Shown: positions 1-64,000 of the stretch, one piece after another
Numbering within the stretch: position 1 is the first letter of the stretch
How the letters are laid out: every line of letters begins with the position of its first letter
Notes under the pieces: model-generated
The model's database searches: none
The model's input: the letters and a program-made list of their open reading frames with translations, nothing else
What the model was told of the DNA's origin: nothing
Assembly: GCF_004339675.1 (NCBI RefSeq)
Contig: NZ_SLVM01000005.1
Coordinates: forward strand, 62,001 to 126,000
Length of the DNA: 64,000 nt
Source of the DNA: Rhodovulum steppense
GTDB lineage: Bacteria; Pseudomonadota; Alphaproteobacteria; Rhodobacterales; Rhodobacteraceae
Direction: 5' to 3'
Program-made: the position numbers and the translations under genes

Positions 1-27
1 CAGCGGGTGGTCTTCGATCGGGGCCAT
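1..27 (-). CDS. Possible 5' end of a gene leaving the left edge
   Basis: An ATG at 27 on the minus strand opens a frame reading MAPIEDHPL before the window ends. No clear ribosome binding site precedes it, and nine codons cannot identify a product. It is listed only because nothing else explains the left edge. It could equally be non-coding. Confidence 0.25.
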
Positions 28-154
28 GGCGGGCTCTCGGCTGACTCGGGGCTCACCCAAGCTCTAGCGCATGGATGGGGATTGTAAACGTGACAGGGAC
101 GCGCCCCGAAGACATGTCAGGGTCTTACGCCGGGACAGGACTGCTCTGCCTGCC

Positions 155-177
155 CCTTCTTCTTGGTTCAAATACCC
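155..177. repeat. Short copy of the intergenic TTCTTCTTGG..AAATACCC element
   Basis: The plus strand reads CCTTCTTCTTGG followed by TTCAAATACCC. It resembles the left part of the longer elements at 55061 and 62410 and the short copy at 6269. It lies downstream of pntB, outside any gene. A role in transcript 3' ends is inferred only from position. Confidence 0.5.
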
Positions 178-243
178 ATAACCGCACGAAGTGCCGGAAG
201 GCTTGCGCCGAAGGCGCTCAATTGGAAACGTCAGCGAGAATGC

Positions 244-271
244 AAAACGCCCCGCCAACCGGGCGGGGCGT
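244..271 (-). terminator. Rho-independent terminator of pntAB
   Basis: On the minus strand a perfect 10-bp stem (ACGCCCCGCC / GGCGGGGCGT) with a 5-base loop is followed by a short T run (AAAA at 244-247 on the plus strand). It lies 22 bases downstream of the pntB stop, so it should end the pntAB transcript. Confidence 0.8.
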
Positions 272-293
272 CCGGACCGCACTGCGCTCCCGT

Positions 294-1730
294 TCAGCGC
301 AACTGTGAGAGCAGCTTGTCGAGGCTGTCCTTGGCATCGCCGTAGAACATCCGCGTATTCTCCTTGTAGAACAGCGGGTTCTCGATGCCCGAATAGCCGG
401 TGCCCTGGCCGCGCTTCGAGACGAAGACCTGTTTGGCCTTCCAGACTTCCAGAACCGGCATCCCCGCGATGGGAGAGTTCGGGTCGTCCTGCGCTGCGGG
501 GTTCACGATGTCGTTCGAGCCGATGACGATGACCACGTCCGTCGAGGGGAAATCGTCGTTGATCTCGTCCATCTCCAGCACGATGTCATAGGGCACCTTG
601 GCCTCGGCCAGCAGCACGTTCATGTGCCCGGGCAGACGGCCCGCCACCGGGTGGATGGCGAAGCGGACGGTCTTGCCCTGCTTGCGCAGATGCTCGGTCA
701 GCACCGACACCGCGTTCTGCGCCTGCGCCACGGCCATGCCATAGCCCGGCACGATGATGATGCTGTCGGCATCGTCCAGCGCAGCGGCCACGCCCTCGGC
801 GTCGATGGCGATCATCTCGCCCTCGACCGCCGCCGCCGGCCCCCCGGTGCCGCCGAAGCCGCCCAGGATCACGCTGACGAAATGCCGGTTCATCGCGCGG
901 CACATGATGTAGGACAGGATCGCACCGGACGAGCCCACCAGCGCGCCGACCACGATCAAGAGGTCATTGCCGAGGCTGAAGCCGATCGCCGCCGCCGCCC
1001 AGCCCGAATAGGAGTTCAGCATCGAGACGACCACCGGCATGTCGGCGCCGCCGATGCCCATGATCAGGTGATAGCCGATGAACAGCGCCAGCAGCGTCAT
1101 CAGGAACAGCGCCAGGAAGCCGCCGCCCTGGAAGTACCAGACCGCCGTCACCACCGACAGGATCGCCGCGGTAGCGTTGAGCAGATGCCCGCCGGGCAGC
1201 TTCTTGGCCGCCGTGTTCACCTTGCCCGCCAGCTTGCCATAGGCAACGACCGACCCGGTGAAGGTCACCGCCCCGATCCAGATCCCCAGCACCAGTTCGA
1301 CGCGCAGGATGTTGATCTCGACGGGCGTCTTCTTGGCCACAATCGCGGCGAAGCCGTTGACCAGCGCAGCGCGGCCCTCGTCGGTCATCGCCAGAACACG
1401 GGTCGTTTCGAAATCCGCGTTGAAACCGACGAACACCGCCGCAAGGCCGACCAGAGAGTGCATGATCGCCACAAGCTCGGGCATCTGGGTCATCTGGACC
1501 CTGGTGGCCAACTGGTAGCCAATCGCCGCGCCGCCCGCGATAAGGATCAGCGACATGAGCCAAAGCCCCTGCCCCGGCCCGACCAGCGTCGAGACGACCG
1601 CGATGGCCATGCCGACGATGCCGTACCAGATCGCGCGCTTGGCGCTTTCCTGTCCGCTCAGCCCGCCCAGCGCGAGGATGAAGAGGACAGCCGCGACCAC
1701 ATAGGCCGCTGTCGTGAAGCCGAAATCCAT
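294..1730 (-). CDS. pntB: NAD(P) transhydrogenase, beta subunit
   Basis: PntB is the membrane dII plus NADP(H)-binding dIII subunit of proton-translocating transhydrogenase, which uses the proton gradient to reduce NADP+ with NADH. The N-terminal half is a series of hydrophobic helices. The C-terminal domain carries the NADP-binding [10 protein letters not shown] motif and the later [12 protein letters not shown] and [10 protein letters not shown] segments typical of dIII. An ATG at 1739 is possible, but the AGAGGG Shine-Dalgarno sequence abuts it and is well spaced (9 bases) from the ATG at 1730, which gives MDFGF and 478 residues. It directly follows pntA and is clearly co-transcribed with it. 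Confidence 0.95.
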
Positions 1731-1745
1731 TGTCCCCATCCCTCT

Positions 1746-3320
1746 TTACGATTTCTGGAACATGGCGAGCATGCGCCGTGTCACGAGGAAGCCACCGAAG
1801 ATGTTGATCGACGCCATAAAGATCGCGAGGATCGACAGCAGGATCACCAGATAGGAACCCGATCCGATCTGCATCAGTGCGCCCAGGATGATGATCGACG
1901 AGATCGCGTTGGTGATCGCCATCAGCGGCGTGTGCAGTGAGTGCGAGACGTTCCAGATCACCTGGAAGCCGACGAAGACCGCCAGCACGAAAACGATGAA
2001 ATGCTGCATGAAACTCGCGGGCGCCACGAGGCCCACGGCCAGCAGCAGAGCCCCGCCCCCGGCCAACAGGCCGACCTGGGTCAGCGTCTGCTTCCTGAAC
2101 GCGGCCACTTCCTTGGCCCGTTTCTCCTCGGGCGTCAGTTCCTTGGGCTTTTCCTTCTTCGGCGCGGCGGCAATCGCCTTCACCTTGGGCGGCGGCGGCG
2201 GGAAGGTGATCTCGCCCTCATAGGTCACCGTCGCGCCGCGGATCACGTCATCCTCCATGTTGTGAACGACCTTGCCATCCTTGCCGGGCGTCAGGTCGGT
2301 CATCATGTGACGGATGTTGTTGGAATAAAGCGTCGAGGATTGCGTCGCCATGCGGCTGGGGAAGTCGGTATAGCCGACGATGGTCACGCCGTTGCCGGAC
2401 ACGATCTTCTTGTCGGCCACCGTCAGGTCGCAGTTGCCACCCTTCTCGGCGGCAAGGTCGATCACGACAGAGCCGGGCTTCATCGCCGCGACCATGTCCT
2501 CGGTCCACAGCTTGGGCGCGGGACGGCCGGGGATCAGGGCGGTGGTGATGACGATATCCATGTCGGGGGCAAGCTCGCGGAACTTCTCGAGCTGCTTTTC
2601 CCGGAACTCGGGGCTCGACGGCGCGGCATAGCCACCGGTGGCGGCGCCGTCCTGGGTGGCGTCCTCGAAATCGAGATAGACGAACTCGGCGCCCATCGAT
2701 TCGATCTGCTCGGCCACTTCGGGGCGCACGTCAAAGGCATGGACGATGGCGCCCAGCGAGGTCGCCGTACCGATCGCGGCAAGGCCAGCAACACCGGCGC
2801 CGACGATCAGCACCTTGGCCGGCGGTACCTTGCCCGCGGCGGTCACCTGGCCGGTGAAGAAGCGGCCGAAATTGTTGCCAGCTTCGATCACCGCGCGATA
2901 GCCCGCGATATTCGCCATCGAGGACAGCGCGTCCATCTTCTGGGCGCGGGAAATGCGCGGCACCATGTCCATCGCCAGGACATTCGCGCCCCGGTCCTTG
3001 CAGCGCTGCAACAGCGCCTCGTTCTGAGCCGGCCAGAAAAAGCTGATCAGCGTCTGGCCCTTGCGCAGGTTGTCGGCCTCGGCCTCGGACGGCTCGCGCA
3101 CCTTGACCACGATATCGGCCGCCTGCCACAGCGCGGCGGCCGAATGAACGACCTCGACCCCGGCCTTCTGATAAGCGGAATCAGAGAATCCCGCCTTTTC
3201 GCCCGCGCCGGTCTCGATCAGACAGCTATAGCCCAGCTTTTGCAGCTGGAGCGCGCTGTCCGGGGTCATGGCCACGCGGGCCTCGCCCTCGAATATCTCC
3301 TTGGGTGCGCCGATCTTCAC
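1746..3320 (-). CDS. pntA: NAD(P) transhydrogenase, alpha subunit
   Basis: PntA carries the NAD(H)-binding dI domain and the first membrane helices of transhydrogenase. The protein opens with [20 protein letters not shown], as in alanine dehydrogenase/PntA. It has the nucleotide-binding [20 protein letters not shown] motif near residue 170, a proline/lysine-rich linker around 370-400, and four hydrophobic helices at the C-terminus. At 524 residues it is the fused single-chain alpha form, not the split PntAA/PntAB form seen in some alphaproteobacteria. The start is GTG with GAGGGGA upstream. The 135-base gap upstream probably holds the pnt promoter. Confidence 0.95.
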
Positions 3321-3455
3321 GTTGTCTGTCCCCTCTCTCAGGCGACGGGACCCGAAGGCCCCGCGTCAAGTCGCAGTCTCTTACCATCGCGCAATTAAGT
3401 TTCACAAGCGCATCGCCAAGGATTCCGGAACGCATCCTTTGGTCGCAACGCCGCA

Positions 3456-3920
3456 TCACAGCCAGCGGCGCACCCGCGCGCAATAGGCATCGAAGGCGGG
3501 GCCGAAATGCGCGCGCAGCAGCGTCTCTTCATGGCGGATGAATCGCGCCTCGATCACCTTCACGAAAAGCGGCACCAGGATCAGGCTGGGCAGCGCATCC
3601 CAGATCAGGATCAGCCCCAGCAGGATCGCGACATCGGCCAGGTAGATCGGGTTGCGCGAGAACCGGTAAAGCCCGGTGGTGACCAGTGTATCGGGCCGCA
3701 TGCGCGGGATCAGCGAGGTGCGCGCCAGCAGGAACTGGAGCGCCGCCCAGCCCATGACGGCCAGTCCCGCACCGACCAGCCCGGTGCCGATCACATCGCC
3801 CGCCCGCCCGGTGACCTCCATCGGGAAAAGCCGCGCCTGCAGCCAGGCCAGCGCGGCGAACAGGGCCAGCCAGACCGGCGGCAGTTCGACATGATGAATA
3901 AGATGAATAAGCCGTTTCAT
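3456..3920 (-). CDS. Isoprenylcysteine methyltransferase-like membrane protein
   Basis: This is a 154-residue integral membrane protein of the ICMT/phospholipid methyltransferase-like family. It shows about four hydrophobic helices and the C-terminal signature of the family: TGLYRFSRNPIYLAD (RNPxY), then ARFIRHEETLLRAHFGPAFDAYCARVRRWL-type residues (E-E, F-G-x-x-Y). Members methylate small molecules or lipids with SAM, and the substrate cannot be told from sequence. A longer frame upstream to 4118 overlaps kynU and lacks coding character, so the ATG at 3920 (MKRLIHL) is preferred. It is divergent from kynU and upstream of pntA. Confidence 0.75.
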   Translation of the reverse strand: MKRLIHLIHHVELPPVWLALFAALAWLQARLFPMEVTGRAGDVIGTGLVGAGLAVMGWAALQFLLARTSLIPRMRPDTLVTTGLYRFSRNPIYLADVAILLGLILIWDALPSLILVPLFVKVIEARFIRHEETLLRAHFGPAFDAYCARVRRWL

Positions 3921-4096
3921 GGCAGCCTTCCGCCCATGCGGCGTCCCTGCAACAGTGCCGCGGTTTTCCGCCCTGCCGGACCGCGACAGGACGTGACCTG
4001 CCCCCTCTACCCGCCCCGCGCCGCACCGATCAAGGACAGATCGCCCCCTTGCGCGCCAGCCCGCCCGCGGGCAAGGCTGACCGCAAGGAGAGCCCG

Positions 4097-5290
4097 ATGA
4101 CCGGTTTCGCCGCCACACGCAAACTGTTCCACCTGCCCCGGGGTGTGATCTATCTCGACGGCAATTCGCTGGGTCCGATGCCCGTTGCCGCCGCCGACAG
4201 GGTCGCGCAGACCATGCGCGAGGAATGGGGCGAGATGCTGATCGGCGGCTGGAACAAGGCGGGCTGGATGGCGCAGCCGCGCGCGCTGGGCGACCGCCTG
4301 GGCCGGCTGATCGGGGCCGAACCGGGCAGCGTGGTGCTGGGCGACACGCTTTCGGTCAAGGTCTACCAGGCGCTTGCCGCGGCGCTTGAGATGCGGCCAG
4401 ACCGGCGCGTGATCCTCAGCGATTCCGGTAACTTTCCGACCGATCTTTACATGGCCGAAGGGCTGGTCGCCGGGCTTGGCCGCGGCCATCAACTGGTCAC
4501 CGTCGCGCCCGAGGCGGTCGAGGACCGGATCGGCCCGGATGTCGCGGTGCTGATGCTGACCGAGGTGGATTACCGCACCGGCCGACGCCACGACATGGCG
4601 CGGCTGACCCGCGCGGCACATGACGCGGGCGCGTTGGTGCTCTGGGATCTGGCACATTCCGCCGGGGCTTTTGCGGTCGATCTGGCGGGCACGGGGGCCG
4701 ATTTCGCCGCCGGTTGCACCTACAAATACCTCAACGCAGGCCCCGGCGTGCCCGCCTTCATCTATGTCGCCCCCCGCCATCAGGACGCCGCGCGCCCCGC
4801 GCTGTCAGGCTGGCTGGGCCATGCCGCGCCCTTCGCCTTCGAACCGGCCTACCGCCCCGGCGCGGGCATCGAACGGATGCGCGTGGGCACGCCGCCGGTG
4901 TTGCAGATGGCCGCGCTCGAATCCGCGCTCGACATCTGGGACGGCGTCGACATGGCCGCGCTGCGCGCCCGCTCGGTCGAACTGACCGAGCTGTTCATCG
5001 TGCTGGTCGAGCCGCGCTGCCCCGATCTGCACCTTGCCACTCCGCGCGACCCGGACCAGCGCGGCAGCCAGGTTTCGTTCCGCTTCCCCGACGGATACGC
5101 GGCCATGCAGGCCCTGATCGCGCGCGGCGTGATCGGCGATTTCCGTGCGCCCGACATCATGCGCTTCGGCTTCGCCCCGCTCTATATCGGCGAGGACGAG
5201 GTGCGCCGCGCCGCCGATATCCTGGCCGATGTGATGGAGAACAGGCTGTGGGACGACCCCGCCTATCATGTCCGCGCGGCCGTGACCTGA
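4097..5290 (+). CDS. kynU: Kynureninase
   Basis: KynU is a PLP-dependent hydrolase converting kynurenine (or 3-hydroxykynurenine) to anthranilate (or 3-hydroxyanthranilate) plus alanine in tryptophan catabolism. The 397-residue protein is of normal length. It has the N-terminal LPRGVIYLDGNSLGPMP motif, SGNFPTDLYMAEGL, DLAHSAGAFAVDL, and the PLP-lysine motif CTYKYLNAGPG. The ATG at 4097 has AAGGAG six bases upstream. No other kynurenine-pathway gene is adjacent. The following GNAT gene starts only 17 bases later and is probably co-transcribed. Confidence 0.93.
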   Translation: MTGFAATRKLFHLPRGVIYLDGNSLGPMPVAAADRVAQTMREEWGEMLIGGWNKAGWMAQPRALGDRLGRLIGAEPGSVVLGDTLSVKVYQALAAALEMRPDRRVILSDSGNFPTDLYMAEGLVAGLGRGHQLVTVAPEAVEDRIGPDVAVLMLTEVDYRTGRRHDMARLTRAAHDAGALVLWDLAHSAGAFAVDLAGTGADFAAGCTYKYLNAGPGVPAFIYVAPRHQDAARPALSGWLGHAAPFAFEPAYRPGAGIERMRVGTPPVLQMAALESALDIWDGVDMAALRARSVELTELFIVLVEPRCPDLHLATPRDPDQRGSQVSFRFPDGYAAMQALIARGVIGDFRAPDIMRFGFAPLYIGEDEVRRAADILADVMENRLWDDPAYHVRAAVT

Positions 5291-5307
5291 TCGCGCCCCG
5301 GCTGCGC

Positions 5308-5763
5308 ATGCGCCCCGCCCGGCCAGGCGACGGGGTGGCCGCGCATGCGGTTTTCTATGCCGCTGTCCATCACGGCACATCCGCCGCCTATGGCCCCGAG
5401 GAACGCGCCGCCTGGGCCCCCTCGCCCGAGCCCGCCCCGGGCTGGGAGGAACAGCTGCTGGCCGGAACCACCCTTCTGGCCGAGGCCGGGCGAAAGATCG
5501 TGGGCTTCATGACGCTGGACGCCGACGGCCATCTGGAATTCGCCTATGTCGCGCCCGACCGGATGGGCCAGGGCATCGGCGCGGCGCTGCATGACGCGAT
5601 CGTGGCGACCGCGCGCAAGGCCGGACTGGGGCTGTTGACCACCGAGGCCAGCCTGATCGCCCGGCCCTTCTACGCCCGCCACGGCTGGCGCGAGACCGGC
5701 CGCCAGAGCGTCATCCGCCACGGCATCGCCCTGACGAATTTCCGCATGGAACTGGCGCTTTGA
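5308..5763 (+). CDS. GNAT family N-acetyltransferase
   Basis: This 151-residue protein has the GNAT fold pattern: an N-terminal MRPARPGDGVAAHAVFY segment, a beta-strand pair FMTLDADGHLEFAYVAPD, the acetyl-CoA pyrophosphate-binding loop RMGQGIGAALHD, and the C-terminal FYARHGWRETGR motif. The acceptor substrate is unknown. It follows kynU closely and converges, 6 bases apart, with the cytochrome c gene. The ATG at 5308 is used because no better start lies between it and the kynU stop. Confidence 0.85.
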   Translation: MRPARPGDGVAAHAVFYAAVHHGTSAAYGPEERAAWAPSPEPAPGWEEQLLAGTTLLAEAGRKIVGFMTLDADGHLEFAYVAPDRMGQGIGAALHDAIVATARKAGLGLLTTEASLIARPFYARHGWRETGRQSVIRHGIALTNFRMELAL

Positions 5764-5769
5764 CGCCGC

Positions 5770-6189
5770 TCAATGGATGCCGTTCGCGCGCTGCACCTCG
5801 CGCACGAAGGCGATGATCGCGGCGATCTCATCATCTCTGACACCGGGCACCGAGGGCATGTCGCCGAACGGCCAATGATGCGCGACCACGCCGCGCCGCA
5901 CGGCCATCCAGAACGCAATGTCGCCGTGATGCGAGGGTTCATAGACACGGTGAATCAGCGGCGGCCCGAGGCCCAGCCGCCCTCCGGCATCGGGGCCATG
6001 GCATTCGGCGCAATTCCGGCCAAAGGCCGCCTGACCGACCTGCGCCATGTCGCTTAGCCCGGGCAGGGCCACCTGAACCATCGCCCGGGGCTCGACCGGC
6101 GCGGGCGTCTGGCCGAAAGGCACCATCGACACCGCCGCCAGCGCGACCAACGCCACAGCCCCCATCCCCGCGATCCACCAGCGCCGCAT
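5770..6189 (-). CDS. Membrane-anchored c-type cytochrome
   Basis: This is a 139-residue protein with an uncleaved-looking N-terminal hydrophobic segment (residues 6-24), so it is probably anchored in the inner membrane with the haem domain in the periplasm. It has a single CxxCH haem-attachment motif (CAECH, residues 60-64) and a likely distal methionine in GDMPSVPGV (M111). It resembles small cytochromes c of the CcoP/SorB-like type that act as electron carriers. No oxidase or dehydrogenase partner lies nearby, so the donor and acceptor are unknown. Confidence 0.88.
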   Translation of the reverse strand: MRRWWIAGMGAVALVALAAVSMVPFGQTPAPVEPRAMVQVALPGLSDMAQVGQAAFGRNCAECHGPDAGGRLGLGPPLIHRVYEPSHHGDIAFWMAVRRGVVAHHWPFGDMPSVPGVRDDEIAAIIAFVREVQRANGIH

Positions 6190-6268
6190 CCGCCCACCCT
6201 TGTTCGGCTGAACAAGTCTGAGCCTTCCAGCAGGGGGAACCTCAAGTCACAGCGCCGTGTGCCCTGAT

Positions 6269-6290
6269 CTTCTTCTTGGAAAAAATACCC
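6269..6290. repeat. Short copy of the intergenic TTCTTCTTGG..AATACCC element
   Basis: The plus strand reads CTTCTTCTTGG then AAAAAATACCC, between the start of the cytochrome c gene and the end of the gamma-glutamyl-GABA hydrolase gene. It matches the copy at 155-177 and the left part of the long copies at 55061 and 62410. Confidence 0.45.
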
Positions 6291-6301
6291 GATGCACCGG
6301 C

Positions 6302-7078
6302 TCAGGCCAGGCGCCGCACCGAAGGGCAATGCCCTGCCGCCCAGGCCGCCACCGCCTGCCCGAACGCCTCGAACAGCGGGCGCGAAACCGGATCGCAGGC
6401 GGCCTTGTATTCGGGATGCCATTGCACCGCGAGGGCAAAGCCCGCCGCGCCCTCGACATGCAGCGCCTCGGGCGTGCCGTCGGGCGCCCAGCCCTCGATC
6501 ACGATGCGCGCGCCGGGCGACTTGATCCCCTGCCCGTGCAGCGTGTTGGTCATCACCTCGGTCGCGCCCAGCAGCCGGTGAAAGATGCCGCCTTCGGTGA
6601 ATGTCACCTTGTGGCGCAGGGCGAATTTCTCCTCCAGCGTGCCATCGGGCGGCATCCGGTGGTTCATCCGCCCCGGCAGATCGCGGATCTCGGGATGCAG
6701 AGAACCGCCCAGCGCCACGTTCACCTCCTGAAAGCCGCGGCAGATGCCGAAGAAGGGCTGCCCGCGCTCGACCAGCGCGCGGATCAGCGGCAGCGCGATC
6801 GCATCGCGCGCCCGGTCGAACGCGCCATGCGCCTCGGTCGCGGCCTCGCCATATTCCTCGGGATGCACGTTCGGCCGCCCGCCGGTGAACAAAAAGCCGT
6901 CGAAACTGTCCAGCAACTCGGGCACCGAGACGAAACGCGGATCGGCCGGGATCAGGAGCGGCAGCGCGCCCGCCACCTCGGCCACGGCCTCGGAATTCAT
7001 CGTGCCGCCGGCATGGGCAGGATACTCATCGTTGATCAGATAGCTGTTGCCGATGATGCCGACCCGAGGGCGCGCCAT
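6302..7078 (-). CDS. puuD: Gamma-glutamyl-gamma-aminobutyrate hydrolase family protein (class I glutamine amidotransferase-like)
   Basis: PuuD-type enzymes hydrolyse gamma-glutamyl-GABA to GABA and glutamate in putrescine degradation. The 258-residue protein has the class I amidotransferase nucleophile elbow FFGICRGFQEVNVALGG (Cys113), the GFLFTGGRPNVHPEEYG oxyanion region, and the catalytic His/Glu motif VQWHPEY near residue 238. Other putrescine genes are not adjacent, so the exact substrate is inferred from family only. ATG start at 7078. Confidence 0.85.
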   Translation of the reverse strand: MARPRVGIIGNSYLINDEYPAHAGGTMNSEAVAEVAGALPLLIPADPRFVSVPELLDSFDGFLFTGGRPNVHPEEYGEAATEAHGAFDRARDAIALPLIRALVERGQPFFGICRGFQEVNVALGGSLHPEIRDLPGRMNHRMPPDGTLEEKFALRHKVTFTEGGIFHRLLGATEVMTNTLHGQGIKSPGARIVIEGWAPDGTPEALHVEGAAGFALAVQWHPEYKAACDPVSRPLFEAFGQAVAAWAAGHCPSVRRLA

Positions 7079-7103
7079 GTTGTCCTCATGTACGGAAGCT
7101 ACC

Positions 7104-7280
7104 TCACGATATAGGGCTTTTGGGGCGAGGTGAAGAGCCAGCGTCCCTGGCCCCCCTGGTCCTGCAGCGGTCCGAGCAATAGCGCACCTCCGCCCAGTCC
7201 TTCGCCCATTTGCGCCGCCAAGCGAAGGGCCGCCCGCAGGCGGCGCAGGTCTTGGTGGGCAGGTCGCCCTTGCGGCGCAT
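7104..7280 (-). CDS. DUF2256 zinc-ribbon-like small protein
   Basis: This is a 58-residue basic protein with four cysteines (C12, C15, C35, C39) in the pattern CxxC...CxxxC and a WRRKW core, matching the DUF2256 family, which probably binds zinc. Its ATG lies 8 bases after the photolyase stop, so the two genes form a bicistronic unit. DUF2256 genes commonly sit next to cryptochrome/photolyase genes, but their function is unknown to me. Confidence 0.8.
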   Translation of the reverse strand: MRRKGDLPTKTCAACGRPFAWRRKWAKDWAEVRYCSDRCRTRGARDAGSSPRPKSPIS

Positions 7281-7288
7281 CTTCCCGC

Positions 7289-8815
7289 TCACAGATCGAG
7301 GCTCAACTGCCGCGCGTCGCCCCGGAGCCGCGGGGCGCGGTCGTTGACGAAACGGCCCGCGCGATCCTTGCGCGAGGCGTGGCGTTCGACGATCAGCGCC
7401 GCCTCGTCGTGAAAGCCTACCCGCGCCCGCACCGCCCAGACCGCCATCCGCGCCGCCCGGCCCGCGGCGGTCACGTCCACGATCGGCGCCGGATAGCGGC
7501 GGCCCAGAAGCCGCCCCGCCCCCTCCCAGCGCCAGGGCTCCTGCAGGAACGCATCCGGCACCGCGGCAAGTTCCGGCAGCCATTCCCGGGTGAACACGCC
7601 TTCCGGATCCTGCTCTTGCCCCTGCTTCACAGGGTTGTAGATGCGGATCGTGTTGATCCCCGTGGTGCCCGCCTGCATCTGCATCTGCGGCCAGTGGATG
7701 CCGGGTTCGTAATCGGTGAACATCCGCGCCAGATGCGCCCCCGTCGCCCGCCAGTCCAGCCACAGGTGATGGGACGCGACAGAGACCAGCATCGCCCGCA
7801 TCCGGAAGTTGAGCCATCCCGTCGCGATCAGCGACCGCATGCAGGCATCGACGAAAGGCAGCCCGGTTTCGCCCCGCGCCCACGCCGCCAGCCGCGCGGG
7901 GTCGGGATCGCGGGGGCGCAGCCCCTCGTAGGCCGGGTGCAGGCAAAGGCTTTCCAATCGGGGTTCGTCCTCGAGTTTCTGCATGAAATGATCCCGCCAT
8001 GCCAGCCGCGACGCAAAGCTCCCGAGGCTGCCCGCCCAGCCGTCCCGGGTGCCCCGCGCCTCGGTCCGGCGCCGCGCCGCCGCCTGCTCGACCTCGCGCG
8101 CCGACAGCGTGCCCAGCGCCAGATGGGGCGACAGCCGCGAACAGGCGGTGGCACCCGACAGGGGCGAGGCCATGGCGCGGCGATAGTCCTGTCCGCGAAC
8201 GTCCAGAAAGGTTTCCAGAAGGCCCAACCCCTCGGCCCGCCCGCCCTTTTGCCGCCCCGGGCAGGGATCGAAGCCGAGGCCCAAATCCCGCGCCTCGGGG
8301 ATGGCGCCGGGCAGCATGCCGGGCAGACCGCGCAGCGCGGCCGGGGGCGGGACCGGCGGTGCGCGCATCCTGCGGTCCCGCGCCGCGGCCCAGCCGTCGC
8401 GCCCCTGCAACCGCCGCACCACGCCCGATTGCGGAACTTCCTCCCAGCGCAGGCCGCAGCCCCGTGCCCAGGCCGCCACGCGCCGGTCGCGGGCATAGGT
8501 CCAGCCGTTGCCGGTTTCCTCGTGGCTGACCAGCCGCGCCACGGGCAGGCTGCCGGCCAGCGCGTCGAACACCTGGACCGCGTCGCCCACCACCACCTGC
8601 AGGGACGCGCCAAGCCCCGACAGCGCCGCCGACAGGTCGCGGAGCGATTCCGCCGTGAAACGCCATTGCCGGGCCGAGACGTCGGGCTGGCGCCAATAGT
8701 CCGGCTCGACGATGTAAAGCGGCAGCACCGCGCCCTCGCCCGACGCGGCCAGCGCCAGGGCGGCGTGATCGGCAAGCCTGAGATCGCGCTTGAACCAGAG
8801 AATCGTCACGTCCAT
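7289..8815 (-). CDS. Cryptochrome/deoxyribodipyrimidine photolyase family protein
   Basis: This is a 508-residue flavoprotein of the photolyase/cryptochrome superfamily. The N-terminal Rossmann-like antenna domain begins MDVTILWFKRDLRLADH. The C-terminal FAD domain includes SRLSPHLALGTLS, RLAWRDHFMQKLEDEP, LPFVDACMRSLIATGWLNFR, and GTTGINTIRIYNPVKQ. Family members repair UV photoproducts using blue light or act as light sensors, and sequence alone does not decide which. It is divergent from pepN (97 bp between them) and is followed by the DUF2256 gene. Confidence 0.85.
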   Translation of the reverse strand: MDVTILWFKRDLRLADHAALALAASGEGAVLPLYIVEPDYWRQPDVSARQWRFTAESLRDLSAALSGLGASLQVVVGDAVQVFDALAGSLPVARLVSHEETGNGWTYARDRRVAAWARGCGLRWEEVPQSGVVRRLQGRDGWAAARDRRMRAPPVPPPAALRGLPGMLPGAIPEARDLGLGFDPCPGRQKGGRAEGLGLLETFLDVRGQDYRRAMASPLSGATACSRLSPHLALGTLSAREVEQAAARRRTEARGTRDGWAGSLGSFASRLAWRDHFMQKLEDEPRLESLCLHPAYEGLRPRDPDPARLAAWARGETGLPFVDACMRSLIATGWLNFRMRAMLVSVASHHLWLDWRATGAHLARMFTDYEPGIHWPQMQMQAGTTGINTIRIYNPVKQGQEQDPEGVFTREWLPELAAVPDAFLQEPWRWEGAGRLLGRRYPAPIVDVTAAGRAARMAVWAVRARVGFHDEAALIVERHASRKDRAGRFVNDRAPRLRGDARQLSLDL

Positions 8816-8912
8816 GGCGAGAACATAAATCGAACATTCGAGGCCGCAATGCGGGCATCTTGCACCCGCCGCGCCAAAGGATAGGTCTTGGGCAGCCCAA
8901 GTGGAGAGAGTG

Positions 8913-11471
8913 ATGAAAGACGCAAGCCCCCAGGCGCTGTACCTCGCCGACTACACGCCCCCCGCCTATCTGGTCGACCGGGTGGAGCTGACCTTCCGCC
9001 TGCATCCGACCGCAACGCGGGTCGTCTCGCGCATCGCCTTCCGCCCGAACCCGGCCACGACCGACCGTCGGTTCTTCCTGCATGGCGAGGGGCTGACGCT
9101 GATCTCGGCGGCGATCGACGGCAGCCCCGTGACCCCGGACATCACCCAAGAGGGGCTGACCTGCGACGTGCCCGACGCTCCCTTCACCTGGGCGGCCGAG
9201 GTCGAGATCGCACCTCAGGAAAACACAGCCCTCGAAGGGCTCTACATGTCGAACGGCATGTATTGCACGCAATGCGAGGCCGAGGGCTTTCGCAAGATCA
9301 CCTGGTATCCCGACCGCCCCGACGTGATGGCGCCGTTCCGCGTGCGGATCGAAAGCGACCTGCCCGTGCTGTTGTCGAACGGCAACCCGGTAGCGCAGGG
9401 GCCGGGCTGGGCCGAGTGGGACGATCCCTGGCCCAAGCCCGCCTATCTGTTCGCGCTGGTGGCGGGCGATCTGGTGGCGACATCGGACCGCTTCATCACC
9501 TGCGAGGGGCGCAATGTGGACCTGAACATCTGGGTCCGCCCCGCCGACCAGGGCAAGGCCGATTACGCGCTGGACGCGCTGATCCGCAGCATGCGCTGGG
9601 ACGAAGAGGTCTATGGCCGCGCCTATGACCTCGACGTGTTCAACATCGTCGCGGTGGACGATTTCAACATGGGCGCGATGGAGAACAAGGGGCTGAACAT
9701 CTTCAACTCGCGCTATGTTCTGGCCTCCCCCGAAACCGCCACCGACCGCGATTACGAGAACATCGAGCGGATCATCGCGCACGAGTATTTCCACAACTGG
9801 ACCGGCAACCGCATCACCTGCCGCGACTGGTTCCAGCTCTGCCTGAAGGAAGGGCTGACGGTGTTCCGCGACCAGCAATTCGCGGGCGACGCGCGGTCCC
9901 ACGCGGTCAAGCGGATCGAGGATGTCATCACGCTGCGCGCGCGCCAGTTCCGCGAGGATGGCGGGCCGCTGGCGCATCCCGTGAGGCCCGAAAGCTATAA
10001 CGAGATCAACAACTTCTACACCGCGACCGTCTACGAGAAAGGGGCCGAGGTGATCGGCATGCTGCGCCGGCTGGTCGGCCCCGAGGGCTATGACACGGCG
10101 CTGGCGCTCTATTTCGACCGGCATGACGGGCAGGCCGCCACCATCGAGGACTGGCTGAAGGTGTTCGAGGACGCGACGGGGCGGGATCTGTCGCAGTTCA
10201 AGCGGTGGTATTCGCAGGCGGGCACGCCGCGGCTGACCGTGACGGACGACTTCAAGGACGGCACCTATACCCTTAACGTCGAACAGAAAACCCCGCCCAC
10301 GCCCGGCCAGCCCGACAAGCACCCGCAGGTGATCCCGCTGGCGGTGGGCCTGCTGTCGCCCAATGGCGACGAGGTGGTGCCGACGACCGTGCTGGAGGTG
10401 ACCGAAGCGCAGCAGTCCTTCACCTTCGAGGGGCTAGCCACGCGGCCGGTCCCCTCGCTGCTGCGCGGGTTATCGGCGCCGGTGATCCTCGACCGCGAGA
10501 CTACGGCCGAAGAACGCGCCTTCCTGCTGGCGCACGACACCGACCCGTTCAACAAGTGGGAGGCGGGCCGGGCGCTGGCCCGCGATGTGCTGGTGGCGAT
10601 GGTGACCGAGGGCGCCGCCCCCGCGCCCGCCTACCTTGACGCGCTGGCCGCCATGGCGCGGGACGAGGCGCTGGACCCTGCCTTCCGCGCACTGGCGCTC
10701 GGCCTGCCGGGCGAGGACCAGCTGGCCGAGGACCTGCACGGGCGCGGAATCACCCCCGACCCGCTGGCGATCCACGCCGCGCGCGAACGGCTGAGATCGG
10801 CGGTCGCGGCGCATCTGAAACCGCTCTGGGTTCCGCTCTACGACCAGATGACCTGCCCCGGCCCCTACAGCCCCGGCGCGGCCGATGCCGGGCGGCGGGC
10901 GCTGCGGCTGGCGGCGCTGGGCCACATGGCGCGGCTCGACGGCGGGGCGAAGGCGCGCGGCCACTTTGCGCAGGCCAACAACATGACCGACGAGATCGGC
11001 GCGCTGGCGATCCTGCTGGAGATCGGGACGGGCGAGGACGAACTGGCCCGCTTTGCCCGGCGCTGGACCCATGACCGGCTGGTGATGGACAAGTGGTTCG
11101 CGCTGCAGGCCTCGCTGGCCGCGCCCGACCGCGCCGTCGACCGCACGAAGATGCTGACGGAACATCCTGATTTCACGTGGAAGAATCCCAACCGCTTCCG
11201 CGCCGTGATCGGCGGGTTCACGATGAACGCGGCAGGCTTCCACGACCCATCGGGGGCGGGCTACGATCTGGTCGCGGACTGGCTGATCCGACTGGATGCG
11301 GTCAACCCGCAGACGGCGGCGCGCATGTCGACCGCCTTCGAGACCTGGACCCGCTACGACAAGGACCGGCAGGCGAGGATGCGCGCCGCGATGGAACGTA
11401 TCGCCGGGCGCGAGGGGCTCAGCCGCGACATGGGCGAGATGCTGGGTCGACTGCTGGCCGCCGGGCCATAA
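8913..11471 (+). CDS. pepN: Aminopeptidase N (M1 family)
   Basis: This is a cytosolic zinc metallo-aminopeptidase that trims N-terminal residues from peptides. Of 852 residues, the M1 hallmarks are the substrate-anchoring GAMEN (254-258), the zinc-binding HEYFH (290-294) and a distal Glu at 313 in KEGLTVF. The C-terminal half is the helical domain seen in E. coli-type PepN. A GTG at 8901 would add four residues, but GGAGAG at 8903-8908 is spaced correctly for the ATG at 8913. Confidence 0.95.
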   Translation: MKDASPQALYLADYTPPAYLVDRVELTFRLHPTATRVVSRIAFRPNPATTDRRFFLHGEGLTLISAAIDGSPVTPDITQEGLTCDVPDAPFTWAAEVEIAPQENTALEGLYMSNGMYCTQCEAEGFRKITWYPDRPDVMAPFRVRIESDLPVLLSNGNPVAQGPGWAEWDDPWPKPAYLFALVAGDLVATSDRFITCEGRNVDLNIWVRPADQGKADYALDALIRSMRWDEEVYGRAYDLDVFNIVAVDDFNMGAMENKGLNIFNSRYVLASPETATDRDYENIERIIAHEYFHNWTGNRITCRDWFQLCLKEGLTVFRDQQFAGDARSHAVKRIEDVITLRARQFREDGGPLAHPVRPESYNEINNFYTATVYEKGAEVIGMLRRLVGPEGYDTALALYFDRHDGQAATIEDWLKVFEDATGRDLSQFKRWYSQAGTPRLTVTDDFKDGTYTLNVEQKTPPTPGQPDKHPQVIPLAVGLLSPNGDEVVPTTVLEVTEAQQSFTFEGLATRPVPSLLRGLSAPVILDRETTAEERAFLLAHDTDPFNKWEAGRALARDVLVAMVTEGAAPAPAYLDALAAMARDEALDPAFRALALGLPGEDQLAEDLHGRGITPDPLAIHAARERLRSAVAAHLKPLWVPLYDQMTCPGPYSPGAADAGRRALRLAALGHMARLDGGAKARGHFAQANNMTDEIGALAILLEIGTGEDELARFARRWTHDRLVMDKWFALQASLAAPDRAVDRTKMLTEHPDFTWKNPNRFRAVIGGFTMNAAGFHDPSGAGYDLVADWLIRLDAVNPQTAARMSTAFETWTRYDKDRQARMRAAMERIAGREGLSRDMGEMLGRLLAAGP

Positions 11472-11562
11472 GTCGCCGCACAAGGCCGAATCGTTTTGAC
11501 CGCATGAGGGCGAATCGGCTCTGCTGTCACCGCGACGTCATGCGGGTATGGTGAGAAGCATC

Positions 11563-12438
11563 ATGCAGGACCGAATCGACCCTCTCATCGAGGAACGGGC
11601 GCCGTGGCTCTTTGCCAGCCACCCGTGGAGCGCGCCCGCGCGCCGGATTCTCAACAACGTTCTGGGCTATGCGCGCACGGTGGCGCTGGGCGAGGTTCTG
11701 CAACACCACCCAGCCCCGGTCATCATGGACGAGATGGCCCGGCTTCTGGCGCGTGACCTGCGCGCCAGCGGTCTCGACAACATCCCCGCCTCGGGTCCGG
11801 CGCTGATCGTGGCGAACCACCCCACCGGCATCGCCGACGGCATCATGCTCTGGAGCCTGTTGCGCGAACGGCGGCCCGACCTGTTCTTCTACGCCAATCG
11901 CGACATCCTGCGCGTGCTTCCGCAGATGGGAGACATCATCGCCCCGGTCGAATGGCGCGAGGAAAAGCGCAGCCACGCCAAGATGCGCGAGACCATGGCC
12001 TATACGCGCGAGGCGATCGAAAAGGGCCGGATCGGCGTGATCTTCCCCTCGGGGCGGCTCGCGAAGCGGCGCGGGCTTTCGCTGCATGAACGGCCCTGGA
12101 TGGCGTCGGCGGCGACGATCGCGCGAAAGTTCGACCTGCCGGTGATTCCGATCAACATCCGGTCGCGCAACTCGGCGGTGTTCTACCTGTTCGACCTGAT
12201 CCACCCGACGCTTCGGGACATCACGCTGTTCCACGAGACGCTGAACAAAGACCGCCAGCCCTACCGGGTGACGGTCGGCGCGCCAATCTCGCCGGGCGCG
12301 CTGCCGATGCGGTCCGAGGACGGGATCGAGTTTTTGCGCGCCGCGACACTGGCGCTTGGCGGCCGCCACGCACCTCGGGTCAGCCTGTTGCAAGTCACCC
12401 GTCGTCCCCGTTGGGCGAAGTCTACGGCACTGGTCTGA
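11563..12438 (+). CDS. Lysophospholipid acyltransferase family protein
   Basis: This is a 291-residue PlsC-like acyltransferase. The NHPTGIADG segment (around residue 85) corresponds to the His-Asp acyltransferase site, and IFPSGRLAKRRGLSLHE (around 162) matches the later glycerol-phosphate-binding block. It probably acylates a lysolipid at the inner membrane, and the acceptor is not clear. An ATG at 11548 is also possible, but GAGAAG precedes the ATG at 11563. It follows pepN by about 90 bases. Confidence 0.75.
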   Translation: MQDRIDPLIEERAPWLFASHPWSAPARRILNNVLGYARTVALGEVLQHHPAPVIMDEMARLLARDLRASGLDNIPASGPALIVANHPTGIADGIMLWSLLRERRPDLFFYANRDILRVLPQMGDIIAPVEWREEKRSHAKMRETMAYTREAIEKGRIGVIFPSGRLAKRRGLSLHERPWMASAATIARKFDLPVIPINIRSRNSAVFYLFDLIHPTLRDITLFHETLNKDRQPYRVTVGAPISPGALPMRSEDGIEFLRAATLALGGRHAPRVSLLQVTRRPRWAKSTALV

Positions 12439-12565
12439 ACCGCTCCGCTCACACCAGGCCCGACAGGGGAGGCGCCAGGGCGTTGCAGCGCCTGCAGGGT
12501 TCCGACGCCATGCAGGCGGTACGGGTGTCGCCCTGGCGATGCAAGCTCCGCGCACAAGGCAAAGG

Positions 12566-13345
12566 CTACAGCGTCGCGTTCACCGCACCGCCATCGAGCA
12601 GGATGTTCTGCCCGACGATGAACCCCGCATACTGCGAGCAGAGGAAGGCGCAGGCCGCGCCGAACTCGGCCGGGGTGCCGTAGCGCCGGGCGGGGATCGT
12701 TGCGGCACGCCGGGCGCGGGCCTCGTCAAGCGTGATCGCCTCGGCCTCGGCCACCGCACGGTCCAGCGCATTGGCCCGGTCGGTGGCGTGAATGCCGGGC
12801 AGCAGGTTGTTGATCGTGATGCCATGGGGCGCAACCTGCCGGGCCGTGCCCGCGACATAGCCCGTCAGCCCGGCCCGCGCGGCATTCGACAGCCCCAGCA
12901 CCGGGATCGGCGCCTTGACCGACTGACTGGTGATGTTGACGACCCGGCCCCAGCCGCGGGCGATCATGCCGGGCAATAGCGCCTTCATCAGCGCGATGGG
13001 CGTCAGCATGTTGGCGTCGAGCGCGGCGATGAAATCCGCCCGCTCCCAGTCGGTCCACATCCCCGGCGGCGGGCCACCGGCATTTGTTACGAGGATGTCG
13101 ACCTCGCCCGCAGCCGCCAGCACCCGCGTGCGGCCCTCCTCGGTGGTGATGTCGGCAGCAACCGCGGTCACCGTCACGCCATGTGCGGCGCGGATCGCCG
13201 CCGCGGCCCGCTCCAGTGCCTGCGCGCCGCGGGCGTTCAGCACAAGGTCTGCCCCCGCAGCAGCCAGCGCCTCGGCGCAGCCCCGGCCAAGCCCCTTCGA
13301 TGCGGCACAGACCAGAGCCCGCTTGCCCTCAATCCCGAGATCCAT
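12566..13345 (-). CDS. SDR family oxidoreductase with altered catalytic motif
   Basis: This is a 259-residue Rossmann-fold short-chain dehydrogenase/reductase. It has the cofactor loop AASKGLGRG (T/A-G-x-x-x-G-x-G variant), NAGGPPPG after strand 4, and INNLLPGIHATDR after strand 6. The usual catalytic Tyr-x-x-x-Lys is absent: 13 and 17 residues after the expected Ser in NITS are Ser and Arg (GLSNAAR). A group of SDRs annotated as 3-oxoacyl reductase-like shares this feature. GGAGG lies just before the ATG at 13345. The substrate is unknown. Confidence 0.8.
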   Translation of the reverse strand: MDLGIEGKRALVCAASKGLGRGCAEALAAAGADLVLNARGAQALERAAAAIRAAHGVTVTAVAADITTEEGRTRVLAAAGEVDILVTNAGGPPPGMWTDWERADFIAALDANMLTPIALMKALLPGMIARGWGRVVNITSQSVKAPIPVLGLSNAARAGLTGYVAGTARQVAPHGITINNLLPGIHATDRANALDRAVAEAEAITLDEARARRAATIPARRYGTPAEFGAACAFLCSQYAGFIVGQNILLDGGAVNATL

Positions 13346-13399
13346 GAACACCCCTCCTTTCCCGCCCGTTCGGCAGAAACGACCCACCCGCGCGACCTA

Positions 13400-14026
13400 T
13401 CAGGACGTCAGCGCCCCAAGCAACGGGGTCCATTGCGCGCGCATCGGCGCATAGACCTTCCGGTTGCTGTCGAACACCGTCAGCCCCGTCTCGGCCAGAT
13501 CGCAATAGGCCACCCGCTCGTGGATCGTCGCCACGGGCACCTGTCCGATCTTCTCGGCAAAGGCGGCAATGCGCTTGGCATCACGCCCCCGCGGACGGAC
13601 ACGGTTGGCCACCAGTTCCACCCCCGCCTTGCCCTTGCGGATGCGCTTGATCCCCGCGATCTCGCGCAGAAAGCGCCGCGTCGCATCGGCATCGAAGAAC
13701 GAGGGCAGGACAGGCACCACCACCGCCCGCGCCTCGGCCACCAGGGCCGCAGCGTCGTCCTCGTAGATCGAGCCGGGTGCATCCACGATCACCCAGTCCG
13801 CACCCTTGGTGCCGCTGCCCAGCGCCCCCGCCGCCGTCCAGTCAAGTGCCCTGATCGGCGCGGCATCCGCGGGGCGGCGACGAAGCCAGCGCCAGGCCGA
13901 TTTCTGCGGATCGGCATCGGCCAGCGCCACCCGCCATCCGCCATCCGCCAGCGCCGCGGCCAGCGTCACCGCGATCGTGGTCTTGCCGCAGCCGCCCTTG
14001 CGGTTGGCGATCAGAACCGTCTTCAT
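13400..14026 (-). CDS. Orphan ParA-family ATPase
   Basis: This is a 208-residue deviant Walker A P-loop ATPase (KGGCGKTT at residues 10-17, with DADPQKSAW after it and VIVDAPG as Walker B). ParA/MinD-like ATPases position DNA, chromosomes or protein complexes. No parB-like gene or centromere repeat is near, so this is an orphan ParA whose partner is unknown. The ATG at 14026 (MKTVLIANRK) fits the family start. It is divergent from the usp gene. Confidence 0.82.
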   Translation of the reverse strand: MKTVLIANRKGGCGKTTIAVTLAAALADGGWRVALADADPQKSAWRWLRRRPADAAPIRALDWTAAGALGSGTKGADWVIVDAPGSIYEDDAAALVAEARAVVVPVLPSFFDADATRRFLREIAGIKRIRKGKAGVELVANRVRPRGRDAKRIAAFAEKIGQVPVATIHERVAYCDLAETGLTVFDSNRKVYAPMRAQWTPLLGALTS

Positions 14027-14161
14027 GGCGTGCCCCTCCACCCCGCGCGCAGCCGCCAGCATAACGCCTGCGCTCCGCTCCGCAATCGCGCGCCGCCGGT
14101 GCGCTTGACAGGTCCGCCCGCGCCGCCCGATCCTTTGACGGCACTCAGACGGAGACCACCG

Positions 14162-14992
14162 ATGCCAAAAACCTTTCTCGTCGCCACCGATCTCAGTCCG
14201 CGCGCCGACCGCGCGGTGCAGCGGGCATTCCGGCTGGCGGGCTGGGTCGGGGCCGATCTGGTGCTGGTCTCGGTGATCGACGCCGACCTACCCGCCGAGA
14301 TCGCGGGCCAGATGAACGCCGCGGCCGAACTGCGGCTGGCCCAGTTCGCCGCCTCGATCCCCTACTCGGGCGAGGTCAGCCACGACACCAGGATCGTCCT
14401 GGGCGATCCGTCCGAAGCGATCCCGACGCTGGCGGCGGAACTGGACGCGGCTCTGGTGATCCTCGGGCTGCACAGGCCCCGCGCCTTTCTGGACATCCTG
14501 CGCGAAACGACGATGGAGCGGATCGTGCGTCACTCGCCACGCCCCGTGTTGCTGGTCCGCGATCCGGTCGATCACGCCTATGCGACCGTGCTGGCCGCGC
14601 TCGACTTCGCGCCTGCCGCGACCGCGGCGCTGGGACTCGCCGCACAGCTTGCGCCAGAGGCCGACATCCATGGGCTGCATGCGCTGCATGTTCCCTATCG
14701 CGGCTTTCTCGCGCCCGAGCCCGCGCCCGGCACGCCCTCGCCCCTGCGTGCCGATGCCCTGACGCGGCTGGCCGCGTGGCGCGATAGCCACGTCCTGCCC
14801 GCCCACCTGCGCGAGGTCGAGATCGTCGAGGGACCGGCGCATCGGGTGCTGGCAGAGCGGATCGAGGCGCTGCAGCCCGATCTGATCGCAATGGGTGCTC
14901 ATGGAAGGGCGGGTGCCGCGCCCTCGATCCTGGGCAGCCTTGCGAACGACACGATGCGCGACCCGCCCTGCGACCTGCTGATCGCGCGTTAG
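14162..14992 (+). CDS. Tandem-domain universal stress protein (UspA family)
   Basis: This is a 276-residue protein with two UspA-like domains. The first (1-140) has the MPKTFLVATDLSPRADRAV start and VILGLHRPR followed by the TTMERIVRHSPRPVLLVRD tail. The second (about 145-276) ends AMGAHGRAGAAPSILGSLAND and CDLLIAR. G-x2-G-x9-G(S/T) nucleotide-binding spacing is present, at least approximately. The role is inferred as general stress protection. A much longer in-frame extension upstream is antisense to parA and is not coding. Confidence 0.85.
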   Translation: MPKTFLVATDLSPRADRAVQRAFRLAGWVGADLVLVSVIDADLPAEIAGQMNAAAELRLAQFAASIPYSGEVSHDTRIVLGDPSEAIPTLAAELDAALVILGLHRPRAFLDILRETTMERIVRHSPRPVLLVRDPVDHAYATVLAALDFAPAATAALGLAAQLAPEADIHGLHALHVPYRGFLAPEPAPGTPSPLRADALTRLAAWRDSHVLPAHLREVEIVEGPAHRVLAERIEALQPDLIAMGAHGRAGAAPSILGSLANDTMRDPPCDLLIAR

Positions 14993-15034
14993 GGACGATT
15001 GCGCCCCCCTGCCCCCGCCGTTATATCCGCGCCC

Positions 15035-16642
15035 ATGCTGGACGCCCCCAAGAACCGCCCCACCCTGCCCCCGGAAATCGCCCGGCGGCGTACCTTTGCC
15101 ATCATCAGCCACCCCGATGCGGGCAAGACCACGCTGACCGAGAAGTTCCTGCTTTTCGGCGGCGCGATCCAGATGGCCGGACAGGTGCGCGCCAAGGGCG
15201 AGGCGCGTCGCACGCGGTCGGACTTCATGCAGATGGAAAAGGACCGGGGCATCTCGGTCTCGGCCTCGGCGATGTCCTTCGATTACGGGAAGTACCGCTT
15301 CAATCTGGTCGACACGCCCGGCCACAGCGACTTTTCCGAAGATACCTACCGCACGCTGACGGCGGTGGATGCCGCGATCATGGTGATCGACGGCGCGAAG
15401 GGCGTGGAAAGCCAGACCCAGAAGCTGTTCGAGGTGTGCCGCCTGCGCGATCTGCCAATCCTGACCTTCTGCAACAAGATGGACCGCGAGGCGCGCGACA
15501 CGTTCGAGATCATCGACGAGATCCAGGAAATGCTGGCGATCCATGTGACGCCCGCAAGCTGGCCGATCGGGATGGGCCGCGATTTCCTGGGCTGCTACGA
15601 CATGATCAACGAGCGGCTGGAACTTATGGACCGGGCCGACCGCAACCGCGTGGCGGAATCGATCCGGATCGAGGGGCTGGACGACCCGAAACTGGCCGAG
15701 CATGTCCCGGACGACCTGCGCGAGAAGCTGATCGAGGAGGTGGCGATGGCGCGCGAGCTTCTGCCCCCCCTCGATCCGCAACAGGTTCTCGAAGGGCACA
15801 TGACGCCGATCTGGTTCGGCTCGGCGATCAATTCCTTCGGGGTCAAGGAGTTGATGGAGGGCATCGGCGCCTATGCGCCCGAACCCCAGGTCCAGCCCGC
15901 CGAACCCCGCCAGATCGCCCCCGAGGAATCCCGCGTCGCGGGTTTCGTGTTCAAGGTGCAGGCCAACATGGACCCCAAGCACCGCGACCGGGTGGCCTTC
16001 GTGCGGCTGGCCTCTGGGCATTTCCAGCGCGGGATGAAGCTGACCCATGTGCGGTCGGGCAAGCCGATCACGGTCTCAAGCCCGGTGCTGTTCCTGGCCG
16101 CCGACCGGGAACTGGCGGAAGAGGCCTGGGCGGGCGACATCATCGGCATCCCGAACCACGGGCAATTGCGCATCGGCGACACGCTGACCGAAGGCGAGGT
16201 GCTGCGCGTGACGGGCATTCCCAGCTTCGCGCCGGAACTGCTCAAGGTCTGCCGGGCGGGCGACCCGATGAAGGCCAAGCATCTGGACAAGGCGCTGATG
16301 CAATTCGCCGAGGAGGGCGCCGCCAAGGTGTTCAAGCCGATGATGGGTTCCGGCTTCATCGTGGGCGTGGTGGGCGCGCTGCAATTCGAGGTTCTGGCGA
16401 GCCGGATCGAGCTGGAATACGGTCTGCCCGTGCGGTTCGAGCCATCGCAATTTACCTCGGCGCGCTGGGTCCATGGCGACAAGGCCGCGGTCGAGGCGTT
16501 CACCCAGAAGAACAAGCAGCATATGGCCACGGACAACGATGGTGACGTGGTCTACATGACGCGGCTGCAATGGGATATCGACCGGGTGGCCCGCGACCAC
16601 CCGGAATTGAGCCTGAGCGCGACCAAGGAAATGCAGGTCTGA
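15035..16642 (+). CDS. prfC: Peptide chain release factor 3
   Basis: RF3 is a translational GTPase that recycles RF1/RF2 from the ribosome. At 535 residues it matches the family length. The G1 motif is SHPDAGKTTLTEK (26-38), G3 is DTPGHSDFSEDTYRTL, and G4 is NKMDREARD, followed by elongation-factor-like domains 2 and 3. The ATG at 15035 (MLDAPKN) is preferred over a TTG at 14999. It is convergent with the Sel1-repeat gene. Confidence 0.95.
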   Translation: MLDAPKNRPTLPPEIARRRTFAIISHPDAGKTTLTEKFLLFGGAIQMAGQVRAKGEARRTRSDFMQMEKDRGISVSASAMSFDYGKYRFNLVDTPGHSDFSEDTYRTLTAVDAAIMVIDGAKGVESQTQKLFEVCRLRDLPILTFCNKMDREARDTFEIIDEIQEMLAIHVTPASWPIGMGRDFLGCYDMINERLELMDRADRNRVAESIRIEGLDDPKLAEHVPDDLREKLIEEVAMARELLPPLDPQQVLEGHMTPIWFGSAINSFGVKELMEGIGAYAPEPQVQPAEPRQIAPEESRVAGFVFKVQANMDPKHRDRVAFVRLASGHFQRGMKLTHVRSGKPITVSSPVLFLAADRELAEEAWAGDIIGIPNHGQLRIGDTLTEGEVLRVTGIPSFAPELLKVCRAGDPMKAKHLDKALMQFAEEGAAKVFKPMMGSGFIVGVVGALQFEVLASRIELEYGLPVRFEPSQFTSARWVHGDKAAVEAFTQKNKQHMATDNDGDVVYMTRLQWDIDRVARDHPELSLSATKEMQV

Positions 16643-16680
16643 ACTCGGGCGCGGGGACCGCTCACGCGGCCCCTGCCGCC

Positions 16681-17991
16681 TCAGCGGGTCAGCAGCGCGG
16701 CGATGACGCGCGGGTTCATCACGCTGTCGGCGCAGCCCGACGTGTCGGGCAGCATGTGACAGGCTTGGAACATGGCCCGCAGCGTCTCGCGCGTGGCGAC
16801 GCCGTCGAGCGGACCTGCATAAAGCCCCTCGTCGCGCATGCGCTTCTGCAGCAGGTAGATCGCGAAATTCGGGTTGGCGGCGTTGAGCTGCCCCGCGAAC
16901 CATGTCGAACGCAGCGGCCCGACCATGCCCAGCGCCTCGGCCAGCGGTGCGAAATCCTGCGGCGTGCGCGCCTCGGCCACCCGCAGGCTCAGGCCCAACT
17001 GGGCCGCCTCGGTGGGGGTCAACAGTTCGCCGTAGCGGTCCAGCGCCTCGCGGGCCCCGGCCTGGTCGCGGCGCACGTTCATCCCGTTGCCGTCGCGCTT
17101 CAGCGCGACCAGCGCCTTAAGCGCCTCGGCATTGCCCCGCTCGACTGCCTCATCAAGCATCGCGAGCGCCGCGGGACCGTTCGCCCGCATGCTGATGCCC
17201 CACATCTGCCGCTCGGCCTCGAGCACGGCGACACGGTCCTGACCGACAGCCCGGGCGCGCTCGGCGAAGGCCGGGAACTTGGAGCGCGAGTCTGCGCCCA
17301 GGTAGCCATACATCGCTCCCTCCGCCAGCTTGGTCCAAGCCCCCGCCTGCCCCATCTCGGCCGCCCGCCGGAGATAGGCCTCGGCCCGGGAAGGACCCCG
17401 CCGAGTCCACATCAGCCATTCGCCATAGCTTTCCAACCCTGCGCCATTGCCGGCCTCGGCCGCCGCCTCGAACTGCACAAGGGCCGCTTCGGGGTCGGTG
17501 TCCAGGCCGATCCCGTAAAGCAGAAAACCACCCAGCGCGATCCGCGCATCGACATCGCCCGCCGCAATGGCGCGGTCCAGCCAGGCCCGGCCCGCCATGG
17601 CATCGCGCTCAAGTGTCCAGCCGCCGACGAGGTTATCGCCCAGCACCCGCATCGCATCGACATCGCCCGCCTCGGCGGCCGTAGTCAGCAGCGCCCTGGC
17701 CCGCGCCGGATCGGCAGGAACCACGATCCCGTCAAGCAACATCTTGCCCAGGCTCGCGCGGGCCGCCACATCGCCGCCCGCCGCCGCCTCCTCGAGCAGG
17801 CGCAGGCCCTCCGCAACGTCCTGCCTCAATCCGTCGGTTCCGGTGACAAGCGCCTCGCCGATGACCCGCGCCCCGGCCGCGTCACCCGGAACCGCGGCAA
17901 CGTCGCCTTGCGCCAGCGCCCCCGGCCCCAAGGCAAAGCCCGCAAGCAGGCTGCCAGCCAGCGCCATCCCCCTGACCGACCGATACGCCAT
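16681..17991 (-). CDS. Exported Sel1-repeat protein with C-terminal peptidoglycan-binding-like segment
   Basis: This is a 436-residue protein with an N-terminal signal peptide (LAGSLLAGFALGPGALA-QG). It is then built of Sel1-like helical repeats (AAAGGDVAARASLGKMLLDG, AAEAGDVDAMRVLGDNLVGG and so on). Near the C-terminus, LYAGPLDGVATRETLRAMF resembles a PG_binding_1 motif. It is probably a periplasmic scaffold or envelope protein, and I do not recognise its specific role. GGAGGAG precedes the ATG. It is divergent from the exoD-like gene. Confidence 0.8.
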   Translation of the reverse strand: MAYRSVRGMALAGSLLAGFALGPGALAQGDVAAVPGDAAGARVIGEALVTGTDGLRQDVAEGLRLLEEAAAGGDVAARASLGKMLLDGIVVPADPARARALLTTAAEAGDVDAMRVLGDNLVGGWTLERDAMAGRAWLDRAIAAGDVDARIALGGFLLYGIGLDTDPEAALVQFEAAAEAGNGAGLESYGEWLMWTRRGPSRAEAYLRRAAEMGQAGAWTKLAEGAMYGYLGADSRSKFPAFAERARAVGQDRVAVLEAERQMWGISMRANGPAALAMLDEAVERGNAEALKALVALKRDGNGMNVRRDQAGAREALDRYGELLTPTEAAQLGLSLRVAEARTPQDFAPLAEALGMVGPLRSTWFAGQLNAANPNFAIYLLQKRMRDEGLYAGPLDGVATRETLRAMFQACHMLPDTSGCADSVMNPRVIAALLTR

Positions 17992-18183
17992 GATACTCCT
18001 CCCGGATTGGTGCCTCTTCGATTTCCAATGCCGGTGCGTTCAAACCCTTGTCAACACGCGAAGGTTACAGCGATACCGCACGATCCTTGATTTTGCGCCA
18101 AACCGGCGCGACATCGGAAATGGGGTGCCACCGGCCGCCCCGGCAACTGATACCGCAGTTCCCCGGCAGGGCGGCCGAACGCA

Positions 18184-18774
18184 ATGCGTGCTGACGACGA
18201 CTGGATCATCTCGTCCCTGCTGGAAGACCTCGGCGCGCTGGCGCTTGCCCGCGACCGGGTCAGCGTCCACGATCTGGTCGAGACCATCGGGCCACGCGGC
18301 TTCGGTCCGCTGCTTGTCCTGCTGGCGGGGATGCTGATCCTGCCGACGGGAATGATCCCCGGCGTGCCGAACGTGGTGGCACTGTTCCTGATCCTGATCG
18401 GCGGGCGCATGATGACCGGCGCCCAGGAGATCTGGGTGCCGGACCGGTTGGGAAGGGTCAGCTTTTCGGGGCACATGCTGGCCGTCTCGGTCGCCCGGGC
18501 CCAGCGCTGGGCGCTGTGGCTGCGCCCGCATCTGATGCCTCGCCTCGTCTTCCTGGTCGAAGGCGCGGTGGCGCGCCGTGCGATCGCGCTGATCCTGCTG
18601 CTGACCGGGGCGGTCATGACACTGGTCGGCCTGATCCCGGGCTTTCCCTTCGTGCTGTCGTTGCATGTGGTCGTTCTGGGGTTGGCGTTGTCGTCGCGCG
18701 ACGGGCTGGCCGCGCTGGTCGGCTACACGCTGATACTGGCCGAAATTCTGTTCATCACGGCCTTCTTCCTCTGA
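18184..18774 (+). CDS. ExoD family membrane protein
   Basis: This 196-residue membrane protein matches the ExoD (exopolysaccharide synthesis, ExoD) family: the signature GPRGFGPLLVLLAGMLILPTG near residues 37-57, IPGVPNVVALFLILIGG next, and a C-terminal pair of hydrophobic helices. ExoD was linked to exopolysaccharide production in rhizobia, but the biochemical function is unknown. No polysaccharide genes are nearby. ATG start at 18184. Confidence 0.85.
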   Translation: MRADDDWIISSLLEDLGALALARDRVSVHDLVETIGPRGFGPLLVLLAGMLILPTGMIPGVPNVVALFLILIGGRMMTGAQEIWVPDRLGRVSFSGHMLAVSVARAQRWALWLRPHLMPRLVFLVEGAVARRAIALILLLTGAVMTLVGLIPGFPFVLSLHVVVLGLALSSRDGLAALVGYTLILAEILFITAFFL

Positions 18775-18932
18775 CGCGGTCAAGCGCCGTTCGGTCGCCG
18801 GGGGAGCGAACCTTGACGAAACCGTCCCCATGCCCTAATGACCCTGACACGAGAACGAGACCGGCAATCCGGCCGGTCGGGCCGCGCGGAACGGAGCGGC
18901 CATCGAAAGCCGCAACCACGCCAAGGACCCAC

Positions 18933-20378
18933 ATGACCACTTTCGCCGATCTGGGGCTTGACCCCAAGGTGCTTTCCGCAATCTCCGACGCCGGCTACAC
19001 CGAGCCAACGCCGATCCAGGCAGGCGCAATACCTCCCGCTCTCCAGGGCCGCGACGTGCTGGGCATCGCCCAGACCGGCACCGGCAAGACCGCCAGTTTC
19101 GTGCTGCCGATGATCACGCTGCTGGGCCGTGGCCGAGCGCGGGCGCGCATGCCGCGCAGCCTGGTGCTGGCGCCGACCCGGGAACTGGCCGCGCAGGTGG
19201 CCGAGAATTTCGACACCTACGCCAAGAAGACGAAGCTGACCAAGGCTCTGCTGATCGGCGGTGTCAGCTTCAAGGAGCAGGACGCGCTGATCGACAAGGG
19301 CGTGGACGTGCTCATCGCGACGCCCGGCCGCCTGATCGATCATTTCGAGCGGGGCAAGCTTCTGCTGACCGGCGTCCAGATCATGGTGGTGGACGAGGCC
19401 GACCGGATGCTCGACATGGGCTTCATCCCCGATATCGAGCGCATCTTCCAACTGACGCCCTTTACCCGCCAGACGCTGTTCTTCTCGGCCACCATGGCGC
19501 CCGAGATCGAGCGGGTGACCAACACCTTCCTCTCGGCGCCCGAAAAGGTCGAGGTCGCGCGCCGCGCCACCACCGCGGAAAGCATCGAGCAAGGCGTCGT
19601 CCGCTACATCGCCACACGCAAGGACATGCAGGCAAAGGAAAAACGCGCCCTTCTGCGCGCGCTGATCGACCGCGAGGGCGAAGCCTGCACCAACGCGATC
19701 ATCTTCTGCAACCGCAAGACCGAGGTCGATATCGTCGCCAAGTCGCTGACCAAATACGGCTATGACGCGGCGCCGATCCATGGGGATCTGGACCAGTCCC
19801 AGCGCACCCGCACGCTGGATGCGTTCCGTGCCGGAACACTTCGGCTGCTGGTCGCATCGGACGTTGCCGCGCGCGGCCTCGACGTTCCCGCCGTGTCCCA
19901 CGTCTTCAACTACGACGTGCCCTCGCACGCCGAGGATTACGTCCACCGCATCGGTCGCACCGGCCGTGCCGGTCGGCTGGGCAAGGCGCTGACGATCTGC
20001 GTGCCGCATGACGAGAAATACCTCGCCGCGATCGAGGCGTTGGTCCAGAAGGAAATCCCCCGCGTCGAAAGTCCGCTCAAGGGCGGTGATGCAGTTGGTG
20101 ACCGGCGCGAAAGGGAGGCCTCTCCCCCGACCGCCACCCCGCGGGAAAAGCAGCGCGATGTCCCTCGGCGCACGGCCGAACCCGGTCCCGCCGAGCCGAG
20201 ACCCGACCGGCCGGACAGAACAGACCGCGCCGGACGCAGCGAGCGGACCGACCGAGACCGCCGCGCCCCCAAGCCCGGCCGGGACGGCCCGGTGATCGGC
20301 ATGGGCGACCACATGCCCGCCTTCCTCACCCGCTCCTTCAAACCGAGTTCCGAGCCCGCCGACGAGTCGGCCGACTAG
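18933..20378 (+). CDS. DEAD-box RNA helicase (RhlE-like)
   Basis: This is a 481-residue ATP-dependent RNA helicase. Visible motifs: Q motif (EPTPIQ), Walker A AQTGTGKT, DEAD in VVDEADRMLDMGF, SAT, and HRIGRTGRAGR (motif VI). The last 80 or so residues are a disordered Arg/Asp/Pro-rich tail, common in RhlE-type helicases that act in ribosome assembly and RNA turnover. The ATG at 18933 follows AAGGA. It lies upstream of rplM-rpsI. Confidence 0.92.
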   Translation: MTTFADLGLDPKVLSAISDAGYTEPTPIQAGAIPPALQGRDVLGIAQTGTGKTASFVLPMITLLGRGRARARMPRSLVLAPTRELAAQVAENFDTYAKKTKLTKALLIGGVSFKEQDALIDKGVDVLIATPGRLIDHFERGKLLLTGVQIMVVDEADRMLDMGFIPDIERIFQLTPFTRQTLFFSATMAPEIERVTNTFLSAPEKVEVARRATTAESIEQGVVRYIATRKDMQAKEKRALLRALIDREGEACTNAIIFCNRKTEVDIVAKSLTKYGYDAAPIHGDLDQSQRTRTLDAFRAGTLRLLVASDVAARGLDVPAVSHVFNYDVPSHAEDYVHRIGRTGRAGRLGKALTICVPHDEKYLAAIEALVQKEIPRVESPLKGGDAVGDRREREASPPTATPREKQRDVPRRTAEPGPAEPRPDRPDRTDRAGRSERTDRDRRAPKPGRDGPVIGMGDHMPAFLTRSFKPSSEPADESAD

Positions 20379-20433
20379 AATCCAACGTCGGCCGGATCCT
20401 GCGGCGGGACTCACATGACCCTCGCGGCGTTCT

Positions 20434-20484
20434 GTCTTCTTGTGGCTGGAAGTATCCTGGGGGTCCGGAGGCAATACCCCCCGG
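20434..20484. repeat. Divergent copy of the intergenic TTCTTGTGGCTGGAAGTATCC element
   Basis: The plus strand has GTCTTCTTGTGGCTGG, AAGTATCCTGGGGG and TCCGGAGGCAATACCCCC, which parallels TTCTTCTGG..CAAATATCCCCGCCGGAGG in the copies at 55061 and 62410. It lies just downstream of the helicase gene. The second half can fold as GGGGGTCCGG/..ATACCCCC. Confidence 0.45.
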
Positions 20485-20563
20485 CCTCTTTCAGGGCGAC
20501 CGGACCCGCAGCACCCAGTGGAAATGCCGACGCATTTTTTGGGGTAATGTGATACCTATTTTT

Positions 20564-20576
20564 CAATTAATTGATA
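20564..20576 (-). promoter_or_regulatory. IHF-like binding site upstream of rplM
   Basis: The minus strand reads TATCAATTAATTG, an exact match to the WATCAANNNNTTR consensus of integration host factor. It lies within a 12-bp palindrome (TCAATTAATTGA, 20563-20574) in an AT-rich stretch 30-40 bases upstream of the putative -35 box. Binding is inferred only from the consensus match. Confidence 0.35.
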
Positions 20577-20604
20577 ACATTGATTTTTTCGAAGGTCGCC
20601 TCCC

Positions 20605-20632
20605 TTGACTGCACGGCCGAAATGCTTAGAAC
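20605..20632 (+). promoter_or_regulatory. Putative sigma-70-type promoter for rplM-rpsI
   Basis: TTGACT (-35) at 20605-20610 is followed after 16 bases by TAGAAC (-10-like) at 20627-20632, about 70 bases before the rplM start. The -35 matches consensus at 5 of 6 positions and the -10 at 4 of 6. This is inferred from the motif and position alone. Confidence 0.45.
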
Positions 20633-20699
20633 TCCGCTATCCCGACCGGGGCCGGGCCCTGCCCCGCCCCCTGGACCTCCCAGCAATAGGGCAAGAGAA

Positions 20700-21164
20700 A
20701 TGAAGACCTTCACCGCTACCCCGGCGGATATCGAGAAGAAATGGATCGTGATCGACGCCGAGGGCGTCGTTCTCGGCCGTCTCGCCTCGATCATCGCCAT
20801 GCGCTTGCGCGGCAAGCACAAGCCGACCTTCACCCCGCACATGGACATGGGCGACAACGTGATCGTCATCAACGCCGACAAGGTGCAGATGACCGGCAAC
20901 AAGCGCGCGGACAAACGCTATTACTGGCATACCGGCCACCCCGGCGGGATCAAGCACCGCACCGCGGCGCAGATCCTCGAGGGCGCCCATCCCGAGCGCG
21001 TGGTGACCGCGGCGGTCAAGCGCATGCTGCCTGGCAACCGTCTGTCCCGCCAGCAGATGACCAACCTGCGCGTCTATGCCGGGGCCGAGCATCCGCATGT
21101 CGCGCAGAATCCCGAAGTGCTGGACGTCAAGTCCATGAACAAGAAAAACACCCGGAGCGCGTGA
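20700..21164 (+). CDS. rplM: 50S ribosomal protein L13
   Basis: This is a 154-residue ribosomal large-subunit protein. The family blocks are clear: [17 protein letters not shown] near residue 14, [30 protein letters not shown] and [24 protein letters not shown]. The stop overlaps the rpsI start (TGATG), the usual coupled rplM-rpsI arrangement. Confidence 0.97.
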
Positions 21165-21652
21165 TGGCCGAAGATCTCAAATCCCTCGACCAGTTGAAAT
21201 CCGTTTCGGGCGACGCGACCGTGATGGCCGATGCCGAGGCACCTGCCGCTCCGGTCCGCGACGAGCTGGGACGGTCCTATGCCACGGGCAAGCGCAAGGA
21301 TGCGGTCGCCCGCGTCTGGATCCGCCCGGGTTCGGGCAAGGTGTCGGTGAATGGCAAGGACATGAGCGCCTATTTCGCCCGCCCGGTGCTGCAGATGATC
21401 CTGCGCCAGCCGTTTCAGGTAGCCGGTGTGGTCGACCAGTTCGATGTGATGGCCACCGTAAAGGGCGGCGGGCTGTCGGGCCAGGCCGGTGCCGTCAAGC
21501 ACGGCATCTCGAAGGCGCTTCAGCTTTACGATCCCACCCTGCGCACGCCGCTCAAGGCCGCGGGTTTCCTGACCCGCGACAGCCGTGTCGTGGAACGCAA
21601 GAAGTTTGGCCGCCGCAAGGCCCGCCGCAGCTTCCAGTTCTCGAAACGCTAG
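21164..21652 (+). CDS. rpsI: 30S ribosomal protein S9
   Basis: This is a 162-residue small-subunit protein with an alphaproteobacterial N-terminal extension of about 40 residues. The S9 core follows: [18 protein letters not shown], then [19 protein letters not shown], and a C-terminal tail [16 protein letters not shown] that reaches the ribosomal P site. It is translationally coupled to rplM and followed by a strong terminator. Confidence 0.97.
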
Positions 21653-21985
21653 CACCAAAAGCGTCGCCTGGGTCAAGCAGGAATCGAGAAAGCGCAGATT
21701 CCACTGCGCTTTCTCCTTTTCCGGGGCCGGTTGCGTCTCGAATGCGATAGTGGCACACATCATGATGTGGCGCAGGACAAGGCGTGGCGCCTTGCTGACC
21801 GTCATGGAAGGTGGGATCCCACTCGAGCTCCGGGTTCACGACCAGAAAACGACATCTGCGGCGATACGGTGGTGGAGGCGAATAATTCGTCGCGTCTGTC
21901 ATGGCTGGCGCACGCTGACTCTCGCACAGTTGCGCATGCCCGATCGCAACCTACTGAGCGACGCGACGCTTCGTCGATCACGCCG
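21653..21985 (+). other. Intergenic region between rpsI and the end of the eCIS locus
   Basis: These 333 bases contain the rpsI terminator (21686-21720). The rest (21721-21985) shows no convincing gene, although the frame of the neighbouring frameshifted gene stays open across it as far as 21802. It marks the left boundary of the accessory region. I could not find an attachment-site duplication by eye. Confidence 0.6.
21686..21720 (+). terminator. Rho-independent terminator of rplM-rpsI
   Basis: A perfect 12-bp stem (GAGAAAGCGCAG / CTGCGCTTTCTC) with a 6-base loop is followed by CTTTT, 33 bases after the rpsI stop. Confidence 0.9.
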
Positions 21986-22551
21986 TCAGTCTCCGCCGAC
22001 TTCGAGCCGCTCAAGAAGGGCACGCAGGGCGCGCTCCGCGGCCTCAAGTTCACCCAGAACCTCCTCGGGGTCGGGCTCGTCGGGACACAACGTTGCGAGC
22101 GCCCGCAGATCGCCGGTGACAACATCGCCAGGGTCTCGAGCAGAAAGGCGACAAGCGGCGGCCCGCTGCGGGTGACCGAGTCCCCGGTGTCGGTGGCGTG
22201 GTTATGGCTGAAATAGACCATGCCCTCGTCGCGGATACCGACCACCTTGCCGAAGACCAAGGCCGCATTGACCGCGTTCAGCATCGCCTGCGTCATCTCA
22301 TAGGCCGCTTCGCTTTCGGCCCGAGCGGGAAACACCACTACCATCTGCCAGAGTTCGAGATCGCCATCGACCGAATCGAGCCGGTTGATGCGCAGCACCG
22401 GATCGCTGCCGACATCGCTGTCCGGAAACGGCACGGCGATGTGCAGTGCCTCGTCCGGTTCGTCGACCAGAACGGGTCGAAGCCCTACCCCGTTCAGCGC
22501 GGCCACGAAATCCCCGATGTCTGCCATCGTTCCCCGTTCCTGCGCCGTCAT
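21986..22551 (-). pseudogene. YbjN/type III chaperone-like protein, apparent frameshift
   Basis: The first 140 or so residues (MADIGDFVAALNGVGL..., start 22527, or 22551 if coupled to the previous gene by an ATGA overlap) look like a small secretion-chaperone/YbjN-type fold. At about 22131-22140 (..AFLLE) the open frame changes to low-quality sequence running to 21802. The next frame continues plausibly as DPGDVVTGDLRALATLCPDE, then an acidic amphipathic helix, to a TGA at 21986. A one-base deletion explains this. A sequencing error is possible. It is the last gene of the eCIS operon, so a chaperone for eCIS cargo is a reasonable guess. Confidence 0.6.
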
Positions 22552-24403
22552 CGCGCCTTGAGACTGGCAACGATCAGCTTGAGGATCGCCTGCCGCTTGT
22601 TGGTCACTCCCGCGTCGTTCCAGACCTGCTGCACGTCGCGCTGAATTCCCAGCGCCTTGAAGAACCATTTCTGTTCGGCATCCGGCGCGCGAAGGATCTC
22701 CAGCGCCGCGTGGCGATAGCGGAACGCCTTGTTCGCGGTGCTCTTGTCCTTGTTGAAGGTGCCGCCCATGCGCTTTCCGGTCGCAATCCGGCCCTTCGTC
22801 TTTTCCAGGGTTCGGCTGACGAACTCTTCGCCATCAAGCGCGGCAGCCGCGGATTTCTGAGATTGGTGAGCTTGCCCGCCGCCTTGTCGCGGCGATGCTG
22901 CTTGAACTTGCGTGTGCCGATCTGCAACAGCTTGGCAATGCTGGACGCCATGCCCAGCCCCGCGCCCATGCCGCTGACGGTCAGCGCGCCCGCGGTCATC
23001 GAGGTGGCGGCATGGATCATTTCGATAATCGCGCGCTGGATCTGCTTAGCGAACTTCTCCTTGGTGACGGTGAACGCCTCGAGCAGCGCCTCGCTGCCCG
23101 AAACAACCAGTTCGGCCGCCTTCTGCCTGGCTTTCCTGGCCGCTACCGCGACCCGGCCGAGCTTGATCGCCTGCTGCAGAAAGTCGAGAACGCCCTTGAT
23201 GAGGCCGATGACCGGGATAACGGGCACGCCATTCACCACGCCGCGTGCCATCTCGGTCGCGGCGCCCACCGACTCGGTGGCCACCTGCCCGCCCCCCGCG
23301 ATCTGGTGGTAGATCTTGATCACGCTGGACACCGTGTCGGCCACCTTGTTGGTGGCGCCAGCGAGGTCATGCACCGTGTCGAACCCGGCCTGGGCGTTCT
23401 CGCTGGCGGTGCGGGAATTGCCCTCGACCTTCTTCCAGCGCTTGACCCCGTCGCGGACCATGTCGACCAACGCTGTGACCGAGTCGACTGCCGAAACGAG
23501 GATGCCGACACTGTCGCCGACCAGCTTGAAATCGGTGCCGACATCGATACAGCGCTCTGCGTCGCGACCGAAGAAGGCCGATGCGGGAACATTCCCGCTT
23601 TCGCCCCCGCGCAGGGCGGTCATGGCGCCGCCCTCTGCCTTGCCCAGCGTGGCCACGAAACCTGGTACGCCAAGTGTCGCAAGACGCATCCGGGCACCGG
23701 CGCGCTGCCGCTTGGCCTTCTTGTCGGTCCGGCCCCTGAGCGACTCGAGCAGCGCGATCTCCCTGGCGATCTTCGCGCCCAGATCGCCAGCCATCCACAG
23801 CCCCGCGGCGCTGTCCGCCCCGCCGCTCAGCCGGTCCATCGCCGCGGCGTCGTCTGTGTGCAGCCCGCTCATCATGGCGGCCGCGTTGCGCTGGTCGTCG
23901 CGTGTGGCTGTCTCGGATTTCCAGTAATCCTCAAGCCCCTCGTTGCCCTTGCCGCCGGTGCCCTGCATGCCCAGCGCATTCAGCGCCTCGCCAGCAAGGC
24001 CAATTCCCTCCCCATAGGCCTCGGGCATGCCGAAGTTCGGTCCTTCTGGATCCCTCGGCTCGGTCACGTCGAGGAAAACGTCAATATCCGTATCGGCGGT
24101 GTCGAGATAGTCCCTGGCCCTGGCACGAAACCTGTCGCTCTGGCGGCGGCCATAACTGCTTTCGTGGTCAAGACTCTTGCGCGCGGTCACGAGCGAGGTT
24201 TCGAAACGCGGAAGATATTTCCCCAACGCCCTGGCGGCGCTGCGATGATTGGCAGTCCAGACGCGAACGCCCAGATGCCGCTCGGCCAGCGCGATCATGA
24301 CGCTGCAGGCGTCCCACAGGGCATCGACGGGATGATGATCCGGGTCGATGTCACGCACCATCTCGCGCAGGCGGCCGAGACCGTCCACCATCTGTTCCCT
24401 CAC
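22548..24403 (-). CDS. Large helical protein of the eCIS locus, frameshifted near the C-terminus
   Basis: I do not recognise a family. The intact part (residues 1-512) is mostly helical. It has a Gly/Ala-rich middle, two hydrophobic segments (about 388-410 and 466-492) and Lys/Arg-rich ends. At about 22855-22870, after RRDKAAGKLTN, the open frame turns to Arg-rich nonsense and stops at 22604. The next frame continues as KSAAAALDGEEFVSRTLEK and then MGGTFNKDKSTANKAF, to a TGA at 22548, which is clearly coding. The start is GTG in a GTGA overlap with the upstream stop. Length, hydrophobic segments and position downstream of the ATPase suggest cargo (effector) or a membrane factor. Either is inference. 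Confidence 0.6.
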
Positions 24404-25047
24404 ATCGAGGGGCGCTCGACCGCGAGGATCCGCTGCACCCGCCCCCGGACCCGCGTATAGACATCGTAAGTGAAGGTGGTGCGGGAGCCCCGGCTCTTGC
24501 CCTTGGATAGCGTGCGGTCGAGCTTCTCGATCTTCTTTCCGAGTTGGTCCTTCAGTTCCTCCACGGCCTTCGCGCGGCTGCTGTCGATCACCGCCGCCCC
24601 GTCCCTGGCCTTGTAGCCCTTGTCCCTGATCCAGTCTTCGATCGCGGTGCGCAGCGCCTCCGCGGCGGTCTTCTGGGTCTGCACATCCTTGTCAATGGTG
24701 CCATGATACTCCATCAGCGCCACATCTATCCGCAGCAGCGCATCCGACCGCTTGCGCCCTGCACGACTGCTGAGAGAATGCCACATCTCGGGCGTCATCA
24801 CCGCCTGCCGCTGGAAGGGCGCACCCCCTTGCGCATCTGCCGCCCTTTGCAGACGGGCCTGGACGGCAACGGCCGCGCTCTGCTGCGCATCCTGTGCCAG
24901 AATGGCGAGACCCCGCGGCACGTTGCTCGCAGCGGAGGTTCTGTAGAAATCCGCAAGGCGCGGATCGAGCGCAGCCCGGAACGGGTCAACGCGCGCCGCG
25001 TTCCGTCCGGCGGTAGGCCGCGCGACAGACGGCAAGGCCCGGGTCAT
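24400..25047 (-). CDS. Uncharacterised eCIS-locus protein, possible cargo
   Basis: This 215-residue protein matches no family I recognise. It begins with a Pro/Ala/Arg-rich, probably disordered segment (1-30), as is common in eCIS cargo leader regions. A Gln/Ala-rich helical stretch (50-80) follows, then a Lys/Glu-rich coiled-coil-like segment (about 150-185). AAGGAGAAC precedes the ATG. It is separated from the large envelope protein by 99 bases and overlaps the next gene by 4 bases. Its place after the structural genes suggests cargo or a cargo-loading factor, without direct evidence. Confidence 0.6.
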   Translation of the reverse strand: MTRALPSVARPTAGRNAARVDPFRAALDPRLADFYRTSAASNVPRGLAILAQDAQQSAAVAVQARLQRAADAQGGAPFQRQAVMTPEMWHSLSSRAGRKRSDALLRIDVALMEYHGTIDKDVQTQKTAAEALRTAIEDWIRDKGYKARDGAAVIDSSRAKAVEELKDQLGKKIEKLDRTLSKGKSRGSRTTFTYDVYTRVRGRVQRILAVERPSM

Positions 25048-25146
25048 CTGTTCTCCTTCCTATCGGACCATTATCCCGACCTTCCGGTTGCCGCGGACAC
25101 CCGTCCGGTCGCAGGCCGCCAGATGTCCGATCTCCCCGTCCCCGCG

Positions 25147-28100
25147 TCATGGCCTGGGCCCGTTCCGGGCACGTTGGATGACGTCGAAGACCAGGATCGC
25201 GCCCAGCAGGAACACCAGCATTCCCAGAAAGACCGGCGGCCAGACCGCCTTGTGGTCGCAAATGCTCAAGAGGACCAGCAGCGCCAGCAAGCCCGCCGTG
25301 CCGATCCCGACGACATGCCAGCGAAACGCGATCCGCTCGAAAAGACCGCTGTAATACGAGCGCCAGGTCAACAGCACGACCAGGGAGAAGACCGCCATCG
25401 CGACAAGCGTCAGATAGGCGCGGTTCGGACAGGCCCAGGTGCAGACCGCCTGCGCACGATTCTCGAAGACCCCCAGGCTCGATGGCAGGACACCCACGAC
25501 CCATTGCTCGGAGATGAAGCGAAAGAGTTCGGCGGTCTCGGGAGCGTCCGGATGAGGCACCGGCCAGAAGCCGATCCCTGCGAAATTGTCCTCGAAATAG
25601 ACCACGTCGTCGCGAAACTGTCCGAATTTCCCGGTCGCCGGGTCCGCCGCCTCGCCGTCGCGCAGACGCGGGAAGACGTTCTCGTGCCCGGCCGGCGGCA
25701 GCACGGGAATGATGCTGCGCAGTACCTCGAACCGCTCCGTGCCGCGGAACGCGCCATGATCCATCCGCGCCCGCAGGAGTTTCTTGGCATCGGATGTCGG
25801 CCGTTCAAGAAAGATCAGCACCTTGTCCACCGTCTTTTCGCCGTCGTCGCCCTCGATCAGGAGTTCCCTGAGATCGTCCATCAAGGGTTGGGCCCTGCAT
25901 TGGGTACAAGACGTGTCCAGAAGGGCGAGGTCGAAGGCGATGTTGACGGTTTGACCGCGTGCTTCCAGCAAGTCCTGCACCCGCGAGACCAACCGGATCA
26001 GGTTGCCCACATTCGGGTCGGTCGCCGGATTGCCGCGGTAATCCTCGAAGACCAGGATCACCCCGTCGGGTTGCACATCGTCGAAAAGCGTGGGCAGCGC
26101 GTCCCCTATCGCCTCCCAGGACGCATTCTCGAAACGGGAAAAGCCCCGCGCGGCAAAGACGATCTGGTTGGTGGCATAGGCAATCTCTGCCTCGCTCCAG
26201 TCCGTCCAGTCTCGCAGATCGAAGGCCAGATGCGCCCTGGCCCGATGGCGGTGCGCCGAGGTCACGAAATCCCGCTTCGCGCTTGTCCAGAAGCCGAGGT
26301 TGCGCAGAAGGAGGTTGCGTTCGTCGGCAGGCTGACCGGGGAACTCGAACGCGAATTCGAGCCCGTAGAAGGCTATGTCGCTGAAGATCCCGAAATCGAC
26401 CGGCACCGGTCGGGAGGCGTTCTCGGCCTCCCCTCCGTCCGCCGCTGCGTTCTGATCGCCTCCGGCGGCATCGGGCGCGACCGGGGCAAGCCAGAACGGG
26501 TAGAAGCCGAAGACGTGCTGGAAATCTCCGTATTCCCGTTTGGCGACGCAGCCGCAATCCCCGGCGATCGGCGCCGTAACGCGTGGCTTGTCGAGATCGG
26601 TCACCTGACGGAAGGCGAGTGCCGTTATCCGGCTGGTCAGTTCCGGTGAGAGCGGGCGGTCGTCCACCCTCTGGCCCGGCTGCCCTGGCACATTACGCAG
26701 CGCCGCTTCGAACAGGCGCCTCGTCGGGTATTCCACGCCGACCAGAGGCCGCATACGCTCTGCCAGGTTCGCCGCGCTGGGATCCTCAGCGTCGCTCGCG
26801 AACGGTCCGAGCGTTCGGAGCGCCTCCTCGAGTTCAGGCGTTAGCGTCCATGAATCGCGAATGGCCTCGGCGACCAGCGGCAGGCGGTTCTCCACCACCT
26901 TGCGTACCTCCGGCTCCACCAGCGGATTCAGCAGTGCCCGGACCCTGCCCCTTATCAATTCCTTGTTGGTCGCCTGCGCGATCAGTTCCTCGTTCAGCTT
27001 CTGCACGAAAGCCTCATTGGTGATCGTGTCGAAGACCGCACCAACGGTCGCGTCGGTCACCCCAATCAGCGGCGGCAGATCCAGCGGGTCGAACTGTTCC
27101 TCATCGACTCGCGGTTGGTCGAAGACGCCTTCGACCGGCTCGGCGGCCTCCGCGGCTGTGTCGGCGGCCAGCGCCACTTCCTGCTGAAGCACAGTTCGGA
27201 TCGGATCGGCAAGCGCCGTCTCCAGCCCGGCAAGAAGATCCTCCCGCCGCTTGGCCTGGATCCCCAGCAGGGGCACGACCAGCGGCTCGAGTTCAGCGCG
27301 TTCGGGATCGAGCTTGAACTGCGCCACTGCATCCGCGTCCAGCGCAAAGCGGCGGCCAAGCCGGTTGGTCCCGAAGACGACCGCGCGCGCCTGTCCAAGT
27401 GTACAATCGTCGATCACCCCTTCCAGCGGCACGCGCAGCGCCCTCCACAGGTCTTCGACGCTTGCAAAGCTCTGCTCACGGAACGGATCGAGGATCTTGT
27501 CGTCTGTCCTGCCCGTGAGCACGTCGAGTTGCACCTGGCCGAAGCTGAAATAAGTCAGGGTCCGATCGGTATCCTCGACCAAGCAGTCGGCGAGTGGGGG
27601 GCTGGCCGGAATCTGGGGTATGACCAGGGGTGTCACGCCTGCGGGTTCCGGGCGCTGCGCGCGATAGACGTCGATGAGGTGGAGAACCGAATCGCGGGTT
27701 CCGATCAGACCCAGCAGACGCTGACGCGGCGCCTCGGCAAGCCAGGTGGCAAAGCGGGGATCCGCCAGGTCGGCCAGCGCACCCGGCCTGAGAGCCTCGA
27801 TCTCGCCCAGCGATTCGAGTCCGGCGGCGAACGCGGACAGGTCGCCGAGGACCGGCAGCGCGAGACACAGAGCCGACAGCGGCGCCGCACCGTTGGAACG
27901 CTGCAGCAACCCGGCTGCCGTGGCGGCTGCCGTACCCAGTTCGACCCTGTCGGCAGACCCGCAATCGGGCGCGACGCCCACCGGCCCCAGCGCCGCCACG
28001 CTCATCGGAGGCGTCGCGGCCAGACGCAGGGCGAGCGGCGCCGCCGTCTCGCCCTCGCGCGACACCAGCGTCGCGGCGAAATCCGGCGAGAGGAGGAGCG

Positions 28101-28449
28101 CAGGCCAGTCCTCCGAAAGCTCGGACAGACGGGCGTATTCGAGGGTCAGTTCCAACGTGCCGATGACATCGGGCACCGACCCCGCCCGTGGTACCATCTG
28201 GCAAAGCCGCTGTAATGCATTGCGGGTGTAGCTTCCGATCCTGTCATCCTGCAGTAGTTCATTCCGGTCCTGCAGGGCAGCGCCCACCCCCTTCTGAATC
28301 GAACGCACATCATATCCGCGGGGTTCGGCCGACAATTGCAGAAGGTCGGAACAGGCCGCCGCAGCCCGGCCCGCCGACAGCAGCGACAGCATCACGGCCA
28401 GGGCAAGGGCACAAAGGGTCGGCAGGAACCGGAGACTGGACTTTGTCAT
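25147..28449 (-). CDS. Envelope-anchored GH18-like protein of the eCIS locus
   Basis: This 1100-residue protein has a composite layout. It starts with a signal peptide (1-31, ending AGRAAAA). A peptidoglycan-binding-like motif follows at 46-84 (IQKGVGAAL..DDRIGSYTRNAL). A long helical region spans 90-630. A GH18 (chitinase-like) TIM-barrel-like domain spans about 645-985, with FGFYPFWLAP, DGVILVFE (795-802; compare GH18 DGxDxDxE, here keeping only the last Glu) and GIGFWPVPH. Three membrane helices end the protein (1011-1030, 1045-1064, 1070-1090). This predicts a large periplasmic protein tethered to the inner membrane. Its ATG overlaps the ATPase stop, so it belongs to the eCIS operon. Roles could include particle anchoring, wall remodelling or release. 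Catalysis is doubtful given the incomplete motif. Confidence 0.75.
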   Translation of the reverse strand: MTKSSLRFLPTLCALALAVMLSLLSAGRAAAACSDLLQLSAEPRGYDVRSIQKGVGAALQDRNELLQDDRIGSYTRNALQRLCQMVPRAGSVPDVIGTLELTLEYARLSELSEDWPALLLSPDFAATLVSREGETAAPLALRLAATPPMSVAALGPVGVAPDCGSADRVELGTAAATAAGLLQRSNGAAPLSALCLALPVLGDLSAFAAGLESLGEIEALRPGALADLADPRFATWLAEAPRQRLLGLIGTRDSVLHLIDVYRAQRPEPAGVTPLVIPQIPASPPLADCLVEDTDRTLTYFSFGQVQLDVLTGRTDDKILDPFREQSFASVEDLWRALRVPLEGVIDDCTLGQARAVVFGTNRLGRRFALDADAVAQFKLDPERAELEPLVVPLLGIQAKRREDLLAGLETALADPIRTVLQQEVALAADTAAEAAEPVEGVFDQPRVDEEQFDPLDLPPLIGVTDATVGAVFDTITNEAFVQKLNEELIAQATNKELIRGRVRALLNPLVEPEVRKVVENRLPLVAEAIRDSWTLTPELEEALRTLGPFASDAEDPSAANLAERMRPLVGVEYPTRRLFEAALRNVPGQPGQRVDDRPLSPELTSRITALAFRQVTDLDKPRVTAPIAGDCGCVAKREYGDFQHVFGFYPFWLAPVAPDAAGGDQNAAADGGEAENASRPVPVDFGIFSDIAFYGLEFAFEFPGQPADERNLLLRNLGFWTSAKRDFVTSAHRHRARAHLAFDLRDWTDWSEAEIAYATNQIVFAARGFSRFENASWEAIGDALPTLFDDVQPDGVILVFEDYRGNPATDPNVGNLIRLVSRVQDLLEARGQTVNIAFDLALLDTSCTQCRAQPLMDDLRELLIEGDDGEKTVDKVLIFLERPTSDAKKLLRARMDHGAFRGTERFEVLRSIIPVLPPAGHENVFPRLRDGEAADPATGKFGQFRDDVVYFEDNFAGIGFWPVPHPDAPETAELFRFISEQWVVGVLPSSLGVFENRAQAVCTWACPNRAYLTLVAMAVFSLVVLLTWRSYYSGLFERIAFRWHVVGIGTAGLLALLVLLSICDHKAVWPPVFLGMLVFLLGAILVFDVIQRARNGPRP

Positions 28450-29804
28450 GAGGTCCGTCCTTCCTTGCGCATCTCGCTGGCAATCGCCTGACGCAGGTCG
28501 TCGACGCCGATCGAAGCCGCGCCACGCCGCATCGCCGTGATCGCCGCATGGCGCGCGACATTGATGATCGCGCCGCCCACCAGATCGTGACTGCGGGCCA
28601 GTTCGGTCATGTCGACATCCTCCGCCAGCGGCACCTGCGCCATAAGCCCGCGCCAGATCCGCTCACGCTGGGCTGCATCCGGCCGGGTGAAGCCGATGGC
28701 CATCTGGAACCTGCGGAAGAAGGCGTCATCGATATTGCTACGCAGGTTCGTGGCCAGGATCACCAGGCTGCGACATTCCTCGATCCGCTGCAGCAGATAG
28801 GACACCTCCTGATTGGCATAGCGGTCATGGGCGTTCGTCGTCGCGGTGCGCGCCCCGAACAGAGCGTCCGCCTCGTCGAAGAACAGGATCCATTCCCGCT
28901 CGGCGGCCATGTCGAAGACCAGCCCGAGATTCTTTTCGGTCTCGCCGATATATTTCGACACAATCATCGACAGGTCGATGCGGTAGACATCAAGCCCCGT
29001 GCGCTTTCCCAGAAGCGAGGCGGTGAGCGTCTTGCCGGTGCCGGGCGGGCCGTAGAACAGCGCCTTGAACCCATGGCCGAGATGGCGCGCGAGACCCCAA
29101 TCGCCGAGGATGCGCTCGCGATTCTCTAGCCAGGCCACGATGTGTCCCAGGCTGTTCTGGATGTCGGGTGGCAGCACGAGATCATTCCATCCCAGACCCG
29201 TCGTCAGCCTCTGCGCTGGAAAGTTCGGCGCGAAATCCGGTTTCGGCGCGCCTCCCTCGCACAGCGCCACGACCCGATGCACCGGAATCGTCAGAACCGC
29301 GCCATAGGTCGGCCCGGCGGTGCCGACGGCGCCCAGCATGACCCCCGCCCGGCGGCGTAGGGGATGATCGGGATCGAAGACCGCCATGGCCGTGATCCGC
29401 GCCGTGGTTTCGGCCCCGGCCAGGAGGAACAGCGCGGTCTCGGCGGTGGGCTGGAATGCGCCTGTTTCGACATGGATCCCTCCGAACTGCGAGAAGATCC
29501 GGTCGATCGCCTTGTTTCGCACGAAGAACGGGTCGAGGATCGCCGAATTCACATGAGCCGCGACGGCCAGCGCCAGCACCAGCCGGGCCTCGGTCGTGAG
29601 TGACCCCGCTTCGATCAGGGCGCCGAGCGCCGAGCCAGTGATTGGCGCCGGTGCGGGCGGCAAGCGCAGAGGCGTCCCCTGCCCTGCGAAGAAGTGCTTG
29701 AGCCGCGCCTCGATGACCTCGCCGAGCCAGGCGAGTTCCGCCGCGATCGCGCGAGCGTGGGGCGAGGTCTGCGGCTCGGCGAGGTCGAGTTGCGGAACGG
29801 CCAT
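28446..29804 (-). CDS. eCIS AAA+ ATPase (Afp15/Pvc15-like)
   Basis: This is a 452-residue AAA+ ATPase conserved in eCIS loci, thought to help load cargo or assemble the particle. Residues 1-210 form an N-terminal domain typical of this family. The AAA+ core follows: Walker A GPPGTGKT (252-259), Walker B ILFFDEAD (306-313), sensor-1/arginine region ATNLRSNIDDAFFRRF (351-366) and a C-terminal lid. The ATG at 29804 lies 2 bases after the tape-measure stop. The 3' end overlaps the envelope-protein gene by 4 bases. Confidence 0.92.
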   Translation of the reverse strand: MAVPQLDLAEPQTSPHARAIAAELAWLGEVIEARLKHFFAGQGTPLRLPPAPAPITGSALGALIEAGSLTTEARLVLALAVAAHVNSAILDPFFVRNKAIDRIFSQFGGIHVETGAFQPTAETALFLLAGAETTARITAMAVFDPDHPLRRRAGVMLGAVGTAGPTYGAVLTIPVHRVVALCEGGAPKPDFAPNFPAQRLTTGLGWNDLVLPPDIQNSLGHIVAWLENRERILGDWGLARHLGHGFKALFYGPPGTGKTLTASLLGKRTGLDVYRIDLSMIVSKYIGETEKNLGLVFDMAAEREWILFFDEADALFGARTATTNAHDRYANQEVSYLLQRIEECRSLVILATNLRSNIDDAFFRRFQMAIGFTRPDAAQRERIWRGLMAQVPLAEDVDMTELARSHDLVGGAIINVARHAAITAMRRGAASIGVDDLRQAIASEMRKEGRTS

Positions 29805-29806
29805 GA

Positions 29807-32800
29807 CTACCTCCAGTCCACGCGGCAGGGCTGCGCCATCCATGGCAATGCTACGAAACCGATGCTCCAGGGCAGACGGTCCAGCAGCATGTCGAACGGC
29901 CCCGGATCGACCGCGAGGCGTGGGCCGTCCTCGGCATGGCGCAGGATGCCGCTGCGGCGGATGAAGGTCTCACGCAACCCTTCGGGCGAGGTATTTCCCA
30001 GCGCGCTCCAGCGGTCGGTCAGAGATCGAGTCAGCCCCTCGACAAGGTCCGGATCAGGCCGGTCTTCCGGTTCGGTGCCCGGATGCGTCCAGTCCGGCGG
30101 CAGGCCGAGCAACAGCCGTTCGACGGGATCGGTCGGGCGCGGCTCCGATGATGCGCCATCGCCCAGCATCTGCAATGCCGCGCGCGCCAGCAGCAGGCGT
30201 TCGGGGCAGATGGCACGGGAGGCGTCCAGCAGTTCGAGCCGCTCGAAGAGCAGCGGCAAGAACGGATGGAACAGGATCAGCCCGGCCCGGATGCTGAACT
30301 CTTCCAGGCCGAATTCGCCGCGCGACCGTGGCGCTGGCGCGGTCGGCCTCAGCTGCCCGCCATCGCCCGGTCCGACCTCCAGCGCGACCCGGTCAAGCGC
30401 CTCCAGCACCTTCATCCTGAGGGCGGGTGACGTTCCCGGCGCGGGATAGCCCAGCCGTGCAAGGAGATGACGCAGGGCGAAGCGTCGTCTGGCCGGGTCG
30501 GGCTCGATGATCCGAAATGCGTCCCGAAGAAAAGCCCGGAGATCGTGATCCGGTCCTCTCGGCGCCAATCCGAGGCGAAGAACCAGTCGCCAGTAACGCG
30601 GATCGTCCCAGGCGAGCACAAGGGCATCGCGCGACGGTGCGACCGGTGGACGGACCGCCGCCTCCATGTCGGCGCCATCACCGTCCTGGAACTTCCGGAC
30701 AGCAGCATTGCTCTCGCCCGAAACGGTTTCGTCGCAGGCCGCCCGTGCCTCTTCCGGCAAAGCCGACCAAACGAGCGCCAGTGCCTCCTGCCAGTCGATC
30801 AGGATCGGCGCCGGAAGCGCCCGAAGGACGGCTGCGAAGGTCGGGCGCAACTCGGCAAGAGCGGCGGCAGGCTGCCCGGCCACAGAAACGGCGGGACTGG
30901 ACGCCCCCGAAAACGGCGTGACCTCCCGCGCTCTGGCGCGCGCATCAGCCTCCGAACCGTCGGGCCGGTCGGGATCGCAGCCGATTACAGGCGCCGCTGC
31001 TGCACCCGATCCGGTTGCCGGAATCGTGCGACCACCGTCCCGGCGATCGGGCGAGGCCGCAGTCGGCCGCCCGTTCGGCGCATCACTCGGATCCACGCCC
31101 GGAGCTTCGACCGGGTTCCGGACCGACTCGCGCTCGGTAGTTCGCGCGCCGCGCATCGGATCGCTGCCCGGTCCGGGAACCGCCATCGGCGGCTGCGCTT
31201 CGAACTCCCTGCCTGAAGACCCGCTATTGGCCTGCGGAATGGACACCCCACCGGAAACCGGCTGTCCGAAGGGTGTAGTCCGCTCCGACGATGGTCCCCC
31301 ATCGCCGTCATGACGCAAAACATCCTGCGGGCGCCGATCCTTGCCCAGGGGACCGGGCGGACCCGAACTGGCATTACCGAAACCAGGCAGCGCCAGATCC
31401 TCGTTCAGCCCGAAAACCGCGTCCAACACCATCGAAGAATGGCCAAGGGACAGGAAGATGCCGCGCCAGGCCCGCATCATATCCTTCGGCTCCGGTGCCG
31501 AATATCCGGACGAGCCGTCCCCGCCCTGGTTCGCGGCGCCCTGCTCGGGCGGTTCCCTGCCGGTGCCCGCATGACGCGCAGCCTCGATGTCTACATCGCG
31601 ACCGTCCAGCAGCGCGGTCAGAACATGACGCAGGGCCAGCACAGGCTTGTCGGCTGTCGCTCGCAAGGCCCGAACGGACTCGACGAACTCCGACGAGTCG
31701 GCGGGCGCCAGCGCACCGACCCAGTCCGCGAGCGCACCCGCGGGAAGGCGCCCCATCTCGGCGAGCACCGCCGCGCGGTCGCGAACCCAGGCGCCTCGCA
31801 AATCGGCGGTCTTCGTGGTCGAAACAGCAAGGGTTCCGTTCCAGACAACGTCCGACGCCGGGCGTCCGAGTTCAGCGAGCAGGCGGGGAATGATGCGGTC
31901 CGGCAACCGTATCGCGGCTTCGTGCCCGTAGCCTACCCCCTGCAGCAGAGCGGCCAATCCGTCCGCCAAGGAGCCCCACCGCTCGGGCGTCATCGGTGGT
32001 ACGGAAATACGGCGGGCAAGACGGTTGATCCGCACGGCCCGGTCACCAACGGGTTTGCCGAACCGGGGATTGTCCGGGAAGATCTGACGCTCGAGATCCG
32101 AAAGCGCGGCATCGGACAAGCCGCTGAAGGCGGCGCGGAACTGACCCGCGAGGGTCATGGCCGTCCTTTCGACTTCCCGTCCCGATCTCTCTTCTGTCGC
32201 CAAACGCGCGGCTTGCTCTTCCCGATTTGTCCTGGCCGACGCATCCCCCGTCCTGGTCGCGTCCAGATCGAAACTCTCCGCTGGACGGTACAGCGACCGG
32301 CCCTCGAAACGCGAGGCGACCTGCGCCACAACCTCCGGGCCAAGACGCTGGACAAGGAAGGCCGCGCACGCGGGATCCCCCAGGATCGCCTCGCGCAAAG
32401 GCGCCCGGTGGTCCGGGTGCGCCCGCAGCGCTTCTGCGACTTCGTCGGGCAGGCATGCACCATCGCCCTGCATCGCGCGCAACAACCTTTCGAGGAGGGC
32501 TTCGGGATCCACCTCGGCCCGTTCTGCGGCGGGCGGGTCTTCTGCCGGTAGCAACGCTGCGCGTCCGGGCCAGCCTGACCCGCGCCTGCCCGCCCCTGCC
32601 AGCGCCTCGGTCAATCGGTCACGGAATGCGGCATCCGGGTCGGGCCACGAATCCGCATGCCCGGACGGGCCGCCCGTCGCAGCGGCTCTGCCGGTGTCCG
32701 AACCTGTCCCGTGCATCTGGTGCGGTTTGCCGGCTCCATCCGGCGCCCCGCCCGGTTTGACCGCGGCACCGTCACGTCGCAGGCCCGTCGGCGCCAGAAT

Positions 32801-33166
32801 GGCCCCTGCTGGCGCTGCGGGGAATTGCTGCTCGGGGTTCTCCTTTGACCTTCGGAGATAGGGTGCAAGCGCGGTTTCCAGTGCCTCACGGAAGGCCGCA
32901 CGCACCTCGTTCCAGTCCGGATCCGCGGGAAAGGAGCCGAGATCGAGCTCCAGACGCTCCACCTCTGCGGACAGGCCCACCGCCCCAAGCCGGTGCAGGC
33001 TCTCATCAAGCGCGGGCAACAATTCGCGGCGGATCGCTGCCAGAAGCGCCTCGGGCGTGGATAGCGGGCCGCGGGCCGAGGTTGCGGCAAATTCGACGAC
33101 GACCTCGCCGATCCGGTGACGCGGCCCGGCCGCCGCCGCCCGGCCGCCGAACCGTGCCGCGCTCAT
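29807..33166 (-). CDS. eCIS tape measure protein (Afp14/Pvc14-like)
   Basis: This 1119-residue protein sets the tube length in Afp/PVC-like particles. The N-terminus has the family opening HRIGEVVVEF with a following LPALDESLHRLG and VERLELDLGSFP. The C-terminus has the conserved FHPFLPLLFERLELLD block and closes LDRLPWSIGFVALPWM then VDW. The centre (about 540-780) is Gly/Pro/Ser-rich and probably disordered. The ATG overlaps the baseplate-protein stop by 4 bases. Confidence 0.88.
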   Translation of the reverse strand: MSAARFGGRAAAAGPRHRIGEVVVEFAATSARGPLSTPEALLAAIRRELLPALDESLHRLGAVGLSAEVERLELDLGSFPADPDWNEVRAAFREALETALAPYLRRSKENPEQQFPAAPAGAILAPTGLRRDGAAVKPGGAPDGAGKPHQMHGTGSDTGRAAATGGPSGHADSWPDPDAAFRDRLTEALAGAGRRGSGWPGRAALLPAEDPPAAERAEVDPEALLERLLRAMQGDGACLPDEVAEALRAHPDHRAPLREAILGDPACAAFLVQRLGPEVVAQVASRFEGRSLYRPAESFDLDATRTGDASARTNREEQAARLATEERSGREVERTAMTLAGQFRAAFSGLSDAALSDLERQIFPDNPRFGKPVGDRAVRINRLARRISVPPMTPERWGSLADGLAALLQGVGYGHEAAIRLPDRIIPRLLAELGRPASDVVWNGTLAVSTTKTADLRGAWVRDRAAVLAEMGRLPAGALADWVGALAPADSSEFVESVRALRATADKPVLALRHVLTALLDGRDVDIEAARHAGTGREPPEQGAANQGGDGSSGYSAPEPKDMMRAWRGIFLSLGHSSMVLDAVFGLNEDLALPGFGNASSGPPGPLGKDRRPQDVLRHDGDGGPSSERTTPFGQPVSGGVSIPQANSGSSGREFEAQPPMAVPGPGSDPMRGARTTERESVRNPVEAPGVDPSDAPNGRPTAASPDRRDGGRTIPATGSGAAAAPVIGCDPDRPDGSEADARARAREVTPFSGASSPAVSVAGQPAAALAELRPTFAAVLRALPAPILIDWQEALALVWSALPEEARAACDETVSGESNAAVRKFQDGDGADMEAAVRPPVAPSRDALVLAWDDPRYWRLVLRLGLAPRGPDHDLRAFLRDAFRIIEPDPARRRFALRHLLARLGYPAPGTSPALRMKVLEALDRVALEVGPGDGGQLRPTAPAPRSRGEFGLEEFSIRAGLILFHPFLPLLFERLELLDASRAICPERLLLARAALQMLGDGASSEPRPTDPVERLLLGLPPDWTHPGTEPEDRPDPDLVEGLTRSLTDRWSALGNTSPEGLRETFIRRSGILRHAEDGPRLAVDPGPFDMLLDRLPWSIGFVALPWMAQPCRVDWR

Positions 33167-35478
33167 GACGCAATTCCGGCTGTCGCGCCGATCCCCGGGA
33201 TCCGTCCCTCCACGGCCGCCAGCCGCGCCACGGCAGCTTCAAGCCGTGTCCGATGCCCCGCGAGGGTCAGAAGCGACCGGATTGCCGCGCCGCGCGCGCG
33301 ATCGACAGGTCGACCGGTGACATGCAATTCCTCGAAGCGCACCATTTCCCCGAAGGACAACCACAGCGGCCGGATCAGCAGATGGGCCGGGGCAAGGCGT
33401 TCGACCAGATTCCCGACATAGGCACGGTAATCTTGCCCGCGGCTGCGACTGGTCCAGCCGGTCAGCACCAGCGTCGCGCCATGCGGTGCGAAGGCCTGCG
33501 TGTCGCCGCGCAACAGGATATCCTCGACAAGGTAGACGCCTTCCGCGGCCGCGTGCAGCGCGCGCCAGCCATTGCGGATCCGGTTGGCCATCTCCTGCGC
33601 CCGACGCCTGTTGCGGTCTGCGCCGCAGACATATAGTCCCTCCGGATTTCCTGCGTCGAACAAGACGCGCCAGCCCTCGGCCGTAGCACCGGGAGCGACA
33701 AGCCAGGCGTCGGGATCGGCGGTCCGGTGGAACAGATCGGGATGAATCCGCCCGTCCGCGACCCAGGGCGCGGCATCCAGAAGCGACCCCGCCTCCAACG
33801 GCCGGGCCGCGGGGTCGCGTGGCACGCGCATCTCCAGCGGATTGGCGAGGCGAGGAAGATCTTCACGTCGCAGGCCCGGCGGCGGGATGACGGCCCCGGG
33901 ATCCGGGTTCAGGTCGGCGCGGCACATCGGCGCGGTCAGCGCGTCGAGGCCTCCGAGGCGCAGATCGGCCAGGATCGACAACTTGGCGAGAAAGCCGCCG
34001 GGCTCGGTCCCGTTCGGTCCCGTCCCTCGCGCTGCATTCGCGCGCGACAAGGCCCGAAGATAGCGGATGCGCCATTCGAGTTCGAACCGCTCGCGTTCGT
34101 CGCGGCTGCGATAACGGTGCAATCCCGCATGGCGGGTGGGCGGCATCTCCTCACCCTGCAGCGCGATCAGGTAGTCGAGAACCTTGATCCGCTGGCGCCG
34201 CTCTGCCGGATCCCGGGTGTCGCGCGCCGTTTCTGCCGCTAGCAGGCGCGGCAGCCCGGCGAGCGTGCCGGACATCCCGGCGAGGTATTCATCGATCGCA
34301 ACCCGATAGGCTGCAAGGTCAGTCTGCGCAGGAGCGCCGCGCCCCGGCATCTGGCGACGCGCATCCGCTGTGGCGGGCGTCAGTCCGGCATGTCGGCCGC
34401 GATAGAGGGCGGGCAGCAGCGAATCCACCGGCACATGGGCGAAGTTGCGTCGGCGACCATCGCGGCGCACCGCCCAGTCCCGTGCATCAAGATGATGCCG
34501 CGCCCGGGCCATGTGCTCGGTGGCCACGCGGATATACTCCTCCCGGACCCCCACCGCATCGAGTGGCAGCGCCACCCCATCAAGCCGCAGGATCACCAGC
34601 ACCGGTTCGCCTTCGTCGGGAAGGACGAGCTCGCGATATTGGCTGCCGTCGGCGGCAGGGCTGCGATCATGGTGGCCCGGTTGCGGATCGAAATCCTCCA
34701 GCGAGATCGGGCCGATCTCGGCAATGCCCGGTATGGCGCGCAGCACCGACAAGTGGCTATCGAGACCCGGCTCGGATTCACCCGGCACCGCAGGAGCGTG
34801 CAGAAACACCTCGGGTCGTTCGTAGACCTTGGCCCTTGTCGCCGACTGCTCGGTTTCAGTAACATCAGCCTGCCCGCGCAGGATCGCTCCGACATGGAAG
34901 TAGAGTTCCGCCGCAACGCGCCCGGGCAGGGCGGTGGGCGCGATGGCGACCTCGGCCACAAGGCGCACCGGACGGCGCCGACTGACGCGGATACGGTCGA
35001 TATCGCAGCAAAGAGGGCGATGGGCGTAGAACGCCCGCCTCGCCGCATCGAGCGCAACGGCATCGGCGACCTGTGGATCCGGATCGAGCGGATCGGGTTC
35101 GGGGATCACGTCGACCTCGTACAACCCGTTCCGACCAGAACGGCGCACATACGCCCGCGCGACGCCTTCGGCCTCGGAGATCAAAGCCGCAAGGTCGCGC
35201 CCGGTCACGGGGTCGGTCGGCAGCATCTCGGCCGGGTCGAACAGGGCCAGTGCGTCGTGATCCAGCACGCCGTCCGTGCCGGTCAGCAGGTCGCGGGTCG
35301 CATGGGCGTTGCGGTAGCCGACCTCGGTCAGCGCAAAGACCGTCTGCTCCAGCAGCGTCACGCCCGGGTCATGAAGGTTGAAATCCGTCCAGAGCTTACC
35401 CGACGCGGCCTGTGCTGCCATGATCGCCCGCTCGCGCAGTTTCTCGAAATCGGGAGGGCTTGGTACGGAATCGGTCAC
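33163..35478 (-). CDS. eCIS baseplate protein (Afp12/Pvc12-like)
   Basis: This 771-residue baseplate component contains the hallmark WTDFNLHDPGVTLLEQTVFA (residues 30-49) shared by Afp11/Afp12-type wedge proteins. The middle holds repeated beta-rich segments, and the C-terminal part includes VYLVEDILLRGD and LSFGEMVRFEELHVTGRP. It joins with the larger wedge protein (36332-40252) to build the baseplate around the spike hub. Its ends overlap both neighbours by 4 bases, pointing to translational coupling. Confidence 0.87.
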   Translation of the reverse strand: MTDSVPSPPDFEKLRERAIMAAQAASGKLWTDFNLHDPGVTLLEQTVFALTEVGYRNAHATRDLLTGTDGVLDHDALALFDPAEMLPTDPVTGRDLAALISEAEGVARAYVRRSGRNGLYEVDVIPEPDPLDPDPQVADAVALDAARRAFYAHRPLCCDIDRIRVSRRRPVRLVAEVAIAPTALPGRVAAELYFHVGAILRGQADVTETEQSATRAKVYERPEVFLHAPAVPGESEPGLDSHLSVLRAIPGIAEIGPISLEDFDPQPGHHDRSPAADGSQYRELVLPDEGEPVLVILRLDGVALPLDAVGVREEYIRVATEHMARARHHLDARDWAVRRDGRRRNFAHVPVDSLLPALYRGRHAGLTPATADARRQMPGRGAPAQTDLAAYRVAIDEYLAGMSGTLAGLPRLLAAETARDTRDPAERRQRIKVLDYLIALQGEEMPPTRHAGLHRYRSRDERERFELEWRIRYLRALSRANAARGTGPNGTEPGGFLAKLSILADLRLGGLDALTAPMCRADLNPDPGAVIPPPGLRREDLPRLANPLEMRVPRDPAARPLEAGSLLDAAPWVADGRIHPDLFHRTADPDAWLVAPGATAEGWRVLFDAGNPEGLYVCGADRNRRRAQEMANRIRNGWRALHAAAEGVYLVEDILLRGDTQAFAPHGATLVLTGWTSRSRGQDYRAYVGNLVERLAPAHLLIRPLWLSFGEMVRFEELHVTGRPVDRARGAAIRSLLTLAGHRTRLEAAVARLAAVEGRIPGIGATAGIAS

Positions 35479-36335
35479 AGCAGCCCCTCGTCACGATCGA
35501 CATCTGATCTGCGTGAACCCTCCATCCTCGTGTCGAACCACAGTCGCATGAGGTAGTAGCGAATCCGAATGCCCTCGCCGTAATCGGCGTTAGAGCGCAG
35601 TTGCAGCTTGAAATGGTGCCGTTCGCCGTCGGCGATCCAGCGCAGCCGCAGGCGGTCGGCATAGCTGCCATAGACCGCTGTCTGGGCCCTGATACGCCGC
35701 CGCCCGAACAGCCAGTTCAGGATCGGGTTACGCGGATGGTAGGCGTTCATCGCGATCGCGTGCAGCAGCGCATAGCGCCCTTCCTGCACCGGGCCACCGG
35801 CGCCGGCCATCACCTCGAAGGCCTGGCAACCGGTCAGCGATGGCGTGATGTCGTGCCAGTCGCCATCGGCAGGCACGTCCGGATCGGCCTTCAGGGTAAC
35901 GCCGATCCGCCCGGTCATGCGTACCACACCGGCCACGTCGAGCCGCCAGCGGGGGTCGCCGACATCGACACCAGCCCGCCCGTCGCGGGTCAGACACAGT
36001 CCGGCGGCCGCGGGCGCGCCGGGTTTCGCATCGGGCGGCGGCGGCTCAGCCCCCCACATCGGTCGGAAATGCAGCGCACCGGGGTCCTGCCCTTCGGCAG
36101 TATTGCCATGCTCGACCACCCAGGACGGCGCTGGGCTCGACAGGCCCTGATAAAGGCTCATCACTCTCAGCGAAGACCCCACCGAGTTGAGCTCGAGCCC
36201 ACCGGTCGGAGTCTTCAGGAATCCGTCCTCCACCTGGTTGACGGAACTGTCGATCAGGTCCCGGAAATGCTCGGCCGTCGGCAGAGCGCCATCTCGGAAA
36301 AAGGACTTGAGGGTGGTGCGATCCTGCTTTGTCAC
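35475..36335 (-). CDS. Tail-fibre-like eCIS protein
   Basis: This 286-residue protein opens TLKSFFRDGALPTAEHFRDL and continues IDSSVNQVEDGF, a motif I associate with N-termini of fibre-like proteins in contractile injection loci. A beta-rich middle follows with WRLDVAGVVRMTGRIGVTLK, like the base of phage fibres that present a C-terminal module. The C-terminal 90 residues are basic and aromatic. It may be the receptor-binding or baseplate-fibre protein, since no longer Afp13-like fibre is present. The start is GTG at 36335 in a GTGA overlap. Confidence 0.6.
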   Translation of the reverse strand: MTKQDRTTLKSFFRDGALPTAEHFRDLIDSSVNQVEDGFLKTPTGGLELNSVGSSLRVMSLYQGLSSPAPSWVVEHGNTAEGQDPGALHFRPMWGAEPPPPDAKPGAPAAAGLCLTRDGRAGVDVGDPRWRLDVAGVVRMTGRIGVTLKADPDVPADGDWHDITPSLTGCQAFEVMAGAGGPVQEGRYALLHAIAMNAYHPRNPILNWLFGRRRIRAQTAVYGSYADRLRLRWIADGERHHFKLQLRSNADYGEGIRIRYYLMRLWFDTRMEGSRRSDVDRDEGLL

Positions 36336-39300
36336 GAATTCGTCCTCTGCCGCACGATGAACATGTCGCCGATGGCAAGTCGGCCGATGCCGCTCTGGAC
36401 CGGATCTTCCTGCGCCCTTTCCGAGACCGTGCTCAGCGCGTGATCGCGCACCGAAATCGGCAGCCCCCACGGCCTGAGCGGCCGGATGGTCGGCCCATGC
36501 GCGCCCCGTTCGTCCTCCTGCGCCGTATCCAGAAGCGCATAGGTCCGGTCGTCATGGGCGGCGAGATGCAGCACCGAGAAATCGCTGACACCACGAACGT
36601 AATCCAGCGACTCGATACGCGCCCGCAGTGCCTCGCGATTCAGCGACCAGCCGAACCGCGCAAGCTCGGGCGGCGCCGTCCACACGTTGAGATAACACCC
36701 GATCTCGGCATTCACCCGCCGGGCCATTGCGCCATCGTCTCGGAAATGGTCGAAGGCGAGCCGCGCGCGGACCTGAAGCCGTTCGAAGGCCGGATTGACA
36801 ACCTCGATCTGCGCGAAGGTCGGGGCATGGGCGAGCAGGAACTCTCGCATCCGGCGCAGGCTGCTGACGTCGAAGAGTTGTGGGCCGGACGCCCCTTCGT
36901 CCTCCAAGGTCGACGCCTGCCGGACCGCGACCAGCGTGACCTCGCCCGGTGCGGGACGGGGCGTGGCGCGGCTCAGGTGAGCCAGGCATTTCACCATCCA
37001 GACTTCGGGAAATTCCTCGAGCACCATCCGTTCCATATCCCGTGGGGTTACAGCCCGCTTCCGGTGCGCCAGCCGTTCGGCCACCCGGGCGACGAAGTGC
37101 CGCTCTGTCTCGGGCGGGCGCAGCGCCACCGGAGCGATGACCTCGCGCATTGCACCCAGCCCGGGCTGAGGCGGCTCGAACCGCCATGCTCTCCGCGCCT
37201 GCCCCCCGAAACCGTCATCGTCGCGCAATACGCGCAAACCGTTCGTCTCAACCCGCGACAGGGCCGGAAAGATGTCGAGTTCGGACCCCGTCGCCACAGC
37301 GGCGAGCCAGACTCCCTTGCCCGGCATCTCGGGCGAGTCCCAGGCCGCATCTTCGGGCAGGTCGACCATCACCAGTCCCGAACGCATCAGCCCCGCCGTA
37401 TCGTCCGACAGCACGGCCGTTGCCGGCAGCGCGGTCCAGCCGGTTTGCGTGAGGTAGAACCAAGCGATGGGGTTCGGCTTCGGCTCCAGCCGCAGATGCC
37501 CGCTTTCGGCCACCTCGAACAGCAGCGCCAGCGGCCCGGTGGCATGGGGGCCGTCGAGTTCGATGAACAGGTGGCCATGGCCGAGACGCGGCGGCAGCAA
37601 CGTCACCTCACGCCGCAAGCGACTGGGAAAGACCTCGATCCGGCCGAAGGGCGAAACCTGCACCACGCTTGTGCCCGGCCGCGCGGAATCGGGCGCATTC
37701 AGCGCGACCGTCTCGGAGGCCGCGTAGTCCAGGACAAGGTCTGCCGACCTGGGAACATAGGGGGCGGGCGGCATCTTTCGTTCGACGAAGGGCAGCCGAA
37801 GGGGGCGCATCGCCGCCATCAGCGCCAGGGGGTAGCGGTCGGCATGGAAGCCGTCCGCCGTCCCCGACAGCGTCAGCCGAACAGCGCCCGCACGCATGTT
37901 TTGCCGCGCTTGGAAATCCTGCGAAGCGGGCGGGGCGGCGGCCGGGACCGCCTGCCCCGGAATCGTCGCCTCGAACCGCCAGTCAGGCACCAGTTCGCCC
38001 GTGACCGGCACGCGATGGAACAGTGGTACCGGTGCGTCGGTCACAGTTTTCCAGCCATCCCCGCCCAGATAGGTCACCGCAACCTTCGGGTCGGGGGTTT
38101 CCTCGGCCTGCGGATAGTGCCGGTAATGCGCCGCGAAACCGCCGATCGGGTCGGGCAGTTCGGCCCATTTCAGGGCGAGACCGACCGCGGTGACGGGTTT
38201 GAGCGCAAGTTCCGGGCAGCCCACGGTAAAACTGGCACCATCGCCCGGGCGGTGGCCGAAGGGCATGAAGGTCTGGTCCGTCGCCACCGGACCGGTGTCG
38301 GAAAACGCCGCGACGCGGCGCAACCCCTCCGCCCGCACATCGAAGCGCAGCGCGGTCACCCTGTAGCGTTCGAAGATCGAGGCCGGGCAGATGCGTACTG
38401 TGTCGGCTGCGCGGATCGAGAGCACCGGCGCCTCGGCGCCTTCGGGTGCGGTCACGGCAGGGAGCGATGCGTCGAGCTTTAGCCAGATGCGCATGCCCCC
38501 TTCGTCCGGCGCGCGGTGGGGAAGCAGCTTGGTCCAGGTCGCGGCGCGAGGGCCGCCCTTGGTGCTGAGCCGCACCGTGAACGCGTCGCCAAGCAGCTTC
38601 TGAAAGATGTCATCGAGGCTGAAGACCAGCGTCCCGTCCGGGTTGCGGGCGAAGGTCTCGAAGATCATGGAGGGTCCGGCATCGTCCCGCCCGGCCGGGG
38701 ACTGCCCGCTCAGTTGGTCCCGGCAGGCATCGATCTTGGACTGTAGCATCTGCCAATAAGCACCTTCGGGCAGCGGTTGCCCCTCCACCAGCGCCAGCGT
38801 CACGATCCGTCCCAGCAGCACCCGCAGCGGCTGCAATTCCAGCACATAATGCGCCAGAACCTCGTAGATCAGCGCCAGAGAGGGTGTCACCGCACGGGCG
38901 CGCGCGGTCCGGGCCACCTCCTGCGCGATGGCGCGAAGCCGCGTCTCGGCCGTGTCGAGTCCGAAGGACCGCAACAGTTCGGTATCCGAGCGGAGCGCCA
39001 GCAGAATCTCGGGATCGGCCGCTTCGCCGGGATCCGCGTCCGGCGCGCAGGGCGCAGACCCAGCCGCAAGTCCGGAGGATCGCCGCATGCTCAGCGTCAA
39101 CTCGATCCAGCGCTCGCCTTCGGCCAGAGCCAGCATTGGCGAGCAGATGTCCAGACCCATATCGACCGCCGCGGTCGCGGAGGCGGCGAAGACGCCCTCG
39201 CGTACCGATCGAGGACCGGGCGGATAGAGGGCGGCACGAATGTCGGTGATGCCGGCAAGCGCGGCATTGAAGGAAATCCGCGGATCCGCATCGTAGACCA

Positions 39301-40252
39301 GAACCGCGGTCGAGGCCACATGGGCGGGACTGACGCTGACCGGCCCAGCGGTTACAAAGCGCTGCTCTGTCCCGTCGTCGGCGCGCGCGCGCAGCTCGCT
39401 GCCCTCGGGCAGATAGGTCGGCCTGGCACTCGGCGGCAGATGCAATAGCACGCTTTCGCGCGTGGCAGGCCGGGGTCGCTGGCCGATGATCTCTCCGTAA
39501 TAGAACGCCATGTGTCGCGCGACAAAACCGTTGATGATCGCATCGACATCGGCGCCCGCCTGCAGTTCGGCGATGAGCAGACCGAGTGCAGGATCAATCT
39601 CACCAGAGGTGATCCGGGTCTGGAATGCGACAGCGGCGGCGGGCTGAAGGCTCGCGACGGCATTTCGCAAGAGCGCATGCGTCGCCCGAAGCTGTGCCTC
39701 GATGCGGATCAGCCGCGCGATCTGGTCCTCCGGCCCGGCCTCGGCCCGCGGCGCACGCCCGGCGTCGACCGCCTGCACCGCCGTCATCACGCCCTCCGTC
39801 ATCGGCACGGCAAGTCCCGGCAAGCGGGCTTCGAGCGCGCCTTCGACATTGAGACGCTGCAATTGCTTTGAGAAGGCTTCCGGAAGCTGCGTGCGAATTC
39901 TCGCAATCCAGTCACGCAGCCGCCGGGCGAGCGCGCCGACACGCGCCACGGCGCCTTCGGGATCGTCCTCGAGTGCGATGGAGAAGAGTTGTTCCTCATC
40001 CTCTGCGCGAAACGCCAGAAGCTCGGCAAGAAGATAGGCGGGCTCGTTCAGGAACAGCCGCGCGAGCGTTGAAATCTCGGCCTCGGGCCGCAGGTTCGTC
40101 CCCTCTGCCCCCAGCCGCCGACCGGCGGCACAGAACGTCTCGGCAAGCGTTTCGGGCCGCGGACCGAGATCGATCGGATCGAGCGGCCCGGGCAGGCGTT
40201 CATCGCTCAGCGACCCGGGGGGCACGCGGATATCCTGCCAGCGCTCAATCAC
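36332..40252 (-). CDS. eCIS large baseplate wedge protein (Afp11/Pvc11, gpJ-like)
   Basis: At 1306 residues this is the largest structural protein. It is annotated in many eCIS loci as 'putative baseplate assembly protein'. The N-terminus has the family pattern ISTLARLFLNEPAYLLAELLAF. The C-terminal third shows the gpJ-like segment ERMVLEEFPEVWMVKCLAH, followed by beta-strands and the LREFLLAHAP-like motif. A GTG at 40252 is chosen as start (VIERWQDIRVPPGSL): the open frame extends to 40603, but that part overlaps the previous gene and is not coding. Its 3' end overlaps the fibre-like gene by 4 bases. Confidence 0.88.
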   Translation of the reverse strand: MIERWQDIRVPPGSLSDERLPGPLDPIDLGPRPETLAETFCAAGRRLGAEGTNLRPEAEISTLARLFLNEPAYLLAELLAFRAEDEEQLFSIALEDDPEGAVARVGALARRLRDWIARIRTQLPEAFSKQLQRLNVEGALEARLPGLAVPMTEGVMTAVQAVDAGRAPRAEAGPEDQIARLIRIEAQLRATHALLRNAVASLQPAAAVAFQTRITSGEIDPALGLLIAELQAGADVDAIINGFVARHMAFYYGEIIGQRPRPATRESVLLHLPPSARPTYLPEGSELRARADDGTEQRFVTAGPVSVSPAHVASTAVLVYDADPRISFNAALAGITDIRAALYPPGPRSVREGVFAASATAAVDMGLDICSPMLALAEGERWIELTLSMRRSSGLAAGSAPCAPDADPGEAADPEILLALRSDTELLRSFGLDTAETRLRAIAQEVARTARARAVTPSLALIYEVLAHYVLELQPLRVLLGRIVTLALVEGQPLPEGAYWQMLQSKIDACRDQLSGQSPAGRDDAGPSMIFETFARNPDGTLVFSLDDIFQKLLGDAFTVRLSTKGGPRAATWTKLLPHRAPDEGGMRIWLKLDASLPAVTAPEGAEAPVLSIRAADTVRICPASIFERYRVTALRFDVRAEGLRRVAAFSDTGPVATDQTFMPFGHRPGDGASFTVGCPELALKPVTAVGLALKWAELPDPIGGFAAHYRHYPQAEETPDPKVAVTYLGGDGWKTVTDAPVPLFHRVPVTGELVPDWRFEATIPGQAVPAAAPPASQDFQARQNMRAGAVRLTLSGTADGFHADRYPLALMAAMRPLRLPFVERKMPPAPYVPRSADLVLDYAASETVALNAPDSARPGTSVVQVSPFGRIEVFPSRLRREVTLLPPRLGHGHLFIELDGPHATGPLALLFEVAESGHLRLEPKPNPIAWFYLTQTGWTALPATAVLSDDTAGLMRSGLVMVDLPEDAAWDSPEMPGKGVWLAAVATGSELDIFPALSRVETNGLRVLRDDDGFGGQARRAWRFEPPQPGLGAMREVIAPVALRPPETERHFVARVAERLAHRKRAVTPRDMERMVLEEFPEVWMVKCLAHLSRATPRPAPGEVTLVAVRQASTLEDEGASGPQLFDVSSLRRMREFLLAHAPTFAQIEVVNPAFERLQVRARLAFDHFRDDGAMARRVNAEIGCYLNVWTAPPELARFGWSLNREALRARIESLDYVRGVSDFSVLHLAAHDDRTYALLDTAQEDERGAHGPTIRPLRPWGLPISVRDHALSTVSERAQEDPVQSGIGRLAIGDMFIVRQRTNS

Positions 40253-40347
40253 GGCTGACGCCCCCGACGACAATTGCGGTCTGGAACCGGCTCCATCCGG
40301 CCGCGAGTGCAGGGCATTTGCACGCAGGGAACAAGCCGGGCATCGCG

Positions 40348-41265
40348 CTACGCTCCCCCGTCCGAGAGGAAGACGCCAATCAGGCTTCCGGCATCGGCCT
40401 CGATCAGGAACACGCCTCCGAACCTGGAGGGCGGGCCGCCCTCGGGCGCGGCGAACTGCGCGGCTTCGAAGCTGGCGCGCAGCTTCGGAACCGTCCGCCC
40501 TTCGGCGAAGGGGCTGGTCGCGCGGCCGTCGGCAGTCACCACCCTGATCGAACCCTGGCCGCTGCTGATCACGCGCGGACCGCAATGACCGAGATTGCTC
40601 CAATCCAGCGCCGAGAACGGCAACGCGCCGCCTTCGGTCGCTCGAAGTCCGGAAAGCGTTACGGCGGATCGCCCGGCGCCATAGCCGATCTCGACCTCGA
40701 AACGGCCATGGGCGGTTGTTGTCGCGATCCCGCCCTGACCATCCGCGAGATGCAGCGTCACCTCTGCCCGGCCAGAAAAGCTTCGGTTTCCAGTGGTCGG
40801 CAGATCCCGGCCCGCCGGGCTTGGCCCCGTCACGATCGGCCCGGCATAGTCCACGCCATCGTTAAGATAGGCGAAGTCGTGGATCGCGGGCAGCGGATCG
40901 CCAGAAGGAAAGCCCGGCCATGCCGCTGCCGAAGACCGGCGCAAGAAGGACGGCGCGCCGCCGTCGCGAGCCTCGAACCAAGGCACGGTGCGGTTGTCGA
41001 AGAACAGATCGCGCGGCACCCCGCTCCGCCGCAGCCGTCCTTCGACAGCAAAGAGCGAGTAAGTGGGGGTGCCCTCGACCTGGCGCAGATAGGCGCCGAC
41101 GAGGCCCGAGCCCTCATAGCGGCTGATCAGGCAATCCTCGACCTTTCCCTGCGACAGATCCTGCTGCACGGTGTCGAGCAGCACGCACCCCCCCAATGTC
41201 CCGCAAAGCGCCAGAAGGGTCGCCCGGGCCGCCAGCACGAGATATGTCCCCTGCGCTGGTAGCAT
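40348..41265 (-). CDS. TbpB-like beta-barrel lipoprotein in the eCIS operon
   Basis: This is a 305-residue protein with a lipoprotein-type signal peptide (hydrophobic 8-24, LGGC with the acylated Cys at 27). The C-terminal half resembles the small beta-barrel of transferrin-binding-protein-like surface lipoproteins: SFSGRAEVTLHLADG, GHGRFEVEIGYG-type strands, then RFGGVFLIEADAGSLIGVF at 281-299. Such proteins sit in the outer membrane. The ATG overlaps the gp25 stop (TGATG), so it is part of the eCIS operon. A lipoprotein here is not part of the Afp/PVC core and suggests contact between the particle and the outer membrane. This is inference. Confidence 0.7.
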   Translation of the reverse strand: MLPAQGTYLVLAARATLLALCGTLGGCVLLDTVQQDLSQGKVEDCLISRYEGSGLVGAYLRQVEGTPTYSLFAVEGRLRRSGVPRDLFFDNRTVPWFEARDGGAPSFLRRSSAAAWPGFPSGDPLPAIHDFAYLNDGVDYAGPIVTGPSPAGRDLPTTGNRSFSGRAEVTLHLADGQGGIATTTAHGRFEVEIGYGAGRSAVTLSGLRATEGGALPFSALDWSNLGHCGPRVISSGQGSIRVVTADGRATSPFAEGRTVPKLRASFEAAQFAAPEGGPPSRFGGVFLIEADAGSLIGVFLSDGGA

Positions 41266-41702
41266 CAGTCCGCGGGCTCCGGCGGCCCCGAGATCAGCGT
41301 GCCCTCGGTGCGGTAGAACGGAAACACCCGGTTGTGCCGGGCATTGGTGGCGCGCAGCTTGTAGTCGAGCCGAATGCGGATCGTCCCTTCGAGCCACCCA
41401 TCGGCGCTGACCTCGACGCCGAGCAACGTGATGCGCGGCTCGAAGAACAGGATCGCGCGCGAGATCGCCACCTCGATCCCGGCCTCTGTCTCGGAGTCGA
41501 GCGGCTCGAACACGAGATCGTGCAGTCGGCAGCCATAGCCGGGCTGCATCACCCGCTCGCCCGGTCGCGTTGCCATCAGGATCCGCAGGCTCTCGGCGAT
41601 GTCGTCCTCGGCCTCGACCAGCATCGCGGCACCGTTCTGCGGATCGAAGGACGGCGGAAAGGCCCAGCCGCGCCCGAGGAAGGAGGGATCGTCCTGCCGC
41701 AT
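41265..41702 (-). CDS. GPW/gp25-family baseplate protein (Afp9-like)
   Basis: This is a 145-residue small wedge protein of the gp25/TssE family, needed to start sheath assembly from the baseplate. The typical run DIAESLRILMATRPGERVMQ then GYGCRLHDLVFEPLD spans residues 36-72, including the R-P-G-E-R motif of the family. Its stop overlaps the lipoprotein start by one base. Confidence 0.93.
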   Translation of the reverse strand: MRQDDPSFLGRGWAFPPSFDPQNGAAMLVEAEDDIAESLRILMATRPGERVMQPGYGCRLHDLVFEPLDSETEAGIEVAISRAILFFEPRITLLGVEVSADGWLEGTIRIRLDYKLRATNARHNRVFPFYRTEGTLISGPPEPAD

Positions 41703-41705
41703 CGC

Positions 41706-42005
41706 CTAGCCCCCGATCATCACGTTCGGCGCACCGATGACGATGATCCCGCCATGGGCGGTGCTGTCGCCCATGCGCGCGGCAGGCTTGCCGCCGATCA
41801 TCACCGTGGATGACCCCTTCACGATGCTCGTCGGCGGGCCGACGCAGGTGCAATTGTCACCCAGAACAGCGGCCGGCCGCCCCGCGATCAGAACGGTCGG
41901 CACACCCGGCCCGACGATCGGCCCACCGACATGGGGCACGATTCCGGTCACCATGGGGCAGGTATGCATGTCGGTCAGGCGTGCGGCGGGGGGCATTTTC
42001 GTCAT
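41706..42005 (-). CDS. PAAR-domain spike tip protein (Afp10-like)
   Basis: This 99-residue PAAR protein forms the sharp tip on the VgrG-like spike. It has MPPAARLTDMHTCPMV at the start, then repeating PTVLIAGRPAAVLGD and STVMIGGKPAARMGD units with His and Cys residues (H14, C16, C52, C54, H84) fit to bind a metal. No extra effector domain is attached. It is followed 3 bases later by the gp25 gene. Confidence 0.92.
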   Translation of the reverse strand: MTKMPPAARLTDMHTCPMVTGIVPHVGGPIVGPGVPTVLIAGRPAAVLGDNCTCVGPPTSIVKGSSTVMIGGKPAARMGDSTAHGGIIVIGAPNVMIGG

Positions 42006-42009
42006 CCTC

Positions 42010-43776
42010 TCAATTGATCATCACCATGGCGCCTTTGACGGTGGTCTGACCGCCCGCCGAAAGCTCGGCCGAGGCCCCGCCCTTGGTCGTTAGCTGGGTC
42101 TGCGCGTTGGCCGTGACGTTCATCCCCGACAGCGTGGCGTCGCCGGTGGCAGTGACGTCGATCTTGCCGGTGGCCTTGATCGCGATGTCCTTGGGACTGT
42201 CGATCACGATGCCGCCGGAGGACATCTCGATGCTGTTTCCATTGGAATCCTTCAGCGTGATCGACTGCGCATCATCGTCCATGACCATGCTGTGGCCGCC
42301 GGGCGTCGAGACGGTGATGATTTTCCTGTCATCGTCGAATTCGATCTTCAACGCCTCACGGGTCTGGATCGTCTTGAGCTTGTTCTCGGCCTCGGGCGTG
42401 ATGGGTTGTGCCGCCTGGCCGTTATGCAACGCTCCGATCACAACCGGCGCATTCGGGTCGGAATTCATGAAGGCCACCACGACCTCGTCATTCACCTCGG
42501 GCATGAACTGGATGCCAGCGCTGCCGGAGGCATAGGGCTGGGCAAAGCGCGCCCAGATCTGGGCAGGCTCGGCCCCGATCAGGGGCAGCTTCAGCTTGAT
42601 GCGCTGGCGGCCGTCCGGATCCTCGTGGATCTGCACGACCTTTCCGATGTGAAGGCCGTGGATCGGCGCGGTAAGCCCTGCCGCGAAACCTCCCGCAAAA
42701 CCGTCGCCGTCCGAAAGCCAGTTGGCAGGCTGGCCCAACTGCGCGCGGGTCGTCCAGCTTCCGGCAACGATCTCGTGGACGACACCCGAAACGAAGGCGT
42801 TTCCGCCGAAATGGGCGCCAATCCCCTTGAGTTCGATCATCTTGCCCGGCTCCGCGACCCCGCTGCCAGGGAATGTCACGCTGCCTTGGATCGAACAGAG
42901 CACCGAACGCGCCAAGCGGCTGTCGGCGAAGGTCTTGATGTCGGACGGCTCCAGCTTGACGGGCGATGTGAAGATATGCGCTCGATCGCTCGGAACCCCT
43001 GCGAGTTCGGTGCTGGACCGATCGCCCCAGGTCATGGTCGGAAGCGCGCCGCCCTTACCCTCGACGGCGTCCTGGGCCGCGTCGTCCCATCCGAGTCCAC
43101 CGGCCGTCTTGTACAATCCTTCCGTGTTCGCCTCTGCGTCGAACGCGACGATATCCTCACCCAGCGTCAGCGTCAGAACAGCAGCGGCGGACATGTCCGG
43201 CGGGGCCGACGTCACCTTGCCCGCATCGACCGTGATCAGATGGCCATTGCGGTCGGCCAGCAGGCGCATGAAATCCCAGCCGGTCGCATCGTGGCGCAAC
43301 TGGTCGCGGGCGCTGTCGGTGGTCGCGGTCACCTCGACCGTCAGCCCCGCATCGCTGACGATCCTCGAGAAAATGTCGCTGTCCTTGCTGGCCGCGTAAA
43401 GTGCGGACTTCCGGCCGCGGGTCAGCGCGATTGCCTTGTCCCGGCACAGAAGTTCCAACCGCGGGCCGCGGCTTTCGGCGATCCTCAGCCGCTGCGAGAC
43501 GATCACGCCGGAAAAGATCTGCTGATCCTCGCCGCTGCCGTAATGGGCGGCGATGGTGATTGCCTTGCCCAGCCCATAGGTGGCAGCGTCCACCTCGGGA
43601 AAGGACTGCTCGGGGATCGAGCCCGCCTCGATCACCACCTGCGCCTCGGGGATGCGGTTCACCTCGCGCCGCACCCGGACCGAGACGACCATCGTAGCGT
43701 CGGGGATCGCCGAACCCTCGGTCCTGATCGTCACCCCGACGGGGCCGTCCGCGTTCGTGAGGGGACTTTCGGCCAT
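42010..43776 (-). CDS. VgrG-like spike protein (Afp8/Pvc8)
   Basis: This 588-residue spike protein combines gp27-like hub domains (1-380) with an OB-fold gp5-like domain (about 385-470; VVQIHEDPDGRQRIKLKLP, then FMPEVNDEVVVAFMNSDPNAPVVIG). It ends in a beta-helix of short repeats (STPGGHSMVMDD, IVIDSPKDIAIKATGKIDV, ATGDATLSGMNV). It carries the PAAR tip and sits at the end of the tube. No C-terminal toxin extension is present. Confidence 0.92.
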   Translation of the reverse strand: MAESPLTNADGPVGVTIRTEGSAIPDATMVVSVRVRREVNRIPEAQVVIEAGSIPEQSFPEVDAATYGLGKAITIAAHYGSGEDQQIFSGVIVSQRLRIAESRGPRLELLCRDKAIALTRGRKSALYAASKDSDIFSRIVSDAGLTVEVTATTDSARDQLRHDATGWDFMRLLADRNGHLITVDAGKVTSAPPDMSAAAVLTLTLGEDIVAFDAEANTEGLYKTAGGLGWDDAAQDAVEGKGGALPTMTWGDRSSTELAGVPSDRAHIFTSPVKLEPSDIKTFADSRLARSVLCSIQGSVTFPGSGVAEPGKMIELKGIGAHFGGNAFVSGVVHEIVAGSWTTRAQLGQPANWLSDGDGFAGGFAAGLTAPIHGLHIGKVVQIHEDPDGRQRIKLKLPLIGAEPAQIWARFAQPYASGSAGIQFMPEVNDEVVVAFMNSDPNAPVVIGALHNGQAAQPITPEAENKLKTIQTREALKIEFDDDRKIITVSTPGGHSMVMDDDAQSITLKDSNGNSIEMSSGGIVIDSPKDIAIKATGKIDVTATGDATLSGMNVTANAQTQLTTKGGASAELSAGGQTTVKGAMVMIN

Positions 43777-43779
43777 GCG

Positions 43780-44463
43780 CTATCTCATCGGCGGAAAGCG
43801 GAGGAGCGTGTTCGGTTCAAGAACCCGGAAACAGTCCAGATCGTTGAGCCGCGCGATTTCGAGATACCTGCCCGCATCGTTGTAGATCTGCTGGCAAAGA
43901 AGCGGCAGCGTATCGCCCTCGCGCACGCGCACGACATGGGTCAGGTCGGGCGAGTTGCGGGCAGCATCCCGCGCTTCCTCGGCGGCCGTGGTGGCGCCGA
44001 GGAAGGACAGCGCCGCCTTCGCCCGCAGCGCGGTGCCATCGGGATGGAACAGCGTATAGTCCACAGACATAGAGGTGAGACGGCCGAAGAATGCCTCCAG
44101 CCCGCGGCCCCAGACCACCTTTACCGGATTGGGTTCATGTGTGTCGCCGTCATAGTCGTAGACGATCTCGCGCAACTTCTGAAGCTGGGCACCCACGGTC
44201 GTCTTGTCGGTGTCGGGCACAACTCCGGTGCCGTCGAGATGGATGGTGAAGTCCATCCTTTCGGACTCGGCATTCTCGAATTTTGGCACCGGAGCCGCCT
44301 TGCCGACGGGGCGGCTGCCGCGGGTTGTGCCGGAATAGTTGATCCCGAACTTGTGGGAATAGGATTCAGGGTTGATCGTGGCCTCGAAGGTGTTGGCCGC
44401 GCCGCGCTGCTCGCGGATCTGGTCGTTCTGGATCTTGCACCGGATGATCTTGAGCTTCGCCAT
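43780..44463 (-). CDS. LysM-containing tube-baseplate adaptor (Afp7/Pvc7-like)
   Basis: This is a 227-residue CIS tube/hub protein. The N-terminal 150 residues fit the Afp7 (gp53-like) pattern (FEATINPESYSHKFGINYSG). The C-terminus carries a LysM-type module (HVVRVREGDTLPLLCQQIY, residues 176-194) as in other eCIS adaptors, where it links the tube to the hub. Overlaps with neighbours are absent but spacing is 3 bases. Confidence 0.92.
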   Translation of the reverse strand: MAKLKIIRCKIQNDQIREQRGAANTFEATINPESYSHKFGINYSGTTRGSRPVGKAAPVPKFENAESERMDFTIHLDGTGVVPDTDKTTVGAQLQKLREIVYDYDGDTHEPNPVKVVWGRGLEAFFGRLTSMSVDYTLFHPDGTALRAKAALSFLGATTAAEEARDAARNSPDLTHVVRVREGDTLPLLCQQIYNDAGRYLEIARLNDLDCFRVLEPNTLLRFPPMR

Positions 44464-44466
44464 CGC

Positions 44467-44640
44467 CTAGCGCTCCCTCGCCCGTCGCTCTGCCTCGACC
44501 ATCATGTCCTGCAGTTCGGCAACCAGTTCCTCGCGAAAGAGCCGCAGGCGCTCCTCCAGTGCCTCGTCGTCCGCAGCGGCCCGTGGGCGCGGCTGTCCGA
44601 AGCTTCCCCGCACAACGAGGCTGCCGATCTCGATGGTCAT
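44467..44640 (-). CDS. DUF5908 family small eCIS protein (Afp6-like)
   Basis: This is a 57-residue protein beginning MTIEIGSLVVRGSF and ending in a charged helix (LEERLRLFREELVAELQDMM). It matches the short DUF5908 proteins found between tube and hub genes in eCIS loci. The start overlaps the previous stop by one base (TGATG). Function is unknown. Confidence 0.8.
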   Translation of the reverse strand: MTIEIGSLVVRGSFGQPRPRAAADDEALEERLRLFREELVAELQDMMVEAERRARER

Positions 44641-45098
44641 CAGAGTTTCCTTTTCAGCGTCGCATACGCCAGTTCGATCGTCTCGAGGGCCAGTTCGTTC
44701 TTCATCGCGTCGAACGTGCCCACACTCCACTTGACCGGGTAGGCACGGCCGACCGACCAGCTTGCGACAGCCTCGCCCTCGCCGTCCAGCAGGGACACGA
44801 TCACATCCTTGGGCATGATCGGCTCGGCCAGGTCGTTCTCGATGCTCGCCTTGCACCACGCGACCAGGCCGCTCGCCGCCGGGGTGAGCCCCCGCTTGAG
44901 CCTGAGCGGTGAGGGCCGCGCCGGTTTCGGCAAGAGATGGACGAACCGATTCTCGCCACCCTCGACCACCGCCTCCGTATCGATCCCGCTTTCCAGCCCC
45001 GACACTTCCTGGAAGGCAGCGTCGGAAACGGACGGCCCGGCACCCGCGAAGGACACCGCGAACTGGAATGCGACGGGTCGGTCTGCAAAGTCCGTCAT
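44640..45098 (-). CDS. eCIS inner-tube paralogue (Afp5-like)
   Basis: This is a 152-residue gp19-type tube protein with AAFQEVSGLESGIDTEAVVE, the tube signature near residue 27, and a C-terminal MKNELALETIELAYATLKRK. It is a diverged paralogue of the preceding tube protein and probably forms a tube ring next to the hub. Confidence 0.9.
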   Translation of the reverse strand: MTDFADRPVAFQFAVSFAGAGPSVSDAAFQEVSGLESGIDTEAVVEGGENRFVHLLPKPARPSPLRLKRGLTPAASGLVAWCKASIENDLAEPIMPKDVIVSLLDGEGEAVASWSVGRAYPVKWSVGTFDAMKNELALETIELAYATLKRKL

Positions 45099-45100
45099 GT

Positions 45101-45541
45101 CTAGGCGGGTTTCAACGTGACGCCCTCATGCGCGATCTCGATCGTCTCGACGGCGACCTCGTTGCCCTCGGCCTTGAGATCGGTGCCGGCGACCTTTACC
45201 GGAAAGGCCCGCTCGACCGTCCAGACGAAGACCGCGTTATGCTCCTCGTTCAACAGCGAGATTGTCAGGCCCTTGCGTTCGGCCGCACTGCCGACATTGG
45301 TCGTGAACCAGTCGAACAGCGCATTGTCGCCGCGGAACATTCCCTTCTTCATGGTGATGTTCGAGAACTTCTTGAGACCGGGCATCTTCTGCACCGAGAA
45401 GCTCTGGTCGTTGCCGGCGCGGTATTCGATGGCGGTGGTTTCCATGTCGAGGCCGGAAACCTCCTGAAAGGCCAGTTCGCTGCCCTCCCACTCGACCTTG
45501 AAATGGAATTTCGGAAGCGGCCAGGGTGTCTGGTCTGCCAT
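45101..45541 (-). CDS. eCIS major tube protein (Afp1-like, phage gp19 family)
   Basis: This is a 146-residue protein expected to form the bulk of the inner tube. Key motifs are FHFKVEWEGSELAFQEVSGL (12-31), the FSVQKMPGLKKFSNITMKKG strand pair, and GNEVAVETIEIAHEGV at the end. GGGAGACAAGAC precedes the ATG. It lies 24 bases after the sheath gene. Confidence 0.93.
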   Translation of the reverse strand: MADQTPWPLPKFHFKVEWEGSELAFQEVSGLDMETTAIEYRAGNDQSFSVQKMPGLKKFSNITMKKGMFRGDNALFDWFTTNVGSAAERKGLTISLLNEEHNAVFVWTVERAFPVKVAGTDLKAEGNEVAVETIEIAHEGVTLKPA

Positions 45542-45565
45542 GTCTTGTCTCCCTTTCTACCCGGC

Positions 45566-47731
45566 TCAGGATTTCTGCATCTGCTGCTGGAATGTGATCT
45601 CGATGAACTCGGCAGGCCGGGTCACGGCGACCAGGACAGTGATCCGCAGGATGCCCTCCAGAATGTCGACGGGCGTCATGGTCTCGCCGAGGCCGACATG
45701 CACGCTGAACGCATCGTCGGGAACCGCGCCGGCCAGCCCGCCCTGCTTCCACACGCTGGTCAGGAAGTTCTCGATCAGCGAGCGCATGGTGACCCAGGTG
45801 GCCGAGGTGTTCGGCTCGAAGACATAGGCCTTGGCGGCCAGCCGGATCGATTCCTCGATCATGATCATGGTCCGGCGCACGTTGATATAGCGCCAGTCGA
45901 GGCTGTTGCCGTCCAGCGTGCGCGCGCCCCAGACCAGCGTGCCCTCGCCCACGAAGGGTCGGATCGCGTTGATCGACTTGCCGGTTGTCGAGACGTTCAG
46001 GTTCTCCTGCTCGGCATGGTCGATATTGACCATGGGCGCGACCACGGAATTCATCGACACATTGGCCGGGGCCTTCCAGACGCCGCGGGTATTGTCGACC
46101 ATCGTGTAGATGCCCGCCAGCGCGGCGGCTGGCGGCATCGCGTTCATGTAGGACGCGATCTCGTTCATCACCTCGGTGTAAAGCGGCACGACCGCCCTCA
46201 GGGTCTTGTCGATGGTCGCGGGAGACGGTCCGGCAAGCCCCGTGCCGGTGGCCTCCCCGGCCATTAGCACGCGCAACTCCTGGGGTGCGGTCGGCGTGCC
46301 TCCGACCTCGATGGTGTAGCTTGCCAGCGCTGCGGGTCCGGCAAAGGCGGTTTCCGGCGTGAACTTGACCTTGCCGTTCTTCGCCACCGACCAGATGCCC
46401 GCGCCGGAAACGGTACGGGTCTTGCCGCTTTCGTCATCGGCGTCCAGCAGCTTGACGCTGGCCGCATCGCCGTCCGGATGATCGGAGGAAACGTCGATCT
46501 CCACCGCGGTCTGCGCCGCGATCGCGGTCGCGTCCAGAAGCCCGCCCACCACCTCGACACCGAGGGTCAGCGCATCGGTCGCGATCTCGTTCTCGTCGGT
46601 CACGACAAGGTCGAACCGTCCCGAACGGCTCTCGCCATCATGGACGAAAGCGATCTTTCCGGCTTCAAGATCGGCCTGGGTAAAGCTTGTGGCGTCCTTT
46701 CCGTCGAGTTGCAGCTTGCCGGCCATGGCGCCGGTATCCGACTCGACCGTATAGGTCAGCCCCTCCGCCGCGCTGTCGTCATCCTTGGCCGAGATATCTG
46801 CCGTGGTCAGCGCGACGGTGCCGCCCTTGGGCACCGAGATCGTGAAATCCCCGCTGACCACGGGGGCACTGATCCGCCGGATCTCGTCGGCCAGTTCGGC
46901 CACCCGGCCTACGCTGCGCTTCATAAGGCCGATCAGCGCCTGTCGGCTTGGAGGATCTATGTTCTCATAGGTGAAGTCGCGCGACTGGAAGATCGACGTA
47001 TTGACCCAGGGGTAGTAGGCCGCGCCGAAATCAAGGTCGTTGATGCCGATGTCGTTGCGGAAGGTGGCCACCGGATTGCCCAGAGGATCCTGCTGCGGCA
47101 GATGCCCGCCCGAGATGTCGAGGATCGCGAAGCGGTTCTTCATGGCGGTGCCACAATGCATCAGCATCGCCTGCTGCACCTTGACCGCGTTCTGTCGCAC
47201 CAGCCGTGTGGTCTCGGGGATCACGACCATGGTGGGCTCGGGCTCCTTCTTGAGCCGGTCAATGGCGGCCATCATCCTCTCGGCGTCGATATCCTCGCCG
47301 TAGCCCCCGATCGAGGTGACGTAACATGCCCCGCCGCCATTCTGGAAGAACAGCCGCATCGCCCCGTAAAGCGCATAGGCTGGGTTGATCTGGATCAGCT
47401 CGTACTTTTCCTCGCCGCGCGGGCCGCGGGTGATGAAGCTGGCCCGCGGCAGCGCGGGCGGCTTGTCCGCGCCCTCGGCCGAAAGCGGCGAGATGCCGTC
47501 GAAAGCCTTCCACGGCTCGATCTTGAAAAGCGGCTGCGGCGGGCCGCCGAAATAGCTGTGGAACTCGGACATCGACGAGATGCGCCATGGCGTCATCTGC
47601 AGCGACACGTTGCCGTTGCGCGCCATTTCCGTATAGCCAATGAAGGCCGGTACGGCTGTGGCCACCTGCACGACGGAATTGGGGAAGGCGTTCTTCTCGA
47701 CGATGTAGACGCCGGGCGTTTTCATGACCAT
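45566..47731 (-). CDS. eCIS tail sheath protein with inserted beta-repeat domains
   Basis: This 721-residue contractile sheath starts MVMKTPGVYIVEKNAFPNSV and ends RITVLVAVTRPAEFIEITFQ, the signatures of the family. Compared with Afp2/3/4 sheaths, about 195 residues (293-487) are inserted between the N-terminal lobe and the conserved C-terminal subdomain (residues 505-721). The insertion has two beta-rich modules: 295-395 resembling a CSPG/cadherin-like repeat (SFTQADLEAGKIAFVHDGES) and 405-488 resembling a CshA-type repeat (WSVAKNGKVKFTPETAF). These would face the outside of the particle. GGAGAG precedes the ATG. Only one sheath gene is present. Confidence 0.92.
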   Translation of the reverse strand: MVMKTPGVYIVEKNAFPNSVVQVATAVPAFIGYTEMARNGNVSLQMTPWRISSMSEFHSYFGGPPQPLFKIEPWKAFDGISPLSAEGADKPPALPRASFITRGPRGEEKYELIQINPAYALYGAMRLFFQNGGGACYVTSIGGYGEDIDAERMMAAIDRLKKEPEPTMVVIPETTRLVRQNAVKVQQAMLMHCGTAMKNRFAILDISGGHLPQQDPLGNPVATFRNDIGINDLDFGAAYYPWVNTSIFQSRDFTYENIDPPSRQALIGLMKRSVGRVAELADEIRRISAPVVSGDFTISVPKGGTVALTTADISAKDDDSAAEGLTYTVESDTGAMAGKLQLDGKDATSFTQADLEAGKIAFVHDGESRSGRFDLVVTDENEIATDALTLGVEVVGGLLDATAIAAQTAVEIDVSSDHPDGDAASVKLLDADDESGKTRTVSGAGIWSVAKNGKVKFTPETAFAGPAALASYTIEVGGTPTAPQELRVLMAGEATGTGLAGPSPATIDKTLRAVVPLYTEVMNEIASYMNAMPPAAALAGIYTMVDNTRGVWKAPANVSMNSVVAPMVNIDHAEQENLNVSTTGKSINAIRPFVGEGTLVWGARTLDGNSLDWRYINVRRTMIMIEESIRLAAKAYVFEPNTSATWVTMRSLIENFLTSVWKQGGLAGAVPDDAFSVHVGLGETMTPVDILEGILRITVLVAVTRPAEFIEITFQQQMQKS

Positions 47732-47744
47732 TGGCGGCTCTCCT

Positions 47745-48479
47745 CTACCATACGGTGACGAAGATGTCGGATTGCAGGCAGGCAGCGCCGCCCGGTTCGT
47801 CCGGATTTCTGAAACCTGTCCCCGCTGCGGGAAGCACTGGTATGACGGTCTCCGGGCCGAAGGGGCCGGGTCTTTGGAGCGCAAACCTCTCGGGCGGCCG
47901 AGCGCGCGCGGCAATCGGCACAGCCGAGCGCAGGACATGCGCGGCGGTGCCGTCGGGAAGCGTGCGCGGCCCGAGAGCGTCGAATTCCACCTTGCCCGTG
48001 GGATCGAAGACGCTGAACCCCGACCCGGACTCGCCCCCCGTCACGACATAAGCCCACAGGGCATCCACCGCATCGAAACGCAGGGTCACCTCGCGCCCGC
48101 CCTCCTGGGGAAGTGCAATCTCGGCCCGCGCCAGCCGCTTCGAAACCATCTGGGAGATCTTGCCCGCCCGAAACAGGTCAACATAGGCTACGTCGTCGAT
48201 GCCTGCCGGGATCTCAAGCAGCGACACCTCGTTCCAGTCGGCCCCTCGGGTCACGGCAAACAACTGGGGCGCCTCGGCCACCAGGTCGAGCGTCACCGAG
48301 GCGGGGCGATCATCGGCCCGATCGGCCAGAACAACAGCCTCCACACCTCGCCACCGCAACAGCAGGCCCGCCCGGTCGAACCCCGCCGGATCGGCAGGCA
48401 TCACGGCGACGGGAACCCGATCCACACCGTAATAGGTATGCGCCAGCTTCAGAGACAGGATCGGTGCATAGGTCGTCAC
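47745..48479 (-). CDS. Conserved-position eCIS protein of unknown function
   Basis: This is a 244-residue protein with no signal peptide and no recognised domain. Beta-rich sequence (YAPILSLKLAHTYYGVDR at the start, then GLLLRWRGVEAVVLADR) suggests a structural role, and its place between the Pvc16-like gene and the sheath gene is consistent with that. The start is GTG at 48479 overlapping the upstream TGA by four bases (GTGA). Function cannot be assigned. Confidence 0.6.
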   Translation of the reverse strand: MTTYAPILSLKLAHTYYGVDRVPVAVMPADPAGFDRAGLLLRWRGVEAVVLADRADDRPASVTLDLVAEAPQLFAVTRGADWNEVSLLEIPAGIDDVAYVDLFRAGKISQMVSKRLARAEIALPQEGGREVTLRFDAVDALWAYVVTGGESGSGFSVFDPTGKVEFDALGPRTLPDGTAAHVLRSAVPIAARARPPERFALQRPGPFGPETVIPVLPAAGTGFRNPDEPGGAACLQSDIFVTVW

Positions 48480-49054
48480 GCCACATCCTCCCGCGGTTCG
48501 ACCCGGCTGCCCGGCCGGGTGACCAGCGGCGCCACACCGCCCACCGCGGCTGCGTCTATGATCACCGAACGCATCTTGAACATCACCGAGGGCACATAAC
48601 GGCCACCGAGATTGCCCCAAAGCTGACCGAGTTCCTCGATCCGAAGATTCGATATCTCGATGCTGAGCTGTTCCAGACCCGGAGGCATGTCGGGCGTGGT
48701 CTGGGGATTCATGACCGGGCAGGTCTGGAAGAACATCATCGCCGCGGACATCAGCTTGAGCCCTTCGAGATAGGTTTCGGGATCGTGGCCCGAGGCCAGC
48801 ATGAAATAAATGTCGAGATGCAGCGGGTGCGCGCGCGTCACTTGCCCGCCTTCCGGCTTCAACGGTCGGCGGGGGGTCGCGTCATGGGCGATGTTCACGA
48901 GAAAGAGAACCAACCGGTTGCGTGCCTCCGCAGCCGGCTTGCCCTCGGCGTCGGATAGCGGCGACAGGACAACCAGATCGTCGGACACCCGGTATCGGGC
49001 GGCCAGATGCGCGTTCAACCGAGCGGTGACAAGGCCGAGCGCGCCGTCGATCAT
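48476..49054 (-). CDS. Pvc16/Afp16-like tail terminator (DUF4255)
   Basis: This 192-residue protein matches the DUF4255/Pvc16 N-terminal family that caps the tube and sheath. It has MIDGALGLVTARLNAHLAAR at the start, ARNRLVLFLVNIAHDAT, HLDIYFMLASGHDPETYLEG and LSIEISNLRIEELGQLWGNL. ATG at 49054; a longer frame to 49171 is less likely. It is the first structural gene of the eCIS block after a 147-base gap that may hold its promoter and includes a small hairpin (49141-49156). Confidence 0.9.
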   Translation of the reverse strand: MIDGALGLVTARLNAHLAARYRVSDDLVVLSPLSDAEGKPAAEARNRLVLFLVNIAHDATPRRPLKPEGGQVTRAHPLHLDIYFMLASGHDPETYLEGLKLMSAAMMFFQTCPVMNPQTTPDMPPGLEQLSIEISNLRIEELGQLWGNLGGRYVPSVMFKMRSVIIDAAAVGGVAPLVTRPGSRVEPREDVA

Positions 49055-49201
49055 GGGACACGCGGACAGGGAGGCGCCTGCGACCGCCAGATCGGAGGTT
49101 CGTTCCTGCGGTGGTACACCTGTCCCTCCCTTAAACCGTTCTGGTTTTGCAACCAGAGTAAGAGAAGCCATTAGAAAAGCAAGAATTCGTTAGGCTCGCC
49201 C

Positions 49202-49816
49202 TCACGCCCCCGCCGCGCGCCTCCGGAACAACCACAGCATCAGACCGGAGATGGCAAGGCCGACGAGGATGAACCAGGCCGAGACGTAGAGATAGGTCGC
49301 CAGCATGAAGACCGGGCTGTCGTCGCGCGCGAGGATCAGGTTCGCGCGCCCGACGATCTCGTCGACGCCGATCACCGAGGCGGTGGCGGAGGCCATGATG
49401 ATGATGAGGAAATACTGGATCCAGGCGATGACGAAGGTCTCTCCGGCGCCCGCCGTGCCGGTCTCTCGCTGCTGGAGATAGCCCAGCGTCTGGTCCGAGG
49501 CGAAACCGACCACCGGCAAGGTCAGTGCCAGCGCCGCCTTGAGCCAAACCGGCACTGCGACGATGCTGTCGCCGATCTCGATCTCGCTCGGCAGCATGAA
49601 GGCCATGTAGTAGAGAAGCACGAAGCTCGGCACATTGCGGCAGACATTGGTCAGCACATGTTCGGCACGCAGAGTCGCCCGGAACCGCCGGAAACGCAGC
49701 AGGCCCAGCGCGGCCCCGACCAACGTGCCCAGTCCCATCGACACCGCCGAGATCAGCAGGTTCCTCGCGAACCCACCGGCGAGAAAGGGTGTGCGCTCGA
49801 TAAGGATCTCGATCAT
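49202..49816 (-). CDS. Amino-acid-type ABC permease, second subunit
   Basis: This is a 204-residue membrane permease of the polar-amino-acid (HisM/GlnP) type with about five helices, including FARNLLISAVSMGLGTLVG and NVCRNVPSFVLLYYMAF, the family's EAA-loop region. It overlaps the SBP-permease gene by 4 bases. No ATP-binding subunit is adjacent, which is unusual for this transporter class. Confidence 0.75.
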   Translation of the reverse strand: MIEILIERTPFLAGGFARNLLISAVSMGLGTLVGAALGLLRFRRFRATLRAEHVLTNVCRNVPSFVLLYYMAFMLPSEIEIGDSIVAVPVWLKAALALTLPVVGFASDQTLGYLQQRETGTAGAGETFVIAWIQYFLIIIMASATASVIGVDEIVGRANLILARDDSPVFMLATYLYVSAWFILVGLAISGLMLWLFRRRAAGA

Positions 49817-51477
49817 CGCCGCGCCTCCCCGCCCGGGGCCAGTCGGTTCCTTGCCAGGCGGAACAGCCAGATCACGCACAGCACGAAGACGAAGTAGAAG
49901 ACAAGCAACCCGTTCATCAACGTGCCCTTGTCACCGCCCTCGGCGACCAGCAGGTTCACGGTCGAGACCAGTTCCGTCAGCGCGATGGCACTGGCCATGC
50001 CGGCGGCCTTGATGATATTCACGCAGGTCGCGACCAGTCCGTCGAAGCACCGCCGGATCGCCTCCGGCAGCAGTGCAAGGAGTTCGGCGTCGGGCGCTCG
50101 CAGGCGCTCGTGCTCCAGCGCGTGCGACAGCAGGACCGCGTTGGTGGCGCCGGCATAGGAGGACAGGATGATACCAGCGGTGACGAAGCTGCCGGGTGTC
50201 ACGATCCCGGCATTGGCCATCAAACCGCCAAGGGCGAAGAAGACAATGTAAAGCTGGAGGATCGGCGGCGTCATGCGTGCCAGCACGATGAAACCGCGCA
50301 GCGGAAGCCGCACGACCTGCCCGATCGGACCCATCCGGCGCGCGCGCGCGTCGATCAGGCCAAAGCCGATCCCAACCGCGAGCCCCCCCAGGATCGCCAC
50401 AGAACCAAGCGCGAGCGTCAGGCCCAGGCCGCGGACCAGCCGGGCGCGGTCATAGGCATCGTAGAGCACCCGGAGGTCAATGCCCGCCCGCTCGCGCAGC
50501 GCCGCGGCCCATTCGGGCAGATCGACGGGCGCGCCAGTCGCAACGGGTTCCATCTCGAAGAGGCAATCTGCCGGAAAGCGGCCCGTGTGCGGATCCCGGG
50601 TGCAGAACGGCATCCCGTTCTCGACCCGTGACCACGTCTTGTGCAGATCACGCAGGAATTCGGTCTCGCCCACCCACCATTTGCGCTGCAGTTCCAGGAT
50701 ACGCCCAGTCGCATGCCATTCGCCCACCATGTCCGCCACGAAGCGTCCCCATTGGCCGTCGCCCTCGCCACTGGCAACCGCGACGGCCCAGGGCACGTCG
50801 AGGATGGTGGGGACGATCACGCCGAAACCAGGCTCGTGCTCGGTATGTACGAGTTGCGCCAGCGCCGTGTCGTCAAAGGCCCAGCCGACGCAGCGGCCGT
50901 ACTTCAACGCCAGGCGCGCCTCGCGGTTGCCGGGGAAATACTGGCCCTTTAGCCCGAAATCGCGCTCCAGCGTCCGGTTGAAATAGGCCCCCTGGGTCAG
51001 GCAGACCGGCGCATCCCTCAACGCCTCCCAGCCCGAGAGGCCAAGATCGGTGCGACCATAGACCACGACCCCGCTGGAATAGTAGTTCGGTTGGATCAGG
51101 TCGGCCTGGTGCCGCCGCACCTCGGTATCGCCCATGGTCGCGATGATCAGGTCGACCGAGCCATCGTTCACGCGCCCGATCCGGTTCTGCGCGCTGACGA
51201 CTTCGAGTTGAAGCCCGACGCCCAACCGGTCGGCAATGTCGCGTGCCAGATCGGGCTCGATCCCGACGATGGCATCGGAATCCGGATCGGGATTCACCAT
51301 TCCCCACGGCGGGTAATCGGCCTTTACCCCCACGATCAATGTGCCACGCTTCAGGATATGGGCCAGTCGGCCATCCGGATTTTCCGGCGCCACCGCACGG
51401 AGCGCATCAAGCGGCTGGGCTGCGGCGAATCCGGCCCAAGCGATCACGAGCAGCAGGAGCAGCACGAACCGGCTCAT
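49813..51477 (-). CDS. Fused substrate-binding protein and ABC permease
   Basis: This 554-residue protein fuses two functions. Residues 1-20 are a signal peptide. Residues 40-290 are a periplasmic amino-acid-binding (SBP family 3) domain (LKRGTLIVGVKADYPPWGMV, GIEPDLARDIADRLG). Residues 340-554 are an amino-acid ABC permease domain with membrane helices (LVRGLGLTLALGSVAILGG). The module may sense or import a polar amino acid. With the second permease it forms a membrane pair, but no ATPase lies nearby. It starts inside the methyltransferase 3' end. Confidence 0.78.
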   Translation of the reverse strand: MSRFVLLLLLVIAWAGFAAAQPLDALRAVAPENPDGRLAHILKRGTLIVGVKADYPPWGMVNPDPDSDAIVGIEPDLARDIADRLGVGLQLEVVSAQNRIGRVNDGSVDLIIATMGDTEVRRHQADLIQPNYYSSGVVVYGRTDLGLSGWEALRDAPVCLTQGAYFNRTLERDFGLKGQYFPGNREARLALKYGRCVGWAFDDTALAQLVHTEHEPGFGVIVPTILDVPWAVAVASGEGDGQWGRFVADMVGEWHATGRILELQRKWWVGETEFLRDLHKTWSRVENGMPFCTRDPHTGRFPADCLFEMEPVATGAPVDLPEWAAALRERAGIDLRVLYDAYDRARLVRGLGLTLALGSVAILGGLAVGIGFGLIDARARRMGPIGQVVRLPLRGFIVLARMTPPILQLYIVFFALGGLMANAGIVTPGSFVTAGIILSSYAGATNAVLLSHALEHERLRAPDAELLALLPEAIRRCFDGLVATCVNIIKAAGMASAIALTELVSTVNLLVAEGGDKGTLMNGLLVFYFVFVLCVIWLFRLARNRLAPGGEARR

Positions 51478-52250
51478 GGCGCTGCCACCGCGAGGATTCC
51501 GTAGCCCAGCCGGGCCGGACAGACCGGCGTGAGAAACCGCTCGACCCCGCGCAGGACCGGATGGTGCAGAAGCCAGCTCTCGGGCAGCACGCTCTCGGGG
51601 CGCATCTCGCATAGCGTGAACCCGGCCCGCCCCAGTTCGTCGGCCAACCCAGCCGGGTCGTAGAGTTGGTAGGGCAGAATCACGCTGGTTCCGCCCAGAA
51701 CCCGCCTGTAATGGATCAGTCCACGGGCTGCGATCCCGGCGCGGGCCTGCTCGCGTCGGAAACGGCGCAGGCGGTTGGGCACAGAAACGATCAGGCGCCC
51801 GCTCCCGGGGCGCAGCAGCACGCGCATCTGCATCAGCGCCCGCTGCCGTGCCGCCGCCTCCTCGATATGGCCAAGCACGCCGAAGAGGCACAGGATCACA
51901 TCGGCCGGGCCGAACTCGGCCATATGACGATCAAGATCGGCAGGATCGGGTCCAAGAATGGCGAGATCGTCCCAGCCGAACGCAGCAGCTTTCCGGCGCA
52001 ACAGCGAAATCGCGGCCGGGCTGATGTCATAGCCTGCCGCCGTACCGACCCGGTCGCGCAGAGCCAGCAGGTAACGCCCGCTGCCGCAGCCATAGTCGAT
52101 CACATGTCCAGAGGGCGGCAAATGGTCCATGACCAGGCGCTGCGTAGCGCGGTTCGGCCCAGGATAGCGCCGGTCATAGCAGCCGGAGTCGTAATAGAGC
52201 TCGTAGGATCGGGTTACCGTGTCGGTGGGGGGAAGGCGCGACGCGTCCAT
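51474..52250 (-). CDS. SAM-dependent methyltransferase (class I)
   Basis: This is a 258-residue Rossmann-like methyltransferase. Motif I VIDYGCGSGRYLLAL lies near residue 50, the acidic SAM-ribose residue lies in AGYDISPAAI, and motif post-I is PADVILCLFGVLGHI. The acceptor is unknown. The ATG at 52250 overlaps the stop of the channel-like gene (TGATG), so the two are coupled. Its presence inside a receptor/transport module is curious. Confidence 0.78.
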   Translation of the reverse strand: MDASRLPPTDTVTRSYELYYDSGCYDRRYPGPNRATQRLVMDHLPPSGHVIDYGCGSGRYLLALRDRVGTAAGYDISPAAISLLRRKAAAFGWDDLAILGPDPADLDRHMAEFGPADVILCLFGVLGHIEEAAARQRALMQMRVLLRPGSGRLIVSVPNRLRRFRREQARAGIAARGLIHYRRVLGGTSVILPYQLYDPAGLADELGRAGFTLCEMRPESVLPESWLLHHPVLRGVERFLTPVCPARLGYGILAVAAP

Positions 52251-53461
52251 CAGTTGGGCGCCACGGCACCAGGTCCAAGGTAGGCCTCGATCCGCCTGCG
52301 CCAACCCGGATCGCGCATGTCCTCGATCAGCGCGCGGTCGATCGCAGCGCGCAGCTCGGGGCGGTCACGCGCGATGGCCCAGCCATAGGGTTCGTTGAGG
52401 TAGACGCCGGACTGCACCTCGACGCGGCCCCTGTACCGGTCGAGCCGGGAGAGATAGCTGAGCGCGATCCAGTCGCCCAGCACAGCCTCGACCCGGCCCT
52501 CGTCCAGTGCCCTGACCGCCTGCGGCCAGCCCGGATAGAGCAAGCAGCCCGTGTCGGGGGTAGCGTCTTCCTCGGGAACGCAGACGGCCTGCGCCTGCAA
52601 CAGCCCCTCGGCGGCATATTGGCGGACCAGGAACTGCTGCGCGGTCGAGCCCTCGAGCGTAGCGATCCGCATTCCGGGCAGGTTTTCCGCCGACACGGTC
52701 GAACTCGCGCCGATCGAACCCACGAAGGCCGAGGTCAGCACCCCGAAAATCGTCGCCGACAGCACCGTGCCGACCACCGCCATGAATATCTCCAAAAGTC
52801 GGCCGAGCAACGTCTTGAAGCGATCGCCCAGCCCCTTGAGACCGGTCGTGCTGACGACCGCCTCGAGCAGCGTCGTCAGCCAGCCCTGATCCTCGGCACC
52901 CGCGCCGTCGCCTCCCCGCCCTTCATGGCGCAACGCCAAGCGCAGCAACGCCGCGAGGAGCAGATTGGCGGCCAGGAAGATCAACAGCGCCTTGACGACT
53001 CCGGGCTGTGTCACCGTCTGATAGATCACCCGCGTTGCGGTTTCGAAATCTATGGCGCTGGTGCTCGACACCGCAAGCGTCAGGCCCGATTGCAGGTATT
53101 GCTGCGAGAAGTCGTAGCGCTGCATCCGCGGCCCGGTGATCGTCAGCGGCGAGATCACCACGTCGACCAAGCCGTCCTCCAGCGCCGCTTCCTGGTCGGC
53201 AATGCTGCGACAAAGCACGATCTCGCTGCTCGACATCGCGCCTTCGGCGATCAGTTCGTGCTCGACCGACGTCCAGATGTCAATGGCAAAGCCCTCGGCA
53301 AGGCCAGTGGGCGACATTGCCGAAAAGGGTGGCGCGTCGCGGATGCCGACTACAACATCGACGTCGCGGATGGGCAGATCGCAGGCCGACGCGGATGCTG
53401 CTACGAACATGGCTAGGAGCAGGCCGCCAAACGACAGGAGCGTCGAACATGGATGAAACAA
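52250..53461 (-). CDS. Glutamate-receptor-channel-like protein (SBP domain split by a pore module)
   Basis: This is a 403-residue protein in the layout of prokaryotic ionotropic glutamate receptors. It has a signal peptide (1-26), ligand-binding lobe 1 (33-150; VVVGIRDAPPFSAM), a membrane helix (156-175), a pore-like loop (193-213) with STTGLKGLGD in place of the potassium filter TVGYG, a second helix (222-246), and binding lobe 2 (262-395; MRIATLEGSTAQQF). It would act as a ligand-gated channel in the inner membrane with the binding domain in the periplasm. The start is TTG at 53461 after AGGAG. A TTG at 53509 is possible. Confidence 0.7.
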   Translation of the reverse strand: MFHPCSTLLSFGGLLLAMFVAASASACDLPIRDVDVVVGIRDAPPFSAMSPTGLAEGFAIDIWTSVEHELIAEGAMSSSEIVLCRSIADQEAALEDGLVDVVISPLTITGPRMQRYDFSQQYLQSGLTLAVSSTSAIDFETATRVIYQTVTQPGVVKALLIFLAANLLLAALLRLALRHEGRGGDGAGAEDQGWLTTLLEAVVSTTGLKGLGDRFKTLLGRLLEIFMAVVGTVLSATIFGVLTSAFVGSIGASSTVSAENLPGMRIATLEGSTAQQFLVRQYAAEGLLQAQAVCVPEEDATPDTGCLLYPGWPQAVRALDEGRVEAVLGDWIALSYLSRLDRYRGRVEVQSGVYLNEPYGWAIARDRPELRAAIDRALIEDMRDPGWRRRIEAYLGPGAVAPN

Positions 53462-53570
53462 GGGCCGTGCTCCTGCGTGAGGGGCGGTGAGGGAACACGA
53501 AACCTGCAACCGGAATACAGCCCCGGATGAAACAATTCAACTTAGACAAAATCAAGCCCGACAGCGTCAC

Positions 53571-54179
53571 TCAGTCCCGCTGCAAGCCTTCCTGAATCGC
53601 CCGCGCGCCCATCGTGTCAGCCTCCCGCTCCAACGCGGCGTCGTCATTGACGGGCTGCCCGGCGACCTCGCACGTTGCTGCGACCCGACCTTCGGCCTGC
53701 TGCACGACATGCCAGGCCTCATGCGGCAGGTGCCGTTCCTGGCCGGGGGCGACGTGAATGTCGCTGCCCTGTGCGAAGGCATGGGCCTGGACCGCACCCG
53801 GCCGATCGGAATTGTAATGCACGCGCACCCCGCTCATGTCCCGACCCGAAAGGTTCTCGATCCCGCTGCGCAATTGCGTCGGCAGTCCGGATGCGGCGAC
53901 CGAACGGCCCTGCAGGGGTTCCTCCTCCTCGCCCACGCGTTGCATCGCCTCTCCGGCGGCATCCGCGCGCCGCTTCATCTGAAGCTCTTCTTCCTCTTCG
54001 ATCCCCTGTCGCTGAATCGTATCGGCCATCGCCTGAAGCTGTGCGAGGGCGCGGGCCGCGGGGCTTCGGTCGGCCTGATGCTGAAGCGCATCGACGGCAT
54101 CCGCCTCGACGTGCCCCCTGAAACGCCTTGGTGCAGGCCTTTGCATGACCGCGCGTTCAGATGCGAAGATGGGCGGCAT
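53571..54179 (-). CDS. DUF4157 'eCIS core' protein with HExxH motif
   Basis: This is a 202-residue protein whose C-terminal part (about 100-195) matches the DUF4157 domain, a marker found in or near many eCIS loci. It has SGVRVHYNSDRP, AQGSDIHVAPGQERHLPHEA, and the metalloprotease-like HEAWHVVQQ. The N-terminal 95 residues are Arg/Gln/Glu-rich and likely disordered (IQRQGIEEEEELQMKRR). AGGAG is spaced correctly before the ATG at 54179. The protein may be a cargo or a cargo-linked protease. It heads the accessory region and is about 110 bases before the channel-like gene. Confidence 0.85.
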   Translation of the reverse strand: MPPIFASERAVMQRPAPRRFRGHVEADAVDALQHQADRSPAARALAQLQAMADTIQRQGIEEEEELQMKRRADAAGEAMQRVGEEEEPLQGRSVAASGLPTQLRSGIENLSGRDMSGVRVHYNSDRPGAVQAHAFAQGSDIHVAPGQERHLPHEAWHVVQQAEGRVAATCEVAGQPVNDDAALEREADTMGARAIQEGLQRD

Positions 54180-54475
54180 TCCGACGTCTCCTGCTTCCGC
54201 CCCTTGATAGCATGGAAAGATGCCCGGGTCATCTTCCGTCGCGCAAACATGAAGATCGCATCGCCGACCACAGGCCACGCCCGGGCCAGCAACGCGCTGG
54301 CATCCGTCGACGAGAATGGCATCCGGCCCTACCGAACCGCCCCGGCTTCGCCGGAGCGTGAGACATTCGAAGGATAAGTCCGATGACAGGGCGGGGAGTC
54401 ATCCGACCTTGACAGACGCAAATTGCGAACGCGGTGGTCTGCTGTTTCGAAAGAACCGCGCCGATTGCACCGAAC

Positions 54476-54801
54476 TCTGGTCGTTCGCCCGACGATCTGC
54501 GTGTCGGGTGTCGGCAGGCCGGACGCGACGGCAGGCAGAGTGCTGGGCTAGCGAAGTTCGAAATGGACCGGATCAGGGAACCGGAGCGCAAGGTCCGGGA
54601 ATTGCGCACCGCCAACGGGATCCCGAGGAAGGGTGAGTCAATGGAGCGCCATTGCCGTTCGCAGGCATTCTCGGTCGGCAGCTTTCACCTGCTCAACACG
54701 TGGAACGGTTGATCAAGGCGATGGCATTACAGGGGGGGGTGCGGGGCAAGACGGTCAACACGACCGACCCCGATGCGGCACAGCCCTGCCAGGACGACAA
54801 G
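54476..54801 (+). pseudogene. Degraded IS3-family transposase (orfA and orfB remnants)
   Basis: Two frames hold recognisable fragments of an IS3-type transposase. At 54476-54634 there is SGRSPDDLRVGCRQAGRD with RIREPERKVRELRTAN and IPRKGES, like orfA (..RELERENRELRRANEILRKAS). At 54697-54801 a second frame gives HVERLIKAMALQGGVRGKTV and NTTDPDAAQPC, like the orfB start before the DDE core. The DDE catalytic part is missing and the reading frame is broken. No inverted repeats could be found by eye. It marks the right edge of the accessory region. Confidence 0.65.
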
Positions 54802-55058
54802 GGAGCCGCGCCTTCGCGACCGCCATCCCGAACTGGCCTTGGATCGACGGTGTCACCTGTGCCTGTTTCTGGCAGGGCAGCGGCGACGCTACCGGATGTT
54901 GTTCGATGCGCAGGATATCCATGCTTTCGTCCCCAATCTGGCCGATGTGACCGCCGATTTCCTCGCCGCCAACGCCCCCTACCACCCCGTCAACGACGGC
55001 CGGATCGCCACACTCGGGCACGCGCCGTCCCAATAGGCCCCGCAAGACCCCGGGTCAG
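54802..55058. other. Region without a recognisable gene, right of the IS remnant
   Basis: An open frame at 54773-55036 on the plus strand overlaps the transposase remnant, and another lies on the minus strand (54755-55045), but neither shows family motifs or a ribosome binding site. The segment may be decayed coding sequence. The preceding stretch 54180-54475 likewise has no gene I can support and should hold the promoter of the DUF4157 gene. Confidence 0.4.
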
Positions 55059-55060
55059 CC

Positions 55061-55178
55061 CCTTCTTCTGGCCGCAAATATCCCCGCCGGAGGCGCCGCG
55101 CGCGGCACGCGCGCGGCCCGGCCCAACCCCGGGCGGTCGGCGCGCAAGCGCCGCGCGGCCCGGGGGCGGGAGTGCCCC
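55061..55178. repeat. Long intergenic repeat, copy downstream of ileS
   Basis: About 115 bases: CCTTCTTCTGGCCGCAAATA then TCCCCGCCGGAGGCGCCGCG, a GC-rich palindromic centre, GCCCAACCCCGGGCGG, and a right end CGGCCCGGGGGCGGGAG next to the ileS stop. It closely matches 62410-62524, which lies next to the pgm stop in the same orientation. The GC-rich middle can fold into several stems. Confidence 0.7.
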
Positions 55179-58100
55179 CTAACCGCCCAACGCCGCGTTG
55201 CAGCGCGCGCAGGTCCCCCGATGGGCATGCCCCCCCACATCGGGCAGGATCTTCCAGCAGCGCTGGCATTTCTCGCCCTCGGCCTTCTCGAAGACCACGC
55301 CCACGCCCGGCACTTCGGGCAGGCGGAAGGCCTCGTTCGGGCTGGGATCGGCGGTCAGCAGGATGTCCGAGGTGATGCAGAGATCGGCGAAATCGACCGT
55401 CTTCAGCGCACCCAGCACGGCGGCGTCCTCGACATGCACCACCGGCGCGGCCTCCAGGCTCGCGCCGATCACCTTGTCCCTGCGCTGGATCTCCAAAGCC
55501 GCCGTCACCACGCGCCGCGCCTGCCGCACCCCTGCCCATTTCCCCGCCAGCGCCTCGTCGCGCCAGGCGGCGGGCGTTTCCGGGATGTCCTCCAGATGCA
55601 CCGATCCGTCCTCGTCCGGGAAGCGCGCAAGCCACACATCCTCCATCGTGAAGACGAGGATCGGCGCCAGCCAGGTGGTCAGCCGGTGGAACAGCAGATC
55701 CAGCACACTGCGCGCGGCGCGGCGGCGCATGCTGTCGGGCGCATCGCAATACAGCGCGTCCTTGCGGATGTCGAAATAGAAGGCCGACAGATCCACGGTG
55801 CAGAAGTTGAACAGCGCCTGGAACACGCCCTGGAAATCATAGCTGTCATAACCCTGCCGCACCCGCTGGTCGAGCTCGGCCAGACGGTGCAGCACCCAGC
55901 GTTCCAGCTCGGGCATGTCCTCTGGCGCGACCCGTTCGGCCTCCGAGAACCCGGCCAGATTGCCCAGCATGAAGCGCAGCGTGTTGCGCAGCCGCCGGTA
56001 GCTGTCGGCCACGCCCTTCAGGATCTCGGGCCCGATGCGCAGGTCCACCGAATAATCCGACTGCGCCACCCAGAGCCGCAGGATATCCGCGCCATATTGC
56101 TTGATGACATCCTCGGGCGCGACGGTATTGCCGAGCGATTTGGACATCTTGTTGCCCTTCTCGTCCAGCGTGAAGCCATGGGTCAGCACGCCGCGATAGG
56201 GCGCCCGCCCGATGGTGCCGCAGGCCTGAAGCATCGAGGAATGGAACCAGCCGCGATGCTGGTCCGTGCCCTCAAGGTACAGATCCGCAATCCCGTCCGC
56301 CGCCCCGTCCGCCCGGTCGCGCAGCACGAAGGCATGGGTCGAGCCTGAATCGAACCACACATCCAGCACGTCCATGACCTGATCGTACGCCTCGGGGTCA
56401 TGGTCCTGTCCAAGGAACCGCGCCTTCGCCCCCTCGGCATACCAGGCATCCGCCCCTTCGGCCTCGAAGGCCGCCACGATGTGCGCATTGACGGCCGGGT
56501 CGCGCAGCAGGAAATCGGGATCGGTGGGTTTCGCGCCGCGCTTGACGAAACAGGTCAGCGGCACCCCCCAGGCGCGCTGGCGCGACAGCACCCAGTCGGG
56601 GCGGGCCTCGATCATGGAATAGAGGCGATTGCGCCCGGTCTGCGGGGTCCATTTGACCAGTTGGTCGATCGAGGTCAGCGCGCGTTGGCGGATCGTCTCG
56701 CCATAGCTGCCCATGCCATCGTCCAGCCTGTGGTCGACGGCGGCGAACCATTGCGGCGTGTTGCGGTAGATCAACGGCGCCTTGGAGCGCCAGCTATGCG
56801 GATAGCTGTGTTTCAGCTTGCCCTTGGCCAGCAGCGCCCCGGCATAGGCCAGTTGCTTGATGACCGAGACATTCGCCGGGCCTTCCTTGCCCTCGGGCGT
56901 CAGGATCGCCTGCCCGCCGAAGATCGGCAGATCGGGCCGGAACGAGCCGTCTTCCAGCACGTTATAGGTCATCGGCAGGTTGTATTTCAGGCCGATCTGG
57001 TAGTCGTCATCGCCATGGCTGGGCGCGGTATGGACAAAGCCCGTGCCCGCGTCATCGGTGACGTGATCGCCCGGCAGCATCGGCACGTCGAAATCCCACT
57101 CGCCCTGCCCGCCCTCGATGCCGCGGAAGGGGTGGGCCAGCGTCAGCGCGCCGAGTTCATCGGCGGTCACGTCGCGCAACCGCTCCAGCTTGGCGCCCTT
57201 CGCGGCATTCGCCACGCTTTCGGCCAGCGCATCGGCGAGGATCACGGTTTCACCGGTCTTGGCCGTGCTGCCCTCGGCCGCCTCGGTCACGCGGTAGAGG
57301 CCATAGGCGATGTCCGAACCGAAGCAGACCGCGCGGTTCTGCGGGATGGTCCATGGAGTGGTGGTCCAGATTAGGACAGAGGCACCCTCCAGCTGTCGCA
57401 TCTGTTCGACCCGAGACCTTTCACTCCCGATGTCTAGCTCTTCCTCATGCGCCCGAAGCCACATCTGACGGGCTTCAAAAGACTTTCGAAAATCATCGAA
57501 TGTCGGCAGGTTAACCACCGGAAACCTCACCCAGATCGTGTGGCTCTGGTGGTCGTGATATTCCACCTCGGCCTCGGCCAGCGCGGTCTTTTCCACCGGC
57601 GACCACATCACCGGCTTGGAGCCCTGGTAAAGCGACCCGTTCATCAGGAATGTCATGAATTCCTGCGCGATCACGGCCTCGGCGTGGAAATCCATCGTCA
57701 GGTAGGGATCGGCCCAGTTGCCGGTGATGCCGAGGCGCTTGAATTCCTCGCGCTGGATCTCGATCCAGCCTTCGGCGAATTTGCGGCATTCCTGGCGGAA
57801 GGCGACAACGTCCACCGCGTCCTTGTCCAGCCCCCTGGCGCGGTACTGTTCCTCGATCTTCCACTCGATCGGCAGCCCGTGACAGTCCCAGCCCGGCACA
57901 TAGCGCGCATCCTTGCCCATCATCTGCTGGGACCGCACGATGAAATCCTTGAGGATCTTGTTCAGCGCGTGGCCGATATGCAGATGCCCGTTGGCGTAAG
58001 GCGGGCCGTCATGCAGGATGAAGGGCGCCCGCCCCGTCCGTTCCCGCAGCCGGTCATAGACCCCGAGCCGCGCCCAGCGCTCCAGCCAGGCGGGTTCGCG

Positions 58101-58181
58101 CTCGGGCAGGCCCGCGCGCATCGGGAAATCGGTTTCGGGCAGGAAGACGGTATCGCGATAGTCGGGCGTGTCGGCGCACAT
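55179..58181 (-). CDS. ileS: Isoleucyl-tRNA synthetase
   Basis: This 1000-residue class I synthetase charges tRNA-Ile. It has HIGH at 68-71 (NGHLHIGHALNK), KMSKS in KGNKMSKSLGN, the editing domain segment VLIWTTTPWTIP, and a C-terminal zinc-finger (CQRCW and CARCN). The ATG at 58181 (MCADTPDYRD) gives the usual alphaproteobacterial N-terminus. Residues about 223-263 (VNLPTFDDFRKSFEARQM and following) form an extra stretch before the editing domain. The DNA there is about 52% G+C over 57421-57510 by my count, below its surroundings. Confidence 0.96.
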   Translation of the reverse strand: MCADTPDYRDTVFLPETDFPMRAGLPEREPAWLERWARLGVYDRLRERTGRAPFILHDGPPYANGHLHIGHALNKILKDFIVRSQQMMGKDARYVPGWDCHGLPIEWKIEEQYRARGLDKDAVDVVAFRQECRKFAEGWIEIQREEFKRLGITGNWADPYLTMDFHAEAVIAQEFMTFLMNGSLYQGSKPVMWSPVEKTALAEAEVEYHDHQSHTIWVRFPVVNLPTFDDFRKSFEARQMWLRAHEEELDIGSERSRVEQMRQLEGASVLIWTTTPWTIPQNRAVCFGSDIAYGLYRVTEAAEGSTAKTGETVILADALAESVANAAKGAKLERLRDVTADELGALTLAHPFRGIEGGQGEWDFDVPMLPGDHVTDDAGTGFVHTAPSHGDDDYQIGLKYNLPMTYNVLEDGSFRPDLPIFGGQAILTPEGKEGPANVSVIKQLAYAGALLAKGKLKHSYPHSWRSKAPLIYRNTPQWFAAVDHRLDDGMGSYGETIRQRALTSIDQLVKWTPQTGRNRLYSMIEARPDWVLSRQRAWGVPLTCFVKRGAKPTDPDFLLRDPAVNAHIVAAFEAEGADAWYAEGAKARFLGQDHDPEAYDQVMDVLDVWFDSGSTHAFVLRDRADGAADGIADLYLEGTDQHRGWFHSSMLQACGTIGRAPYRGVLTHGFTLDEKGNKMSKSLGNTVAPEDVIKQYGADILRLWVAQSDYSVDLRIGPEILKGVADSYRRLRNTLRFMLGNLAGFSEAERVAPEDMPELERWVLHRLAELDQRVRQGYDSYDFQGVFQALFNFCTVDLSAFYFDIRKDALYCDAPDSMRRRAARSVLDLLFHRLTTWLAPILVFTMEDVWLARFPDEDGSVHLEDIPETPAAWRDEALAGKWAGVRQARRVVTAALEIQRRDKVIGASLEAAPVVHVEDAAVLGALKTVDFADLCITSDILLTADPSPNEAFRLPEVPGVGVVFEKAEGEKCQRCWKILPDVGGHAHRGTCARCNAALGG

Positions 58182-58359
58182 GGGGGCGGTCCTCGGAAAA
58201 CGGGTCATGCGATCTGTTGAAGGTTCGGCGCGACGGGTCAAGCGCCTTGTCCCGGCCGCCCTGGATCAGAGCGCCGGGCGGCTAATTCGAATGATGCGCA
58301 TGCGGCCGGACGACATGGGCGGGCTTATAGGCCGCGCGCGCCGGGCCGTAAAGGGCGGC

Positions 58360-60051
58360 TCAGGCGTCGGATTTCGAGAACAGCCCGGTCAGCGCGCGCT
58401 TGACCAGCGCCCCGACCGAGGGGCGCTTGAGCTCGCGGAAGGGCAGCGGGCGACAGACCTCCATCGCGGCGACGCCGACCCGGGCGGTCAGTGCGCCGTT
58501 CACCACGCCCTCGCCGAACCGGCGCGAGACGCGCGACAGCATGCCGCCGCCCGCAATCGAGCCCAGCATGTCATCGCCCACCGCCACCGCCCCCGTGGCC
58601 ACCAGATGCGTCATCACCGCGCGACCCAGCCGGATCGAGCCCAGAACCCCGCCGCGCCCGCCATAGATCTCGGCAATCCGCCGGATCATGCGCAGATTCG
58701 CCACCATCGCCGTCGCGACATCGGCCAGCGCCAGCGGCACGATGGCCGTCACCGCGGCCACGGTGCGGGAGGCGGCCTCGATCTCGCGCGTCGCGGCGGC
58801 GTCGAGCGGGGCCAGCAACTCGCGCTCGGCCAGCCCCAGCAGCCCGTCGGCATCCAGGATATCGTCGCGCCGCTCCGTCAGCCGCTCGCGGCCCCAACTC
58901 GTATCCTCGCGGCGGGCATAAAGCGCCATCAGCCTGTCCAGCACCGCCCGCGCGGCCCCCAGATCATGCGCCGCCAGCGCCGCCTCGGTCTCGGCATGCA
59001 GCCGGTCAAGCCGCGCCAGCCGCGAGAACGCCGCCAGCTCGCGCAGCCCGATCAGCAGCAGCGCCAGCAGCACGCTGCCCGCCAGCAGCACGGCAATCCC
59101 GCCCAGAACCGGGTTGCGCGCGACCAGCCCGGTCACGAAATCCCATGCCGCCAGCGAGACGGCAAAGCCGATCAGCGCCGAGAGCGAGGCCCAGAAGAAC
59201 CGCCCCAGCCGCGAGGGCGGCCGCGCGGCCAGCGCCACCACCGCCTGCATCGCACGCCCCTCGGGCAACGCATCGGGCTCCGGCACCGGCGGCGCGGAGG
59301 CAGGCGAGACAGGCGCCTCGGCCGCGTCCGCCTCGAACAGAAGCGGCGCCCTGGCCCTGCGGACCTCACGGCCCGCCGCGCTTAACCTTGCGTCCCGCTC
59401 CCGCTCCTGTTCCAAACGTTCCCGCTCCTGCCGTTCCTGTTCAACCCGCGCGCGTTCCAGCCGCTCGGCCTCTGCCCGTTCCCGCTCGACCCGCTCGCGT
59501 TCGGCCCTTTCGGCCTCTGTCCGTTCCCGCTCGACCTGTTCGCGCTCGACGCGCTCACGTTCCAACCGTTCTGCTTCCGCACGCATCCGCTCGGCCTGTT
59601 CGCGCTCGGCCCGCTCGCTGTCCGCCCTCTCGGCCGCAGCCCGCTCTCGCTCGGCCCTTTCGGCGTCGGCCCGTTCGCGCTCGACGCGCTCACGTTCCAA
59701 CCGCTCGGCCTCCGCACGCGCCCGCTCGACCAGTTCTCGCGCCAGATCGGCCTTCTCGCGCTCGACGCGCTCGCGTTCCGCCCTTTCGGCCTCCACCCGG
59801 GCGCGCTCCTGCCGCTCGGCTTCGGCCCGTTCCCGTTCCTGCTCGATCCGCTCGCGCTCGCGCCGCTCCCGATCCAACCGCACACGCTCCAGCCGGTCCC
59901 GCTCGGCGTCCTCCCGCTCCAGCCTCTCGGCCTCCGCCCGCTCCCGCTCGGCCCGCTCCGCTGCCGCGGCCTGATCGCGCTGCCTGTCTGGCCCCGCGCC
60001 GGGCTTGTCGTCCTCGCCGTCGAGGTCGAAAAGCACCGGGCGGCGGGTCAT
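58360..60051 (-). CDS. YcjF-like membrane protein (TIGR01620/DUF697) with long E/R coiled coil
   Basis: This is a 563-residue protein. Residues about 30-225 are almost wholly Glu/Arg/Ala repeats (RERAEAERLERE pattern) predicted to form a long charged helix or coiled coil. Two hydrophobic segments (about 275-295 and 305-325) follow, then a DUF697-like domain (IVPLALADVATAMVANLRMI). It is in the same transcript as the YcjX-like NTPase, as in ycjX-ycjF of other bacteria. The ATG at 60051 overlaps the previous stop by 4 bases. The N-terminal region is far longer than in E. coli YcjF. Function is unknown. Confidence 0.85.
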   Translation of the reverse strand: MTRRPVLFDLDGEDDKPGAGPDRQRDQAAAAERAERERAEAERLEREDAERDRLERVRLDRERRERERIEQERERAEAERQERARVEAERAERERVEREKADLARELVERARAEAERLERERVERERADAERAERERAAAERADSERAEREQAERMRAEAERLERERVEREQVERERTEAERAERERVERERAEAERLERARVEQERQERERLEQERERDARLSAAGREVRRARAPLLFEADAAEAPVSPASAPPVPEPDALPEGRAMQAVVALAARPPSRLGRFFWASLSALIGFAVSLAAWDFVTGLVARNPVLGGIAVLLAGSVLLALLLIGLRELAAFSRLARLDRLHAETEAALAAHDLGAARAVLDRLMALYARREDTSWGRERLTERRDDILDADGLLGLAERELLAPLDAAATREIEAASRTVAAVTAIVPLALADVATAMVANLRMIRRIAEIYGGRGGVLGSIRLGRAVMTHLVATGAVAVGDDMLGSIAGGGMLSRVSRRFGEGVVNGALTARVGVAAMEVCRPLPFRELKRPSVGALVKRALTGLFSKSDA

Positions 60052-61478
60052 CTCAGCCGATCCCCCAGCAGGAACTCGGCCGCCTTGTCCAGCCGGATAT
60101 GGGGCGGCCCCTCGCCCGGGCGCAAGGTCAGCCGCGCGGGCGCAAAGCGCATCACCTCGTATTCGGCGTCCAGCCACGCCTCGGCCCCGTCCCGCGCCGC
60201 CTCCAGCAGGATACCCGGATCCTCGGGCAACTCGCCGGGATAAAGCGCCGCCTCGCGGCCGGTGTCCAGCAAGGTCCCGCGCACGCAGTCATAGCTTTCG
60301 CCGCCACGGGTGCGGGTCTCCTCCACCGTGGCGCGCAGCGCGGCGATCGCCATGGCGGCGGTCTCGGCACCCGCGAAATCGGCGCGGCGGCGGGCGTCGC
60401 GCATCAGGGCCTGCATGATCGCGGTCAGCCGGGGATGCTGGGTGTGGTGCAGATGATCGGCCTTGGTCGCGGCGAACAGGATCTTCTCGACCCGCCGTCC
60501 CAGCAGCAACTGGCTCAGCCAGGCATTGCGCCCGGGCCGGAACGCGCCCAGGATCTCGGTCATCGCGCGGCGCAGATCCTCGACCGCGCGGGGACCTGCA
60601 TGGATCGCACCCAGCGCATCGACCAGCACCACCTGCCGGTCGATCCGCGAGAAATGCTCGCGGAAGAAGGGCTTGACCACTTCGGCCTTGTAGGCGCCGA
60701 AGCGGCGCTCCATCTCGCGCCAGAGGCTGCCGCGCGGCGTTGCGGCCGCGGGCTCGGGCAGAGGCGCAAAGGTCAGCACGGGCGAGCCCGCCAACTCGCC
60801 CGGCAACAGGAAGCGGCCCGGCGTGCAATCGGAAAACCCCGCCTCGCGCGCGGCCTGAAGATAGGCGGTGAACGCCCCGGCCAGGCCCTGGGCCACCGGC
60901 TCGTCCAGCTTGGCCGCCGGATCGACCCCGCCCAGCGCCGACAGGAACCCCGCCCCGCCGGGCCGCATCTGCATCCGCTCCAGCGTCTCGCGCGACCAGT
61001 CGGCATAGCCCTTGTCGAGCAGCGCCAGATCCAGAAGCCACTCGCCGGGATAATCGACGATGTCCACATGCACCGTGCGCGGCCCCGTCACGCTGCCCAG
61101 AAGCCGCCCCAGCCCGCCCGGCCGCACCTTGAGCGACAGCCGCAACTCGGACACCGCGCGGGTCGAGTCGGGCCAGTGCGGCGCCGTCCCGGTCAGCGCG
61201 GCCAGATGCGTCTCGTAGTCGAAACGCGGCACGGTATTGTCGGGCTGGGGTCGCAGATGGGCCGCGGTGATCGCCCCCGAGGCGGCGGCGCGCAATTGCG
61301 GCATCCGCCCGCGATCCATCAGATTGGCCACCAGCGAGGTGATGAAGACGGTCTTTCCGGCCCGTGACAATCCCGTCACGCCCAGCCGGACCACCGGCTC
61401 CAGGAAGGACTCGGACACCGAGGCGGCAATCCCTTCCACCCCGCGCGTCACCCCGTCGGCAATATCGCCAATGCGCAA
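60048..61478 (-). CDS. YcjX-like P-loop NTPase
   Basis: This is a 476-residue protein of the YcjX/DUF463 family. It has a P-loop [20 protein letters not shown] (residues 32-51), a DYPGEWLLD segment acting as Walker B, and the later [19 protein letters not shown] motif. A TTG at 61478 is the start, since AAAGGAG lies 5 bases upstream. An ORF extends to 61586 but overlaps the truA start region. YcjX-type proteins are stress-linked and of unclear function. It is paired with the YcjF-like gene and divergent from truA. Confidence 0.88.
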
Positions 61479-61584
61479 GCTTGCTCCTTTCACGGCTCCG
61501 GCCAAGGTAAGCCCGGCGCCGCGCCCGCGCCAGCCCCGGGATAGGCGATTGCCAGGGAAGGATTGTCGCGGTAACGACCGGCCC

Positions 61585-62379
61585 ATGCCCCGCTACGCGC
61601 TGAAGATCGAATATGACGGCACGCCGTTTTCCGGCTGGCAACGCCAGGCCGACCGCCCCTCGGTGCAAGGCGCCATCGAGGCGGCGCTCGCCCGGCTCGA
61701 ACCCGGCCTGCCCGCCATCGCCGCCGCCGGGCGCACCGATGCCGGCGTGCATGCGCTGGGCCAGGTCGCCCATTGCGAGTTGCGCAAGGACTGGGATCCG
61801 TTCCGGCTGGCGCAGGCGCTGAACTACCACCTGCGGCCCGCCCCCGTTGCCGTGGTGGATTGCGCGCGGGTGGGCGATGATTTCCACGCCCGCTTCTCGG
61901 CCCTCGAACGGCGCTACCTCTTTCGCCTCGTCGCCCGCCGCGCCCCGATGACGCATGAGCGCGGACTGGTCTGGCAGGTGCCCCACCCGCTCGAACGCGC
62001 CCCGATGCAGGAGGCGGCAGCGCATCTGATCGGGCAGCACGACTTCACCACCTTCCGCGCCGCGCTCTGCCAGGCGAAATCGCCGGTCAAGACGCTCGAT
62101 ACGCTCGAGATCGAGGAACGGGCCTGCCCCGGCGGACAGGAATTCCGCTTCCACCTGCGCGCCCGCAGCTTCCTGCACAATCAGGTGCGCAGCATCGTCG
62201 GCACGCTGGAACGGGTCGGCGCAGGCGCCTGGCCGCCCGAACGGGTCCGGGACGCCCTTCTGGCCCGCGACCGCGCCGCCTGCGGCCCGGTCTGCCCACC
62301 CTCGGGACTCTTCCTCGCCGCGGTGGCCTACGACCCCGACCCCTTCGGCAACCCGACGCGACCGGCATTGGATATTTGA
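61585..62379 (+). CDS. truA: tRNA pseudouridine synthase A
   Basis: This is a 264-residue enzyme making pseudouridine at positions 38-40 of the tRNA anticodon arm. It starts [20 protein letters not shown], with the catalytic Asp in [12 protein letters not shown] (D52), and has [10 protein letters not shown] and [18 protein letters not shown]. Its TGA (62377-62379) lies inside the left arm of a hairpin shared with pgm. Confidence 0.96.
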
Positions 62380-62431
62380 AACCAGAAGAAGAACAGGATC
62401 CGGCCCACCCTTCTCCTGGCCTCAAATATCC
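62370..62431. terminator. Bidirectional hairpin between convergent truA and pgm
   Basis: GGATATTTGAAACCAGAAGAAG (62370-62391, 22 bases split here as GGATATTTGAAACC and AGAAGAAG) pairs with CTTCTCCTGG and CCTCAAATATCC (62410-62431), with three mismatches in 22 positions and an 18-base loop. The truA stop codon is in the left arm. The arms are head-to-head copies of the intergenic repeat unit. A terminator role is inferred from the convergent genes; no long T run is present. Confidence 0.6.
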
Positions 62432-62524
62432 CCGCCGGAGGCACCGCGCGCGTCAGCGCGCGGCCACGCCCAACCCCGGACAAGCGGGCGCGCGCAGCGC
62501 AGCCCGCGCGGGCCGGGGGCGGGA
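62410..62524. repeat. Long intergenic repeat, copy downstream of pgm
   Basis: CTTCTCCTGGCC then TCAAATATCCCCGCCGGAGG, a GC-rich palindromic middle, GCCCAACCCCGGACAAGCGG and a right end GCCGGGGGCGGGAG next to the pgm stop. It aligns along nearly its full length with 55061-55178, with most differences in the GC-rich middle. Confidence 0.7.
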
Positions 62525-62527
62525 GGG

Positions 62528-64000
62528 CTAGCTCACCACGTCGGGTCCGCTGCGGCCGGTGCGCGCGGTGATTCCCGCGATCTCGTCGGCGGCGGCGATG
62601 ACCGGCGCCAGCACCTCGGATACCGGCAGGTCCAGCCGCCCGGGCGCGTCGACATACTCCTCCAGATAGACCCTCAGCGTCGCGCCCTCGGTCCCGGTGC
62701 CCGACAGCCGAAAGACGATCCGCGCGCCGCCCTCGAGCCCGATCCGCAGCCCCTGCCCCTCGGACCGGCTGCCATCGACGGGATCGTCATAGGCGAACTC
62801 GTCTGCCGCCACGATCCGCCGCCCAGCGGCCTGCGTCCCGACAAGCCCGGGCAGGCGGGCGCGCAGATCGTCCAGCATCGCCCCGGCAAGCCCCGCATCC
62901 AGCGCCTCGTAATCGTGGCGGGCGTAGTAGTTGCGGCCGAACTCCCGCCAATGCGCGCGCAGCATGTCCGCGACCGAAGCCCCCGTCTCTGCCAGGATGT
63001 TCAGCCACAGAAGCACCGCCCAAAGCCCGTCCTTCTCGCGCACATGGTCCGATCCGGTCCCGGCACTTTCCTCGCCGCACAGCGTCACCCGGCCGGCATC
63101 CAGCAGGCTGCCGAAGAATTTCCACCCCGTCGGCGTCTCGTATAGCGCAAGGCCGCGCGCCGCCGCGACCCGGTCGACCGCGGCCGAGGTCGGCATCGAG
63201 CGCGCCACGCCTGCCAGCCCCCGCGCATAGCCCGGCGCCAGATGCGCATTCGCGGCCAGCACCGCCAGGCTGTCGGAGGGCGTGACCACGATGCCGCGTC
63301 CCAGGATCATGTTCCGGTCGCCATCCCCGTCCGATGCTGCGGCGAAATCGGGCGCATCCGGCCCCATCACCAGGTCGACCAGGTCCTTCGCCCAGATCGG
63401 GTTCGGGTCGGGATGCCCGCCGCCGAAATCGGGGCTGGGGACCGCATTGACCACGCTGCCCTCGGGCGCGCCCAGCATGTCCTGAAGGATCGCCCTGGCA
63501 TAAGGCCCCGTGACCGCATGCATCGCGTCGAACCGGATCGTGAAGCCGCCCGCGATCAGCCGCGCGATGGCGCCGAAATCGAACAGCCGCGCCATCAGCG
63601 CCGCGTAATCGGCAACCGGGTCGACGATTTCCACCACCATTCCGCCCAGCCGCGTGGCGCCAAGCTGCGACAAGTCCACATCCTGCGCCTCCAGGATGTC
63701 GTAGCTCTCCAGCCGCTGGGTCGCCGCGAAGATGCGCGCGCCCAGTTCTTCGGGCGCGGGGCCGCCATTGGGGCCGTTGAACTTGACGCCGAAATCCTCC
63801 TCCGGGCCGCCGGGATTGTGGCTGGCCGACAGGATGATGCCGCCATCCGTCCCGCGCTGGCGGATCAGGTTCGAGGCCGCGGGGGTGGACAGCAGCGCGT
63901 TCTGCCCCACGATCACCCGCGCCGCGCCGCCCGCCGCCGCCATGCGCAGGATCACCTGCGCCGCGCGGTCGTTGAAATAGCGCCCGTCGCCGCCCAGCAC
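62528..64000 (-). CDS. pgm: Phosphoglucomutase (alpha-D-glucose phosphate-specific), partial
   Basis: The C-terminal 490 residues of a phosphoglucomutase interconverting glucose-1-phosphate and glucose-6-phosphate; the start lies beyond the right edge. The catalytic-serine loop is ILSASHNPGGPEEDFGVKFN, the metal loop is ASDGDGDRNMI, and the sugar-binding loop is LCGEESAGTGSDHVREKDG. It ends with TAG just after the long repeat copy. Confidence 0.95.
   Translation of the reverse strand: MLGGDGRYFNDRAAQVILRMAAAGGAARVIVGQNALLSTPAASNLIRQRGTDGGIILSASHNPGGPEEDFGVKFNGPNGGPAPEELGARIFAATQRLESYDILEAQDVDLSQLGATRLGGMVVEIVDPVADYAALMARLFDFGAIARLIAGGFTIRFDAMHAVTGPYARAILQDMLGAPEGSVVNAVPSPDFGGGHPDPNPIWAKDLVDLVMGPDAPDFAAASDGDGDRNMILGRGIVVTPSDSLAVLAANAHLAPGYARGLAGVARSMPTSAAVDRVAAARGLALYETPTGWKFFGSLLDAGRVTLCGEESAGTGSDHVREKDGLWAVLLWLNILAETGASVADMLRAHWREFGRNYYARHDYEALDAGLAGAMLDDLRARLPGLVGTQAAGRRIVAADEFAYDDPVDGSRSEGQGLRIGLEGGARIVFRLSGTGTEGATLRVYLEEYVDAPGRLDLPVSEVLAPVIAAADEIAGITARTGRSGPDVVS

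Follow-up and report, generated by a model that had tools for sequence, protein, structure and literature searches.

The window analyzed here, a 64,000-nucleotide stretch of the Rhodovulum steppense contig NZ_SLVM01000005.1, contains the genes for a phage-tail-like injection system of the eCIS family, all core parts of which, like the other genes described below, lie on the minus strand. The gene for the eCIS_core (DUF4157-type) protein (53571–54179; Pfam eCIS_core, 3e-11) can start at 54179, which makes the right end of the stretch previously noted exact. The cluster also encodes a Pvc16-like cap protein (48476–49171; Pvc16_N, 2.5e-29), a 721-aa sheath protein with a cadherin/Ig-like insert (45566–47731; Phage_sheath_1C, 8.5e-10; Cadherin_3, 2.7e-17), two tube proteins (45101–45541 and 44640–45098; Phage_T4_gp19, 1.2e-45 and 5.6e-38, respectively), a VgrG-like spike (42010–43776; Phage_base_V, 4.4e-21), a PAAR tip (41706–42005; PAAR, 8.1e-25), a gp25 baseplate wedge protein (41265–41702; gp25, 1.9e-26), a tape measure protein (29807–33166; CIS_TMP, 3.7e-48), and an AAA+ ATPase (28446–29843; AAA, 6.8e-27). 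Phage_sheath_1 itself scores below its Pfam cut-off on the sheath, and the ATPase found only general AAA proteins among the best 60 of 251 PDB matches. Wedge proteins 1 (36332–40252) and 2 (33163–35478) gave no match in Pfam or PHROGs and are assigned from their position and their conservation in relatives. The adaptor (43780–44463) belongs to the CIS_tube family (3.7e-42), but the LysM domain ascribed to it in the preliminary description is unmatched by Pfam; similarly, the DUF5908-like small protein (44467–44640) keeps its place in relatives, but its Pfam match is weak and under the cut-off (E 0.0065).

Sheath, tubes, CIS_tube, spike, PAAR, gp25, CIS_TMP, AAA, and Pvc16 thus lie together in one cluster, as expected of an eCIS, and the core gene set first read from the sequence is real and lies on a single strand, most of its proteins matching CIS/eCIS families in Pfam; NCBIfam returned no CIS names for the locus proteins. 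Tail parts are also shared with prophage tails, tailocins, and the canonical T6SS, and a gene of the IcmF/TssM family does exist in the genome. However, CIS-specific families score above cut-off, no phage head, portal, or terminase gene was found among the locus proteins scanned with Pfam and PHROGs (short open reading frames excluded), the TssJLM complex that marks a canonical T6SS is absent from the cluster among the proteins scanned with Pfam, and the IcmF/TssM matches lie only on another contig, C4. For the proteins scanned, we therefore agree with the preliminary description that the locus is neither a prophage nor a T6SS; a prophage tail, a tailocin, or a canonical T6SS is extremely improbable. 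The anchor and the permease described below gave no match among PLSDB plasmids, and the sole hint of plasmid carriage is two 85-kb contigs.

The genes interleaved with the core set, flagged in the preliminary description, are the most informative part of the locus. One of them encodes a putative lipoprotein (40348–41265), and all 16 aligned sequences retain its Cys28, in keeping with its first description. The locus also includes hyp7 (47745–48479), which occurs with the anchor subtype defined below. Its neighbor in that subtype definition, hyp17 (35475–36335), is a candidate for a Cis13-like baseplate or short-fiber protein, since residues 1 to 47 of its profile match All3316 (E 0.0046); it has no Pfam or PHROGs match, and no membrane helix of its own was seen by eye. 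Toward the left end lie two genes for possible cargo, one (24400–25047) lacking any relative in 21 loci at a threshold of 1e-4 and the other (22604–24403) likewise lacking one and showing a change of frame near 22.85 kb, as judged from third-position GC. Beside them is a gene for a YbjN-like small protein, possibly a chaperone (21802–22551; YbjN, E 0.0012, below cut-off).

Immediately downstream of the ATPase gene lies the gene for an 1,100-aa protein (25147–28449) that we call the anchor, a candidate assignment drawn from profiles, synteny, a tree, and predicted structure. The protein has about three C-terminal membrane helices, and its N terminus is, on family evidence, peptidoglycan binding-like: PG_binding_1 matches this region in 7 of 50 anchor relatives at E ≤ 1 (best, 1e-4), the window protein itself being unmatched. 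Between these parts is a domain resembling a dead GH18, and the earlier reading of a GH18-like membrane protein holds in part. The membrane helices are there, and the predicted structure shows an apparent TIM-barrel-like alternation of strands and helices, but of the 54 Pfam families found for the 50 relatives, the 25 that were listed include no GH18 model. Moreover, the GH18 catalytic motif is DxxDxDxE, and in the 50 anchors its second Asp is kept in none, its third Asp in one, and its Glu in 12. An active GH18 enzyme is rejected on the basis of this loss.

The preliminary description took the interleaved genes to suggest a distinct subtype, and such a subtype is supported. Related loci occur in Alpha-, Beta-, and Gammaproteobacteria and as far afield as Nitrospirota; 75 of 80 have the CIS ATPase gene immediately upstream of the anchor gene, and in all 75 the anchor starts −4 to +8 bp from the ATPase stop. 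In a tree of the ATPase, rows with and without the anchor fall on either side of one branch (100/97). The anchor is present in 17 of 22 CIS-positive genomes of the order and in four of nine further CIS-positive genomes of the phylum, and the only matches in 22 CIS-negative genomes were two weak ones (G006 and G019), both to PG_binding_1 proteins. As judged by sequence comparison, the anchor, with hyp17 and hyp7, marks a CIS subtype and, within a single CIS clade, keeps a fixed place beside the ATPase; many Rhodobacterales members of the subtype add the lipoprotein, the sheath insert, and a receptor module. The PDB contains a solved homologue of the anchor, alignable along most of its length: chain B of entry 9R9A (864 aa, listed as an uncharacterized protein), matched by a 50-row anchor profile at E 1.8e-73, whereas phmmer with the window anchor alone gave no PDB match. 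The profile also matched Cas7-11 (E 4e-4), probably by chance. We found no literature on 9R9A and no paper describing the anchor in a search on CIS with GH18, membrane anchors, transporters, or glutamate receptors, the scope of which excluded bioRxiv and most subscription papers.

The preliminary description called the locus a complete eCIS. By ancestry, as read from the family profiles, this stands, but a free extracellular particle is not borne out: the conserved wall-and-membrane protein speaks against it, no lysis gene was recognized among the proteins scanned, and release of particles outside the producing cell appears unlikely. We consider it probable, if far from certain, that the locus encodes a contractile machine of the eCIS family that stays with the cell that makes it and docks to that cell's envelope. 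Docking is suggested by the ATPase-anchor adjacency, the split in the tree, the distribution of the anchor, and the PG_binding_1 matches in its relatives; counting against it are the unmatched N terminus of the window's own anchor, the presence of eCIS_core as in eCIS loci, the weakness of the match between hyp17 and Cis13 together with the lack of a predicted helix in hyp17, and the anchor genomes without a receptor module. Alternatively, the machine might be an eCIS that leaves the cell, with the anchor breaching the envelope or freeing the particle, a role that a wall-binding membrane protein could also fill. This reading fits the eCIS_core gene, and no other lysis gene was recognized among the proteins scanned (short open reading frames excluded). 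We think this unlikely, because the anchor carries no hydrolase signature and has lost the GH18 catalytic positions and because hyp17, the only fiber-like protein, is strongly conserved (38 to 79% against the window protein across 24 relatives), unlike the variable receptor-binding tail fiber of an eCIS.

The receptor module comprises a GluR0-like receptor channel, the start codon of which is uncertain (52250–53509; SBP_bac_3, 1.4e-16, split by the membrane part), a SAM methyltransferase (51474–52250; Methyltransf_23, 2.2e-14), a fusion of substrate-binding protein and permease (49813–51477; SBP_bac_3, 7.7e-20), and a permease-like protein (49202–49816; TIGR01726, 2.1e-10, just below cut-off). 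The channel-like receptor of the preliminary description was confirmed, its profile matching the bacterial glutamate receptor Slr1257 (GluR0), the ligand domains of NMDA receptors, and many amino acid-binding proteins too. It has the GluR0 arrangement of two binding-protein lobes around a pore, with the ligand Arg and Asp. TVGYG is the K+ filter motif; unlike in GluR0, the pore loop of the module channel lacks it and reads T-x-[GA]-L-[KR]-G in each of the 11 aligned sequences. The module likewise shares fold family by profile and ligand contact residues with type-3 ABC amino acid importers but differs from them in the EAA loop, which couples permease to ATPase and is missing from both permeases in 11 of 11 genomes, the ligand residues being retained. 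As no ABC ATPase was found among the window locus proteins scanned either, an ordinary amino acid importer beside the locus is rejected.

The module could still sense or transport nutrients on its own account, accompanying the locus without any role in the machine, a reading that we consider somewhat improbable. It is wholly missing in four anchor genomes of genus g4, and two Rhodovulum genomes keep only the channel, so the machine does not need it; in addition, one genome (G215) has a broken methyltransferase-fusion-permease remnant without CIS_TMP. However, 13 of the 22 CIS-positive genomes encode the channel, against none of 368 CIS-negative genomes, the coupling loop is lost throughout, and two genomes in which the module is rearranged (G263 and G369) keep it inside the locus. 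A chance neighborhood of module and CIS is unlikely, and the channel distribution and the loss of EAA with ligand residues kept suggest that firing of the machine is perhaps ligand gated.

Membrane-linked machines have precedents, as far as the available parts of the reports go. The Streptomyces CIS cluster encodes a membrane protein, CisA, that is needed for firing; its extracytoplasmic domain is similar to solute-binding proteins, and a role as a sensor has been discussed for it, a parallel that favors sensing here (PMC12237407). CisA is described as a 468-aa single-pass protein, whereas here a 1,100-aa multihelix anchor is accompanied by separate receptors. The thylakoid-anchored CIS of Anabaena (tCIS) is a membrane-held eCIS-type machine that, in the text available, is anchored by a membrane helix within Cis13, to which the hyp17 N terminus bears only its weak resemblance, and here a separate anchor protein is present (PMC8894136). 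The haloarchaeal T6SS-like CIS is of eCIS type with a co-conserved putative membrane anchor, Hbor_38620, for which the accessible text describes a cytoplasmic domain in addition to six membrane helices but no wall-binding or barrel domain, both types of which the anchor here appears to have (PMC11566945). In the docked machine, the anchor would tie the baseplate, perhaps via hyp17, to the inner membrane and the wall, and the receptors would sense a ligand in the periplasm and give the signal for docking or firing. The machine may fire outward, as a T6SS does, or act on the producer itself, as reported for the Streptomyces CIS and suggested for tCIS.

More speculatively, and with considerable doubt, we propose a widespread and as yet undescribed mechanism by which the Gram-negative envelope retains an eCIS-derived machine, in which a wall-binding inner-membrane protein would be coinherited across Proteobacteria and Nitrospirota and the Rhodobacterales would have built a trigger from a transport-dead amino acid importer and a pore-altered glutamate receptor channel, an outside amino acid gating firing. 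It is an open question what retains, docks, and triggers eCIS-type machines; in the literature available to us, the cases that we found worked out are those of CisA and tCIS. Conservation of the anchor candidate in culturable Roseobacter, Rhodovulum, Yoonia, Nitrosomonas, and Herbaspirillum makes docking testable, and a receptor set that has kept its ligand sites and lost its transport coupling does the same for triggering. If the docked reading is true, some loci counted as extracellular systems would be cell bound.

The injection-system genes named in the preliminary description are present on the minus strand, and most score above curated Pfam cut-offs: eCIS_core, Pvc16_N, the sheath C-terminal domain, two gp19 tubes, CIS_tube, Phage_base_V, PAAR, gp25, CIS_TMP (the tape measure), and AAA. 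DUF5908 scored under its cut-off, LysM was not called in the Pfam scan, and neither wedge protein (36332-40252 and 33163-35478) matched Pfam or PHROGs; their place in the locus is conserved among relatives. The flanks carry genes for ribosomal protein S9 (20741-21652, plus strand) and a tRNA synthetase (55179-58241, minus strand), whose isoleucyl type is our reading. A possible cargo gene (22604-24403, minus strand) shows a change of coding frame near 22.85 kb, judged by third-position GC, indicating that it is broken or misassembled. At the 3' end of the locus lies a small YbjN-like protein (21802-22551, minus strand; E 0.0012, under cut-off), and because the YbjN fold is common to secretion chaperones, this protein might serve the cargo. 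Elsewhere in the genome (3.66 Mb in 70 contigs), contig C4 holds two matches to the IcmF/TssM family (L147 and L148), so that a type VI secretion system (T6SS) may coexist with the contractile injection system (CIS).

Of 390 genomes in the order, 22 have CIS_TMP, the window's own included; all belong to one family, spread over 11 of 139 genera. Gene content in the 21 other positive genomes was compared over about 40 kb around CIS_TMP (20 kb in G235 and 36 kb in G239), and in 16 of them a relative of the protein at 25147-28449, a candidate anchor and called the anchor below, directly follows the AAA+ ATPase (28446-29843 in the window). The anchor thus occurs in 17 of the 22; its profile found nothing across the whole genomes of G122, G141, G311 (whose CIS is at a contig end), G336, and G368. 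It is also present in four of a further nine CIS-positive genomes from a set of 398 in the phylum; G490, among the nine, scored below the tape-measure cut-off. In a nonrandom sample of 22 CIS-negative genomes (the first listed, plus G280 and G215), the profile gave two weak matches only (4.5e-6 and 6.8e-6, profile positions 36-115), both to proteins with PG_binding_1 (8e-25 and 3e-30). Scanning genome contigs with the family alignment returned 100 anchor relatives, and 80 loci were kept, from Rhodobacterales, Nitrosomonas, Herbaspirillum, Pandoraea, Collimonas, other Beta- and Gammaproteobacteria, and Nitrospirota. In 75 of the 80, a CIS ATPase gene identified by its profile immediately precedes the anchor, and the distance from the ATPase stop codon to the anchor start codon, picked in each case as the closest one, is between -4 and +8 bp in all 75. 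Loci L077, L080, L096, and L136, which show no ATPase, begin within the anchor match or about 100 bases before it, and an anchor-like orphan gene in a Nitrosomonas MAG (L135) has neither an ATPase nor any other profiled CIS gene in the 10 kb to each side of it. After the Herbaspirillum anchor in L099, three consecutive proteins (11830-18292) have, by eye, similar RPxAxAQRxL-like beginnings and are possibly a cargo series.

By hydropathy, 60 of 75 anchors have an N-terminal hydrophobic segment and 74 have at least two C-terminal ones, the exception (L088) being a cut sequence. An AlphaFold2 model built from 50 sequences (mean pLDDT 89.6, pTM 0.68) shows long C-terminal helices at residues 1010-1031, 1046-1064, and 1070-1096. 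Of 50 diverse anchors, 7 match PG_binding_1 at the N terminus (E <= 1, the best being 1e-4), and the window's own is not among them; weak PDB profile matches to this part (E 0.08-0.85) include four chains of peptidoglycan enzymes. Residues 645-961 are modeled as eight strands alternating with helices, plus one short strand, which resembles a TIM barrel as judged from secondary structure. Strand 1 carries the motif YGFYPFW and strand 4 a DG motif, and GH18 enzymes have corresponding motifs at these strands. Among the 25 of 54 Pfam families listed for the 50 members, there was no GH18 model. At the GH18 catalytic positions, the second Asp is present in 0 of 50 anchors, the third in 1, and the Glu in 12 (Asp in 22). 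The earlier GH18-like label is therefore plausible for the fold, given the strand and helix pattern, and wrong for an enzyme, which the loss of catalytic positions rules out. The 50-row anchor profile matched PDB 9R9A chain B, titled an uncharacterized protein, over profile positions 6-624 and 743-891 (E 1.8e-73); since this structure exists, others may already be studying the family.

In a tree of 82 ATPases, one branch (100/97) divides 76 anchor rows from 6 anchor-less rows, the latter few and long-branched, and the tree method warns of long branches. The protein at 35475-36335, hyp17, accompanies the anchor: it is present in G502, G740, and G537 and was not found in the anchor-less G122, G141, G311, and G368, whose loci show both wedge genes. 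Residues 1-47 of its profile weakly match Cis13 (All3316) of the Anabaena thylakoid CIS (tCIS; E 0.0046), and part of the remainder matches Bdellovibrio bd2133 (whole-sequence E 1.7e-6, the best single stretch being weak). The window's sheath (45566-47731, minus strand) has 721 aa with a Cadherin_3/Ig-like insert and gave alignments of 739-852 columns with 14 of the 15 sheaths in view in anchor loci of the order, the exception being G369 (526 aa). G502 and G740 have sheaths of 510 and 527 aa and a contiguous core from cap to wedge 2, uninterrupted by a receptor module or lipoprotein. The insert, possibly a surface decoration, is not expected for the 510- to 527-aa sheaths of other Proteobacteria.

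Between eCIS_core and the Pvc16-like cap (48476-49171) lies a module (49202-53509) encoding, in order, a GluR0-like channel, a methyltransferase, a binding-protein/permease fusion, and a permease. The same order precedes the cap in the window's genome, G034 and G294 (both with eCIS_core inverted), G075, G218, G221, G235, G239 (across contig ends), and G347. All four genes are rearranged within the locus in G263 and G369, the channel is the sole module gene in G312 and G354, and G040, G086, G350, and G370 have none of the four. Every genome with the channel (E <= 1e-20; 13 of 390) is CIS-positive, as are all 11 with the permease at E < 1e-60; the next-best permease match (1e-42), followed by 10 weaker ones, is in the CIS_TMP-negative G215, where a 6.2-kb contig (C47, L049) holds the methyltransferase, a broken fusion gene, and the permease, either a relic or an assembly edge. 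By Fisher's test, with related genomes and hence nonindependent trials, the channel is in 13 of 22 CIS-positive versus 0 of 368 CIS-negative genomes (p 8e-19) and the permease in 11 of 22 versus 1 of 368, G215 counted (p 1e-14). When 49 of the 80 anchor genomes were searched, 12 of 23 Rhodobacterales and 0 of 26 others had the permease (E < 1e-90), and there were two further matches near 1e-23.

The permease has a 20-residue gap at the EAA-type loop in 11 of 11 genomes and the G215 remnant, compared with two same-genome permeases and weaker relatives in G170 and G108, all of which have the loop. The fusion lacks EAA through an 11-residue gap (11 of 11, against two own-genome controls). This loop is the part of an ABC importer permease that docks on the ATPase, and the pair is therefore not expected to function as an ordinary importer; the scanned locus proteins of the window include no ABC ATPase. 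The ligand-contacting Arg and Asp of the binding-protein family are invariant (11 of 11) in both the fusion (R121 and D202) and the channel (R128 and D346). In all 11 channel sequences the pore loop has the pattern T-x-[GA]-L-[KR]-G and lacks TVGYG, the K+ filter. Retention of ligand sites together with loss of transport signatures is suggestive of receptors.

In the ATPase tree, the window's sequence falls in a 14-row set (98/91) with rows from Sedimentitalea and Roseobacter, apart from those of two other Rhodovulum species, and CIS_TMP is missing from G280, a third congener; the locus is probably mobile within the family. In G239 the CIS is on an 85,347-bp contig (C6; L023, L053), and the methyltransferase runs across its ends, so that the contig is circular by gene continuity. 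A CIS contig of 85,355 bp in G221 (C8; L020, L054) gives a further hint of plasmid carriage in these two genomes. PLSDB gave no match.

We propose that the anchor would hold the baseplate at the inner membrane, perhaps via hyp17, and reach peptidoglycan at its other end. The receptors would respond to an amino acid or similar solute in the periplasm and relay their state to the anchor or baseplate, and the machine would then fire. The nearest parallels are the Streptomyces CIS with CisA (PMC12237407), which is required for firing and whose solute-binding-like extracytoplasmic domain is discussed there as a sensor, the thylakoid CIS held by Cis13 (PMC8894136), and Hbor_38620, a putative anchor in haloarchaea (PMC11566945). 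A hot-spring CIS is reported to have no close cisA homologues (PMC12998442). The passages retrieved from PMC8213781, PMC12210884, PMC12923769, and PMC10598620 make no mention of an anchor-like protein; those of PMC12923769, a fibre catalogue, state that loci without fibre candidates were left out and might act intracellularly. Overall, the genetic evidence argues well for docking of the machine by the anchor and points, less firmly, to a trigger that may be gated by the receptors.
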